Shown: in pieces, positions 1 to 64,000 of the stretch
Layout: every line of letters begins with the position of its first letter
Numbering within the stretch: position 1 is the first letter of the stretch
NCBI GenBank assembly: GCA_037783545.1
Contig: JBBELK010000678.1
Coordinates: 62,001 to 126,000 of the forward strand
Length of the DNA stretch: 64,000 nucleotides
DNA from: Henricia sp. BOLD:AAB3569
Taxonomy: Eukaryota > Echinodermata > Asteroidea > Spinulosida > Echinasteridae
Direction: 5' to 3'
Position numbers and translations under genes: made by a program
The notes under the pieces: model-generated
The model's input: the letters and a program-made list of their open reading frames with translations, nothing else
Databases searched by the model: none
What the model was told of the DNA's origin: nothing

Positions 1-2083
1 GAGAAATTTCACAGTTTAGAAAAAAACTGGGTTGAGGCTTCCTGACTGCTCTCGCGCAAACCGTGGCTGTCTGTACACACCTCTTTGGGGTACTCCTGAG
101 TTGTGCGCATGCTCAGTCATTCGGACTGTCGTTAACGCACCGCAGTTTGGCTCGGCAATTTGGTCAAAGTGTGGTCCAAACGTCGGCAAATTTGGAGGTC
201 GAAAAATGTTCCGACGAACTTCAAATTGTGCATGCCCTAAACTCTCTATATTGCGCACTTGTCATAAAAAATTGACAGACTTTCGCCGGGAAATGGCAGA
301 GAAATTTCAAAGTTTAGAAAAAACTGGGTTGAGGCTTCCTGACTGCTCTCGCGCAAACCGTGGCTGTCTGTACACACCTCTTTGGGGTACTCCTGAGTTG
401 TGCGCATGCTCAGTCATTCGGACTGTCGTTAACGCACCGCAGTTTGGCTCGGCAATTTGGTCAAAGTGTGGTCCAAACGTCGGCAAATTTGGAGGTCGAA
501 AAATGTTCCGACGAACTTCAAATTTTGCATGCCCTAAACTCTCTATATTGCGCACTTGTCATAAAAATTTGACAGACTTTCGCCGGAAAATGGCAGAGAA
601 ATTTCAAAGTTTAGAAAAAACTGGGTTGAGGCTTCCTGACTGCTCTCGCGCAAACCGTGGCTGTCTGTACACACCTCTTTGGGGTACTCCTGAGTTGTGC
701 GCATGCTCAGTCATTCGGACTGTCGTTAACGCACCGCAGTTTGGCTCGGCAATTTGGTCAAAGTGTGGTCCAAACGTCGGCAAATTTGGAGGTCGAAAAA
801 TGTTCCGACGAACTTCAAATTTTGCATGCCCTAAACTCTCTATATTGCGCACTTGTCATAAAAAATTGACAGACTTTCGCCAGGAAATGGCAGAGAAATT
901 TCAAAGTTTAGAAAAAAACTGGGTTGAGGCTTCCTGACTGCTCTCGCGCAAACCGTGGCTGTCTGTACACACCTCTTTGGGGTACTCCTAAGTTGTGCGC
1001 ATGCTCAGTCATTCGGACTGTCGTTAACGCACCGCAGTTTGGCTCGGCAATTTGGTCAAAGTGTGGTCCAAACGTCGGCAAATTTGGAGGTCGAAAAATG
1101 TTCCGACGAACTTCAAATTTTGCATGCCCTAAACTCTCTATATTGCGCACTTGTCATAAAAAATTGACAGACTTTCGCCGGGAAATGGCAGAGAAATTTC
1201 ACAGTTTAGAAAAAAACTGGGTTGAGGCTTCCTGACTGCTCTCGCGCAAACCGTGGCTGTCTGTACACACCTCTTTGGGGTACTCCTGAGTTGTGCGCAT
1301 GCTCAGTCATTCGGACTGTCGTTAACGCACCGCAGTTTGGCTCGGCAATTTGGTCAAAGTGTGGTCCAAACGTCGGCAAATTTGGAGGTCGAAAAATGTT
1401 CCGACGAACTTCAAATTGTGCATGCCCTAAACTCTCTATATTGCGCACTTGTCATAAAAAATTGACAGACTTTCGCCGGGAAATGGCAGAGAAATTTCAA
1501 AGTTTAGAAAAAACTGGGTTGAGGCTTCCTGACTGCTCTCGCGCAAACCGTGGCTGTCTGTACACACCTCTTTGGGGTACTCCTGAGTTGTGCGCATGCT
1601 CAGTCATTCGGACTGTCGTTAACGCACCGCAGTTTGGCTCGGCAATTTGGTCAAAGTGTGGTCCAAACGTCGGCAAATTTGGAGGTCGAAAAATGTTCCG
1701 ACGAACTTCAAATTTTGCATGCCCTAAACTCTCTATATTGCGCACTTGTCATAAAAATTTGACAGACTTTCGCCGGAAAATGGCAGAGAAATTTCAAAGT
1801 TTAGAAAAAACTGGGTTGAGGCTTCCTGACTGCTCTCGCGCAAACCGTGGCTGTCTGTACACACCTCTTTGGGGTACTCCTGAGTTGTGCGCATGCTCAG
1901 TCATTCGGACTGTCGTTAACGCACCGCAGTTTGGCTCGGCAATTTGGTCAAAGTGTGGTCCAAACGTCGGCAAATTTGGAGGTCGAAAAATGTTCCGACG
2001 AACTTCAAATTTTGCATGCCCTAAACTCTTTATATTGCGCACTTGTCATAAAAAAATTGACATACTTTCGCCGGGAAATGGCA
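1..2083 (+). repeat. Satellite segment, monomers 1-7, with partial 4-monomer periodicity
   Basis: Seven monomers start at 1, 299, 596, 893, 1191, 1489 and 1786. Monomers at 1 and 1191 share three tags: TTCACAG near position 9, an extra A in the first A run, and T227G. The monomers that follow each (299 and 1489) share a T in the second A run (AAAAATTT) and G289A. This gives a 1190-bp period of four monomers. The repeat does not continue: the third monomer after 1191, at 1786, is an F-type monomer (C245T, extra A, G277T), unlike its counterpart at 596. The monomer at 893 has CCTAAG in place of CCTGAG, a tag seen again at 27767, 31035, 34900 and 61006. Confidence 0.9.
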
Positions 2084-3271
2084 GAGAAATTTCAAAGTTT
2101 AGAAAAAACTAGGTTGAGGCTTCCTGACTGCTCTCGCGCAAACCGTGGCTGTCTGTACACACCTCTTTGGGGTACTCCTGAGTTGTGCGCATGCTCAGTC
2201 ATTCGGACTGTCGTTAACGCACCGCAGTTTGGCTCGGCAATTTGGTCAAAGTGTGGTCCAAACGTCGGCAAATTTGGAGGTCGAAAAATGTTCCGACGAA
2301 CTTCAAATTTTGCATGCCCTAAACTCTCTATATTGCGCACTTGTCATAAAAAATTGACAGACTTTCGCCGGGAAATGGCAGAGAAATTTCAAAGTTTAGA
2401 AAAAACTGGGTTGAGGCTTCCTGACTGCTCTCGCGCAAACCGTGGCTGTCTGTACACACCTCTTTGGGGTACTCCTGAGTTGTGCGCATGCTCAGTCATT
2501 CGGACTGTCGTTAACGCACCGCAGTTTGACTCGGCAATTTGGTCAAAGTGTGGTCCAAACGTCGGCAAATTTGGAGGTCGAAAAATGTTCCGACGAACTT
2601 CAAATTTTGCATGCCCTAAACTCTCTATATTGCGCACTTGTCATAAAAAATTGACAGACTTTCGCCGGGAAATGGCACAGAAATTTCAAAGTTTAGAAAA
2701 AACTGGGTTGAGGCTTCCTGACTGCTCTCGCGCAAACCGTGGTTGTCTGTACAGACCTATTTGGGGTACTCCTGAGTTGTGCGCATGCTCAGTCATTCGG
2801 ACTGTCGTTAACGCACCGCAGTTTGGCTCGGCAATTTGGTCAAAGTGTGGTCCAAACGTCGGCAAATTTGGAGGTCGAAAAATGTTCCGACGAACTTCAA
2901 ATTTTGCATGCCCTAAACTCTCTATATTGCGCACTTGTCATAAAAAATTGACAGACTTTCGCCGGGAAATGGCAGAGAAATTTCAAAGTTTAGAAAAAAC
3001 TGGGTTGAGGCTTCCTGACTGCTCTCGCGCAAGCCGTGGCTGTCTGTACACACCTCTTTGGGGTACTCCTGAGTTGTGCGCATGCTCAGTCATTCGGACT
3101 GTCGTTAACGCACCGCAGTTTGGCTCGGCAATTTGGTCAAAGTGTGGTCCAAACGTCGGCAAATTTGGAGGTCGAAAAATGTTCCGACGAACTTCAAATT
3201 TTGCATGCCCTAAACTCTCTATATTGCGCACTTGTCATAAAAAATTGACAGACTTTCGCCGGGAAATGGCT
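2084..3271 (+). repeat. Satellite segment leading into cassette 1 (D, RPI, S monomer order)
   Basis: Four monomers start at 2084, 2381, 2678 and 2975. The first carries ACTAGG in place of ACTGGG. The second is D type for G149A only and lacks C117A, unlike all the other D monomers listed here. The third is RPI type and also has GGTTGTC in place of GGCTGTC. The fourth is S type. The order D, RPI, S is the same as ahead of the other two cassettes (S replaced there by a monomer with GCATACC) and in several cassette-free places, so it marks a HOR module and not a random arrangement. Confidence 0.9.
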
Positions 3272-3398
3272 GAGAAATTTCAAAGTTTAGAAAAAACTGG
3301 GTTGAGGCTTCCTGACTGCTCTCGCGCAAACCGTGGCTGTCTGTACACACCTCTTTGGGGTACTCCTGAGTTGTGCGCATGCTCAGTCATTCGGACTG

Positions 3399-3452
3399 TC
3401 GTTAACGCACCGCAGTTTGGCTCGGTCGTTAACGCACCGCAGTTTGGGGCGG
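3399..3452 (+). repeat. 27-bp tandem duplication at left junction of cassette 1
   Basis: Satellite positions 128-154 occur twice in a row, at 3399-3425 and 3426-3452. The copies start TCGTTAACGC; the first ends GGCTCGG and the second GGGGCGG. Both copies lie on the left side of the insert, so this is not a conventional target-site duplication, which would put one copy on each side. It is present in all three cassettes and so predates their spread. Confidence 0.95.
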
Positions 3453-3790
3453 TCGGGTTGGCGTACGGGTTCTTTCCTCGCTGGCCTATGATGACCGCTT
3501 TCCAAAGGACTACCCTTGCACATAGGTAGTTTGGAGGAGTTTTTCGCGGAATCCCGTGATGTCCTGGAACGTTGCTCAATGATGGAGTGACCAGTACGTA
3601 CGTCACGGGGAACGCCGATGCAATTTTGGAACACGATTGGATCCGAGTCTGCGGTCTTGATTCTTCCAGACCTGGACTGGTGACGATTGTGGTTTTATGA
3701 GGATGTACCTGTGGTGCTTCTCGAAGGATATGACCTGATACTCGGACACGATCGACCAATATTGGTGATGATTGTGATGGAGAATACTCG

Positions 3791-4070
3791 CCGGATAATG
3801 ACCTGGATTGGCAACGACAACGAATGAGGAAATTTGGTGGATAAATGACCTGGACTGGCAACGACAACGAATGAGGAAATTTGGCAATAACGACGAACAA
3901 TTGGTGGATAAATGACCTGGACTGGCAACGACTACGAATGAGGAAATTTGGCAATAACGGCGAACGCTTAGTGGATAAATGACCTGGACTGGCAACGACT
4001 ACGAATGAGGAAATTTGGCAATAACGGCGAACGCTTAGTGGATAAATGACCTGGACTGGCAACGACAACG
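3791..4070 (+). repeat. 67-bp minisatellite in cassette 1
   Basis: Units beginning GTGGATAAATGACC start at 3837, 3904, 3971 and 4038, exactly 67 bp apart. The last is partial and fades after about 33 bp. A shorter leading unit begins CCGGATAATGACC at 3791. Measured from the shared GACCTG core, copies lie at 3800, 3847, 3914, 3981 and 4048. Two more decayed cores sit upstream at 3669 (GACCTGGACTGG) and 3732 (GACCTGATACT), spaced 63 and 68 bp, close to the 67-bp unit, so the repeat was once longer on its left side. Confidence 0.93.
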
Positions 4071-4115
4071 GCTGAAGCACTGGTTCTATCGGTAACAACG
4101 TTGGACTGGTTAGCG

Positions 4116-4139
4116 TGTTTTATTCGGACGAATAAAACA
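4116..4139. other. Perfect 11-bp inverted repeat with 2-nt loop near right end of cassette 1
   Basis: The left arm TGTTTTATTCG (4116-4126) is the exact reverse complement of the right arm CGAATAAAACA (4129-4139), with GA between them. It lies 11 bp before the point where satellite resumes at 4151. In position it resembles the 3' hairpin of Helitron transposons, but the cassette does not end in the CTRR tetranucleotide, so the comparison is only suggestive. A T run follows the stem in the forward direction (TTTTAG). Confidence 0.9.
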
Positions 4140-4295
4140 TTTTAGAAAAAGGCAATTTGGTCACAGTGTGGTCCAAACGTCGGCAAATTTGGAGGTCGAA
4201 AAATGTTCCAACGAACTTCAAATTGTGCATGCCCTAAACTCTCTATATTGCGCACTTGTCATAAAAAATTGACAGACTTTCGCCGGGAAATGGCA

Positions 4296-5187
4296 GAGAA
4301 ATTTCAAAGTTTAGAAAAAACTGGGTTGAGGCTTCCTGACTGCTCTCGCGCAAACCGTGGCTGTCTGTACACACCTCTTTGGGGTACTCCTGAGTTGTGC
4401 GCATGCTCAGTCATTCGGACTGTCGTTAACGCACCGCAGTTTGGCTCGGCAATTTGGTCAAAGTGTGGTCCAAACGTCGGCAAATTTGGGGGTCGAAAAA
4501 TGTTCCGACGAACTTCAAATTTTGCATGCCCTAAACTCTCTATATTGCGCACTTGTCATAAAAAATTGAAAGACTTTCGCCGGGAAATGGAAGAGAAATT
4601 TCAAAGTTTAGAAAAAACTGGGTTGAGGCTTCCTGACTGCTCTCGCGCAAACCGTGGCTGTCTGTACACACCTCTTTGGGGTACTCCTGAGTTGTGCGCA
4701 TGCTCAGTCATTCGGACTGTCGTTAACGCACCGCAGTTTGGCTCGGCAATTTGGTCAAAGTGTGGTCCAAACGTCGGCAAATTTGGAGGTCGAAAAATGT
4801 TCCGACGAACTTCAAATTTTGCATGCCCTAAACTCTCTATATTGCGCACTTGTCATAAAAAATTGACAGACTTTCGCCGGAAAATGGCAGAGAAATTTCA
4901 AAGTTTAGAAAAAACTGGGTTGAGGCTTCCTGACTGCTCTCGCGCAAACCGTGGCTGTCTGTACACACCTCTTTGGGGTACTCCTGAGTTGTGCGCATGC
5001 TCAGTCATTCGGACTGTCGTTAACGCACCGCAGTTTGGCTCGGCAATTTGGTCAAAGTGTGGTCCAAACGTCGGCAAATTTGGAGGTCGAAAAATGTTCC
5101 GACGAACTTCAAATTTTGCATGCCCTAAACTCTTTATATTGCGCACTTGTCATAAAAAAATTGACATACTTTCGCCGGGAAATGGCA
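4296..5187 (+). repeat. Satellite segment between cassette 1 and the 10-monomer duplication
   Basis: Three monomers start at 4296, 4593 and 4890. The first is G type (A195G), has TTGAAAGAC in place of TTGACAGAC and ends in EE type (C296A). The second is K type (G289A). The third is F type with one extra A and G277T. The right half of this third monomer matches the right half of the monomer at 7863, which places the left breakpoint of the following 10-monomer duplication inside it. Confidence 0.88.
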
Positions 5188-8160
5188 GAGAAATTTCAAA
5201 GTTTAGAAAAAACTGGGTTGAGGCTTCCTGACTGCTCTCGCGCAAACCGTGGCTGTCTGTACACACCTCTTTGGGGTACTCCTGAGTTGTGCGCATGCTC
5301 AGTCATTCGGACTGTCGTTAACGCACCGCAGTTTGGCTCGGCAATTTGGTCAAAGTGTGGTCCAAACGTCGGCAAATTTGGAGGTCGAAAAATGTTCCGA
5401 CGAACTTCAAATTTTGCATGCCCTAAACTCTCTATATTGCGCACTTGTCATAAAAAATTGACAGACTTTCGCCGGGAAATGGCAGAGAAATTTCAAAGTT
5501 TAGAAAAAACTGGGTTGAGGCTTCCTGACTGCTCTCGCGCAAACCGTGGCTGTCTGTACACACCTCTTTGGGGTACTCCTGAGTTGTGCGCATGCTCAGT
5601 CATTCGGACTGTCGTTAACGTACCGCAGTTTGGCTCGGCAATTTGGTCAAAGTGTGGTCCAAACGTCGGCAATTTTGGAGGTCGAAAAATTTTCCGACGA
5701 ACTTCAAATTTTGCATGCCCTAAACTCTCTATATTGCGCACTTGTCATAAAAAATTGACAGACTTTCGCCGGGAAATGGCAGAGAAATTTCAAAGTTTAG
5801 AAAAAACTGGGTTGAGGCTTCCTGACTGCTCTCGCGCAAACCGTGGCTGTCTGTACACACCTCTTTGGGGTACTCCTGAGTTGTGCGCATGCTCAGTCAT
5901 TCGGACTGTCGTTAACGCACCGCAGTTTGGCTCGGCAATTTGGTCAAAGTGTGGTCCAAACGTCGGCAAATTTGGAGGTCGAAAAATGTTCCGACGAACT
6001 TCAAATTTTGCATGCCCTAAACTCTCTATATTGCGCACTTGTCATAAAAAATTGACAGACTTTCGCCGGAAAATGGCAGAGAAATTTCAAAGTTTAGAAA
6101 AAACTGGGTTGAGGCTTCCTGACTGCTCTCGCGCAAACCGTGGCTGTCTGTACACACCTCTTTGGGGTACTCCTGAGTTGTGCGCATGCTCAGTCATTCG
6201 GACTGTCGTTAACGCACCGCAGTTTGGCTCGGCAATTTGGTCAAAGTGTGGTCCAAACGTCGGCAAATTTGGAGGTCGAAAAATGTTCCGACGAACTTCA
6301 AATTTTGCATGCCCTAAACTCTCTATATTGCGCACTTGTCATAAAAAATTGACAGACTTTCGCCGGAAAATGGCAGAGAAATTTCAAAGTTTAGAAAAAA
6401 CTGGGTTGAGGCTTCCTGACTGCTCTCGCGCAAACCGTGGCTGTCTGTACACACCTCTTTGGGGTACTCCTGAGTTGTGCGCATGCTCAGTCATTCGGAC
6501 TGTCGTTAACGCACCGCAGTTTGGCTCGGCAATTTGGTCAAAGTGTGGTCCAAACGTCGGCAAATTTGGAGGTCGAAAAATGTTCCGACGAACTTCAAAT
6601 TTTGCATGCCCTAAACTCTTTATATTGCGCACTTGTCATTAAAAAAATTGACATACTTTCGCCGGGAAATGGCAGAGAAATTTCAAAGTTTAGAAAAAAC
6701 TGGGTTGAGGCTTCCTGACTGCTCTCGCGCAAACCGTGGCTGTCTGTACACACCTCTTTGGGGTACTCCTGAGTTGTGCGCATGCTCAGTCATTCGGACT
6801 GTCGTTAACGCACCGCAGTTTGGCTCGGCAATTTGGTCAAAGTGTGGTCCAAACGTCGGCAAATTTGGAGGTCGAAAAATGTTCCGACGAACTTCAAATT
6901 TTGCATGCCCTAAACTCTCTATATTGCGCACTTGTCATAAAAAATTGACAGACTTTCGCCGGGAAATGGCAGAGAAATTTCAAAGTTTAGAAAAAACTGG
7001 GTTGAGGCTTCCTGACTGCTCTCGCGCAAACCGTGGCTGTCTGTACACACCTCTTTGGGGTACTCCTGAGTTGTGCGCATGCTCAGTCATTCGGACTGTC
7101 GTTAACGTACCGCAGTTTGGCTCGGCAATTTGGTCAAAGTGTGGTCCAAACGTCGGCAATTTTGGAGGTCGAAAAATTTTCCGACGAACTTCAAATTTTG
7201 CATGCCCTAAACTCTCTATATTGCGCACTTGTCATAAAAAATTGACAGACTTTCGCCGGGAAATGGCAGAGAAATTTCAAAGTTTAGAAAAAACTGGGTT
7301 GAGGCTTCCTGACTGCTCTCGCGCAAACCGTGGCTGTCTGTACACACCTCTTTGGGGTACTCCTGAGTTGTGCGCATGCTCAGTAATTCGGACTGTCGTT
7401 AACGCACCGCAGTTTGACTCGGCAATTTGGTCAAAGTGTGGTCCAAACGTCGGCAAATTTGGAGGTCGAAAAATGTTCCGACGAACTTCAAATTTTGCAT
7501 GCCCTAAACTCTCTATATTGCGCACTTGTCATAAAAAATTGACAGACTTTCGCCGGGAAATGGCACAGAAATTTCAAAGTTTAGAAAAAACTGGGTTGAG
7601 GCTTCCTGACTGCTCTCGCGCAAACCGTGGCTGTCTGTACAGACCTATTTGGGGTACTCCTGAGTTGTGCGCATGCTCAGTCATTCGGACTGTCGTTAAC
7701 GCACCGCAGTTTGGCTCGGCAATTTGGTCAAAGTGTGGTCCAAACGTCGGCAAATTTGGAGGTCGAAAAATGTTCCGACGAACTTCAAATTTTGCATGCC
7801 CTAAACTCTCTATATTGCGCACTTGTCATAAAAAATTGACAGACTTTCGCCGGGAAATGGCAGAGAAATTTCAAAGTTTAGAAAAAACTGGGTTGAGGCT
7901 TCCTGACTGCTCTCGCGCAAGCCGTGGCTGTCTGTACACACCTCTTTGGGGTACTCCTGAGTTGTGCGCATGCTCAGTCATTCGGACTGTCGTTAACGCA
8001 CCGCAGTTTGGCTCGGCAATTTGGTCAAAGTGTGGTCCAAACGTCGGCAAATTTGGAGGTCGAAAAATGTTCCGACGAACTTCAAATTTTGCATGCCCTA
8101 AACTCTTTATATTGCGCACTTGTCATAAAAAAATTGACATACTTTCGCCGGGAAATGGCA
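5188..8160 (+). repeat. 10-monomer higher-order repeat, copy A
   Basis: The monomer order is plain (5188), V (5485), K (5782), K (6079), F with CATTAAAA (6376), plain (6675), V (6972), D (7269), RPI (7566), and a hybrid S plus F monomer (7863). Copy B at 8161 repeats this order exactly until the last monomer. Period is 2973 bp, that is ten monomers plus three 1-bp insertions. The unusual CATTAAAAAAATTG variant near 6638 recurs at 9611, exactly one period later. Confidence 0.95.
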
Positions 8161-11132
8161 GAGAAATTTCAAAGTTTAGAAAAAACTGGGTTGAGGCTTC
8201 CTGACTGCTCTCGCGCAAACCGTGGCTGTCTGTACACACCTCTTTGGGGTACTCCTGAGTTGTGCGCATGCTCAGTCATTCGGACTGTCGTTAACGCACC
8301 GCAGTTTGGCTCGGCAATTTGGTCAAAGTGTGGTCCAAACGTCGGCAAATTTGGAGGTCGAAAAATGTTCCGACGAACTTCAAATTTTGCATGCCCTAAA
8401 CTCTCTATATTGCGCACTTGTCATAAAAAATTGACAGACTTTCGCCGGGAAATGGCAGAGAAATTTCAAAGTTTAGAAAAAACTGGGTTGAGGCTTCCTG
8501 ACTGCTCTCGCGCAAACCGTGGCTGTCTGTACACACCTCTTTGGGGTACTCCTGAGTTGTGCGCATGCTCAGTCATTCGGACTGTCGTTAACGTACCGCA
8601 GTTTGGCTCGGCAATTTGGTCAAAGTGTGGTCCAAACGTCGGCAATTTTGGAGGTCGAAAAATTTTCCGACGAACTTCAAATTTTGCATGCCCTAAACTC
8701 TCTATATTGCGCACTTGTCATAAAAAATTGACAGACTTTCGCCGGGAAATGGCAGAGAAATTTCAAAGTTTAGAAAAAACTGGGTTGAGGCTTCCTGACT
8801 GCTCTCGCGCAAACCGTGGCTGTCTGTACACACCTCTTTGGGGTACTCCTGAGTTGTGCGCATGCTCAGTCATTCGGACTGTCGTTAACGCACCGCAGTT
8901 TGGCTCGGCAATTTGGTCAAAGTGTGGTCCAAACGTCGGCAAATTTGGAGGTCGAAAAATGTTCCGACGAACTTCAAATTTTGCATGCCCTAAACTCTCT
9001 ATATTGCGCACTTGTCATAAAAAATTGACAGACTTTCGCCGGAAAATGGCAGAGAAATTTCAAAGTTTAGAAAAAACTGGGTTGAGGCTTCCTGACTGCT
9101 CTCGCGCAAACCGTGGCTGTCTGTACACACCTCTTTGGGGTACTCCTGAGTTGTGCGCATGCTCAGTCATTCGGACTGTCGTTAACGCACCGCAGTTTGG
9201 CTCGGCAATTTGGTCAAAGTGTGGTCCAAACGTCGGCAAATTTGGAGGTCGAAAAATGTTCCGACGAACTTCAAATTTTGCATGCCCTAAACTCTCTATA
9301 TTGCGCACTTGTCATAAAAAATTGACAGACTTTCGCCGGAAAATGGCAGAGAAATTTCAAAGTTTAGAAAAAACTGGGTTGAGGCTTCCTGACTGCTCTC
9401 GCGCAAACCGTGGCTGTCTGTACACACCTCTTTGGGGTACTCCTGAGTTGTGCGCATGCTCAGTCATTCGGACTGTCGTTAACGCACCGCAGTTTGGCTC
9501 GGCAATTTGGTCAAAGTGTGGTCCAAACGTCGGCAAATTTGGAGGTCGAAAAATGTTCCGACGAACTTCAAATTTTGCATGCCCTAAACTCTTTATATTG
9601 CGCACTTGTCATTAAAAAAATTGACATACTTTCGCCGGGAAATGGCAGAGAAATTTCAAAGTTTAGAAAAAACTGGGTTGAGGCTTCCTGACTGCTCTCG
9701 CGCAAACCGTGGCTGTCTGTACACACCTCTTTGGGGTACTCCTGAGTTGTGCGCATGCTCAGTCATTCGGACTGTCGTTAACGCACCGCAGTTTGGCTCG
9801 GCAATTTGGTCAAAGTGTGGTCCAAACGTCGGCAAATTTGGAGGTCGAAAAATGTTCCGACGAACTTCAAATTTTGCATGCCCTAAACTCTCTATATTGC
9901 GCACTTGTCATAAAAAATTGACAGACTTTCGCCGGGAAATGGCAGAGAAATTTCAAAGTTTAGAAAAAACTGGGTTGAGGCTTCCTGACTGCTCTCGCGC
10001 AAACCGTGGCTGTCTGTACACACCTCTTTGGGGTACTCCTGAGTTGTGCGCATGCTCAGTCATTCGGACTGTCGTTAACGTACCGCAGTTTGGCTCGGCA
10101 ATTTGGTCAAAGTGTGGTCCAAACGTCGGCAATTTTGGAGGTCGAAAAATTTTCCGACGAACTTCAAATTTTGCATGCCCTAAACTCTCTATATTGCGCA
10201 CTTGTCATAAAAAATTGACAGACTTTCGCCGGGAAATGGCAGAGAAATTTCAAAGTTTAGAAAAAACTGGGTTGAGGCTTCCTGACTGCTCTCGCGCAAA
10301 CCGTGGCTGTCTGTACACACCTCTTTGGGGTACTCCTGAGTTGTGCGCATGCTCAGTAATTCGGACTGTCGTTAACGCACCGCAGTTTGACTCGGCAATT
10401 TGGTCAAAGTGTGGTCCAAACGTCGGCAAATTTGGAGGTCGAAAAATGTTCCGACGAACTTCAAATTTTGCATGCCCTAAACTCTCTATATTGCGCACTT
10501 GTCATAAAAAATTGACAGACTTTCGCCGGGAAATGGCACAGAAATTTCAAAGTTTAGAAAAAACTGGGTTGAGGCTTCCTGACTGCTCTCGCGCAAACCG
10601 TGGCTGTCTGTACAGACCTATTTGGGGTACTCCTGAGTTGTGCGCATGCTCAGTCATTCGGACTGTCGTTAACGCACCGCAGTTTGGCTCGGCAATTTGG
10701 TCAAAGTGTGGTCCAAACGTCGGCAAATTTGGAGGTCGAAAAATGTTCCGACGAACTTCAAATTTTGCATGCCCTAAACTCTCTATATTGCGCACTTGTC
10801 ATAAAAAATTGACAGACTTTCGCCGGGAAATGGCAGAGAAATTTCAAAGTTTAGAAAAAACTGGGTTGAGGCTTCCTGACTGCTCTCGCGCAAGCCGTGG
10901 CTGTCTGTACACACCTCTTTGGGGTACTCCTGAGTTGTGCGCATGCTCAGTCATTCGGACTGTCGTTAACGCACCGCAGTTTGGCTCGGCAATTTGGTCA
11001 AAGTGTGGTCCAAACGTCGGCAAATTTGGGGGTCGAAAAATGTTCCGACGAACTTCAAATTTTGCATGCCCTAAACTCTCTATATTGCGCACTTGTCATA
11101 AAAAATTGACAGACTTTCGCCGGGAAATGGAA
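8161..11132 (+). repeat. 10-monomer higher-order repeat, copy B
   Basis: Monomers start at 8161, 8458 (V), 8755 (K), 9052 (K), 9349 (F, CATTAAAA), 9648, 9945 (V), 10242 (D), 10539 (RPI) and 10836 (S). I found no difference from copy A at the tag positions through the RPI monomer. The last monomer differs: here it is S plus G type (A59G, A195G) and it ends in EE type, whereas the copy A counterpart switches to F type in its right half. Copy B therefore probably keeps the original continuation. Confidence 0.94.
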
Positions 11133-12915
11133 GAGAAATTTCAAAGTTTAGAAAAAACTGGGTTGAGGCTTCCTGACTGCTCTCGCGCAAACCGTGGCTG
11201 TCTGTACACACCTCTTTGGGGTACTCCTGAGTTGTGCGCATGCTCAGTCATTCGGACTGTCGTTAACGCACCGCAGTTTGGCTCGGCAATTTGGTCAAAG
11301 TGTGGTCCAAACGTCGGCAAATTTGGAGGTCGAAAAATGTTCCGACGAACTTCAAATTTTGCATGCCCTAAACTCTCTATATTGCGCACTTGTCATAAAA
11401 AATTGACAGACTTTCGCCGGGAAATGGCAGAGAAATTTCAAAGTTTAGAAAAAACTGGGTTGAGGCTTCCTGACTGCTCTCGCGCAAACCGTGGCTGTCT
11501 GTACACACCTCTTTGGGGTACTCCTGAGTTGTGCGCATGCTCAGTCATTCGGACTGTCGTTAACGCACCGCAGTTTGGCTCGGCAATTTGGTCAAAGTGT
11601 GGTCCAAACGTCGGCAAATTTGGAGGTCGAAAAATGTTCCGACGAACTTCAAATTTTGCATGCCCTAAACTCTCTATATTGCGCACTTGTCATAAAAAAT
11701 TGACAGACTTTCGCCGGGAAATGGCAGAGATATTTCAAAGTTTAGAAAAAACTGGGTTGAGGCTTCCTGACTGCTCTCGCGCAAGCCGTGGCTGTCTGTA
11801 CACACCTCTTTGGGGTACTCCTGAGTTGTGCGCATGCTCAGTCATTCGGACTGTCGTTAACGCACCGCAGTTTGGCTCGGCAATTTGGTCAAAGTGTGGT
11901 CCAAACGTCGGCAAATTTGGGGGTCGAAAAATTTTCCGACGAACTTCAAATTTTGCATGCCCTAAACTCTCTATATTGCGCACTTGTCATAAAAAATTGA
12001 CAGACTTTCGCCGGGAAATGGAAGAGAAATTTCAAAGTTTAGAAAAAACTGGGTTGAGGCTTCCTGACTGCTCTCGCGCAAACCGTGGCTGTCTGTACAC
12101 ACCTCTTTGGGGTACTCCTGAGTTGTGCGCATGCTCAGTCATTCGGACTGTCGTTAACGCACCGCAGTTTGGCTCGGCAATTTGGTCAAAGTGTGGTCCA
12201 AACGTCGGCAAATTTGGAGGTCGAAAAATGTTCCGACGAACTTCAAATTTTGCATGCCCTAAACTCTCTATATTGCGCACTTGTCATAAAAAATTGACAG
12301 ACTTTCGCAAGGAAATGGCAGAGAAATTTCAAAGTTTAGAAAAAAACTGGGTTGAGGCTTCCTGACTGCTCTCGCGCAAACCGTGGCTGTCTGTACACAC
12401 CTCTTTGGGGTACTCCTGAGTTGTGCGCATGCTCAGTCATTCGGACTGTCGTTAACGCACCGCAGTTTGGCTCGGCAATTTGGTCAAAGTGTGGTCCAAA
12501 CGTCGGCAAATTTGGAGGTCGAAAAATGTTCCGACGAACTTCAAATTTTGCATGCCCTAAACTCTCTATATTGCGCACTTGTCATAAAAAATTGACAGAC
12601 TTTCGCCGGGAAATGGCAGAGAAATTTCAAAGTTTAGAAAAAACTGGGTTGAGGCTTCCTGACTGCTCTCGCGCAAACCGTGGCTGTCTGTACACACCTC
12701 TTTGGGGTACTCCTGAGTTGTGCGCATGCTCAGTCATTCGGACTGTCGTTAACGCACCGCAGTTTGGCTCGGCAATTTGGTCAAAGTGTGGTCCAAACGT
12801 CGGCAAATTTGGAGGTCGAAAAATGTTCCGACGAACTTTAAATTTTGCATGCCCTAAACTCTCTATATTGCGCACTTGTCATAAAAAATTGACAGACTTT
12901 CGCCGGGAAATGGCA
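11133..12915 (+). repeat. Satellite segment with early EE, I, S and G type monomers
   Basis: Six monomers start at 11133, 11430, 11727, 12024, 12321 and 12619. The 11727 monomer combines A5T, A59G, A195G and G207T. The next (12024) carries C296A on its left flank and CGCAAGG in place of CGCCGGG near its right end. The same two-monomer pair recurs at 12916 and 13213, 1189 bp later, which marks a 4-monomer duplication. The 12619 monomer has ACTTTAAAT in place of ACTTCAAAT. Confidence 0.9.
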
Positions 12916-15900
12916 GAGAAATTTCAAAGTTTAGAAAAAACTGGGTTGAGGCTTCCTGACTGCTCTCGCGCAAGCCGTGGCTGTCTGTACACACCTCTTT
13001 GGGGTACTCCTGAGTTGTGCGCATGCTCAGTCATTCGGACTGTCGTTAACGCACCGCAGTTTGGCTCGGCAATTTGGTCAAAGTGTGGTCCAAACGTCGG
13101 CAAATTTGGGGGTCGAAAAATTTTCCGACGAACTTCAAATTTTGCATGCCCTAAACTCTCTATATTGCGCACTTGTCATAAAAAATTGACAGACTTTCGC
13201 CGGGAAATGGAAGAGAAATTTCAAAGTTTAGAAAAAACTGGGTTGAGGCTTCCTGACTGCTCTCGCGCAAACCGTGGCTGTCTGTACACACCTCTTTGGG
13301 GTACTCCTGAGTTGTGCGCATGCTCAGTCATTCGGACTGTCGTTAACGCACCGCAGTTTGGCTCGGCAATTTGGTCAAAGTGTGGTCCAAACGTCGGCAA
13401 ATTTGGAGGTCGAAAAATGTTCCGACGAACTTCAAATTTTGCATGCCCTAAACTCTCTATATTGCGCACTTGTCATAAAAAATTGACAGACTTTCGCAAG
13501 GAAATGGCAGAGAAATTTCAAAGTTTAGAAAAAACTGGGTTGAGGCTTCCTGACTGCTCTCGCGCAAACCGTGGCTGTCTGTACACACCTCTTTGGGGTA
13601 CTCCTGAGTTGTGCGCATGCTCAGTCATTCGGACTGTCGTTAACGCACCGCAGTTTGGCTCGGCAATTTGGTCAAAGTGTGGTCCAAACGTCGGCAAATT
13701 TGGAGGTCGAAAAATGTTCCGACGAACTTCAAATTTTGCATGCCCTAAACTCTCTATATTGCGCACTTGTCATAAAAAATTGACAGACTTTCGCCGGGAA
13801 ATGGCAGAGATATTTCAAAGTTTAGAAAAAACTGGGTTGAGGCTTCCTGACTGCTCTCGCGCAAACCGTGGCTGTCTGTACACACCTCTTTGGGGTACTC
13901 CTGAGTTGTGCGCATGCTCAGTCATTCGGACTGTCGTTAACGCACCGCAGTTTGGCTCGGCAATTTGGTCAAAGTGTGGTCCAAACGTCGGCAAATTTGG
14001 AGGTCGAAAAATGTTCCGACGAACTTCAAATTTTGCATGCCCTAAACTCTCTATATTGCGCACTTGTCATAAAAAATTGACAGACTTTCGCCGGGAAATG
14101 GCAGAGAAATTTCAAAGTTTAGAAAAAACTGGGTTGAGGCTTCCTGACTGCTCTCGCGCAAGCCGTGGCTGTCTGTACACACCTCTTTGGGGTACTCCTG
14201 AGTTGTGCGCATGCTCAGTCATTCGGACTGTCGTTAACGCACCGCAGTTTGGCTCGGCAATTTGGTCAAAGTGTGGTCCAAACGTCGGCAAATTTGGAGG
14301 TCGAAAAATGTTCCGACGAACTTCAAATTTTGCATGCCCTAAACTCTCTATATTGCGCACTTGTCATAAAAAATTGACAGACTTTCGCCGGGAAATGGCT
14401 GAGAAATTTCAAAGTTTAGAAAAAACTGGGTTGAGGCTTCCTGACTGCTCTCGCGCAAACCGTGGCTGTCTGTACACACCTCTTTGGGGTACTTCTGAGT
14501 TGTGCGCATGCTCAGTCATTCGGACTGTCGTTAACGCACCGCAGTTTGGCTCGGCAATTTGGTCAAAGTGTGGTCCAAACGTCGGCAAATTTGGAGGTCG
14601 AAAAATGTTCCAACGAACTTCAAATTGTGCATGCCCTAAACTCTCTATATTGCGCACTTGTCATAAAAAATTGACAGACTTTCGCCGGGAAATGGCAGAG
14701 AAATTTCAAAGTTTAGAAAAAAACTGGGTTGAGGCTTCCTGACTGCTCTCGCGCAAACCGTGGCTGTCTGTACACACCTCTTTGGGGTACTCCTGAGTTG
14801 TGCGCATGCTCAGTCATTCGGACTGTCGTTAACGCACCGCAGTTTGGCTCGGCAATTTGGTCAAAGTGTGGTCCAAACGTCGGCAAATTTGGGGGTCGAA
14901 AAATGTTCCGACGAACTTCAAATTTTGCATGCCCTAAACTCTCTATATTGCGCACTTGTCATAAAAAATTGACAGACTTTCGCCGGGAAATGGAAGAGAA
15001 ATTTCAAAGTTTAGAAAAAACTGGGTTGAGGCTTCCTGACTGCTCTCGCGCAAACCGTGGCTGTCTGTACACACCTCTTTGGGGTACTCCTGAGTTGTGC
15101 GCATGCTCAGTCATTCGGACTGTCGTTAACGCACCGCAGTTTGGCTCGGCAATTTGGTCAAAGTGTGGTCCAAACGTCGGCAAATTTGGAGGTCGAAAAA
15201 TGTTCCGACGAACTTCAAATTTTGCATGCCCTAAACTCTCTATATTGCGCACTTGTCATAAAAAATTGACAGACTTTCGCCGGGAAATGGCAGAGAAATT
15301 TCAAAGTTTAGAAAAAACTGGGTTGAGGCTTCCTGACTGCTCTCGCGCAAACCGTGGCTGTCTGTACACACCTGTTTGGGGTACTCCTGAGTTGTGCGCA
15401 TGCTCAGTCATTCGGACTGTCGTTAACGCACCGCAGTTTGGCTCGGCAATTTGGTCAAAGTGTGGTCCAAACGTCGGCAAATTTGGAGGTCGAAAAATGT
15501 TCCGACGAACTTCAAATTTTGCATGCCCTAAACTCTCTATATTGCGCACTTGTCATAAAAAATTGACAGACTTTCGCCGGGAAATGGCAGAGATATTTCA
15601 AAGTTTAGAAAAAACTGGGTTGAGGCTTCCTGACTGCTCTCGCGCAAACCGTGGCTGTCTGTACACACCTCTTTGGGGTACTCCTGAGTTGTGCGCATGC
15701 TCAGTCATTCGGACTGTCGTTAACGCACCGCAGTTTGGCTCGGCAATTTGGTCAAAGTGTGGTCCAAACGTCGGCAAATTTGGAGGTCGAAAAATGTTCC
15801 GACGAACTTCAAATTTTGCATGCCCTAAACTCTCTATATTGCGCACTTGTCATAAAAAATTGACAGACTTTCGCCGGGAAATGGCAGACAAATTTCAAAG

Positions 15901-17076
15901 TTTAGAAAAAACTGGGTTGAGGCTTCCTGACTGCTCTCGCGCAAGCCGTGGCTGTCTGTACACACCTCTTTGGGGTACTCCTGAGTTGTGCGCATGCTCA
16001 GTCATTCGGACTGTCGTTAACGCACCGCAGTTTGGCTCGGCAATTTGGTCAAAGTGTGGTCCAAACGTCGGCAAATTTGGAGGTCGAAAAATGTTCCGAC
16101 GAACTTCAAATTTTGCATGCCCTAAACTCTCTATATTGCGCACTTGTCATAAAAAATTGACAGACTTTCGCCGGGAAATGGCTGAGAAATTTCAAAGTTT
16201 AGAAAAAACTGGGTTGAGGCTTCCTGACTGCTCTCGCGCAAACCGTGGCTGTCTGTACACACCTCTTTGGGGTACTCCTGAGTTGTGCGCATGCTCAGTC
16301 ATTCGGACTGTCGTTAACGCACCGCAGTTTGGCTCGGCAATTTGGTCAAAGTGTGGTCCAAACGTCGGCAAATTTGGAGGTCGAAAAATGTTCCAACGAA
16401 CTTCAAATTGTGCATGCCCTAAACTCTCTATATTGCGCACTTGTCATAAAAAATTGACAGACTTTCGCCGGGAAATGGCAGAGAAATTTCAAAGTTTAGA
16501 AAAAAACTGGGTTGAGGCTTCCTGACTGCTCTCGCGCAAACCGTGGCTGTCTGTACACACCTCTTTGGGGTACTCCTGAGTTGTGCGCATGCTCAGTCAT
16601 TCGGACTGTCGTTAACGCACCGCAGTTTGGCTCGGCAATTTGGTCAAAGTGTGGTCCAAACGTCGGCAAATTTGGGGGTCGAAAAATGTTCCGACGAACT
16701 TCAAATTTTGCATGCCCTAAACTCTCTATATTGCGCACTTGTCATAAAAAATTGACAGACTTTCGCCGGGAAATGGAAGAGAAATTTCAAAGTTTAGAAA
16801 AAACTGGGTTGAGGCTTCCTGACTGCTCTCGCGCAAACCGTGGCTGTCTGTACACACCTCTTTGGGGTACTCCTGAGTTGTGCGCATGCTCAGTAATTCG
16901 GACTGTCGTTAACGCACCGCAGTTTGACTCGGCAATTTGGTCAAAGTGTGGTCCAAACGTCGGCAAATTTGGAGGTCGAAAAATGTTCCGACGAACTTCA
17001 AATTTTGCATGCCCTAAACTCTTTATATTGCGCACTTGTCATAAAAAAATTGACATACTTTCGCCGGGAAATGGCA
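12916..17076 (+). repeat. 6-monomer higher-order repeat, two copies plus the start of a third
   Basis: The order is G type; EE-flanked; plain; I type; S type ending in GCTGAG; then a monomer with CCAACGA plus T227G. Copies begin at 12916, 14698 and 16481 (periods 1782 and 1783). In the second and third copies the leading monomer also has an extra A in its first A run. Private changes date the copies as separate: ACTTCTGAG at 14492 in copy one, ACCTGTTTG near 15372 and CAGACAAAT near 15888 in copy two. The third copy breaks off inside the monomer at 16779, which is EE-flanked, D type and F type together, and so looks like a recombinant. Confidence 0.92.
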
Positions 17077-18562
17077 GAGAAATTTCAAAGTTTAGAAAAA
17101 ACTGGGTTGACGCTTCCTGACTGCTCTCGCGCAAACCGTGGCTGTCTGTACACACCTCTTTGGGGTACTCCTGAGTTGTGCGCATGCTCAGTCATTCGGA
17201 CTGTCGTTAACGCACCGCAGTTTGGCTCGGCAATTTGGTCAAAGTGTGGTCCAAACGTCGGCAAATTTGGAGGTCGAAAAATGTTCCGACGAACTTCAAA
17301 TTTTGCATGCCCTAAACTCTCTATATTGCGCACTTGTCATAAAAAAATTGACAGACTTTCGCCGGGAAATGGCAGAGAAATTTCAAAGTTTAGAAAAAAC
17401 TGGGTTGAGGCTTCCTGACTGCTCTCGCGCAAACCGTGGCTGTCTGTACACACCTCTTTGGGGTACTCCTGAGTTGTGCGCATGCTCAGTCATTCGGACT
17501 GTCGTTAACGTACCGCAGTTTGGCTCGGCAATTTGGTCAAAGTGTGGTCCAAACGTCGGCAATTTTGGAGGTCGAAAAATTTTCCGACGAACTTCAAATT
17601 TTGCATGCCCTAAACTCTCTATATTGCGCACTTGTCATAAAAAATTGACAGACTTTCGCCGGGAAATGGCAGAGAAATTTCAAAGTTTAGAAAAAACTGG
17701 GTTGAGGCTTCCTGACTGCTCTCGCGCAAACCGTGGCTGTCTGTACACACCTCTTTGGGGTACTCCTGAGTTGTGCGCATGCTCAGTAATTCGGACTGTC
17801 GTTAACGCACCGCAGTTTGACTCGGCAATTTGGTCAAAGTGTGGTCCAAACGTCGGCAAATTTGGAGGTCGAAAAATGTTCCGACGAACTTCAAATTTTG
17901 CATGCCCTAAACTCTCTATATTGCGCACTTGTCATAAAAAATTGACAGACTTTCGCCGGGAAATGGCACAGAAATTTCAAAGTTTAGAAAAAACTGGGTT
18001 GAGGCTTCCTGACTGCTCTCGCGCAAACCGTGGCTGTCTGTACAGACCTATTTGGGGTACTCCTGAGTTGTGCGCATGCTCAGTCATTCGGACTGTCGTT
18101 AACGCACCGCAGTTTGGCTCGGCAATTTGGTCAAAGTGTGGTCCAAACGTCGGCAAATTTGGAGGTCGAAAAATGTTCCGACGAACTTCAAATTTTGCAT
18201 GCCCTAAACTCTCTATATTGCGCACTTGTCATAAAAAATTGACAGACTTTCGCCGGGAAATGGCAGAGAAATTTCAAAGTTTAGAAAAAACTGGGTTGAG
18301 GCTTCCTGACTGCTCTCGCGCAAGCCGTGGCTGTCTGTACACACCTCTTTGGGGTACTCCTGAGTTGTGCGCATGCTCAGTCATTCGGACTGTCGTTAAC
18401 GCACCGCAGTTTGGCTCGGCAATTTGGTCAAAGTGTGGTCCAAACGTCGGCAAATTTGGAGGTCGAAAAATGTTCCGACGAACTTCAAATTTTGCATGCC
18501 CTAAACTCTCTATATTGCGCACTTGTCATAAAAAATTGACAGACTTTCGCCGGGAAATGGCA
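17077..18562 (+). repeat. Satellite segment containing a cassette-free V-D-RPI-S module
   Basis: Monomers start at 17077 (TTGACGCTT in place of TTGAGGCTT, one extra A in the second run), 17375 (V), 17672 (D), 17969 (RPI) and 18266 (S). The order from 17375 equals that at 6972, 9945, 52151 and 56430. The monomer that would hold a cassette (18563) is intact at positions 150-160, giving an empty-site reference for the cassette insertion. Confidence 0.92.
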
Positions 18563-20659
18563 GAGAAATTTCAAAGTTTAGAAAAAACTGGGTTGAGGCT
18601 TCCTGACTGCTCTCGCGCAAACCGTGGCTGTCTGTACACACCTCTTTGGGGTACTCCTGAGTTGTGCGCATGCTCAGTCATTCGGACTGTCGTTAACGCA
18701 CCGCAGTTTGGCTCGGCAATTTGGTCAAAGTGTGGTCCAAACGTCGGCAAATTTGGAGGTCGAAAAATGTTCCGACGAACTTCAAATTTTGCATGCCCTA
18801 AACTCTCTATATTGCGCACTTGTCATAAAAAATTGACAGACTTTCGCCGGGAAATGGAAGAGAAATTTCAAAGTTTAGAAAAAACTGGGTTGAGGCTTCC
18901 TGACTGCTCTCGCGCAAACCGTGGCTGTCTGTACACACCTCTTTGGGGTACTCCTGAGTTGTGCGCATGCTCAGTCATTCGGACTGTCGTTAACGCACCG
19001 CAGTTTGGCTCGGCAATTTGGTCAAAGTGTGGTCCAAACGTCGGCAAATTTGGAGGTCGAAAAATGTTCCGACGAACTTCAAATTTTGCATGCCCTAAAC
19101 TCTCTATATTGCGCACTTGTCATAAAAAATTGACAGACTTTCGCCGGGAAATGGCAGAGATATTTCAAAGTTTAGAAAAAACTGGGTTGAGGCTTCCTGA
19201 CTGCTCTCGCGCAAACCGTGGCTGTCTGTACACACCTCTTTGGGGTACTCCTGAGTTGTGCGCATGCTCAGTCATTCGGACTGTCGTTAACGCACCGCAG
19301 TTTGGCTCGGCAATTTGGTCAAAGTGTGGTCCAAACGTCGGCAAATTTGGAGGTCGAAAAATGTTCCGACGAACTTCAAATTTTGCATGCCCTAAACTCT
19401 CTATATTGCGCACTTGTCATAAAAAATTGACAGACTTTCGCCGGGAAATGGAAGAGAAATTTCAAAGTTTAGAAAAAACTGGGTTGAGGCTTCCTGACTG
19501 CTCTCGCGCAAACCGTGGCTGTCTGTACACACCTCTTTGGGGTACTCCTGAGTTGTGCGCATGCTTAGTCATTCGGACTGTCGTTAACGCACCGCAGTTT
19601 GGCTCGGCAATTTGGTCAAAGTGTGGTCCAAACGTCGGCAAATTTGGAGGTCGAAAAATGTTCCGACGAACTTCAAATTTTGCATGCCCTAAACTCTCTA
19701 TATTGCGCACTTGTCATAAAAAATTGACAGACTTTCGCCGGGAAATGGCTGAGAAATTTCAAAGTTTAGTAAAAACTGGGTTGAGGCTTTCTGACTGCTC
19801 TCGCGCAAACCGTGGCTGTCTGTACACACCTCTTTGGGGTACTCCTGAGTTGTGCGCATGCTCAGTCATTCGGACTGTCGTTAACGCACCGCAGTTTGGC
19901 TCGGCAATTTGGTCAAAGTGTGGTCCAAACGTCGGCAAATTTGGAGGTCGAAAAATGTTCCGACGAACTTCAAATTTTGCATGCCCTAAACTCTCTATAT
20001 TGCGCACTTGTCATAAAAAATTGACAGACTTTCGCCGGGAAATGGCAGAGAAATTTCAAAGTTTCGAAAAAACTGGGTTGAGGCTTCCTGACTGCTCTCG
20101 CGCAAACCGTGGCTGTCTGTACACACCTCTTTGGGGTACTCCTGAGTTGTGCGCATGCTCAGTCATTCGGACTGTCGTTAACGCACCGCAGTTTGGCTCG
20201 GCAATTTGGTCAAAGTGTGGTCCAAACGTCGGCAAATTTGGAGGTCGAAAAATGTTCCGACGAACTTCAAATTTTGCATGCCCTAAACTCTCTATATTGC
20301 GCACTTGTCATAAAAAATTGACAGACTTTCGCCGGGAAATGGCAGAGATATTTCAAAGTTTAGAAAAAACTGGGTTGAGGCTTCCTGACTGCTCTCGCGC
20401 AAACCATGGCTGTCTGTACACACCTCTTTGGGGTACTCCTGAGTTGTGCGCATGCTCAGTCATTCGGACTGTCGTTAACGCACCGCAGTTTGGCTCGGCA
20501 ATTTGGTCAAAGTGTGGTCCAAACGTCGGCAAATTTGGAGGTCGAAAAATGTTCCGACGAACTTCAAATTTTGCATGCCCTAAACTCTCTATATTGCGCA
20601 CTTGTCATAAAAAATTGACAGACTTTCGCCGGGAAATGCAGAGAAATTTCAAAGTTTAG
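17138..20659 (+). other. Longest forward open frame (1173 codons) through the satellite; judged non-coding
   Basis: Each monomer is 99 codons long, and one forward frame has no stop, so any run of monomers without a net frameshift reads open. The 99-residue unit would contain seven cysteines (in DCS, GCL, LCAC, KCG, ACP and TCH) and many basic residues, and could be mistaken for a repetitive secreted protein. Against a gene: the start is only the first ATG in a repeat, the frame ends at a 1-bp deletion (AAATGCAGAG), and recurrent variants are mostly amino-acid changing (about 17 of the 20 types I listed). Single-base insertions in the A runs break the frame many times across the window. A stop-free 99-codon frame is expected by chance about 0.9% of the time per frame at equal base use. 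Confidence 0.85.
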
Positions 20660-23600
20660 AAAAAACTGGGTTGAGGCTTCCTGACTGCTCTCGCGCAAAC
20701 CGTGGCTGTCTGTACACACCTCTTTGGGGTACTCCTGAGTTGTGCGCATGCTCAGTCATTCGGACTGTCGTTAACGCACCGCAGTTTGGCTCGGCAATTT
20801 GGTCAAAGTGTGGTCCAAACGTCGGCAAATTTGGAGGTCGAAAAATGTTCCGACGAACTTCAAATTTTGCATGCCCTAAACTCTCTATATTGCGCACTTG
20901 TCATAAAAAATTGACAGACTTTCGCCGGGAAATGGAAGAGAAATTTCAAAGTTTAGAAAAAACTGGGTTGAGGCTTCCTGACTGCTCTCGCGCAAACCGT
21001 GGCTGTCTGTACACACCTCTTTGGGGTACTCCTGAGTTGTGCGCATGCTCAGTCATTCGGACTGTCGTTAACGCACCGCAGTTTGGCTCGGCAATTTGGT
21101 CAAAGTGTGGTCCAAACGTCGGCAAATTTGGAGGTCGAAAAATGTTCCGACGAACTTCAAATTTTGCATGCCCTAAACTCTCTATATTGCGCACTTGTCA
21201 TAAAAAATTGACAGACTTTCGCCGGGAAATGGAAGAGAAATTTCAAAGTTTAGAAAAAACTGGGTTGAGGCTTCCTGACTGCTCTCGCGCAAACCGTGGC
21301 TGTCTGTACACACCTCTTTGGGGTACTCCTGAGTTGTGCGCATGCTTAGTCATTCGGACTGTCGTTAACGCACCGCAGTTTGGCTCGGCAATTTGGTCAA
21401 AGTGTGGTCCAAACGTCGGCAAATTTGGAGGTCGAAAAATGTTCCGACGAACTTCAAATTTTGCATGCCCTAAACTCTCTATATTGCGCACTTGTCATAA
21501 AAAATTGACAGACTTTCGCCGGGAAATGGCTGAGAAATTTCAAAGTTTAGAAAAAACTGGGTTGAGGCTTTCTGACTGCTCTCGCGCAAACCGTGGCTGT
21601 CTGTACACACCTCTTTGGGGTACTCCTGAGTTGTGCGCATGCTCAGTCATTCGGACTGTCGTTAACGCACCGCAGTTTGGCTCGGCAATTTGGTCAAAGT
21701 GTGGTCCAAACGTCGGCAAATTTGGAGGTCGAAAAATGTTCCAACGAACTTCAAATTTTGCATGCCCTAAACTCTCTATATTGCGCACTTGTCATAAAAA
21801 ATTGACAGACTTTCGCCGGGAAATGGCAGAGAAATTTCAAAGTTTAGAAAAAACTGGGTTGAGGCTTCCTGACTGCTCTCGCGCAAACCGTGGCTGTCTG
21901 TACACACCTCTTTGGGGTACTCCTGAGTTGTGCGCATGCTCAGTCATTCGGACTGTCGTTAACGCACCGCAGTTTGGCTCGGCAATTTGGTCAAAGTGTG
22001 GTCCAAACGTCGGCAAATTTGGAGGTCGAAAAATGTTCCGACGAACTTCAAATTTTGCATGCCCTAAACTCTCTATATTGCGCACTTGTCATAAAAAATT
22101 GACAGACTTTCGCCGGGAAATGGAAGAGAAATTTCAAAGTTTAGAAAAAACTGGGTTGAGGCTTCCTGACTGCTCTCGCGCAAACCGTGGCTGTCTGTAC
22201 ACACCTCTTTGGGGTACTCCTGAGTTTGTGCGCATGCTCAGTCATTCGGACTGTCGTTAACGCACCGCAGTTTGGCTCGGCAATTTGGTCAAAGTGTGGT
22301 CCAAACGTCGGCAAATTTGGAGGTCGAAAAATGTTCCGACGAACTTCAAATTTTGCATGCCCTAAACTCTCTATATTGCGCACTTGTCATAAAAAATTGA
22401 CAGACTTTCGCCGGGAAATGGAAGAGATATTTCAAAGTTTAGAAAAAACTGGGTTGAGGCTTCCTGACTGCTCTCGCGCAAACCGTGGCTGTCTGTACAC
22501 ACCTCTTTGGGGTACTCCTGAGTTGTGCGCATGCTCAGTCATTCGGACTGTCGTTAACGCACCGCAGTTTGGCTCGGCAATTTGGTCAAAGTGTGGTCCA
22601 AACGTCGGCAAATTTGGAGGTCGAAAAATGTTCCGACGAACTTCAAATTTTGCATGCCCTAAACTCTCTATATTGCGCACTTGTCATAAAAAATTGACAG
22701 ACTTTCGCCGGGAAATGGAAGAGAAATTTCAAAGTTTAGAAAAAACTGGGTTGAGGCTTCCTGACTGCTCTCGCGCAAACCGTGGCTGTCTGTACACACC
22801 TCTTTGGGGTACTCCTGAGTTGTGCGCATGCTTAGTCATTCGGACTGTCGTTAACGCACCGCAGTTTGGCTCGGCAATTTGGTCAAAGTGTGGTCCAAAC
22901 GTCGGCAAATTTGGAGGTCGAAAAATGTTCCGACGAACTTCAAATTTTGCATGCCCTAAACTCTCTATATTGCGCACTTGTCATAAAAAATTGACAGACT
23001 TTCGCCGGGAAATGGCTGAGAAATTTCAAAGTTTAGAAAAAACTGGGTTGAGGCTTTCTGACTGCTCTCGCGCAAACCGTGGCTGTCTGTACACACCTCT
23101 TTGGGGTACTCCTGAGTTGTGCGCATGCTCAGTCATTCGGACTGTCGTTAACGCACCGCAGTTTGGCTCGGCAATTTGGTCAAAGTGTGGTCCAAACGTC
23201 GGCAAATTTGGAGGTCGAAAAATGTTCCGACGAACTTCAAATTTTGCATGCCCTAAACTCTCTATATTGCGCACTTGTCATAAAAAATTGACAGACTTTC
23301 GCCGGGAAATGGCAGAGAAATTTCAAAGTTTAGAAAAAACTGGGTTGAGGCTTCCTGACTGCTCTCGCGCAAACCGTGGCTGTCTGTACACACCTCTTTG
23401 GGGTACTCCTGAGTTGTGCGCATGCTCAGTCATTCGGACTGTCGTTAACGCACCGCAGTTTGGCTCGGCAATTTGGTCAAAGTGTGGTCCAAACGTCGGC
23501 AAATTTGGAGGTCGAAAAATGTTCCGACGAACTTCAAATTTTGCATGCCCTAAACTCTCTATATTGCGCACTTGTCATAAAAAATTGACAGACTTTCGCC

Positions 23601-24501
23601 GGGAAATGGCAGAGAAATTTCAAAGTTTAGAAAAAATGGGTTGAGGCTTCCTGACTGCTCTCGCGCAAACCGTGGCTGTCTGTACACACCTCTTTGGGGT
23701 ACTCCTGAGTTGTGCGCATGCTCAGTCATTCGGACTGTCGTTAACGCACCGCAGTTTGGCTCGGCAATTTGGTCAAAGTGTGGTCCAAACGTCGGCAAAT
23801 TTGGAGGTCGAAAAATGTTCCGACGAACTTCAAATTTTGCATGCCCTAAACTCTCTATATTGCGCACTTGTCATAAAAAATTGACAGACTTTCGCCGGGA
23901 AATGGCAGAGAAATTTCAAAGTTTAGAAAAAACTGGGTTGAGGCTTCCTGACTGCTCTCGCGCAAACCGTGGCTGTCTGTACACACCTCTTTGGGGTACT
24001 CCTGAGTTGTGCGCATGCTCAGTCATTCGGACTGTCGTTAACGCACCGCAGTTTGGCTCGGCAATTTGGTCAAAGTGTGGTCCAAACGTCGGCAAATTTG
24101 GAGGTCGAAAAATGTTCCGACGAACTTCAAATTTTGCATGCCCTAAACTCTCTATATTGCGCACTTGTCATAAAAAATTGACAGACTTTCGCCGGGAAAT
24201 GGAAGAGAAATTTCAAAGTTTAGAAAAAACTGGGTTGAGGCTTCCTGACTGCTCTCGCGCAAACCGTGGCTGTCTGTACACACCTCTTTGGGGTACTCCT
24301 GAGTTGTGCGCATGCTCAGTCATTCGGACTGTCGTTAACGCACCGCAGTTTGGCTCGGCAATTTGGTCAAAGTGTGGTCCAAACGTCGGCAAATTTGGAG
24401 GTCGAAAAATGTTCCGACGAACTTCAAATTTTGCATGCCCTAAACTCTCTATATTGCGCACTTGTCATAAAAAATTGACAGACTTTCGCCGGGAAATGGA
24501 A
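18563..24501 (+). repeat. Satellite segment of 20 monomers with recurring EE / L / LS order
   Basis: An L-type monomer (GCTTAG) followed by an LS-type monomer (CTTTCT) occurs at 19454-20047, 21235-21828 and 22721-23314. The spacing is not constant (six, then five monomers), so the HOR has been reshuffled. Private changes include AGTAAAAACT at 19767, GTTTCGAAA near 20062, ACCATGG near 20404 and CCAACGA in the 21532 monomer. There are also three single-base length changes: AAATGCAGAG near 20635 lacks a G, GAGTTTGTG near 22223 gains a T, and GAAAAAATGGG near 23631 lacks a C. Confidence 0.9.
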
Positions 24502-27500
24502 GAGATATTTCAAAGTTTAGAAAAAACTGGGTTGAGGCTTCCTGACTGCTCTCGCGCAAACCGTGGCTGTCTGTACACACCTCTTTGGGGTACTCCTGAG
24601 TTGTGCGCATGCTCAGTCATTCGGACTGTCGTTAACGCACCGCAGTTTGGCTCGGCAATTTGGTCAAAGTGTGGTCCAAACGTCGGCAAATTTGGAGGTC
24701 GAAAAATGTTCCGACGAACTTCAAATTTTGCATGCCCTAAACTCTCTATATTGCGCACTTGTCATAAAAAATTGACAGACTTTCGCCGGGAAATGGAAGA
24801 GAAATTTCAAAGTTAAAAAAAACTGGGTTGAGGCTTCCTGACTGCTCTCGCGCAAACCGTGGCTGTCTGTACACACCTCTTTGGGGTACTCCTGAGTTGT
24901 GCGCATGCTTAGTCATTCGGACTGTCGTTAACGCACCGCAGTTTGGCTCGGCAATTTGGTCAAAGTGTGGTCCAAACGTCGGCAAATTTGGAGGTCGAAA
25001 AATGTTCCGACGAACTTCAAATTTTGCATGCCCTAAACTCTCTATATTGCGCACTTGTCATAAAAAATTGACAGACTTTCGCCGGGAAATGGCTGAGAAA
25101 TTTCAAAGTTTAGAAAAAACTGGGTTGAGGCTTTCTGACTGCTCTCGCGCAAACCGTGGCTGTCTGTACACACCTCTTTGGGGTACTCCTGAGTTGTGCG
25201 CATGCTCAGTCATTCGGACTGTCGTTAACGCACCGCAGTTTGGCTCGGCAATTTGGTCAAAGTGTGGTCCAAACGTCGGCAAATTTGGAGGTCGAAAAAT
25301 GTTCCGACGAACTTCAAATTTTGCATGCCCTAAACTCTCTATATTGCGCACTTGTCATAACAAATTGACAGACTTTCGCCGGGAAATGGCAGAGAAATTT
25401 CAAAGTTTAGAAAAAACTGGGTTGAGGCTTCCTGACTGCTCTCGCGCAAACCGTGGCTGTCTGTACACACCTCTTTGGGGTACTCCTGAGTTGTGCGCAT
25501 GCTCAGTCATTCGGACTGTCGTTAACGCACCGCAGTTTGGCTCGGCAATTTGGTCAAAGTGTGGTCCAAACGTCGGCAAATTTGGAGGTCGAAAAATGTT
25601 CCGACGAACTTCAAATTTTGCATGCCCTAAACTCTCTATATTGCGCACTTGTCATAAAAAATTGACAGACTTTCGCCGGGAAATGGCAGAGATATTTCAA
25701 AGTTTAGAAAAAACTGGGTTGAGGCTTCCTGACTGCTCTCGCGCAAACCATGGCTGTCTGTACACACCTCTTTGCGGTACTCCTGAGTTGTGCGCATGCT
25801 CAGTCATTCGGACTGTCGTTAACGCACCGCAGTTTGGCTCGGCAATTTGGTCAAAGTGTGGTCCAAACGTCGGCAAATTTGGAGGTCGAAAAATGTTCCG
25901 ACGAACTTCAAATTTTGCATGCCCTAAACTCTCTATATTGCGCACTTGTCATAAAAAATTGACAGACTTTCGCCGGGAAATGGCAGAGAAATTTCAAAGT
26001 TTAGAAAAAACTGGGTTGAGGCTTCCTGACTGCTCTCGCGCAAACCGTGGCTGTCTGTACACACCTCTTTGGGGTACTCCTGAGTTGTGCGCATGCTCAG
26101 TCATTCGGACTGTCGTTAACGCACCGCAGTTTGGCTCGGCAATTTGGTCAAAGTGTGGTCCAAACGTCGGCAAATTTGGAGGTCGAAAAATGTTCCGACG
26201 AACTTCAAATTTTGCATGCCCTAAACTCTCTATATTGCGCACTTGTCATAAAAAATTGACAGACTTTCGCCGGGAAATGGCAGAGAAATTTCAAAGTTTA
26301 GAAAAAACTGGGTTGAGGCTTCCTGACTGCTCTCGCGCAAACCGTGGCTGTCTGTACACACCTCTTTGGGGTACTCCTGAGTTGTGCGCATGCTCAGTCA
26401 TTCGGACTGTCGTTAACGCACCGCAGTTTGGCTCGGCAATTTGGTCAAAGTGTGGTCCAAACGTCGGCAAATTTGGAGGTCGAAAAATGTTCCGACGAAC
26501 TTCAAATTTTGCATGCCCTAAACTCTCTATATTGCGCACTTGTCATAAAAAATTGACAGACTTTCGCCGGGAAATGGCAGAGAAATTTCAAAGTTTAGAA
26601 AAAATGGGTTGAGGCTTCCTGACTGCTCTCGCGCAAACCGTGGCTGTCTGTACACACCTCTTTGGGGTACTCCTGAGTTGTGCGCATGCTCAGTCATTCG
26701 GACTGTCGTTAACGCACCGCAGTTTGGCTCGGCAATTTGGTCAAAGTGTGGTCCAAACGTCGGCAAATTTGGAGGTCGAAAAATGTTCCGACGAACTTCA
26801 AATTTTGCATGCCCTAAACTCTCTATATTGCGCACTTGTCATAAAAAATTGACAGACTTTCGCCGGGAAATGGAAGAGAAATTTCAAAGTTTAGAAAAAA
26901 CTGGGTTGAGGCTTCCTGACTGCTCTCGCGCAAACCGTGGCTGTCTGTACACACCTCTTTGGGGTACTCCTGAGTTGTGCGCATGCTCAGTCATTCGGAC
27001 TGTCGTTAACGCACCGCAGTTTGGCTCGGCAATTTGGTCAAAGTGTGGTCCAAACGTCGGCAAATTTGGAGGTCGAAAAATGTTCCGACGAACTTCAAAT
27101 TTTGCATGCCCTAAACTCTCTATATTGCGCACTTGTCATAAAAAATTGACAGACTTTCGCCGGGAAATGGAAGAGAAATTTCAAAGTTTAGAAAAAACTG
27201 GGTTGAGGCTTCCTGACTGCTCTCGCGCAAACCGTGGCTGTCTGTACACACCTCTTTGGGGTACTCCTGAGTTGTGCGCATGCTTAGTCATTCGGACTGT
27301 CGTTAACGCACCGCAGTTTGGCTCGGCAATTTGGTCAAAGTGTGGTCCAAACGTCGGCAAATTTGGAGGTCGAAAAATGTTCCGACGAACTTCAAATTTT
27401 GCATGCCCTAAACTCTCTATATTGCGCACTTGTCATAAAAAATTGACAGACTTTCGCCGGGAAATGGCTGAGAAATTTCAAAGTTTAGAAAAAACTGGGT

Positions 27501-28362
27501 TGAGGCTTCCTGACTGCTCTCGCGCAAACCGTGGCTGTCTGTACACACCTCTTTGGGGTACTCCTGAGTTGTGCGCATGCTCAGTCATTCGGACTGTCGT
27601 TAACGCACCGCAGTTTGGCTCGGCAATTTGGTCAAAGTGTGGTCCAAACGTCGGCAAATTTGGAGGTCGAAAAATGTTCCGACGAACTTCAAATTTTGCA
27701 TGCCCTAAACTCTCTATATTGCGCACTTGTCATAAAAAATTGACAGACTTTCGCCGGGAAATGGCAGAGAAATTTCAAAGTTTAGAAAAAAACTGGGTTG
27801 AGGCTTCCTGACTGCTCTCGCGCAAACCGTGGCTGTCTGTACACACCTCTTTGGGGTACTCCTAAGTTGTGCGCATGCTCAGTCATTCGGACTGTCGTTA
27901 ACGCACCGCAGTTTGGCTCGGCAATTTGGTCAAAGTGTGGTCCAAACGTCGGCAAATTTGGAGGTCGAAAAATGTTCCGACGAACTTCAAATTTTGCATG
28001 CCCTAAACTCTCTATATTGCGCACTTGTCATACAAAATTGACAGACTTTCGCCGGGAAATGGCAGAGAAATTTCAAAGTTTAGAAAAAAACTGGGTTGAG
28101 GCTTCCTGACTGCTCTCGCGCAAACCGTGGCTGTCTGTACACACCTCTTTGGGGTACTCCTGAGTTGTGCGCATGCTCAGTCATTCGGACTGTCGTTAAC
28201 GCACCGCAGTTTGGCTCGGCAATTTGGTCAAAGTGTGGTCCAAACGTCGGCAAATTTGGAGGTCGAAAAATGTTCCGACGAACTTCAAATTTTGCATGCC
28301 CTAAACTCTCTATATTGCGCACTTGTCATAAAAAATTGACAGACTTTCGCCGGGAAATGGAA
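24502..28362 (+). repeat. 13-monomer higher-order repeat, copy A
   Basis: Thirteen monomers spanning 3861 bp (exactly 13 x 297). Tags in order: I plus EE (24502); AAGTTAAAAAAAA with C113T (24799); LS with CATAACAAA (25095); plain; I with ACCATGG and TTTGCGG (25689); two plain monomers; GAAAAAATGGG (26580); EE; EE with L; plain; CCTAAG with CATACAAAA (27767); extra A (28065). The rare AGTTAAAAA variant at 24811 recurs at 28672, one period later. Confidence 0.94.
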
Positions 28363-31300
28363 GAGATATTTCAAAGTTTAGAAAAAACTGGGTTGAGGCT
28401 TCCTGACTGCTCTCGCGCAAACCGTGGCTGTCTGTACACACCTCTTTGGGGTACTCCTGAGTTGTGCGCATGCTCAGTCATTCGGACTGTCGTTAACGCA
28501 CCGCAGTTTGGCTCGGCAATTTGGTCAAAGTGTGGTCCAAACGTCGGCAAATTTGGAGGTCGAAAAATGTTCCGACGAACTTCAAATTTTGCATGCCCTA
28601 AACTCTCTATATTGCGCACTTGTCATAAAAAATTGACAGACTTTCGCCGGGAAATGGAAGAGAAATTTCAAAGTTAAAAAAAACTGGGTTGAGGCTTCCT
28701 GACTGCTCTCGCGCAAACCGTGGCTGTCTGTACACACCTCTTTGGGGTACTCCTGAGTTGTGCGCATGCTTAGTCATTCGGACTGTCGTTAACGCACCGC
28801 AGTTTGGCTCGGCAATTTGGTCAAAGTGTGGTCCAAACGTCGGCAAATTTGGAGGTCGAAAAATGTTCCGACGAACTTCAAATTTTGCATGCCCTAAACT
28901 CTCTATATTGCGCACTTGTCATAAAAAATTGACAGACTTTCGCCGGGAAATGGCTGAGAAATTTCAAAGTTTAGAAAAAACTGGGTTGAGGCTTTCTGAC
29001 TGCTCTCGCGCAAACCGTGGCTGTCTGTACACACCTCTTTGGGGTACTCCTGAGTTGTGCGCATGCTCAGTCATTCGGACTGTCGTTAACGCACCGCAGT
29101 TTGGCTCGGCAATTTGGTCAAAGTGTGGTCCAAACGTCGGCAAATTTGGAGGTCGAAAAATGTTCCGACGAACTTCAAATTTTGCATGCCCTAAACTCTC
29201 TATATTGCGCACTTGTCATAACAAATTGACAGACTTTCGCCGGGAAATGGCAGAGAAATTTCAAAGTTTAGAAAAAACTGGGTTGAGGCTTCCTGACTGC
29301 TCTCGCGCAAACCGTGGCTGTCTGTACACACCTCTTTGGGGTACTCCTGAGTTGTGCGCATGCTCAGTCATTCGGACTGTCGTTAACGCACCGCAGTTTG
29401 GCTCGGCAATTTGGTCAAAGTGTGGTCCAAACGTCGGCAAATTTGGAGGTCGAAAAATGTTCCGACGAACTTCAAATTTTGCATGCCCTAAACTCTCTAT
29501 ATTGCGCACTTGTCATAAAAAATTGACAGACTTTCGCCGGGAAATGGCAGAGATATTTCAAAGTTTAGAAAAAACTGGGTTGAGGCTTCCTGACTGCTCT
29601 CGCGCAAACCATGGCTGTCTGTACACACCTCTTTGCGGTACTCATGAGTTGTGCGCATGCTCAGTCATTCGGACTGTCGTTAACGCACCGCAGTTTGGCT
29701 CGGCAATTTGGTCAAAGTGTGGTCCAAACGTCGGCAAATTTGGAGGTCGAAAAATGTTCCGACGAACTTCAAATTTTGCATGCCCTAAACTCTCTATATT
29801 GCGCACTTGTCATAAAAAATTGACAGACTTTCGCCGGGAAATGGCAGAGAAATTTCAAAGTTTAGAAAAAACTGGGTTGAGGCTTCCTGACTGCTCTCGC
29901 GCAAACCGTGGCTGTCTGTACACACCTCTTTGGGGTACTCCTGAGTTGTGCGCATGCTCAGTCATTCGGACTATCGTTAACGCACCGCAGTTTGGCTCGG
30001 CAATTTGGTCAAAGTGTGGTCCAAACGTCGGCAAATTTGGAGGTCGAAAAATGTTCCGACGAACTTCAAATTTTGCATGCCCTAAACTCTCTATATTGCG
30101 CACTTGTCATAAAAAATTGACAGACTTTCGCCGGGAAATGGAAGAGAAATTTCAAAGTTTAGAAAAAACTGGGTTGAGGCTTCCTGACTGCTCTCGCGCA
30201 AACCGTGGCTGTCTGTACACACCTCTTTGGGGTACTCCTGAGTTGTGCGCATGCTCAGTCATTCGGACTGTCGTTAACGCACCGCAGTTTGGCTCGGCAA
30301 TTTGGTCAAAGTGTGGTCCAAACGTCGGCAAATTTGGAGGTCGAAAAATGTTCCGACGAACTTCAAATTTTGCATGCCCTAAACTCTCTATATTGCGCAC
30401 TTGTCATAAAAAATTGACAGACTTTCGCCGGGAAATGGAAGAGAAATTTCAAAGTTTAGAAAAAACTGGGTTGAGGCTTCCTGACTGCTCTCGCGCAAAC
30501 CGTGGCTGTCTGTACACACCTCTTTGGGGTACTCCTGAGTTGTGCGCATGCTTAGTCATTCGGACTGTCGTTAACGCACCGCAGTTTGGCTCGGCAATTT
30601 GGTCAAAGTGTGGTCCAAACGTCGGCAAATTTGGAGGTCGAAAAATGTTCCGACGAACTTCAAATTTTGCATGCCCTAAACTCTCTATATTGCGCACTTG
30701 TCATAAAAAATTGACAGACTTTCGCCGGGAAATGGCTGAGAAATTTCAAAGTTTAGAAAAAACTGGGTTGAGGCTTCCTGACTGCTCTCGCGCAAACCGT
30801 GGCTGTCTGTACACACCTCTTTGGGGTACTCCTGAGTTGTGCGCATGCTCAGTCATTCGGACTGTCGTTAACGCACCGCAGTTTGGCTCGGCAATTTGGT
30901 CAAAGTGTGGTCCAAACGTCGGCAAATTTGGAGGTCGAAAAATGTTCCGACGAACTTCAAATTTTGCATGCCCTAAACTCTCTATATTGCGCACTTGTCA
31001 TAAAAAATTGACAGACTTTCGCCGGGAAATGGCAGAGAAATTTCAAAGTTTAGAAAAAAACTGGGTTGAGGCTTCCTGACTGCTCTCGCGCAAACCGTGG
31101 CTGTCTGTACACACCTCTTTGGGGTACTCCTAAGTTGTGCGCATGCTCAGTCATTCGGACTGTCGTTAACGCACCGCAGTTTGGCTCGGCAATTTGGTCA
31201 AAGTGTGGTCCAAACGTCGGCAAATTTGGAGGTCGAAAAATGTTCCGACGAACTTCAAATTTTGCATGCCCTAAACTCTCTATATTGCGCACTTGTCATA

Positions 31301-31630
31301 CAAAATTGACAGACTTTCGCCGGGAAATGGCAGAGAAATTTCAAAGTTTAGAAAAAAACTGGGTTGAGGCTTCCTGACTGCTCTCGCGCAAACCGTGGCT
31401 GTCTGTACACACCTCTTTGGGGTACTCCTGAGTTGTGCGCATGCTCAGTCATTCGGACTGTCGTTAACGCACCGCAGTTTGGCTCGGCAATTTGGTCAAA
31501 GTGTGGTCCAAACGTCGGCAAATTTGGAGGTCGAAAAATGTTCCGACGAACTTCAAATTTTGCATGCCCTAAACTCTCTATATTGCGCACTTGTCATAAA
31601 AAATTGACAGACTTTCGCCGGGAAATGGAA
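28363..31630 (+). repeat. 13-monomer higher-order repeat, copy B, two monomers shorter
   Basis: Copy B follows copy A at offset 3861 from 28363 until about 29850. It then follows at offset 3267-3268 to its end, so 593-594 bp (two monomers) is missing relative to copy A. Shared rare tags are AGTTAAAAA, CATAACAAA, ACCATGG plus TTTGCGG, CCTAAG and CATACAAAA. Private changes in copy B are CTCATGAG near 29641 and GGACTATCG near 29968. The missing block corresponds to two of the monomers from about 25986 to 26580 in copy A. Deletion in B and insertion in A cannot be told apart here. Confidence 0.92.
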
Positions 31631-34600
31631 GAGAAATTTCAAAGTTTAGAAAAAACTGGGTTGAGGCTTCCTGACTGCTCTCGCGCAAACCGTGGCTGTC
31701 TGTACACACCTCTTTGGGGTACTCCTGAGTTGTGCGCATGCTCAGTCATTCGGACTGTCGTTAACGCACCGCAGTTTGGCTCGGCAATTTGGTCAAAGTG
31801 TGGTCCAAACGTCGGCAAATTTGGAGGTCGAAAAATGTTCCGACGAACTTCAAATTGTGCATGCCCTAAACTCTCTATATTGCGCACTTGTCATAAAAAA
31901 TTGACAGACTTTCGCCGGGAAATGGCAGAGAAATTTCAAAGTTTAGAAAAAACTGGGTTGAGGCTTCCTGACTGCTCTCGCGCAAACCGTGGCTGTCTGT
32001 ACACACCTCTTTGGGGTACTCCTGAGTTGTGCGCATGCTCAGTCATTCGGACTGTCGTTAACGCACCGCAGTTTGGCTCGGCAATTTGGTCAAAGTGTGG
32101 TCCAAACGTCGGCAAATTTGGAGGTCGAAAAATGTTCCGACGAACTTCAAATTTTGCATGCCCTAAACTCTCTATATTGCGCACTTGTCATAAAAAATTG
32201 ACAGACTTTCGCCGGGAAATGGCAGAGATATTTCAAAGTTTAGAAAAAACTGGGTTGAGGCTTCCTGACTGCTCTCGCGCAAACCATGGCTGTCTGTACA
32301 CACCTCTTTGCGGTACTCCTGAGTTGTGCGCATGCTCAGTCATTCGGACTGTCGTTAACGCACCGCAGTTTGGCTCGGCAATTTGGTCAAAGTGTGGTCC
32401 AAACGTCGGCAAATTTGGAGGTCGAAAAATGTTCCGACGAACTTCAAATTTTGCATGCCCTAAACTCTCTATATTGCGCACTTGTCATAAAAAATTGACA
32501 GACTTTCGCCGGGAAATGGAAGAGAAATTTCAAAGTTTAGAAAAAACTGGGTTGAGGCTTCCTGACTGCTCTCGCGCAAACCGTGGCTGTCTGTACACAC
32601 CTCTTTGGGGTACTCCTGAGTTGTGCGCATGCTCAGTCATTCGGACTGTCGTTAACGCACCGCAGTTTGGCTCGGCAATTTGGTCAAAGTGTGGTCCAAA
32701 CGTCGGCAAATTTGGAGGTCGAAAAATGTTCCGACGAACTTCAAATTGTGCATGCCCTAAACTCTCTATATTGCGCACTTGTCATAAAAAATTGACAGAC
32801 TTTCGCCGGGAAATGGCAGAGAAATTTCAAAGTTTAGAAAAAACTGGGTTGAGGCTTCCTGACTGCTCTCGCGCAAACCGTGGCTGTCTGTACACACCTC
32901 TTTGGGGTACTCCTGAGTTGTGCGCATGCTCAGTCATTCGGACTGTCGTTAACGCACCGCAGTTTGGCTCGGCAATTTGGTCAAAGTGTGGTCCAAACGT
33001 CGGCAAATTTGGAGGTCGAAAAATGTTCCGACGAACTTCAAATTTTGCATGCCCTAAACTCTCTATATTGCGCACTTGTCATAAAAAAATTGACAGACTT
33101 TCGCCGGGAAATGGCAGAGAAATTTCAAAGTTTAGAAAAAACTGGGTTGAGGCTTCCTGACTGCTCTCGCGCAAACCGTGGCTGTCTGTACACACCTCTT
33201 TGGGGTACTCCTGAGTTGTGCGCATGCTCAGTCATTCGGACTGTCGTTAACGTACCGCAGTTTGGCTCGGCAATTTGGTCAAAGTGTGGTCCAAACGTCG
33301 GCAAATTTGGAGGTCGAAAAATGTTCCGACGAACTTCAAATTTTGCATGCCCTAAACTCTCTATATTGCGCACTTGTCATAAAAAAATTGACAGACTTTC
33401 GCCGGGAAATGGCAGAGAAATTTCAAAGTTTAGAAAAAACTGGGTTGAGGCTTCCTGACTGCTCTCGCGCAAACCGTGGCTGTCTGTACACACCTCTTTG
33501 GGGTACTCCTGAGTTGTGCGCATGCTCAGTCATTCGGACTGTCGTTAACGTACCGCAGTTTGGCTCGGCAATTTGGTCAAAGTGTGGTCCAAACGTCGGC
33601 AAATTTGGAGGTCGAAAAATGTTCCGACGAACTTCAAATTTTGCATGCCCTAAACTCTCTATATTGCGCACTTGTCATAAAAAATTGACAGACTTTCGCC
33701 GGGAAATGGCAGAGAAATTTCAAAGTTTAGAAAAAACTGGGTTGAGGCTTCCTGACTGCTCTCGCGCAAACCGTGGCTGTCTGTACACACCTCTTTGGGG
33801 TACTCCTGAGTTGTGCGCATGCTCAGTAATTCGGACTGTCGTTAACGCACCGCAGTTTGACTCGGCAATTTGGTCAAAGTGTGGTCCAAACGTCGGCAAT
33901 TTTGGAGGTCGAAAAATGTTCCGACGAACTTCAAATTTTGCATGCCCTAAACTCTCTATATTGCGCACTTGTCATAAAAAATTGACAGACTTTCGCCGGG
34001 AAATGGCACAGAAATTTCAAAGTTTAGAAAAAACTGGGTTGAGGCTTCCTGACTGCTCTCGCGCAAACCGTGGCTGTCTGTACAGACCTATTTGGGGTAC
34101 TCCTGAGTTGTGCGCATGCTCAGTCATTCGGACTGTCGTTAACGCACCGCAGTTTGGCTCGGCAATTTGGTCAAAGTGTGGTCCAAACGTCGGCAAATTT
34201 GGAGGTCGAAAAATGTTCCGACGAACTTCAAATTTTGCATGCCCTAAACTCTCTATATTGCGCACTTGTCATAAAAAATTGACAGACTTTCGCCGGGAAA
34301 TGGCTGAGAAATTTCAAAGTTTAGAAAAAACTGGGTTGAGGCTTCCTGACTGCTCTCGCGCAAACCGTGGCTGTCTGTACACACCTCTTTGGGGTACTCC
34401 TGAGTTGTGCGCATGCTCAGTCATTCGGACTGTCGTTAACGCACCGCAGTTTGGCTCGGCAATTTGGTCAAAGTGTGGTCCAAACGTCGGCAAATTTGGA
34501 GGTCGAAAAATGTTCCGACGAACTTCAAATTTTGCATGCCCTAAACTCTCTATATTGCGCACTTGTCATAAAAAATTGACAGACTTTCGCCGGGAAATGG

Positions 34601-35197
34601 CTGAGAAATTTCAAAGTTTAGAAAAAACTGGGTTGAGGCTTCCTGACTGCTCTCGCGCAAACCGTGGCTGTCTGTACACACCTCTTTGGGGTACTCCTGA
34701 GTTGTGCGCATGCTCAGTCATTCGGACTGTCGTTAACGCACCGCAGTTTGGCTCGGCAATTTGGTCAAAGTGTGGTCCAAACGTCGGCAAATTTGGAGGT
34801 CGAAAAATGTTCCGACGAACTTCAAATTTTGCATGCCCTAAACTCTCTATATTGCGCACTTGTCATAAAAAATTGACAGACTTTCGCCGGGAAATGGCAG
34901 AGAAATTTCAAAGTTTAGAAAAAAACTGGGTTGAGGCTTCCTGACTGCTCTCGCGCAAACCGTGGCTGTCTGTACACACCTCTTTGGGGTACTCCTAAGT
35001 TGTGCGCATGCTCAGTCATTCGGACTGTCGTTAACGCACCGCAGTTTGGCTCGGCAATTTGGTCAAAGTGTGGTCCAAACGTCGGCAAATTTGGAGGTCG
35101 AAAAATGTTCCGACGAACTTCAAATTTTGCATGCCCTAAACTCTCTATATTGCGCACTTGTCATAAAAAATTGACAGACTTTCGCCGGGAAATGGCA
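31631..35197 (+). repeat. Satellite segment with partial V-type and D-RPI monomers
   Basis: Twelve monomers, 31631 to 34900. Those at 31631 and 32522 are C type and flank an I-type monomer with ACCATGG and TTTGCGG (32225). Those at 33117 and 33415 carry C137T without the other two V-type changes. The D monomer at 33712 carries A189T, which normally belongs to V type. RPI type follows at 34009, with no S-type monomer and no cassette after it. The monomer at 34900 has CCTAAG. The mixed tags show exchange at below-monomer scale. Confidence 0.9.
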
Positions 35198-37278
35198 GAG
35201 AAATTTCAAAGTTTAGAAAAAAACTGGGTTGAGGCTTCCTGACTGTTCTCGCGCAAACCGTGGCTGTCTGTACACACCTCTTTGGGGTACTCCTGAGTTG
35301 TGCGCATGCTCAGTCATTCGGACTGTCGTTAACGCACCGCAGTTTGGCTCGGCAATTTGGTCAAAGTGTGGTCCAAACGTCGGCAAATTTGGAGGTCGAA
35401 AAATGTTCCGACGAACTTCAAATTTTGCATGCCCTAAACTCTCTATATTGCGCACTTGTCATAAAAAATTGACAGACTTTCGCCGGGAAATGGCAGAGAA
35501 ATTTCAAAGTTTAGAAAAAACTGGGTTGAGGCTTCCTGACTGCTCTCGCGCAAACCGTGGCTGTCTGTACACACCTCTTTGGGGTACTCCTGAGTTGTGC
35601 GCATGCTCAGTCATTCGGACTGTCGTTAACGCACCGCAGTTTGGCTCGGCAATTTGGTCAAAGTGTGGTCCAAACGTCGGCAAATTTGGAGGTCGAAAAA
35701 TGTTCCGACGAACTTCAAATTGTGCATGCCCTAAACTCTCTATATTGCGCACTTGTCATAAAAAATTGACAGACTTTCGCCGGGAAATGGCAGAGAAATT
35801 TCAAAGTTTAGAAAAAACTGGGTTGAGGCTTCCTGACTGCTCTCGCGCAAACCGTGGCTGTCTGTACACACCTCTTTGGGGTACTCCTGAGTTGTGCGCA
35901 TGCTCAGTCATTCGGACTGTCGTTAACGCACCGCAGTTTGGCTCGGCAATTTGGTCAAAGTGTGGTCCAAACGTCGGCAAATTTGGAGGTCGAAAAATGT
36001 TCCGACGAACTTCAAATTTTGCATGCCCTAAACTCTCTATATTGCGCACTTGTCATAAAAATTTGACAGACTTTCGCCGGGAAATGGCAGAGAAATTTCA
36101 AAGTTTAGAAAAAACTGGGTTGAGGCTTCCTGACTGCTCTCGCGCAAACCGTGGCTGTCTGTACACACCTCTTTGGGGTACTCCTGAGTTGTGCGCATGC
36201 TCAGTCATTCGGACTGTCGTTAACGCACCGCAGTTTGGCTCGGCAATTTGGTCAAAGTGTGGTCCAAACGTCGGCAAATTTGGAGGTCGAAAAATGTTCC
36301 GACGAACTTCAAATTGTGCATGCCCTAAACTCTCTATATTGCGCACTTGTCATAAAAAATTGACAGACTTTCGCCGGAAAATGGCAGAGAAATTTCAAAG
36401 TTTAGAAAAAACTGGGTTGAGGCTTCCTGACTGCTCTCGCGCAAACCGTGGCTGTCTGTACACACCTCTTTGGGGTACTCCTGAGTTGTGCGCATGCTCA
36501 GTCATTCGGACTGTCGTTAACGCACCGCAGTTTGGCTCGGCAATTTGGTCAAAGTGTGGTCCAAACGTCGGCAAATTTGGAGGTCGAAAAATGTTCCGAC
36601 GAACTTCAAATTTTGCATGCCCTAAACTCTCTATATTGCGCACTTGTCATAAAAATTTGACAGACTTTCGCCGGGAAATGGCAGAGAAATTTCAAAGTTT
36701 AGAAAAAACTGGGTTGAGGCTTCCTGACTGCTCTCGCGCAAACCGTGGCTGTCTGTACACACCTCTTTGGGGTACTCCTGAGTTGTGCGCATGCTCAGTC
36801 ATTCGGACTGTCGTTAACGCACCGCAGTTTGGCTCGGCAATTTGGTCAAAGTGTGGTCCAAACGTCGGCAAATTTGGAGGTCGAAAAATGTTCCGACGAA
36901 CTTCAAATTGTGCATGCCCTAAACTCTCTATATTGCGCACTTGTCATAAAAAATTGACAGACTTTCGCCGGAAAATGGCAGAGAAATTTCAAAGTTTAGA
37001 AAAAACTGGGTTGAGGCTTCCTGACTGCTCTCGCGCAAACCGTGGCTGTCTGTACACACCTCTTTGGGGTACTCCTGAGTTGTGCGCATGCTCAGTCATT
37101 CGGACTGTCGTTAACGCACCGCAGTTTGGCTCGGCAATTTGGTCAAAGTGTGGTCCAAACGTCGGCAAATTTGGAGGTCGAAAAATGTTCCGACGAACTT
37201 CAAATTTTGCATGCCCTAAACTCTCTATATTGCGCACTTGTCATAAAAAAATTGACATACTTTCGCCGGGAAATGGCA
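35198..37278 (+). repeat. Satellite segment containing a dimeric higher-order repeat
   Basis: The core is a dimer of 594 bp in two copies, 35793-36386 and 36387-36980. Each pairs a monomer with AAAAATTTG in the second A run with a C plus K monomer (T227G, G289A). A leading C-type monomer without G289A is at 35496. The monomer at 35198 has GACTGTTCTC in place of GACTGCTCTC. The segment ends with a monomer with an extra A and G277T but unchanged C245 (36981). Confidence 0.92.
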
Positions 37279-40251
37279 GAGAAATTTCAAAGTTTAGAAA
37301 AAACTGGGTTGAGGCTTCCTGACTGCTCTCGCGCAAACCGTGGCTGTCTGTACACACCTCTTTGGGGTACTCCTGAGTTGTGCGCATGCTCAGTCATTCG
37401 GACTGTCGTTAACGCACCGCAGTTTGGCTCGGCAATTTGGTCAAAGTGTGGTCCAAACGTCGGCAAATTTGGAGGTCGAAAAATGTTCCGACGAACTTCA
37501 AATTTTGCATGCCCTAAACTCTCTATATTGCGCACTTGTCATAAAAATTAGACAGACTTTCGCCGGAAAATGGCAGAGAAATTTCAAAGTTTAGAAAAAA
37601 CTGGGTTGAGGCTTCCTGACTGCTCTCGCGCAAACCGTGGCTGTCTGTACACACCTCTTTGGGGTACTCCTGAGTTGTGCGCATGCTCAGTCATTCGGAC
37701 TGTCGTTAACGCACCGCAGTTTGGCTCGGCAATTTGGTCAAAGTGTGGTCCAAACGTCGGCAAATTTGGAGGTCGAAAAATGTTCCGACGAACTTCAAAT
37801 TTTGCATGCCCTAAACTCTTTATATTGCGCACTTGTCATAAACAAATTGACATACTTTCGCCGGGAAATGGCAGAGAAATTTCAAAGTTTAGAAAAAACT
37901 GGGTTGAGGCTTCCTGACTGCTCTCGCGCAAACCGTGGCTGTCTGTACACACCTCTTTGGGGTACTCCTGAGTTGTGCGCATGCTCAGTCATTCGGACTG
38001 TCGTTAACGCACCGCAGTTTGGCTCGGCAATTTGGTCAAAGTGTGGTCCAAACGTCGGCAAATTTGGAGGTCGAAAAATGTTCCGACGAACTTCAAATTT
38101 TGCATGCCCTAAACTCTCTATATTGCGCACTTGTCATAAAAAATTGACAGACTTTCGCCGGGAAATGACAGAGAAATTTCAAAGTTTAGAAAAAACTGGG
38201 TTGAGGCTTCCTGACTGCTCTCGCGCAAACCGTGGCTGTCTGTACACACCTCTTTGGGGTACTCCTGAGTTGTGCGCATGCTCAGTCATTCGGACTGTCG
38301 TTAACGTACCGCAGTTTGGCTCGGCAATTTGGTCAAAGTGTGGTCCAAACGTCGGCAATTTTGGAGGTCGAAAAATTTTCCGACGAACTTCAAATTTTGC
38401 ATGCCCTAAACTCTCTATATTGCGCACTTGTCATAAAAAATTGACAGACTTTCGCCGGAAAATGGCAGAGAAATTTCAAAGTTTAGAAAAAACTGGGTTG
38501 AGGCTTCCTGACTGCTCTCGCGCAAACCGTGGCTGTCTGTACACACCTCTTTGGGGTACTCCTGAGTTGTGCGCATGCTCAGTCATTCGGACTGTCGTTA
38601 ACGCACCGCAGTTTGGCTCGGCAATTTGGTCAAAGTGTGGTCCAAACGTCGGCAAATTTGGAGGTCGAAAAATGTTCCGACGAACTTCAAATTTTGCATG
38701 CCCTAAACTCTCTATATTGCGCACTTGTCATAAAAATTTGACAGACTTTCGCCGGGAAATGGCAGAGAAATTTCAAAGTTTAGAAAAAACTGGGTTGAGG
38801 CTTCCTGACTGCTCTCGCGCAAACCGTGGCTGTCTGTACACACCTCTTTGGGGTACTCCTGAGTTGTGCGCATGCTCAGTCATTCGGACTGTCGTTAACG
38901 CACCGCAGTTTGGCTCGGCAATTTGGTCAAAGTGTGGTCCAAACGTCGGCAAATTTGGAGGTCGAAAAATGTTCCGACGAACTTCAAATTGTGCATGCCC
39001 TAAACTCTCTATATTGCGCACTTGTCATAAAAAATTGACAGACTTTCGCCGGAAAATGGCAGAGAAATTTCAAAGTTTAGAAAAAACTGGGTTGAGGCTT
39101 CCTGACTGCTCTCGCGCAAACCGTGGCTGTCTGTACACACCTCTTTGGGGTACTCCTGAGTTGTGCGCATGCTCAGTCATTCGGACTGTCGTTAACGCAC
39201 CGCAGTTTGGCTCGGCAATTTGGTCAAAGTGTGGTCCAAACGTCGGCAAATTTGGAGGTCGAAAAATGTTCCGACGAACTTCAAATTTTGCATGCCCTAA
39301 ACTCTCTATATTGCGCACTTGTCATAAAAAAATTGACATACTTTCGCCGGGAAATGGCAGAGAAATTTCAAAGTTTAGAAAAAACTGGGTTGAGGCTTCC
39401 TGACTGCTCTCGCGCAAACCGTGGCTGTCTGTACACACCTCTTTGGGGTACTCCTGAGTTGTGCGCATGCTCAGTCATTCGGACTGTCGTTAACGCACCG
39501 CAGTTTGGCTCGGCAATTTGGTCAAAGTGTGGTCCAAACGTCGGCAAATTTGGAGGTCGAAAAATGTTCCGACGAACTTCAAATTTTGCATGCCCTAAAC
39601 TCTTTATATTGCGCACTTGTCATACAAAAATTGACATACTTTCGCCGGGAAATGGCAGAGAAATTTCAAAGTTTAGAAAAAACTGGGTTGAGGCTTCCTG
39701 ACTGCTCTCGCGCAAACCGTGGCTGTCTGTACACACCTCTTTGGGGTACTCCTGAGTTGTGCGCATGCTCAGTCATTCGGACTGTCGTTAACGCACCGCA
39801 GTTTGGCTCGGCAATTTGGTCAAAGTGTGGTCCAAACGTCGGCAAATTTGGAGGTCGAAAAATGTTCCGACGAACTTCAAATTTTGCATGCCCTAAACTC
39901 TCTATATTGCGCACTTGTCATAAAAATTAGACAGACTTTCGCCGGAAAATGGCAGAGAAATTTCAAAGTTTAGAAAAAACTGGGTTGAGGCTTCCTGACT
40001 GCTCTCGCGCAAACCGTGGCTGTCTGTACACACCTCTTTGGGGTACTCCTGAGTTGTGCGCATGCTCAGTCATTCGGACTGTCGTTAACGTACCGCAGTT
40101 TGGCTCGGCAATTTGGTCAAAGTGTGGTCCAAACGTCGGCAATTTTGGAGGTCGAAAAATTTTCCGACGAACTTCAAATTTTGCATGCCCTAAACTCTCT
40201 ATATTGCGCACTTGTCATAAAAAATTGACAGACTTTCGCCGGAAAATGGCA
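37279..40251 (+). repeat. Satellite segment, ten monomers; includes the first copy of a dispersed 7-monomer block
   Basis: The monomers at 37279 and 39658 have AAAAATTAG in the second A run. Those from 37576 to 39360 run in this order: F with CATAAACAAA; plain with AATGACAG; V plus K; AAAAATTTG; C plus K; extra A with G277T; F with CATACAAAAA. The same order returns at 43226-45309, about 5.65 kb later. The monomer at 39955 is V plus K type. Confidence 0.88.
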
Positions 40252-43225
40252 GAGAAATTTCAAAGTTTAGAAAAAACTGGGTTGAGGCTTCCTGACTGCT
40301 CTCGCGCAAACCGTGGCTGTCTGCACACACCTCTTTGGGGTACTCCTGAGTTGTGCGCATGCTCAGTCATTCGGACTGTCGTTAACGCACCGCAGTTTGG
40401 CTCGGCAATTTGGTCAAAGTGTGGTCCAAACGTCGGCAAATTTGGAGGTCGAAAAATGTTCCGACGAACTTCAAATTTTGCATGCCCTAAACTCTTTATA
40501 TTGCGCACTTGTCATAAAAAAATTGACATACTTTCGCCGGGAAATGGCAGAGAAATTTCAAAGTTTAGAAAAAAATGGGTTGAGGCTTCCTGACTGCTCT
40601 CGCGCAAACCGTGGCTGTCTGTACACACCTCTTTGGGGTACTCCTGAGTTGTGCGCATGCTCAGTCATTCGGACTGTCGTTAACGCACCGCAGTTTGGCT
40701 CGGCAATTTGGTCAAAGTGTGGTCCAAACGTCGGCAAATTTGGAGGTCGAAAAATGTTCCGACGAACTTCAAATTTTGCATGCCCTAAACTCTCTATATT
40801 GCGCACTTGTCATAAAAATTAGACAGACTTTCGCCGGAAAATGGCAGAGAAATTTCAAAGTTTAGAAAAAACTGGGTTGAGGCTTCCTGACTGCTCTCGC
40901 GCAAACCGTGGCTGTCTGTACACACCTCTTTGGGGTACTCCTGAGTTGTGCGCATGCTCAGTCATTCGGACTGTCGTTAACGCACCGCAGTTTGGCTCGG
41001 CAATTTGGTCAAAGTGTGGTCCAAACGTCGGCAAATTTGGAGGTCGAAAAATGTTCCGACGAACTTCAAATTTTGCATGCCCTAAACTCTTTATAATGCG
41101 CACTTGTCATAAACAAATTGACATACTTTCGCCGGGAAATGGCAGAGAAATTTCAAAGTTTAGAAAAAACTGGGTTGAGGCTTCCTGACTGCTCTCGCGC
41201 AAACCGTGGCTGTCTGTACACACCTCTTTGGGGTACTCCTGAGTTGTGCGCATGCTCAGTCATTCGGACTGTCGTTAACGCACCGCAGTTTGGCTCGGCA
41301 ATTTGGTCAAAGTGTGGTCCAAACGTCGGCAAATTTGGAGGTCGAAAAATGTTCCGACGAACTTCAAATTTTGCATGCCCTAAACTCTCTATATTGCGCA
41401 CTTGTCATAAAAAATTGACAGACTTTCGCCGGGAAATGGCAGAGAAATTTCAAAGTTTAGAAAAAACTGGGTTGAGGCTTCCTGACTGCTCTCGCGCAAA
41501 CCGTGGCTGTCTGTACACACCTCTTTGGGGTACTCCTGAGTTGTGCGCATGCTCAGTCATTCGGACTGTCGTTAACGTACCGCAGTTTGGCTCGGCAATT
41601 TGGTCAAAGTGTGGTCCAAACGTCGGCAATTTTGGAGGTCGACAAATTTTCCGACGAACTTCAAATTTTGCATGCCCTAAACTCTCTATATTGCGCACTT
41701 GTCATAAAAAATTGACAGACTTTCGCCGGGAAATGGCAGAGAAATTTCAAAGTTTAGAAAAAAACTGGGTTGAGGCTTCCTGACTGCTCTCGCGCAAACC
41801 GTGGCTGTCTGTACACACCTCTTTGGGGTACTCCTGAGTTGTGCGCATGCTCAGTAATTCGGACTGTCGTTAACGCACCGCAGTTTGACTCGGCAATTTG
41901 GTCAAAGTGTGGTCCAAACGTCGGCAAATTTGGAGGTCGAAAAATTTTCCGACGAACTTCAAATTTTGCATGCCCTAAACTCTCTATATTGCGCACTTGT
42001 CATAAAAAATTGACAGACTTTCGCCGGGAAATGGCAGAGAAATTTCAAAGTTTAGAAAAAAACTGGGTTGAGGCTTCCTGACTGCTCTCGCGCAAACCGT
42101 GGCTGTCTGTACACACCTCTTTGGGGTACTCCTGAGTTGTGCGCATGCTCAGTAATTCGGACTGTCGTTAACGCACCGCAGTTTGACTCGGCAATTTGGT
42201 CAAAGTGTGGTCCAAACGTCGGCAAATTTGGAGGTCGAAAAATGTTCCGACGAACTTCAAATTTTGCATGCCCTAAACTCTCTATATTGCGCACTTGTCA
42301 TAAAAAATTGACAGACTTTCGCCGGGAAATGGCAGAGAAATTTCAAAGTTTAGAAAAAACTGGGTTGAGGCTTCCTGACTGCTCTCGCGCAAGCCGTGGC
42401 TGTCTGTACACACCTCTTTGGGGTACTCCTGAGTTGTGCGCATGCTCAGTCATTCGGACTGTCGTTAACGCACCGCAGTTTGGCTCGGCAATTTGGTCAA
42501 AGTGTGGTCCAAACGTCGGCGAATTTGGAGGTCGAAAAATGTTCCGACGAACTTCAAATTTTGCATGCCCTAAACTCTCTATATTGCGCACTTGTCATAA
42601 AAAATTGACAGACTTTCGCCGGGAAATGGCTGATAAATTTCAAAGTTTAGAAAAAACTGGGTTGAGGCTTCCTGACTGCTCTCGCGCAAACCGTGGCTGT
42701 CTGTACACACCTCTTTGGGGTACTCCTGAGTTGTGCGCATGCTCAGTCATTCGGACTGTCGTTAACGCACCGCAGTTTGGCTCGGCAATTTGGTCAAAGT
42801 GTGGTCCAAACGTCGGCAAATTTGGAGGTCGAAAAATGTTCCAACGAACTTCAAATTGTGCATGCCCTAAACTCTCTATATTGCGCACTTGTCATAAAAA
42901 ATTGACAGACTTTCGCCGGGAAATGGAAGAGAAATTTCAAAGTTTAGAAAAAACTGGGTTGAGGCTTCCTGACTGCTCTCGCGCAAACCGTGGCTGTCTG
43001 TACACACCTCTTTGGGGTACTCCTGAGTTGTGCGCATGCTCAGTCATTCGGACTGTCGTTAACGCACCGCAGTTTGGCTCGGCAATTTGGTCAAAGTGTG
43101 GTCCAAACGTCGGCAAATTTGGAGGTCGAAAAATGTTCCGACGAACTTCAAATTTTGCATGCCCTAAACTCTCTATAGTGCGCACTTGTCATAAAAAATT
43201 GACAGACTTTCGCCGGGAAATGGCA
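40252..43225 (+). repeat. Dispersed 9-10-monomer block, copy 1
   Basis: Ten monomers. Rare tags in order: CTGCACACA (40252); GAAAAAAATGGG (40550); CTTTATAATG with CATAAACAAA (40847); plain; V type, here with GTCGACAAA (41442); D type with G207T (41739); D type (42037); S type with GGCGAATTT ending GCTGATAAA (42335); CCAACGA plus T227G (42632); EE-flanked (42929). Copy 2 at 47692 has the same series but lacks the 41739 monomer. The offset is 7440 bp before that point and 7141 bp after it. Confidence 0.93.
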
Positions 43226-46200
43226 CAGAAATTTCAAAGTTTAGAAAAAACTGGGTTGAGGCTTCCTGACTGCTCTCGCGCAAACCGTGGCTGTCTGTAC
43301 AGACCTATTTGGGGTACTCCTGAGTTGTGCGCATGCTCAGTCATTCGGACTGTCGTTAACGCACCGCAGTTTGGCTCGGCAATTTGGTCAAAGTGTGGTC
43401 CAAACGTCGGCAAATTTGGAGGTCGAAAAATGTTCCGACGAACTTCAAATTTTGCATGCCCTAAACTCTTTATATTGCGCACTTGTCATAAACAAATTGA
43501 CATACTTTCGCCGGGAAATGGCAGAGAAATTTCAAAGTTTAGAAAAAACTGGGTTGAGGCTTCCTGACTGCTCTCGCGCAAACCGTGGCTGTCTGTACAC
43601 ACCTCTTTGGGGTACTCCTGAGTTGTGCGCATGCTCAGTCATTCGGACTGTCGTTAACGCACCGCAGTTTGGCTCGGCAATTTGGTCAAAGTGTGGTCCA
43701 AACGTCGGCAAATTTGGAGGTCGAAAAATGTTCCGACGAACTTCAAATTTTGCATGCCCTAAACTCTCTATATTGCGCACTTGTCATAAAAAATTGACAG
43801 ACTTTCGCCGGGAAATGGCAGAGAAATTTCAAAGTTTAGAAAAAACTGGGTTGAGGCTTCCTGACTGCTCTCGCGCAAACCGTGGCTGTCTGTACACACC
43901 TCTTTGGGGTACTCCTGAGTTGTGCGCATGCTCAGTCATTCGGACTGTCGTTAACGTACCGCAGTTTGGCTCGGCAATTTGGTCAAAGTGTGGTCCAAAC
44001 GTCGGCAATTTTGGAGGTCGAAAAATTTTCCGACGAACTTCAAATTTTGCATGCCCTAAACTCTCTATATTGCGCACTTGTCATAAAAAAATTGACAGAC
44101 TTTCGCCGGAAAATGGCAGAGAAATTTCAAAGTTTAGAAAAAACTGGGTTGAGGCTTCCTGACTGCTCTCGCGCAAACCGTGGCTGTCTGTACACACCTC
44201 TTTGGGGTACTCCTGAGTTGTGCGCATGCTCAGTCATTCGGACTGTCGTTAACGCACCGCAGTTTGGCTCGGCAATTTGGTCAAAGTGTGGTCCAAACGT
44301 CGGCAAATTTGGAGGTCGAAAAATGTTCCGACGAACTTCAAATTTTGCATGCCCTAAACTCTCTATATTGCGCACTTGTCATAAAAATTTGACAGACTTT
44401 CGCCGGGAAATGGCAGAGAAATTTCAAAGTTTAGAAAAAACTGGGTTGAGGCTTCCTGACTGCTCTCGCGCAAACCGTGGCTGTCTGTACACACCTCTTT
44501 GGGGTACTCCTGAGTTGTGCGCATGCTCAGTCATTCGGACTGTCGTTAACGCACCGCAGTTTGGCTCGGCAATTTGGTCAAAGTGTGGTCCAAACGTCGG
44601 CAAATTTGGAGGTCGAAAAATGTTCCGACGAACTTCAAATTGTGCATGCCCTAAACTCTCTATATTGCGCACTTGTCATAAAAAATTGACAGACTTTCGC
44701 CGGAAAATGGCAGAGAAATTTCAAAGTTTAGAAAAAACTGGGTTGAGGCTTCCTGACTGCTCTCGCGCAAACCGTGGCTGTCTGTACACACCTCTTTGGG
44801 GTACTCCTGAGTTGTGCGCATGCTCAGTCATTCGGACTGTCGTTAACGCACCGCAGTTTGGCTCGGCAATTTGGTCAAAGTGTGGTCCAAACGTCGGCAA
44901 ATTTGGAGGTCGAAAAATGTTCCGACGAACTTCAAATTTTGCATGCCCTAAACTCTCTATATTGCGCACTTGTCATAAAAAAATTGACATACTTTCGCCG
45001 GGAAATGGCAGAGAAATTTCAAAGTTTAGAAAAAAACTGGGTTGAGGCTTCCTGACTGCTCTCGCGCAAACCGTGGCTGTCTGTACACACCTCTTTGGGG
45101 TACTCCTGAGTTGTGCGCATGCTCAGTCATTCGGACTGTCGTTAACGCACCGCAGTTTGGCTCGGCAATTTGGTCAAAGTGTGGTCCAAACGTCGGCAAA
45201 TTTGGAGGTCGAAAAATGTTCCGACGAACTTCAAATTTTGCATGCCCTAAACTCTTTATATTGCGCACTTGTCATACAAAAATTGACATACTTTCGCCGG
45301 GAAATGGCAGAGAAATTTCAAAGTTTAGAAAAAACTGGGTTGAGGCTTCCTGACTGCTCTCGCGCAAACCGTGGCTGTCTGTACACACCTCTTTGGGGTA
45401 CTCCTGAATTGTGCGCATGCTCAGTCATTCGGACTGTCGTTAACGCACCGCAGTTTGGCTCGGCAATTTGGTCAAAGTGTGGTCCAAACGTCGGCAAATT
45501 TGGAGGTCGAAAAATGTTCCGACGAACTTCAAATTTTGCATGCCCTAAACTCTTTATATTGCGCACTTGTCATAAACAAATTGACATACTTTCGCCGGGA
45601 AATGGCAGAGAAATTTCAAAGTTTAGAAAAAACTGGGTTGAGGCTTCCTGACTGCTCTCGCGCAAACCGTGGCTGTCTGTACACACCTCTTTGGGGTACT
45701 CCTGAGTTGTGCGCATGCTCAGTCATTCGGACTGTCGTTAACGCACCGCAGTTTGGCTCGGCAATTTGGTCAAAGTGTGGTCCAAACGTCGGCAAATTTG
45801 GAGGTCGAAAAATGTTCCGACGAACTTCAAATTGTGCATGCCCTAAACTCTCTATATTGCGCACTTGTCATAAAAAATTGACAGACTTTCGCCGGAAAAT
45901 GGCAGAGAAATTTCAAAGTTTAGAAAAAACTGGGTTGAGGCTTCCTGACTGCTCTCGCGCAAACCGTGGCTGTCTGTACACACCTCTTTGGGGTACTCCT
46001 GAGTTGTGCGCATGCTCAGTCATTCGGACTGTCGTTAACGCACCGCAGTTTGGCTCGGCAATTTGGTCAAAGTGTGGTCCAAACGTCGGCAAATTTGGAG
46101 GTCGAAAAATGTTCCGACGAACTTCAAATTTTGCATGCCCTAAACTCTCTATATTGCGCACTTGTCATAAAAAAATTGACATACTTTCGCCGGGAAATGG

Positions 46201-47691
46201 CAGAGAAATTTCAAAGTTTAGAAAAAAACTGGGTTGAGGCTTCCTGACTGCTCTCGCGCAAACCGTGGCTGTCTGTACACACCTCTTTGGGGTACTCCTG
46301 AGTTGTGCGCATGCTCAGTCATTCGGACTGTCGTTAACGCACCGCAGTTTGGCTCGGCAATTTGGTCAAAGTGTGGTCCAAACGTCGGCAAATTTGGAGG
46401 TCGAAAAATGTTCCGACGAACTTCAAATTTTGCATGCCCTAAACTCTTTATATTGCGCACTTGTCATACAAAAATTGACATACTTTCGCCGGGAAATGGC
46501 AGAGAAATTTCAAAGTTTAGAAAAAACTGGGTTGAGGCTTCCTGACTGCTCTCGCGCAAACCGTGGCTGTCTGTACACACCTCTTTGGGGTACTCCTGAA
46601 TTGTGCGCATGCTCAGTCATTCGGACTGTCGTTAACGCACCGCAGTTTGGCTCGGCAATTTGGTCAAAGTGTGGTCCAAACGTCGGCAAATTTGGAGGTC
46701 GAAAAATGTTCCGACGAACTTCAAATTTTGCATGCCCTAAACTCTTTATATTGCGCACTTGTCATAAACAAATTGACATACTTTCGCCGGGAAATGGCAG
46801 AGAAATTTCAAAGTTTAGAAAAAACTGGGTTGAGGCTTCCTGACTGCTCTCGCGCAAACCGTGGCTGTCTGTACACACCTCTTTGGGGTACTCCTGAGTT
46901 GTGCGCATGCTCAGTCATTCGGACTGTCGTTAACGCACCGCAGTTTGGCTCGGCAATTTGGTCAAAGTGTGGTCCAAACGTCGGCAAATTTGGAGGTCGA
47001 AAAATGTTCCGACGAACTTCAAATTTTGCATGCCCTAAACTCTCTATATTGCGCACTTGTCATAAAAAATTGACAGACTTTCGCCGGGAAATGGCAGAGA
47101 AATTTCAAAGTTTAGAAAAAACTGGGTTGAGGCTTCCTGACTGCTCTCGCGCAAACCGTGGCTGTCTGTACACACCTCTTTGGGGTACTCCTGAGTTGTG
47201 CGCATGCTCAGTCATTCGGACTGTCGTTAACGTACCGCAGTTTGGCTCGGCAATTTGGTCAAAGTGTGGTCCAAACGTCGGCAATTTTGGAGGTCGAAAA
47301 ATTTTCCGACGAACTTCAAATTTTGCATGCCCTAAACTCTCTATATTGCGCACTTGTCATACAAAATTGACAGACTTTCGCAGGAAAATGGCAGAGAAAT
47401 TTCAAAGTTTAGAAAAAACTGGGTTGAGGCTTCCTGACTGCTCTCGCGCAAACCGTGGCTGTCTGTACACACCTCTTTGGGGTACTCCTGAGTTGTGCGC
47501 ATGCTCAGTCATTCGGACTGTCGTTAACGCACCGCAGTTTGGCTCGGCAATTTGGTCAAAGTGTGGTCCAAACGTCGGCAAATTTGGAGGTCGAAAAATG
47601 TTCCGACGAACTTCAAATTTTGCATGCCCTAAACTCTCTATATTGCGCACTTGTCATAAAAAAATTGACATACTTTCGCCGGGAAATGGCA
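43226..47691 (+). repeat. Satellite segment with repeat of the 7-monomer block and a 4-monomer tandem duplication
   Basis: Fifteen monomers. The block begins with an RPI plus F recombinant (43226). Then come plain, V plus K with an extra A (43821), AAAAATTTG (44119), C plus K (44416), G277T with extra A (44713), and F with CATACAAAAA (45011), matching 37576-39657. The 44416-45607 quartet is then duplicated in tandem at 45608-46799. After that come a plain monomer (46800), V type with CATACAAAA and CGCAGGAAA (47097), and a G277T monomer with an extra A (47394). Confidence 0.9.
44416..46799 (+). repeat. 4-monomer tandem duplication, period 1192 bp
   Basis: Copies are 44416-45607 and 45608-46799. 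Each holds C plus K type; G277T with extra A; F with CATACAAAAA and an extra A in the first run; and F with CCTGAATTG and CATAAACAAA. The CCTGAATTG tag occurs nowhere else that I found. I saw no difference between the two copies at the tag positions, so this is among the most recent events in the window. Confidence 0.94.
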
Positions 47692-50367
47692 GAGAAATTT
47701 CAAAGTTTAGAAAAAACTGGGTTGAGGCTTCCTGACTGCTCTCGCGCAAACCGTGGCTGTCTGCACACACCTCTTTGGGGTACTCCTGAGTTGTGCGCAT
47801 GCTCAGTCATTCGGACTGTCGTTAACGCACCGCAGTTTGGCTCGGCAATTTGGTCAAAGTGTGGTCCAAACGTCGGCAAATTTGGAGGTCGAAAAATGTT
47901 CCGACGAACTTCAAATTTTGCATGCCCTAAACTCTTTATATTGCGCACTTGTCATAAAAAAATTGACATACTTTCGCCGGGAAATGGCAGAGAAATTTCA
48001 AAGTTTAGAAAAAAATGGGTTGAGGCTTCCTGACTGCTCTCGCGCAAACCGTGGCTGTCTGTACACACCTCTTTGGGGTACTCCTGAGTTGTGCGCATGC
48101 TCAGTCATTCGGACTGTCGTTAACGCACCGCAGTTTGGCTCGGCAATTTGGTCAAAGTGTGGTCCAAACGTCGGCAAATTTGGAGGTCGAAAAATGTTCC
48201 GACGAACTTCAAATTTTGCATGCCCTAAACTCTCTATATTGCGCACTTGTCATAAAAATTAGACAGACTTTCGCCGGAAAATGGCAGAGAAATTTCAAAG
48301 TTTAGAAAAAACTGGGTTGAGGCTTCCTGACTGCTCTCGCGCAAACCGTGGCTGTCTGTACACACCTCTTTGGGGTACTCCTGAGTTGTGCGCATGCTCA
48401 GTCATTCGGACTGTCGTTAACGCACCGCAGTTTGGCTCGGCAATTTGGTCAAAGTGTGGTCCAAACGTCGGCAAATTTGGAGGTCGAAAAATGTTCCGAC
48501 GAACTTCAAATTTTGCATGCCCTAAACTCTTTATAATGCGCACTTGTCATAAACAAATTGACATACTTTCGCCGGGAAATGGCAGAGAAATTTCAAAGTT
48601 TAGAAAAAACTGGGTTGAGGCTTCCTGACTGCTCTCGCGCAAACCGTGGCTGTCTGTACACACCTCTTTGGGGTACTCCTGAGTTGTGCGCATGCTCAGT
48701 CATTCGGACTGTCGTTAACGCACCGCAGTTTGGCTCGGCAATTTGGTCAAAGTGTGGTCCAAACGTCGGCAAATTTGGAGGTCGAAAAATGTTCCGACGA
48801 ACTTCAAATTTTGCATGCCCTAAACTCTCTATATTGCGCACTTGTCATAAAAAATTGACAGACTTTCGCCGGGAAATGGCAGAGAAATTTCAAAGTTTAG
48901 AAAAAACTGGGTTGAGGCTTCCTGACTGCTCTCGCGCAAACCGTGGCTGTTTGTACACACCTCTTTGGGGTACTCCTGAGTTGTGCGCATGCTCAGTCAT
49001 TCGGACTGTCGTTAACGTACCGCAGTTTGGCTCGGCAATTTGGTCAAAGTGTGGTCCAAACGTCGGCAATTTTGGAGGTCGAAAAATTTTCCGACGAACT
49101 TCAAATTTTGCATGCCCTAAACTCTCTATATTGCGCACTTGTCATAAAAAATTGACAGACTTTCGCCGGGAAATGGCAGAGAAATTTCAAAGTTTAGAAA
49201 AAACTGGGTTGAGGCTTCCTGACTGCTCTCGCGCAAACCGTGGCTGTCTGTACACACCTCTTTGGGGTACTCCTGAGTTGTGCGCATGCTCAGTAATTCG
49301 GACTGTCGTTAACGCACCGCAGTTTGACTCGGCAATTTGGTCAAAGTGTGGTCCAAACGTCGGCAAATTTGGAGGTCGAAAAATGTTCCGACGAACTTCA
49401 AATTTTGCATGCCCTAAACTCTCTATATTGCGCACTTGTCATAAAAAATTGACAGACTTTCGCCGGGAAATGGCAGAGAAATTTCAAAGTTTAGAAAAAA
49501 CTGGGTTGAGGCTTCCTGACTGCTCTCGCGCAAGCCGTGGCTGTCTGTACACACCTCTTTGGGGTACTCCTGAGTTGTGCGCATGCTCAGTCATTCGGAC
49601 TGTCGTTAACGCACCGCAGTTTGGCTCGGCAATTTGGTCAAAGTGTGGTCCAAACGTCGGCGAATTTGGAGGTCGAAAAATGTTCCGACGAACTTCAAAT
49701 TTTGCATGCCCTAAACTCTCTATATTGCGCACTTGTCATAAAAAAATTGTCAGACTTTCGCCGGGAAATGGCTGATAAATTTCAAAGTTTAGAAAAAACT
49801 GGGTTGAGGCTTCCTGACTGCTCTCGCGCAAACCGTGGCTGTCTGTACACACCTCTTTGGGGTACTCCTGAGTTGTGCGCATGCTCAGTCATTCGGACTG
49901 TCGTTAACGCACCGCAGTTTGGCTCGGCAATTTGGTCAAAGTGTGGTCCAAACGTCGGCAAATTTGGAGGTCGAAAAATGTTCCAACGAACTTCAAATTG
50001 TGCATGCCCTAAACTCTCTATATTGCGCACTTGTCATAAAAAATTGACAGACTTTCGCCGGGAAATGGAAGAGAAATTTCAAAGTTTAGAAAAAACTGGG
50101 TTGAGGCTTCCTGACTGCTCTCGCGCAAACCGTGGCTGTCTGTACACACCTCTTTGGGGTACTCCTGAGTTGTGCGCATGCTCAGTCATTCGGACTGTCG
50201 TTAACGCACCGCAGTTTGGCTCGGCAATTTGGTCAAAGTGTGGTCCAAACGTCGGCAAATTTGGAGGTCGAAAAATGTTCCGACGAACTTCAAATTTTGC
50301 ATGCCCTAAACTCTCTATATTGCGCACTTGTCATAAAAAATTGACAGACTTTCGCCGGAAAATGGCA
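47692..50367 (+). repeat. Dispersed 9-10-monomer block, copy 2
   Basis: Nine monomers with the same rare tags as 40252-43140: CTGCACACA, GAAAAAAATGGG, CTTTATAATG, V type (here with TGTTTGTAC), D type, S type with GGCGAATTT, CCAACGA plus T227G, EE-flanked. Private changes are an extra A with TTGTCAGAC near 49746, and G289A near 50358. Similarity to copy 1 ends between about 50310 and 50360. Confidence 0.92.
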
Positions 50368-52150
50368 GAGAAATTTCAAAGTTTAGAAAAAACTGGGTTG
50401 AGACTTCCTGACTGCTCTCGCGCAAACCGTGGCTGTCTGTACACACCTCTTTAGGGTACTCCTGAGTTGTGCGCATGCTCAGTCATTCGGACTGTCGTTA
50501 ACGCACCGCAGTTTGGCTCGGCAATTTGGTCAAAGTGTGGTCCAAACGTCGGCAAATTTGGAGGTCGAAAAATGTTCCGACGAACTTCAAATTTTGCATG
50601 CCCTAAACTCTTTATATTGCGCACTTGTCATAAAAAAATTGACATACTTTCGCCGGGAAATGGCAGAGAAATTTCAAAGTTTAGAAAAAACTGGGTTGAG
50701 GCTTCCCGACTGCTCTCGCGCAAACCGTGGCTGTCTGTACACACCTCTTTGGGGTACTCCTGAGTTGTGCGCATGCTCAGTCATTCGGACTGTCGTTAAC
50801 GCACCGCAGTTTGGCTCGGCAATTTGGTCAAAGTGTGGTCCAAACGTCGGCAAATTTGGAGGTCGAAAAATGTTCCGACGAACTTCAAATTTTGCATGCC
50901 CTAAACTCTCTATATTGCGCACTTGTCATAAAAAATTGACAGACTTTCGCCGGGAAATGGCAGAGAAATTTCAAAGTTTAGAAAAAACTGGGTTGAGGCT
51001 TCCTGACTGCTCTCGCGCAAACCGTGGCTGTCTGTACACACCTCTTTGGGGTACTCCTGAGTTGTGCGCATGCTCAGTAATTCGGACTGTCGTTAACGCA
51101 CCGCAGTTTGACTCGGCAATTTGGTCAAAGTGTGGTCCAAACGTCGGCAAATTTGGAGGTCGAAAAATGTTCCGACGAACTTCAAATTTTGCATGCCCTA
51201 AACTCTCTATATTGCGCACTTGTCATAAAAAATTGACAGACTTTCGCCGGGAAATGGCAGAGAAATTTCAAAGTTTAGAAAAAACTGGGTTGAGGCTTCC
51301 TGACTGCTCTCGCGCAAGCCGTGGCTGTCTGTACACACCTCTTTGGGGTACTCCTGAGTTGTGCGCATGCTCAGTCATTCGGACTGTCGTTAACGCACCG
51401 CAGTTTGGCTCGGCAATTTGGTCAAAGTGTGGTCCAAACGTCGGCAAATTTGGGGGTCGAAAAATGTTCCGACGAACTTCAAATTTTGCATGCCCTAAAC
51501 TCTCTATATTGCGCACTTGTCATACAAAATTGACAGACTTTCGCCGGGAAATGGAAGAGAAATTTCAAAGTTTAGAAAAAACTGGGTTGAGGCTTCCTGA
51601 CTGCTCTCGCGCAAACCGTGGCTGTCTGTACACACCTCTTTGGGGTACTCCTGAGTTGTGCGCATGTTCAGTCATTCGGACTGTCGTTAACGCACCGCAG
51701 TTTGGCTCGGCAATTTGGTCAAAGTGTGGTCCAAACGTCGGCAAATTTGGAGGTCGAAAAATGTTCCAACGAACTTCAAATTTTGCATGCCCTAAACTCT
51801 CTATATTGCGCACTTGTCATAAAAAATTGACAGACTTTCGCCGGGAAATGGCAGAGAAATTTCAAAGTTTAGAAAAAACTGGGTTGAGGCTTCCTGACTG
51901 CTCTCGCGCAAACCGTGGCTGTCTGTACACACCTCTTTGGGGTACTCCTGAGTTGTGCGCATGCTCAGTCATTCGGACTGTCGTTAACGCACCGCAGTTT
52001 GGCTCGGCAATTTGGTCAAAGTGTGGTCCAAACGTCGGCAAATTTGGGGGTCGAAAAATGTTCCGACGAACTTCAAATTTTGCATGCCCTAAACTCTCTA
52101 TATTGCGCACTTGTCATAAAAAATTGACAGACTTTCGCCGGGAAATGGAA
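50368..52150 (+). repeat. Satellite segment ahead of the cassette-bearing 4279-bp unit
   Basis: Six monomers. The first (50368) has GAGACTTCC and CTTTAGGG, the latter giving a stop in the otherwise open forward frame, and is F type. The second has CTTCCCGAC. The third is D type, and the fourth S plus G type with CATACAAAA. The fifth has GCATGTTCAG and CCAACGA, and the sixth is G type ending in EE. Confidence 0.9.
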
Positions 52151-53465
52151 GAGAAATTTCAAAGTTTAGAAAAAACTGGGTTGAGGCTTCCTGACTGCTC
52201 TCGCGCAAACCGTGGCTGTCTGTACACACCTCTTTGGGGTACTCCTGAGTTGTGCGCATGCTCAGTCATTCGGACTGTCGTTAACGTACCGCAGTTTGGC
52301 TCGGCAATTTGGTCAAAGTGTGGTCCAAACGTCGGCAATTTTGGAGGTCGAAAAATTTTCCGACGAACTTCAAATTTTGCATGCCCTAAACTCTCTATAT
52401 TGCGCACTTGTCATAAAAAATTGACAGACTTTCGCCTAGAAATGGCAGAGAAATTTCAAAGTTTAGAAAAAACTGGGTTGAGGCTTCCTGACTGCTCTCG
52501 CGCAAACCGTGGCTGTCTGTACACACCTCTTTGGGGTACTCCTGAGTTGTGCGCATGCTCAGTAATTCGGACTGTCGTTAACGCACCGCAGTTTGACTCG
52601 GCAATTTGGTCAAAGTGTGGTCCAAACGTCGGCAAATTTGGAGGTCGAAAAATGTTCCGACGAACTTCAAATTTTGCATGCCCTAAACTCTCTATATTGC
52701 GCACTTGTCATAAAAAATTGACAGACTTTCGCCGGGAAATGGCACAGAAATTTCAAAGTTTAGAAAAAACTGGGTTGAGGCTTCCTGACTGCTCTCGCGC
52801 AAACCGTGGCTGTCTGTACAGACCTATTTGGGGTACTCCTGAGTTGTGCGCATGCTCAGTCATTCGGACTGTCGTTAACGCACCGCAGTTTGGCTCGGCA
52901 ATTTGGTCAAAGTGTGGTCCAAACGTCGGCAAATTTGGAGGTCGAAAAATGTTCCGACGAACTTCAAATTTTGCATGCCCTAAACTCTCTATATTGCGCA
53001 CTTGTCATAAAAAATTGACAGACTTTCGCCGGGAAATGGCAGAGAAATTTCAAAGTTTAGAAAAAACTGGGTTGAGGCTTCCTGACTGCTCTCGCGCATA
53101 CCGTGGCTGTCTGTACACACCTCTTTGGGGTACTCCTGAGTTGTGCGCATGCTCAGTCATTCTGACTGTCGTTAACGCACCGCAGTTTGGCTCGGCAATT
53201 TGGTCAAAGTGTGGTCCAAACGTCGGCAAATTTGGGGGTCGAAAAATGTTCCGACGAACTTTAAATTTTGCATGCCCTAAACTCTCTATATTGCGCACTT
53301 GTCATAAAAAATTGACAGACTTTCGCCGGGAAATGGAAGAGAAATTTCAAAGTTTAGAAAAAACTGGGTTGAGGCTTCCTGACTGCTCTCGCGCAAACCG
53401 TGGCTGTCTGTACACACCTCTTTGGGGTACTCCTGAGTTGTGCGCATGCTCAGTCATTCGGACTG

Positions 53466-53519
53466 TCGTTAACGCACCGCAGTTTGGCTCGGTCGTTAAC
53501 GCACCGCAGTTTGGGGCGG
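53466..53519 (+). repeat. 27-bp tandem duplication at left junction of cassette 2
   Basis: The two copies are 53466-53492 and 53493-53519. They have the same end difference (GGCTCGG then GGGGCGG) as in cassette 1, so the duplication was already present before the cassette was copied. Confidence 0.94.
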
Positions 53520-53847
53520 TCGGGTTGGCGTACGGGTTCTTTCCTCGCTGGCCTGTGATGACCGCTTTCCAAAGGACTACCCTTGCACATAGGTAGTTTG
53601 GAGGAGTTTTTCGCGGAATCCCGTGATGTCCTGGAACGTTGCTCAATGATGGAGTGACCAGTACGTACGTCACGGGGAACGCCGATGCAATTTTGGAACA
53701 CGATTGGATCCGAGTCTGCGGTCTTGATTCTTCCAGACCTGGACTGGTGACGATTGTGGTTTTATGAGGATGTACCTGTGGTGCTTCTCGAAGGATATGA
53801 CCTGATACTCGGACACGATTGGTGATGATTGTGATGGAGAATACTCG

Positions 53848-54127
53848 CCGGATAATGACCTGGATTGGCAACGACAACGAATGAGGAAATGTGGTGGATA
53901 AATGACCTGGACTGGCAACGACAACGAATGAGGAAATTTGGCAATAACGGCGAACAATTGGTGGATAAATGACCTGGACTGGCAACGACTACGAATGAGG
54001 AAATTTGGCAATAACGGCGAACGCTTAGTGGATAAATGACCTGGACTGGCAACGACTACGAATGAGGAAATTTGGCAATAACGGCGAACGCTTAGTGGAT
54101 AAATGACCTGGACTGGCAACGACAACG
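53848..54127 (+). repeat. 67-bp minisatellite in cassette 2
   Basis: GTGGATAAAT unit starts are at 53894, 53961, 54028 and 54095, each 67 bp apart, preceded by a shortened unit at 53848. The decayed upstream cores are at 53736 and 53799. Here the distance from 53799 to the next core (53857) is 58 bp, 10 less than in cassette 1. Confidence 0.93.
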
Positions 54128-54172
54128 GCTGAAGCACTGGTTCTATCGGTAACAACGTTGGACTGGTTAGCG

Positions 54173-54196
54173 TGTTTTATTCGGACGAATAAAACA
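54173..54196. other. Perfect 11-bp inverted repeat in cassette 2
   Basis: Arms TGTTTTATTCG (54173-54183) and CGAATAAAACA (54186-54196) with a GA loop, 11 bp before satellite resumes at 54208. Identical to the copy in cassette 1. Confidence 0.9.
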
Positions 54197-57100
54197 TTTT
54201 AGAAAAAGGCAATTTGGTCAAAGTGTGGTCCAAACGTCGGCAAATTTGGAGGTCGAAAAATGTTCCGACGAACTTCAAATTGTGCATGCCCTAAACTCTC
54301 TATATTGCGCACTTGTCATAAAAAATTGACAGACTTTCGCCGGGAAATGGCAGAGATATTTCAAAGTTTAGAAAAAACTGGGTTGAGGCTTCCTGACTGC
54401 TCTCGCGCAAACCGTGGCTGTCTGTACACACCTCTTTGGGGTACTCCTGAGTTGTGCGCATGCTCAGTCATTCGGACTGTCGTTAACGCACCGCAGTTTG
54501 GCTCGGCAATTTGGTCAAAGTGTGGTCCAAACGTCGGCAAATTTGGAGGTCGAAAAATGTTCCGACGAACTTCAAATTTTGCATGCCCTAAACTCTCTAT
54601 ATTGCGCACTTGTCATAAAAAATTGACAGACTTTCGCCGGGAAATGGCAGAGAAATTTCAAAGTTTAGAAAAAACTGGGTTGAGGCTTCCTGACTGCTCT
54701 CGCGCAAACCGTGGCTGTCTGTACACACCTCTTTGGGGTACTCCTGAGTTGTGCGCATGCTCAGTCATTCGGACTGTCGTTAACGCACCGCAGTTTGGCT
54801 CGGCAATTTGGTCAAAGTGTGGTCCAAACGTCGGCAAATTTGGAGGTCGAAAAATGTTCCGACGAACTTCAAATTTTGCATGCCCTAAACTCTCTATATT
54901 GCGCACTTGTCATAAAAAATTGACAGACTTTCGCCGGGAAATGGCAGAGAAATTTCAAAGTTTAGAAAAAACTGGGTTGAGGCTTCCTGACTGCTCTCGC
55001 GCAAACCGTGGCTGTCTGTACACACCTCTTTGGGGTACTCCTGAGTTGTGCGCATGCTCAGTCATTCGGACTGTCGTTAACGCACCGCAGTTTGGCTCGG
55101 CAATTTGGTCAAAGTGTGGTCCAAACGTCGGCAAATTTGGAGGTCGAAAAATGTTCCGACGAACTTCAAATTTTGCATGCCCTAAACTCTCTATATTGCG
55201 CACTTGTCATAAAAAATTGACAGACTTTCGCCGGGAAATGGCAGAGAAATTTCAAAGTTTAGAAAAAATGGGTTGAGGCTTCCTGACTGCTCTCGCGCAA
55301 ACCGTGGCTGTCTGTACACACCTCTTTGGGGTACTCCTGAGTTGTGCGCATGCTCAGTCATTCGGACTGTCGTTAACGCACCGCAGTTTGGCTCGGCAAT
55401 TTGGTCAAAGTGTGGTCCAAACGTCGGCAAATTTGGAGGTCGAAAAATGTTCCGACGAACTTCAAATTGTGCATGCCCTAAACTCTCTATATTGCGCACT
55501 TGTCATAAAAAATTGACAGACTTTCGCCGGGAAATGGAAGAGAAATTTCAAAGTTTAGAAAAAACTGGGTTGAGGCTTCCTGACTGCTCTCGCGCAAACC
55601 GTGGCTGTCTGTACACACCTCTTTGGGGTACTCCTGAGTTGTGCGCATGCTCAGTCATTCGGACTGTCGTTAACGCACCGCAGTTTGGCTCGGCAATTTG
55701 GTCAAAGTGTGGTCCAAACGTCGGCAAATTTGGAGGTCGAAAAATGTTCCGACGAACTTCAAATTTTGCATGGCCTAAACTCTCTATATTGCGCACTTGT
55801 CATAAAAAATTGACAGACTTTCGCCGGGAAATGGCAGAGAAATTTCAAAGTTTAGAAAAAATGGGTTGAGGCTTCCTGACTGCTCTCGCGCAAACCGTGG
55901 CTGTCTGTACACACCTCTTTGGGGTACTCCTGAGTTGTGCGCATGCTCAGTCATTCGGACTGTCGTTAACGCACCGCAGTTTGGCTCGGCAATTTGGTCA
56001 AAGTGTGGTCCAAACGTCGGCAAATTTGGAGGTCGAAAAATGTTCCGACGAACTTCAAATTTTGCATGCCCTAAACTCTCTATATTGCGCACTTGTCATA
56101 AAACATTGACAGACTTTCGCCGGGAAATGGAAGAGAAATTTCAAAGTTTAGAAAAAACTGGGTTGAGGCTTCCTGACTGCTCTCGCGCAAACCGTGGCTG
56201 TCTGTACACACCTCTTTGGGGTACTCCTGAGTTGTGCGCATGCTCAGTCATTCGGACTGTCGTTAACGCACCGCAGTTTGGCTCGGCAATTTGGTCAAAG
56301 TGTGGTCCAAACGTCGGCAAATTTGGAGGTCGAAAAATGTTCCGACGAACTTCAAATTTTGCATGCCCTAAACTCTCTATATTGCGCACTTGTCATAAAA
56401 AATTGACAGACTTTCGCCGGGAAATGGAAGAGAAATTTCAAAGTTTAGAAAAAACTGGGTTGAGGCTTCCTGACTGCTCTCGCGCAAACCGTGGCTGTCT
56501 GTACACACCTCTTTGGGGTACTCCTGAGTTGTGCGCATGCTCAGTCATTCGGACTGTCGTTAACGTACCGCAGTTTGGCTCGGCAATTTGGTCAAAGTGT
56601 GGTCCAAACGTCGGCAATTTTGGAGGTCGAAAAATTTTCCGACGAACTTCAAATTTTGCATGCCCTAAACTCTCTATATTGCGCACTTGTCATAAAAAAT
56701 TGACAGACTTTCGCCGGGAAATGGCAGAGAAATTTCAAAGTTTAGAAAAAACTGGGTTGAGGCTTCCTGACTGCTCTCGCGCAAACCGTGGCTGTCTGTA
56801 CACACCTCTTTGGGGTACTCCTGAGTTGTGCGCATGCTCAGTAATTCGGACTGTCGTTAACGCACCGCAGTTTGACTCGGCAATTTGGTCAAAGTGTGGT
56901 CCAAACGTCGGCAAATTTGGAGGTCGAAAAATGTTCCGACGAACTTCAAATTTTGCATGCCCTAAACTCTCTATATTGCGCACTTGTCATAAAAAATTGA
57001 CAGACTTTCGCCGGGAAATGGCACAGAAATTTCAAAGTTTAGAAAAAACTGGGTTGAGGCTTCCTGACTGCTCTCGCGCAAACCGTGGCTGTCTGTACAG

Positions 57101-57744
57101 ACCTATTTGGGGTACTCCTGAGTTGTGCGCATGCTCAGTCATTCGGACTGTCGTTAACGCACCGCAGTTTGGCTCGGCAATTTGGTCAAAGTGTGGTCCA
57201 AACGTCGGCAAATTTGGAGGTCGAAAAATGTTCCGACGAACTTCAAATTTTGCATGCCCTAAACTCTCTATATTGCGCACTTGTCATAAAAAATTGACAG
57301 ACTTTCGCCGGGAAATGGCAGAGAAATTTCAAAGTTTAGAAAAAACTGGGTTGAGGCTTCCTGACTGCTCTCGCGCATACCGTGGCTGTCTGTACACACC
57401 TCTTTGGGGTACTCCTGAGTTGTGCGCATGCTCAGTCATTCTGACTGTCGTTAACGCACCGCAGTTTGGCTCGGCAATTTGGTCAAAGTGTGGTCCAAAC
57501 GTCGGCAAATTTGGGGGTCGAAAAATGTTCCGACGAACTTTAAATTTTGCATGCCCTAAACTCTCTATATTGCGCACTTGTCATAAAAAATTGACAGACT
57601 TTCGCCGGGAAATGGAAGAGAAATTTCAAAGTTTAGAAAAAACTGGGTTGAGGCTTCCTGACTGCTCTCGCGCAAACCGTGGCTGTCTGTACACACCTCT
57701 TTGGGGTACTCCTGAGTTGTGCGCATGCTCAGTCATTCGGACTG

Positions 57745-57798
57745 TCGTTAACGCACCGCAGTTTGGCTCGGTCGTTAACGCACCGCAGTTTGGGGCGG
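57745..57798 (+). repeat. 27-bp tandem duplication at left junction of cassette 3
   Basis: The copies are at 57745-57771 and 57772-57798, with the same internal difference as in cassettes 1 and 2. Confidence 0.94.
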
Positions 57799-58126
57799 TC
57801 GGGTTGGCGTACGGGTTCTTTCCTCGCTGGCCTGTGATGACCGCTTTCCAAAGGACTACCCTTGCACATAGGTAGTTTGGAGGAGTTTTTCGCGGAATCC
57901 CGTGATGTCCTGGAACGTTGCTCAATGATGGAGTGACCAGTACGTACGTCACGGGGAACGCCGATGCAATTTTGGAACACGATTGGATCCGAGTCTGCGG
58001 TCTTGATTCTTCCAGACCTGGACTGGTGACGATTGTGGTTTTATGAGGATGTACCTGTGGTGCTTCTCGAAGGATATGACCTGATACTCGGACACGATTG
58101 GTGATGATTGTGATGGAGAATACTCG

Positions 58127-58406
58127 CCGGATAATGACCTGGATTGGCAACGACAACGAATGAGGAAATGTGGTGGATAAATGACCTGGACTGGCAACGA
58201 CAACGAATGAGGAAATTTGGCAATAACGGCGAACAATTGGTGGATAAATGACCTGGACTGGCAACGACTACGAATGAGGAAATTTGGCAATAACGGCGAA
58301 CGCTTAGTGGATAAATGACCTGGACTGGCAACGACTACGAATGAGGAAATTTGGCAATAACGGCGAACGCTTAGTGGATAAATGACCTGGACTGGCAACG
58401 ACAACG
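58127..58406 (+). repeat. 67-bp minisatellite in cassette 3
   Basis: Unit starts are at 58173, 58240, 58307 and 58374, with a shortened leading unit at 58127. The copy number is the same as in cassettes 1 and 2, so this minisatellite has not visibly changed length since the cassettes separated. Confidence 0.93.
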
Positions 58407-58451
58407 GCTGAAGCACTGGTTCTATCGGTAACAACGTTGGACTGGTTAGCG

Positions 58452-58475
58452 TGTTTTATTCGGACGAATAAAACA
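58452..58475. other. Perfect 11-bp inverted repeat in cassette 3
   Basis: Same arms and GA loop as in the other two cassettes, 11 bp before satellite resumes at 58487. Confidence 0.9.
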
Positions 58476-60708
58476 TTTTAGAAAAAGGCAATTTGGTCAA
58501 AGTGTGGTCCAAACGTCGGCAAATTTGGAGGTCGAAAAATGTTCCGACGAACTTCAAATTGTGCATGCCCTAAACTCTCTATATTGCGCACTTGTCATAA
58601 AAAATTGACAGACTTTCGCCGGGAAATGGCAGAGATATTTCAAAGTTTAGAAAAAACTGGGTTGAGGCTTCCTGACTGCTCTCGCGCAAACCGTGGCTGT
58701 CTGTACACACCTCTTTGGGGTACTCCTGAGTTGTGCGCATGCTCAGTCATTCGGACTGTCGTTAACGCACCGCAGTTTGGCTCGGCAATTTGGTCAAAGT
58801 GTGGTCCAAACGTCGGCAAATTTGGAGGTCGAAAAATGTTCCGACGAACTTCAAATTTTGCATGCCCTAAACTCTCTATATTGCGCACTTGTCATAAAAA
58901 ATTGACAGACTTTCGCCGGGAAATGGCAGAGAAATTTCAAAGTTTAGAAAAAACTGGGTTGAGGCTTCCTGACTGCTCTCGCGCAAACCGTGGCTGTCTG
59001 TACACACCTCTTTGGGGTACTCCTGAGTTGTGCGCATGCTCAGTCATTCGGACTGTCGTTAACGCACCGCAGTTTGGCTCGGCAATTTGGTCAAAGTGTG
59101 GTCCAAACGTCGGCAAATTTGGAGGTCGAAAAATGTTCCGACGAACTTCAAATTTTGCATGCCCTAAACTCTCTATATTGCGCACTTGTCATAAAAAATT
59201 GACAGACTTTCGCCGGGAAATGGCAGAGAAATTTCAAAGTTTAGAAAAAACTGGGTTGAGGCTTCCTGACTGCTCTCGCGCAAACCGTGGCTGTCTGTAC
59301 ACACCTCTTTGGGGTACTCCTGAGTTGTGCGCATGCTCAGTCATTCGGACTGTCGTTAACGCACCGCAGTTTGGCTCGGCAATTTGGTCAAAGTGTGGTC
59401 CAAACGTCGGCAAATTTGGAGGTCGAAAAATGTTCCGACGAACTTCAAATTTTGCATGCCCTAAACTCTCTATATTGCGCACTTGTCATAAAAAATTGAC
59501 AGACTTTCGCCGGGAAATGGCAGAGAAATTTCAAAGTTTAGAAAAAATGGGTTGAGGCTTCCTGACTGCTCTCGCGCAAACCGTGGCTGTCTGTACACAC
59601 CTCTTTGGGGTACTCCTGAGTTGTGCGCATGCTCAGTCATTCGGACTGTCGTTAACGCACCGCAGTTTGGCTCGGCAATTTGGTCAAAGTGTGGTCCAAA
59701 CGTCGGCAAATTTGGAGGTCGAAAAATGTTCCGACGAACTTCAAATTGTGCATGCCCTAAACTCTCTATATTGCGCACTTGTCATAAAAAATTGACAGAC
59801 TTTCGCCGGGAAATGGAAGAGAAATTTCAAAGTTTAGAAAAAACTGGGTTGAGGCTTCCTGACTGCTCTCGCGCAAACCGTGGCTGTCTGTACACACCTC
59901 TTTGGGGTACTCCTGAGTTGTGCGCATGCTCAGTCATTCGGACTGTCGTTAACGCACCGCAGTTTGGCTCGGCAATTTGGTCAAAGTGTGGTCCAAACGT
60001 CGGCAAATTTGGAGGTCGAAAAATGTTCCGACGAACTTCAAATTTTGCATGGCCTAAACTCTCTATATTGCGCACTTGTCATAAAAAATTGACAGACTTT
60101 CGCCGGGAAATGGCAGAGAAATTTCAAAGTTTAGAAAAAATGGGTTGAGGCTTCCTGACTGCTCTCGCGCAAACCGTGGCTGTCTGTACACACCTCTTTG
60201 GGGTACTCCTGAGTTGTGCGCATGCTCAGTCATTCGGACTGTCGTTAACGCACCGCAGTTTGGCTCGGCAATTTGGTCAAAGTGTGGTCCAAACGTCGGC
60301 AAATTTGGAGGTCGAAAAATGTTCCGACGAACTTCAAATTTTGCATGCCCTAAACTCTCTATATTGCGCACTTGTCATAAAACATTGACAGACTTTCGCC
60401 GGGAAATGGAAGAGAAATTTCAAAGTTTAGAAAAAACTGGGTTGAGGCTTCCTGACTGCTCTCGCGCAAACCGTGGCTGTCTGTACACACCTCTTTGGGG
60501 TACTCCTGAGTTGTGCGCATGCTCAGTCATTCGGACTGTCGTTAACGCACCGCAGTTTGGCTCGGCAATTTGGTCAAAGTGTGGTCCAAACGTCGGCAAA
60601 TTTGGAGGTCGAAAAATGTTCCGACGAACTTCAAATTTTGCATGCCCTAAACTCTCTATATTGCGCACTTGTCATAAAAAATTGACAGACTTTCGCCGGG
60701 AAATGGCT

Positions 60709-63700
60709 GAGAAATTTCAAAGTTTAGACAAAACTGGGTTGAGGCTTCCTAACTGCTCTCGCGCAAACCGTGGCTGTCTGTACACACCTCTTTGGGGTAC
60801 TCCTGAGTTGTGCGCATGCTCAGTCATTCGGACTGTCGTTAACGCACCGCAGTTTGGCTCGGCAATTTGGTCAAAGTGTGGTCCAAACGTCGGCAAATTT
60901 GGAGGTCGAAAAATGTTCCGACGAACTTCAAATTTTGCATGCCCTAAACTCTCTATATTGCGCACTTGTCATAAAAAATTGACAGACTTTCGCCGGGAAA
61001 TGGCAGAGAAATTTCAAAGTTTAGAAAAAAACTGGGTTGAGGCTTCCTGACTGCTCTCGCGCAAACCGTGGCTGTCTGTACACACCTCTTTGGGGTACTC
61101 CTAAGTTGTGCGCATGCTCAGTCATTCGGACTGTCGTTAACGCACCGCAGTTTGGCTCGGCAATTTGGTCAAAGTGTGGTCCAAACGTCGGCAAATTTGG
61201 AGGTCGAAAAATGTTCCGACGAACTTCAAATTGTGCATGCCCTAAACTCTCTATATTGCGCACTTGTCATAAAAAATTGACAGACTTTCGCCGGGAAATG
61301 GCAGAGATATTTCAAAGTTTAGAAAAAACTGGGTTGAGGCTTCCTGACTGCTCTCGCGCAAACCGTGGCTGTCTGTACACACCTCTTTGGGGTACTCCTG
61401 AGTTGTGCGCATGCTCAGTCATTCGGACTGTCGTTAACGCACCGCAGTTTGGCTCGGCAATTTGGTAAAAGTGTGGTCCAAACGTCGGCAAATTTGGAGG
61501 TCGAAAAATGTTCCGACGAACTTCAAATTTTGCATGCCCTAAACTCTCTATATTGCGCACTTGTCATAAAAAATTGACAGACTTTCGCCGGGAAATGGCA
61601 GAGAAATTTCAAAGTTTAGAAAAAACTGGGTTGAGGCTTCCTGACTGCTCTCGCGCAAACCGTGGCTGTCTGTACACACCTCTTTGGGGTACTCCTGAGT
61701 TGTGCGCATGCTCAGTCATTCGGACTGTCGTTAACGCACCGCAGTTTGGCTCGGCAATTTGGTCAAAGTGTGGTCCAAACGTCGGCAAATTTGGAGGTCG
61801 AAAAATGTTCCGACGAACTTCAAATTTTGCATGCCCTAAACTCTCTATATTGCGCACTTGTCATAAAAAATTGACAGACTTTCGCCGGGAAATGGCAGAG
61901 AAATTTCAAAGTTTAGAAAAAATGGGTTGAGGCTTCCCGACTGCTCTCGCGCAAACCGTGGCTGTCTGTACACACCTCTTTGGGGTACTCCTGAGTTGTG
62001 CGCATGCTCAGTCATTCGGACTGTCGTTAACGCACCGCAGTTTGGCTCGGCAATTTGGTCAAAGTGTGGTCCAAACGTCGGCAAATTTGGAGGTCGAAAA
62101 ATGTTCCGACGAACTTCAAATTGTGCATGCCCTAAACTCTCTATATTGCGCACTTGTCATAAAAAATTGACAGACTTTCGCCGGGAAATGGAAGAGAAAT
62201 TTCAAAGTTTAGAAAAAACTGGGTCGAGGCTTCCTGACTGCTCTCGCGCAAACCGTGGCTGTCTGTACACACCTCTTTGGGGTACTCCTGAGTTGTGCGC
62301 ATGCTCAGTCATTCGGACTGTCGTTAACGCACCGCAGTTTGGCTCGGCAATTTGGTCAAAGTGTGGTCCAAACGTCGGCAAATTTGGAGGTCGAAAAATG
62401 TTCCGACGAACTTCAAATTTTGCATGCCCTAAACTCTCTATATTGCGCACTTGTCATAAAAAATTGACAGACTTTCGCCGGGAAATGGCAGAGAAATTTC
62501 AAAGTTTAGAAAAAATGGGTTGAGGCTTCCTGACTGCTCTCGCGCAAACCGTGGCTGTCTGTACACACCTCTTTGGGGTACTCCTGAGTTGTGCGCATGC
62601 TCAGTCATTCGGACTGTCGTTAACGCACCGCAGTTTGGCTCGGCAATTTGGTCAAAGTGTGGTCCAAACGTCGGCAAATTTGGAGGTCGAAAAATGTTCC
62701 GACGAACTTCAAATTTTGCATGCCCTAAACTCTCTATATTGCGCACTTGTCATAAAAAAATGACAGACTTTCGCCGGGAAATGGAAGAGAAATTTCAAAG
62801 TTTAGAAAAAAACTGGGTTGAGGCTTCCTGACTGCTCTCGCGCAAACCGTGGCTGTCTGTACACACCTCTTTGGGGTACTCCTGAGTTGTGCGCATGCTC
62901 AGTCATTCGGACTGTCGTTAACGCACCGCAGTTTGGCTCGGCAATTTGGTCAAAGTGTGGTCCAAACGTCGGCAAATTTGGAGGTCGAAAAATGTTCCGA
63001 CGAACTTCAAATTTTGCATGCCCTAAACTCTCTATATTGCGCACTTGTCATAAAAAATTGACAGACTTTCGCCGGGAAATGGCTGAGAAATTTCAAAGTT
63101 TAGAAAAAACTGGGTTGAGGCTTCCTGACTGCTCTCGCGCAAACCGTGGCTGTCTGTACACACCTCTTTGGGGTACTCCTGAGTTGTGCGCATGCTCAGT
63201 CATTCGGACTGTCGTTAACGCACCGCAGTTTGGCTCGGCAATTTGGTCAAAGTGTGGTCCAAACGTCGGCAAATTTGGAGGTCGAAAAATGTTCCGACGA
63301 ACTTCAAATTTTGCATGCCCTAAACTCTCTATATTGCGCACTTGTCATAAAAAAATGACAGACTTTCGCCGGGAAATGGAAGAGAAATTTCAAAGTTTAG
63401 AAAAAACTGGGTTGAGGCTTCCTGACTGCTCTCGCGCAAACCGTGGCTGTCTGTACACACCTCTTTGGGGTACTCCTGAGTTGTGCGCATGCTCAGTCAT
63501 TCGGACTGTCGTTAACGCACCGCAGTTTGGCTCGGCAATTTGGTCAAAGTGTGGTCCAAACGTCGGCAAATTTGGAGGTCGAAAAATGTTCCGACGAACT
63601 TCAAATTTTGCATGCCCTAAACTCTCTATATTGCGCACTTGTCATAAAAAATTGACAGACTTTCGCCGGGAAATGGCTGAGAAATTTCAAAGTTTAGAAA

Positions 63701-64000
63701 AAACTGGGTTGAGGCTTCCTGACTGCTCTCGCGCAAACCGTGGCTGTCTGTACACACCTCTTTGGGGTACTCCTGAGTTGTGCGCATGCTCAGTCATTCG
63801 GACTGTCGTTAACGCACCGCAGTTTGGCTCGGCAATTTGGTCAAAGTGTGGTCCAAACGTCGGCAAATTTGGAGGTCGAAAAATGTTCCGACGAACTTCA
63901 AATTTTGCATGCCCTAAACTCTCTATATTGCGCACTTGTCATAAAAAATTGACAGACTTTCGCCGGGAAATGGCTGAGAAATTTCAAAGTTTAGAAAAAA
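60709..64000 (+). repeat. Satellite segment at right edge, array continues
   Basis: Eleven monomers plus 25 bp. The first (60709) has AGTTTAGACAAA and CTTCCTAAC. The second (61006) has CCTAAG and T227G. The third has A5T and TTTGGTAAAAG near 61463, a stop in the forward frame. The fifth (61898) has CTTCCCGAC and the sixth GGGTCGAGG. The monomers at 62491 and 63085 share CATAAAAAAATGACAG. EE and GCTGAG endings alternate from 62787 to the edge (63085, 63382, 63679), hinting at a young dimer there. Confidence 0.9.

Follow-up and report, generated by a model that had tools for sequence, protein, structure and literature searches.

How the same cassette came to lie three times at one exact position of a satellite is the question raised by this locus, a window of 64,000 nucleotides from Henricia sp. 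that holds an array of a 297-bp satellite (208 monomer starts located). The first-pass annotation had described three non-satellite cassettes, each flanked by GG on either side and all entering at a shared position of the monomer. All three are real, and the position and the GG were borne out in each case (3/3), the satellite being left at ...CTCGG and re-entered at GGCAATTT. Their non-satellite character holds for the SINE-derived part and not for the first 22–27 bp, which are themselves satellite and duplicate in tandem the neighbouring 27 bp (25/27 identical; the maximum in 1,000 shuffles was 19 matches). We consider it quite probable that the window cassette is a truncated, SINE-derived passenger, whose in-phase site was made secondarily and which was then copied with the satellite. 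Coordinates are collected in Table 1. Monomer numbering is our own; RPI stands for G144C C220G C225A, and T73G is taken as the T227G of the first-pass annotation. A slash marks a junction.

Table 1. Features of the cassettes and their surroundings in the window.
Feature	Position	Strand	Remarks
Cassette copy 1	3426..4150	+	725 bp: 27-bp satellite duplicate and 698-bp SINE-derived part
Cassette copy 2	53493..54207	+	715 bp; shorter than copy 1 by a 10-bp deletion
Cassette copy 3	57772..58486	+	715 bp; same sequence as copy 2
Satellite GG after copy 1	4151..4152	+	repeats the GG on the left side; AAAAA/GGCAATTT is the right junction
27-bp tandem satellite duplication, left junction of copy 1	3398..3452	+	sequence comparison and shuffles
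27-bp duplication, other two copies	53465-53519 and 57744-57798		as in copy 1
SINE-derived part, copy 1	3448..4150	+	head, core, minisatellite, A5 end; compared by sequence with dispersed SINEs
SINE-derived part, copies 2 and 3	from 53515 and from 57794
67-bp minisatellite, copy 1	3793..4070	+
67-bp minisatellite, copies 2 and 3	53850-54127 and 58129-58406
Perfect 11-bp hairpin near 3' end, copy 2	54173..54196	+	TGTTTTATTCG-GA-CGAATAAAACA
Same hairpin, copies 1 and 3	4116-4139 and 58452-58475		placed by offset
RPI-type monomer, three before cassette 1	2535..2831	+	monomer variant typing
RPI-type monomers ahead of other two cassettes	at 52602 and 56881		monomer variant typing
Tandem duplication, first copy	52439..56427	+	carries cassette 2; 3,989 bp identical to 56718-60706
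Tandem duplication, second copy	56718..60706	+	carries cassette 3

Three substitutions and a 10-bp indel separate copy 1 from copies 2 and 3, and the SINE-derived part of copy 1 differs at few sites from the common satellite form. Near the start of this part, TGGCGTACGGG at 3459-3469 is presumably an A-box-like motif; a hairpin such as that near the 3' end arose in 0 of 2000 shuffles. No B box or 3' tail was found in the window short form, all three copies stopping at AAAAA and passing directly into satellite. The cassette has no reverse transcriptase frame of its own, none of the six frames of its 715–725 bp being free of stops, and eight translated pieces gave a single Pfam match (E 0.18), short of the cut-off. 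The string GYDLILGHDW resembles what we take to be a retroviral-type protease fragment, an identity that found no support from Pfam or PDB. A Helentron/HINE identity was set aside once the SINE was found; the hairpin supplies a 3' palindrome, but subterminal inverted repeats are absent: comparing the first 150 bp with the last 120 bp gave none of at least 8 exact bases, or of at least 10 allowing one mismatch. Window positions 3123-4500 had no blastn match in phages or plasmids, and positions 1-8000 had no Rfam match at E up to 1.

Sequence comparison identifies the cassette as the 5' part of a composite tRNA-type SINE. This SINE is present also outside the satellite, and its full layout is a tRNA-like head, an inserted core (minisatellite and hairpin), a B box, a 3' body and an ACAA tail. 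Over 698 bp, one dispersed copy (L041) has the same sequence as two satellite copies (L042 and L052). The tRNA-like head and its A and B boxes, recognised by a box consensus that we assume applies, show GGGTTCGAATCC in 9 of the 11 loci checked, L059 being one base off and the stretch of L054 having none; in C120, read separately, it is likewise one base off. With its threshold lowered and the core joined out, ARAGORN returned a tRNA-Glu(ttc)-like fold; at the default threshold it found no tRNA in intact C120 loci. The simple-repeat 3' tail ACAACA is seen in dispersed and full-length copies. Target-site duplications of the dispersed SINEs, read by eye, measure 13 bp in C120, 11–12 bp in L040, about 10 bp in L061 and 12–13 bp in L062, are ambiguous in L041 and L059, and are unreadable in L037 and L054. 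Intact-ended copies outside the satellite, which the first-pass annotation had named as the sign of an active mobile element, are found, the source being a dispersed SINE. The satellite short form itself has lost the SINE 3' half and tail.

Full-length SINEs also lie inside the satellite, at six loci read on three contigs (L056, L064 and L065 on C1177; L055 and L066 on C766; L063 on C1267). Their duplicated 11-bp flank, TGCTCAGTCAT, occupies monomer positions 252-262 and lies some 35 bp away from the apparent site, and the three loci on C1177, each with an 11-bp target-site duplication, read TGCTCAGTCAT/ACGGGCGGTC...ACAACA/TGCTCAGTCATTCGG. Because full SINEs with this duplication sit elsewhere in the monomer, the apparent position of the cassettes is unlikely to be the insertion site. 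There are 17 instances of the left junction GCTCAGTCATACGGGCGGTCGGG, spread over five contigs (reversed control, 0). On C1177, each of five such junctions is separated by 552 bp from a 3' end that the listing shows with GC next, three of the five having been read. On C211, each of five stands 693 bp from a 3' end; the one read, L052, combines the original left junction with AAAAA/GGCAATTT and hence GG, and the other four are taken to be GG-followed since the lists of other 3'-end contexts do not include them. The minisatellite-bearing parts of the full satellite SINEs read are 555, 631 and 678 bp; that of L052 is longer, at 698 bp, which weighs against our explanation.

From insertion of the full SINE at this target, which is directly seen, the remaining steps can be proposed from the intermediates. 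Deletion of the SINE 3' half, together with satellite up to CTCG, would have created the right junction AAAAAG/GCAATTT of a first intermediate that keeps the original left junction, a state to which C211 bears witness. The left side would then have been rejoined to a full monomer at TTTGG/GGCGG, as in a second intermediate, restoring phase and making the insertion look exact. The window form is of the rejoined type with the further 27-bp satellite duplication, presumably added afterwards, which is present in 3/3 window copies and in 436 exact copies genome-wide. In favour of this order, the variant A169G is carried by 5/5 forms with this duplication in a sample of 20 regions and is not in L052, L042 or the SINE; against it, two forms without the duplication (L046 and L051) carry A169G too. 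Copying by tandem duplication is seen locally, in the second and third cassettes; spread from array to array would have involved DNA-level exchange or conversion keeping minimal flank, or later replacement of flanks by local monomers.

Across the remaining genome (740.7 Mb searched), the exact 21-mer of the 3' end occurs 969 times, by a pattern that demands at least five A, so that shorter tails escape the count. By subtraction, 912 of these are followed by GG, and all 52 of the GG-followed ends actually read are in satellite; a sixth A follows in 16, and none runs on into C or T. A more tolerant pattern gave exactly five A and then GGCAA in 36/36 cassettes, a uniformity that favours copying at the DNA level. 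Ends in other contexts number 41, of which 23 were read (L037, L040, L041, L054, six on C120, and L055-L067): 14 lie outside the satellite, six are full SINEs inside it, and three are satellite short forms with one G fewer. Among exact 3' ends, the short form outnumbers its parent about twenty-fold (912 vs 41, the latter partly satellite-borne). In the 20 regions, hand-picked mostly at one per contig from 100 places listed of the 969, and omitting the already read C120, all 16 GG-followed ends were in satellite and all 16 carried the SINE head. The full SINEs, the intermediates and the predominance of GG-followed ends together indicate that the exact in-phase site is a secondary product.

Because 912/969 exact 3' ends share one derived right-hand context, a single origin, proposed in the first-pass annotation for insertion at the exact position, survives at genome scale for the short form and fails for that position as the insertion site. 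The same right junction bears on whether several SINEs of different subfamilies inserted independently at the satellite target TGCTCAGTC and later recombined, an account of the first step only, compatible with our explanation of the short form, that we hold tentatively as a minority possibility. The 5' ends differ and are accompanied by duplications of local type (ACGGGCGG in L056, L064 and L065; CGGCGG in L055 and L066); the latter two are full SINEs that share the target but lie in a diverged subfamily of monomers, whose own variant appears in their duplication, and L067, truncated on the right, has the subfamily-type left junction CCT/GGGCGG. These junctions suggest that the satellite copies may not all go back to a single founding insertion. 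Conversion between subfamilies could, however, also yield local-type duplications, and the shared truncated right junction points to one short-form founder.

The three window cassettes had further been assigned a higher-order-repeat context and derived from one insertion, later moved by unequal exchange. An RPI monomer does precede each cassette, three monomers before (3/3), and T227G is in each right half-monomer (3/3). In the window, RPI is found in 8/207 monomers and T73G in 21/207, and T73G stands three monomers after RPI in 3/8 RPI monomers, exactly those bearing cassettes. The array has no regular multi-monomer period: no offset from 1 to 59 is outstanding, the best (5, at 98.67%) being followed closely down to the fifteenth in the list (98.58%). 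The satellite was also considered as coding sequence and rejected, since the monomer has one open frame but 125/5,000 shuffles have one as well, its variants lack codon bias (12 synonymous, 60 not), and monomers of 296–299 bp break the frame; a Pfam DUF371 match (2.3e-07) to its repeated translation is probably inflated by repetition. One exact 23-base pattern of the satellite had no match in genome and viral collections.

Copies 2 and 3 share 3,989 identical bp at an offset of 4279 and are a recent 4,279-bp tandem duplication, and contig C299 has three cassettes at 3,695-bp spacing, so that local spreading through tandem duplication stands. The view that all copies come from one insertion, spread by simple unequal exchange alone in a fixed V-D-RPI-S context, seems to us very improbable. 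Beyond the duplication, it can draw on the RPI at -3 and T73G that all three window cassettes have in common and on contig C642, whose right flank is that of copy 1. Against this, RPI is at -3 in 3/36 cassettes (30 readable), all in the window, and at -2 in one, so that the check named in the first-pass annotation, every copy in that context, fails; flanks differ as much as random monomers, and the source SINE lies outside the satellite. The flanks of copy 1 are scarcely closer to those of copies 2 and 3 than are random monomer pairs, the fraction of random pairs at least as similar being 0.42, 0.28, 0.05, 0.12, 0.24 and 0.23 (unweighted) or 0.115, 0.203, 0.026, 0.025, 0.050 and 0.078 (rarity-weighted) for 1, 2, 3, 4, 6 and 8 monomers per side. 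Simple exchange is contradicted for other arrays and may still hold between copy 1 and copies 2 and 3.

Other arrays were compared through a first set of 36 cassettes, comprising the window and loci around the best hits (40 scored of 1,242 candidates). The query was the left 475 bases of copy 1 including the 27-bp duplication, and this set is biased toward that duplication, which 32/36 carry, compared with 5/16 satellite copies in the 20 regions. Thirteen cassettes are identical; ten were kept (701 bp, on 10 contigs, one per contig, leaving out the contig that resembles another). The flanking monomers of these ten differ by 1.39% (left) and 0.87% (right), and 16/20 flanks resemble local monomers more than they resemble the flanks of that identical cassette on other contigs. 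Distances between cassettes show no correlation with those between flanks (rho -0.01, p 0.51, n 25, from 25 of the 36, one per locus and two for the window; Mantel rho -0.21, p 0.81, n 15, from 15 of the 16 satellite copies). The 10-bp deletion of window copies 2 and 3 is present in a separate clade as well, which counts against our explanation. Identical cassettes amid unrelated local monomers imply that flanks were reshuffled or very short tracts were copied. Flanks that do not travel with the cassette count against a passenger model, and repeated insertion at one site would give the same pattern.

A site-specific mobile element, a short cassette inserting repeatedly at satellite GG/CAATTT in the manner of R2-type non-LTR elements or their dependents, would account for near-identical cassettes at one nucleotide among unrelated monomers on many contigs and for the uncorrelated distances, and the 27-bp upstream duplication recalls the upstream target sequence of some R2 elements (PMC4370867). 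We nevertheless find it improbable. The short form is without SINE tail and B box, its tails are uniform (five A in 36/36, one more in 16/969), none of the 16 satellite cassettes in the 20 regions is 5'-truncated, and the SINE with target-site duplications and the intermediate occupy a different monomer position. No HDV-like ribozyme was found: three Rfam matches (E 3.9-7.9) were not ribozymes, and a home-made descriptor, a weak test, had no match. The biased sample by itself had suggested an active site-specific element, a view given up once the intermediates appeared. Within the passenger reading, we regard as doubtful the more specific idea that the fragment, unable to retrotranspose, homes by ectopic conversion into empty monomers, even of a diverged subfamily, with almost no flank, TGCTCAGTC being the preferred landing site of the parent SINE.

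A perfect-looking insertion site can, on this evidence, arise by secondary rearrangement whose intermediates persist in the genome. Exchange between satellite loci is otherwise hard to test, monomers alone holding little history, and 912 exact copies of one junction context would be a countable tracer of it. A literature search of titles and abstract openings found nothing naming this satellite or SINE. The dispersed SINEs are, we assume, MetaSINE-like (tRNA-derived, with a conserved central region), and share with such elements the tRNA-like head, B box, ACAA tail and duplications of 10–13 bp in dispersed copies; they differ in the core with minisatellite and hairpin inserted between the A and B boxes, and the satellite form lacks everything beyond this core. 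Duplicates of ATHILA occur inside Arabidopsis centromere satellite arrays, likewise transposons copied within satellite after integration; ATHILA is, however, an LTR retrotransposon, whereas here a truncated tRNA-type SINE has about 900 exact 3' ends on many contigs. Internal tandem repeats and a 3' palindrome recall HINE/Helentron elements (PMC7492417), but the parent element here has target-site duplications and a tRNA head, and no subterminal inverted repeats were found in the cassette. A further parallel is a dead element within a tandem array: for degenerate R2 in the rDNA of Bacillus rossius, multiplication has been attributed to unequal recombination of the unit carrying the insert and not to transposition of its own (PMC4370867). 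R2 is site-specific through its own enzyme in host rDNA, whereas here a SINE lies in a satellite and its exact site would be secondary.

The window consists of a single array of a 297-bp satellite broken by three cassettes. As the first-pass annotation had claimed, all three lie at one exact site, with identical junctions on both sides (...CTCGG / cassette / GGCAATTT) in 3/3. The RPI haplotype (G144C C220G C225A) likewise stands three monomers upstream of each, and the annotation's T227G, taken to be T73G, is found in the right monomer of all three. The cassette was described as non-satellite, which is correct for most of it but not for its first 22–27 bp, which repeat the adjoining satellite (25/27 identical) and are not foreign. 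The remainder contains a 67-bp minisatellite, and a perfect 11-bp hairpin lies 11 bases before the end of the cassette; such a hairpin was seen in 0 of 2,000 shuffles. Within 4146-5231 (frame +), 99 codons are open per monomer, and the repeated translation of the monomer gives a weak match to DUF371; this open frame showed no sign of coding constraint.

Positions of the cassettes in the window
Feature	Coordinates
Cassette copy 1	3426-4150
Cassette copy 2	53493-54207
Cassette copy 3	57772-58486

Locally, the cassette has spread by duplication. Copies 2 and 3 lie within a 4,279-bp tandem duplication, 3,989 bp of which are identical, while copy 1 is set apart from both by 3 substitutions and a 10-bp indel. 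The flanks of copy 1 are mostly not nearer to those of copies 2 and 3 than random monomers are, and a rarity-weighted test of their similarity (0.025–0.20) is suggestive at best. The proposal of one insertion moved by unequal exchange is thus upheld by the tandem duplication for copies 2 and 3, but not by the mostly random-like flanks of copy 1. Satellite segments do exchange over long distances, since the same 949 bp recur without a difference at 6971, 9944, 17374, and 56429. These segments are separated by up to 49 kb, and the last of them immediately precedes cassette 3.

The window corresponds to C678:62001-126000 in an assembly of 740.7 Mb and 2,104 contigs. Searching this assembly with 475 bases of the cassette returned 1,242 candidates, of which 40 were scored, all at 99–100% identity. 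In all, 36 cassettes were read, from the window plus 23 retrieved loci, and every one ends in five A followed by GGCAA. The RPI context, whose presence around all copies would have favoured array-borne spread, was found (RPI at -3) in only 3 of 30 readable cassettes, exclusively those of the window. Flank monomers differ among ten 701-bp cassettes that are themselves identical and lie on ten contigs, and in the comparisons made flank distance was not predicted by cassette distance. Divergence does not drop towards the right junction (1.23% in the nearest 30 bp vs 0.32–0.70% at the corresponding position of more distant monomers). At the left junction, the nearest 30 bp are more alike in a one-per-contig set (0.32% vs 1.10–1.65%); among the identical cassettes they are not (0.74% vs 0.00%). 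G196A is absent from every flank monomer shown for the window's cassettes and present in other arrays in the left flank monomer of 28/33 cassettes and the right of 30/33; from this distribution, arrays look locally homogenised.

The exact 3'-end 21-mer occurs 969 times in the assembly (reversed control, 0), a count that leaves out copies whose A run is shorter than five or whose 21-mer is altered in any way. Sixteen have one extra A, 41 continue with G then non-G, and, by subtraction, 912 continue with GG. Twenty small stretches chosen from 100 listed places of the 969 held 21 ends: 16 in satellite, 4 in a dispersed element, and 1 in a different tandem repeat that shares the cassette's hairpin. 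Judged by its sequence, the dispersed element is a SINE of tRNA type in which the cassette core sits as an insertion between the boxes; it has an A-box-like head, a B box, an ACAA tail and, where readable, duplications of 10–13 bp, although at one of the four dispersed ends (L054) the stretch stops before any B box. According to the annotation, copies with intact ends outside the satellite would point to an active mobile element; these SINEs, with their duplications and tail, are such copies. One of them (L041) is identical to two satellite copies (L042 and L052) across the shared 698 bp. Another, on C120, holds six head-to-tail repeats of the core (L032-L034, C120:608300-615800; units of 608–702 bp), so the core expands as its own small satellite. 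Tandem units of ~235 bp at L039 (C50:1101432-1102602) resemble the core, end in the same hairpin, and are possibly its origin. The dispersed SINEs L037, L040, L041, and L054 have diverged upstream sequence in common, and CTCTATGATA is the duplication at both L040 and L061; this would fit a further repeat, one containing GGTGTTAAA motifs, in which the SINE travels as a passenger.

On C1177, an entire SINE lies within the satellite, flanked by two copies of TGCTCAGTCAT (L056, L064, L065); L063, on C1267, has the same right side and a shortened left. The same site is occupied in a diverged satellite subfamily (L055, L066), and with SINE copies there more than one founding insertion is possible. 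The L056 left junction occurs 17 times on 5 contigs, joined to the full SINE on C1177 and, on C211, to the truncated right end AAAAAG/GCAATTT (read at L052). Commoner among the truncated forms is one whose left junction reads TTTGG/GGCGG (10/16 satellite copies in the 20-region sample), and the window's form adds a 27-bp duplication (5/16), of which 436 exact copies occur across the genome. The window's form falls in an A169G group that includes forms without this duplication. Given the forms found (full SINE, L052, TTTGG/GGCGG), the exact in-phase site would have arisen through a single deletion and a single rejoining, each at ends that contain G, with the 27-bp duplication further added to the TTTGG/GGCGG type in the window's form; we infer truncation, left rejoining, and duplication from these forms.

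The uniformity of the 3' ends, together with the deletion junction that the copies have in common, favours copying of a single short form between arrays at the DNA level. Given the unrelated flanks, these would then have been replaced, or the copied tracts would have been very short. A self-moving site-specific element would account for such flanks equally well, but leaves the uniform ends, the missing tail, and the intermediates unexplained. Lacking both B box and tail, the short form in the window ought not to be classed as a SINE. ATHILA copies occur within Arabidopsis satellite arrays, and the cassette behaves alike. Its behaviour also matches that of dead R2 copies, proposed to multiply along with rDNA units (PMC4370867).
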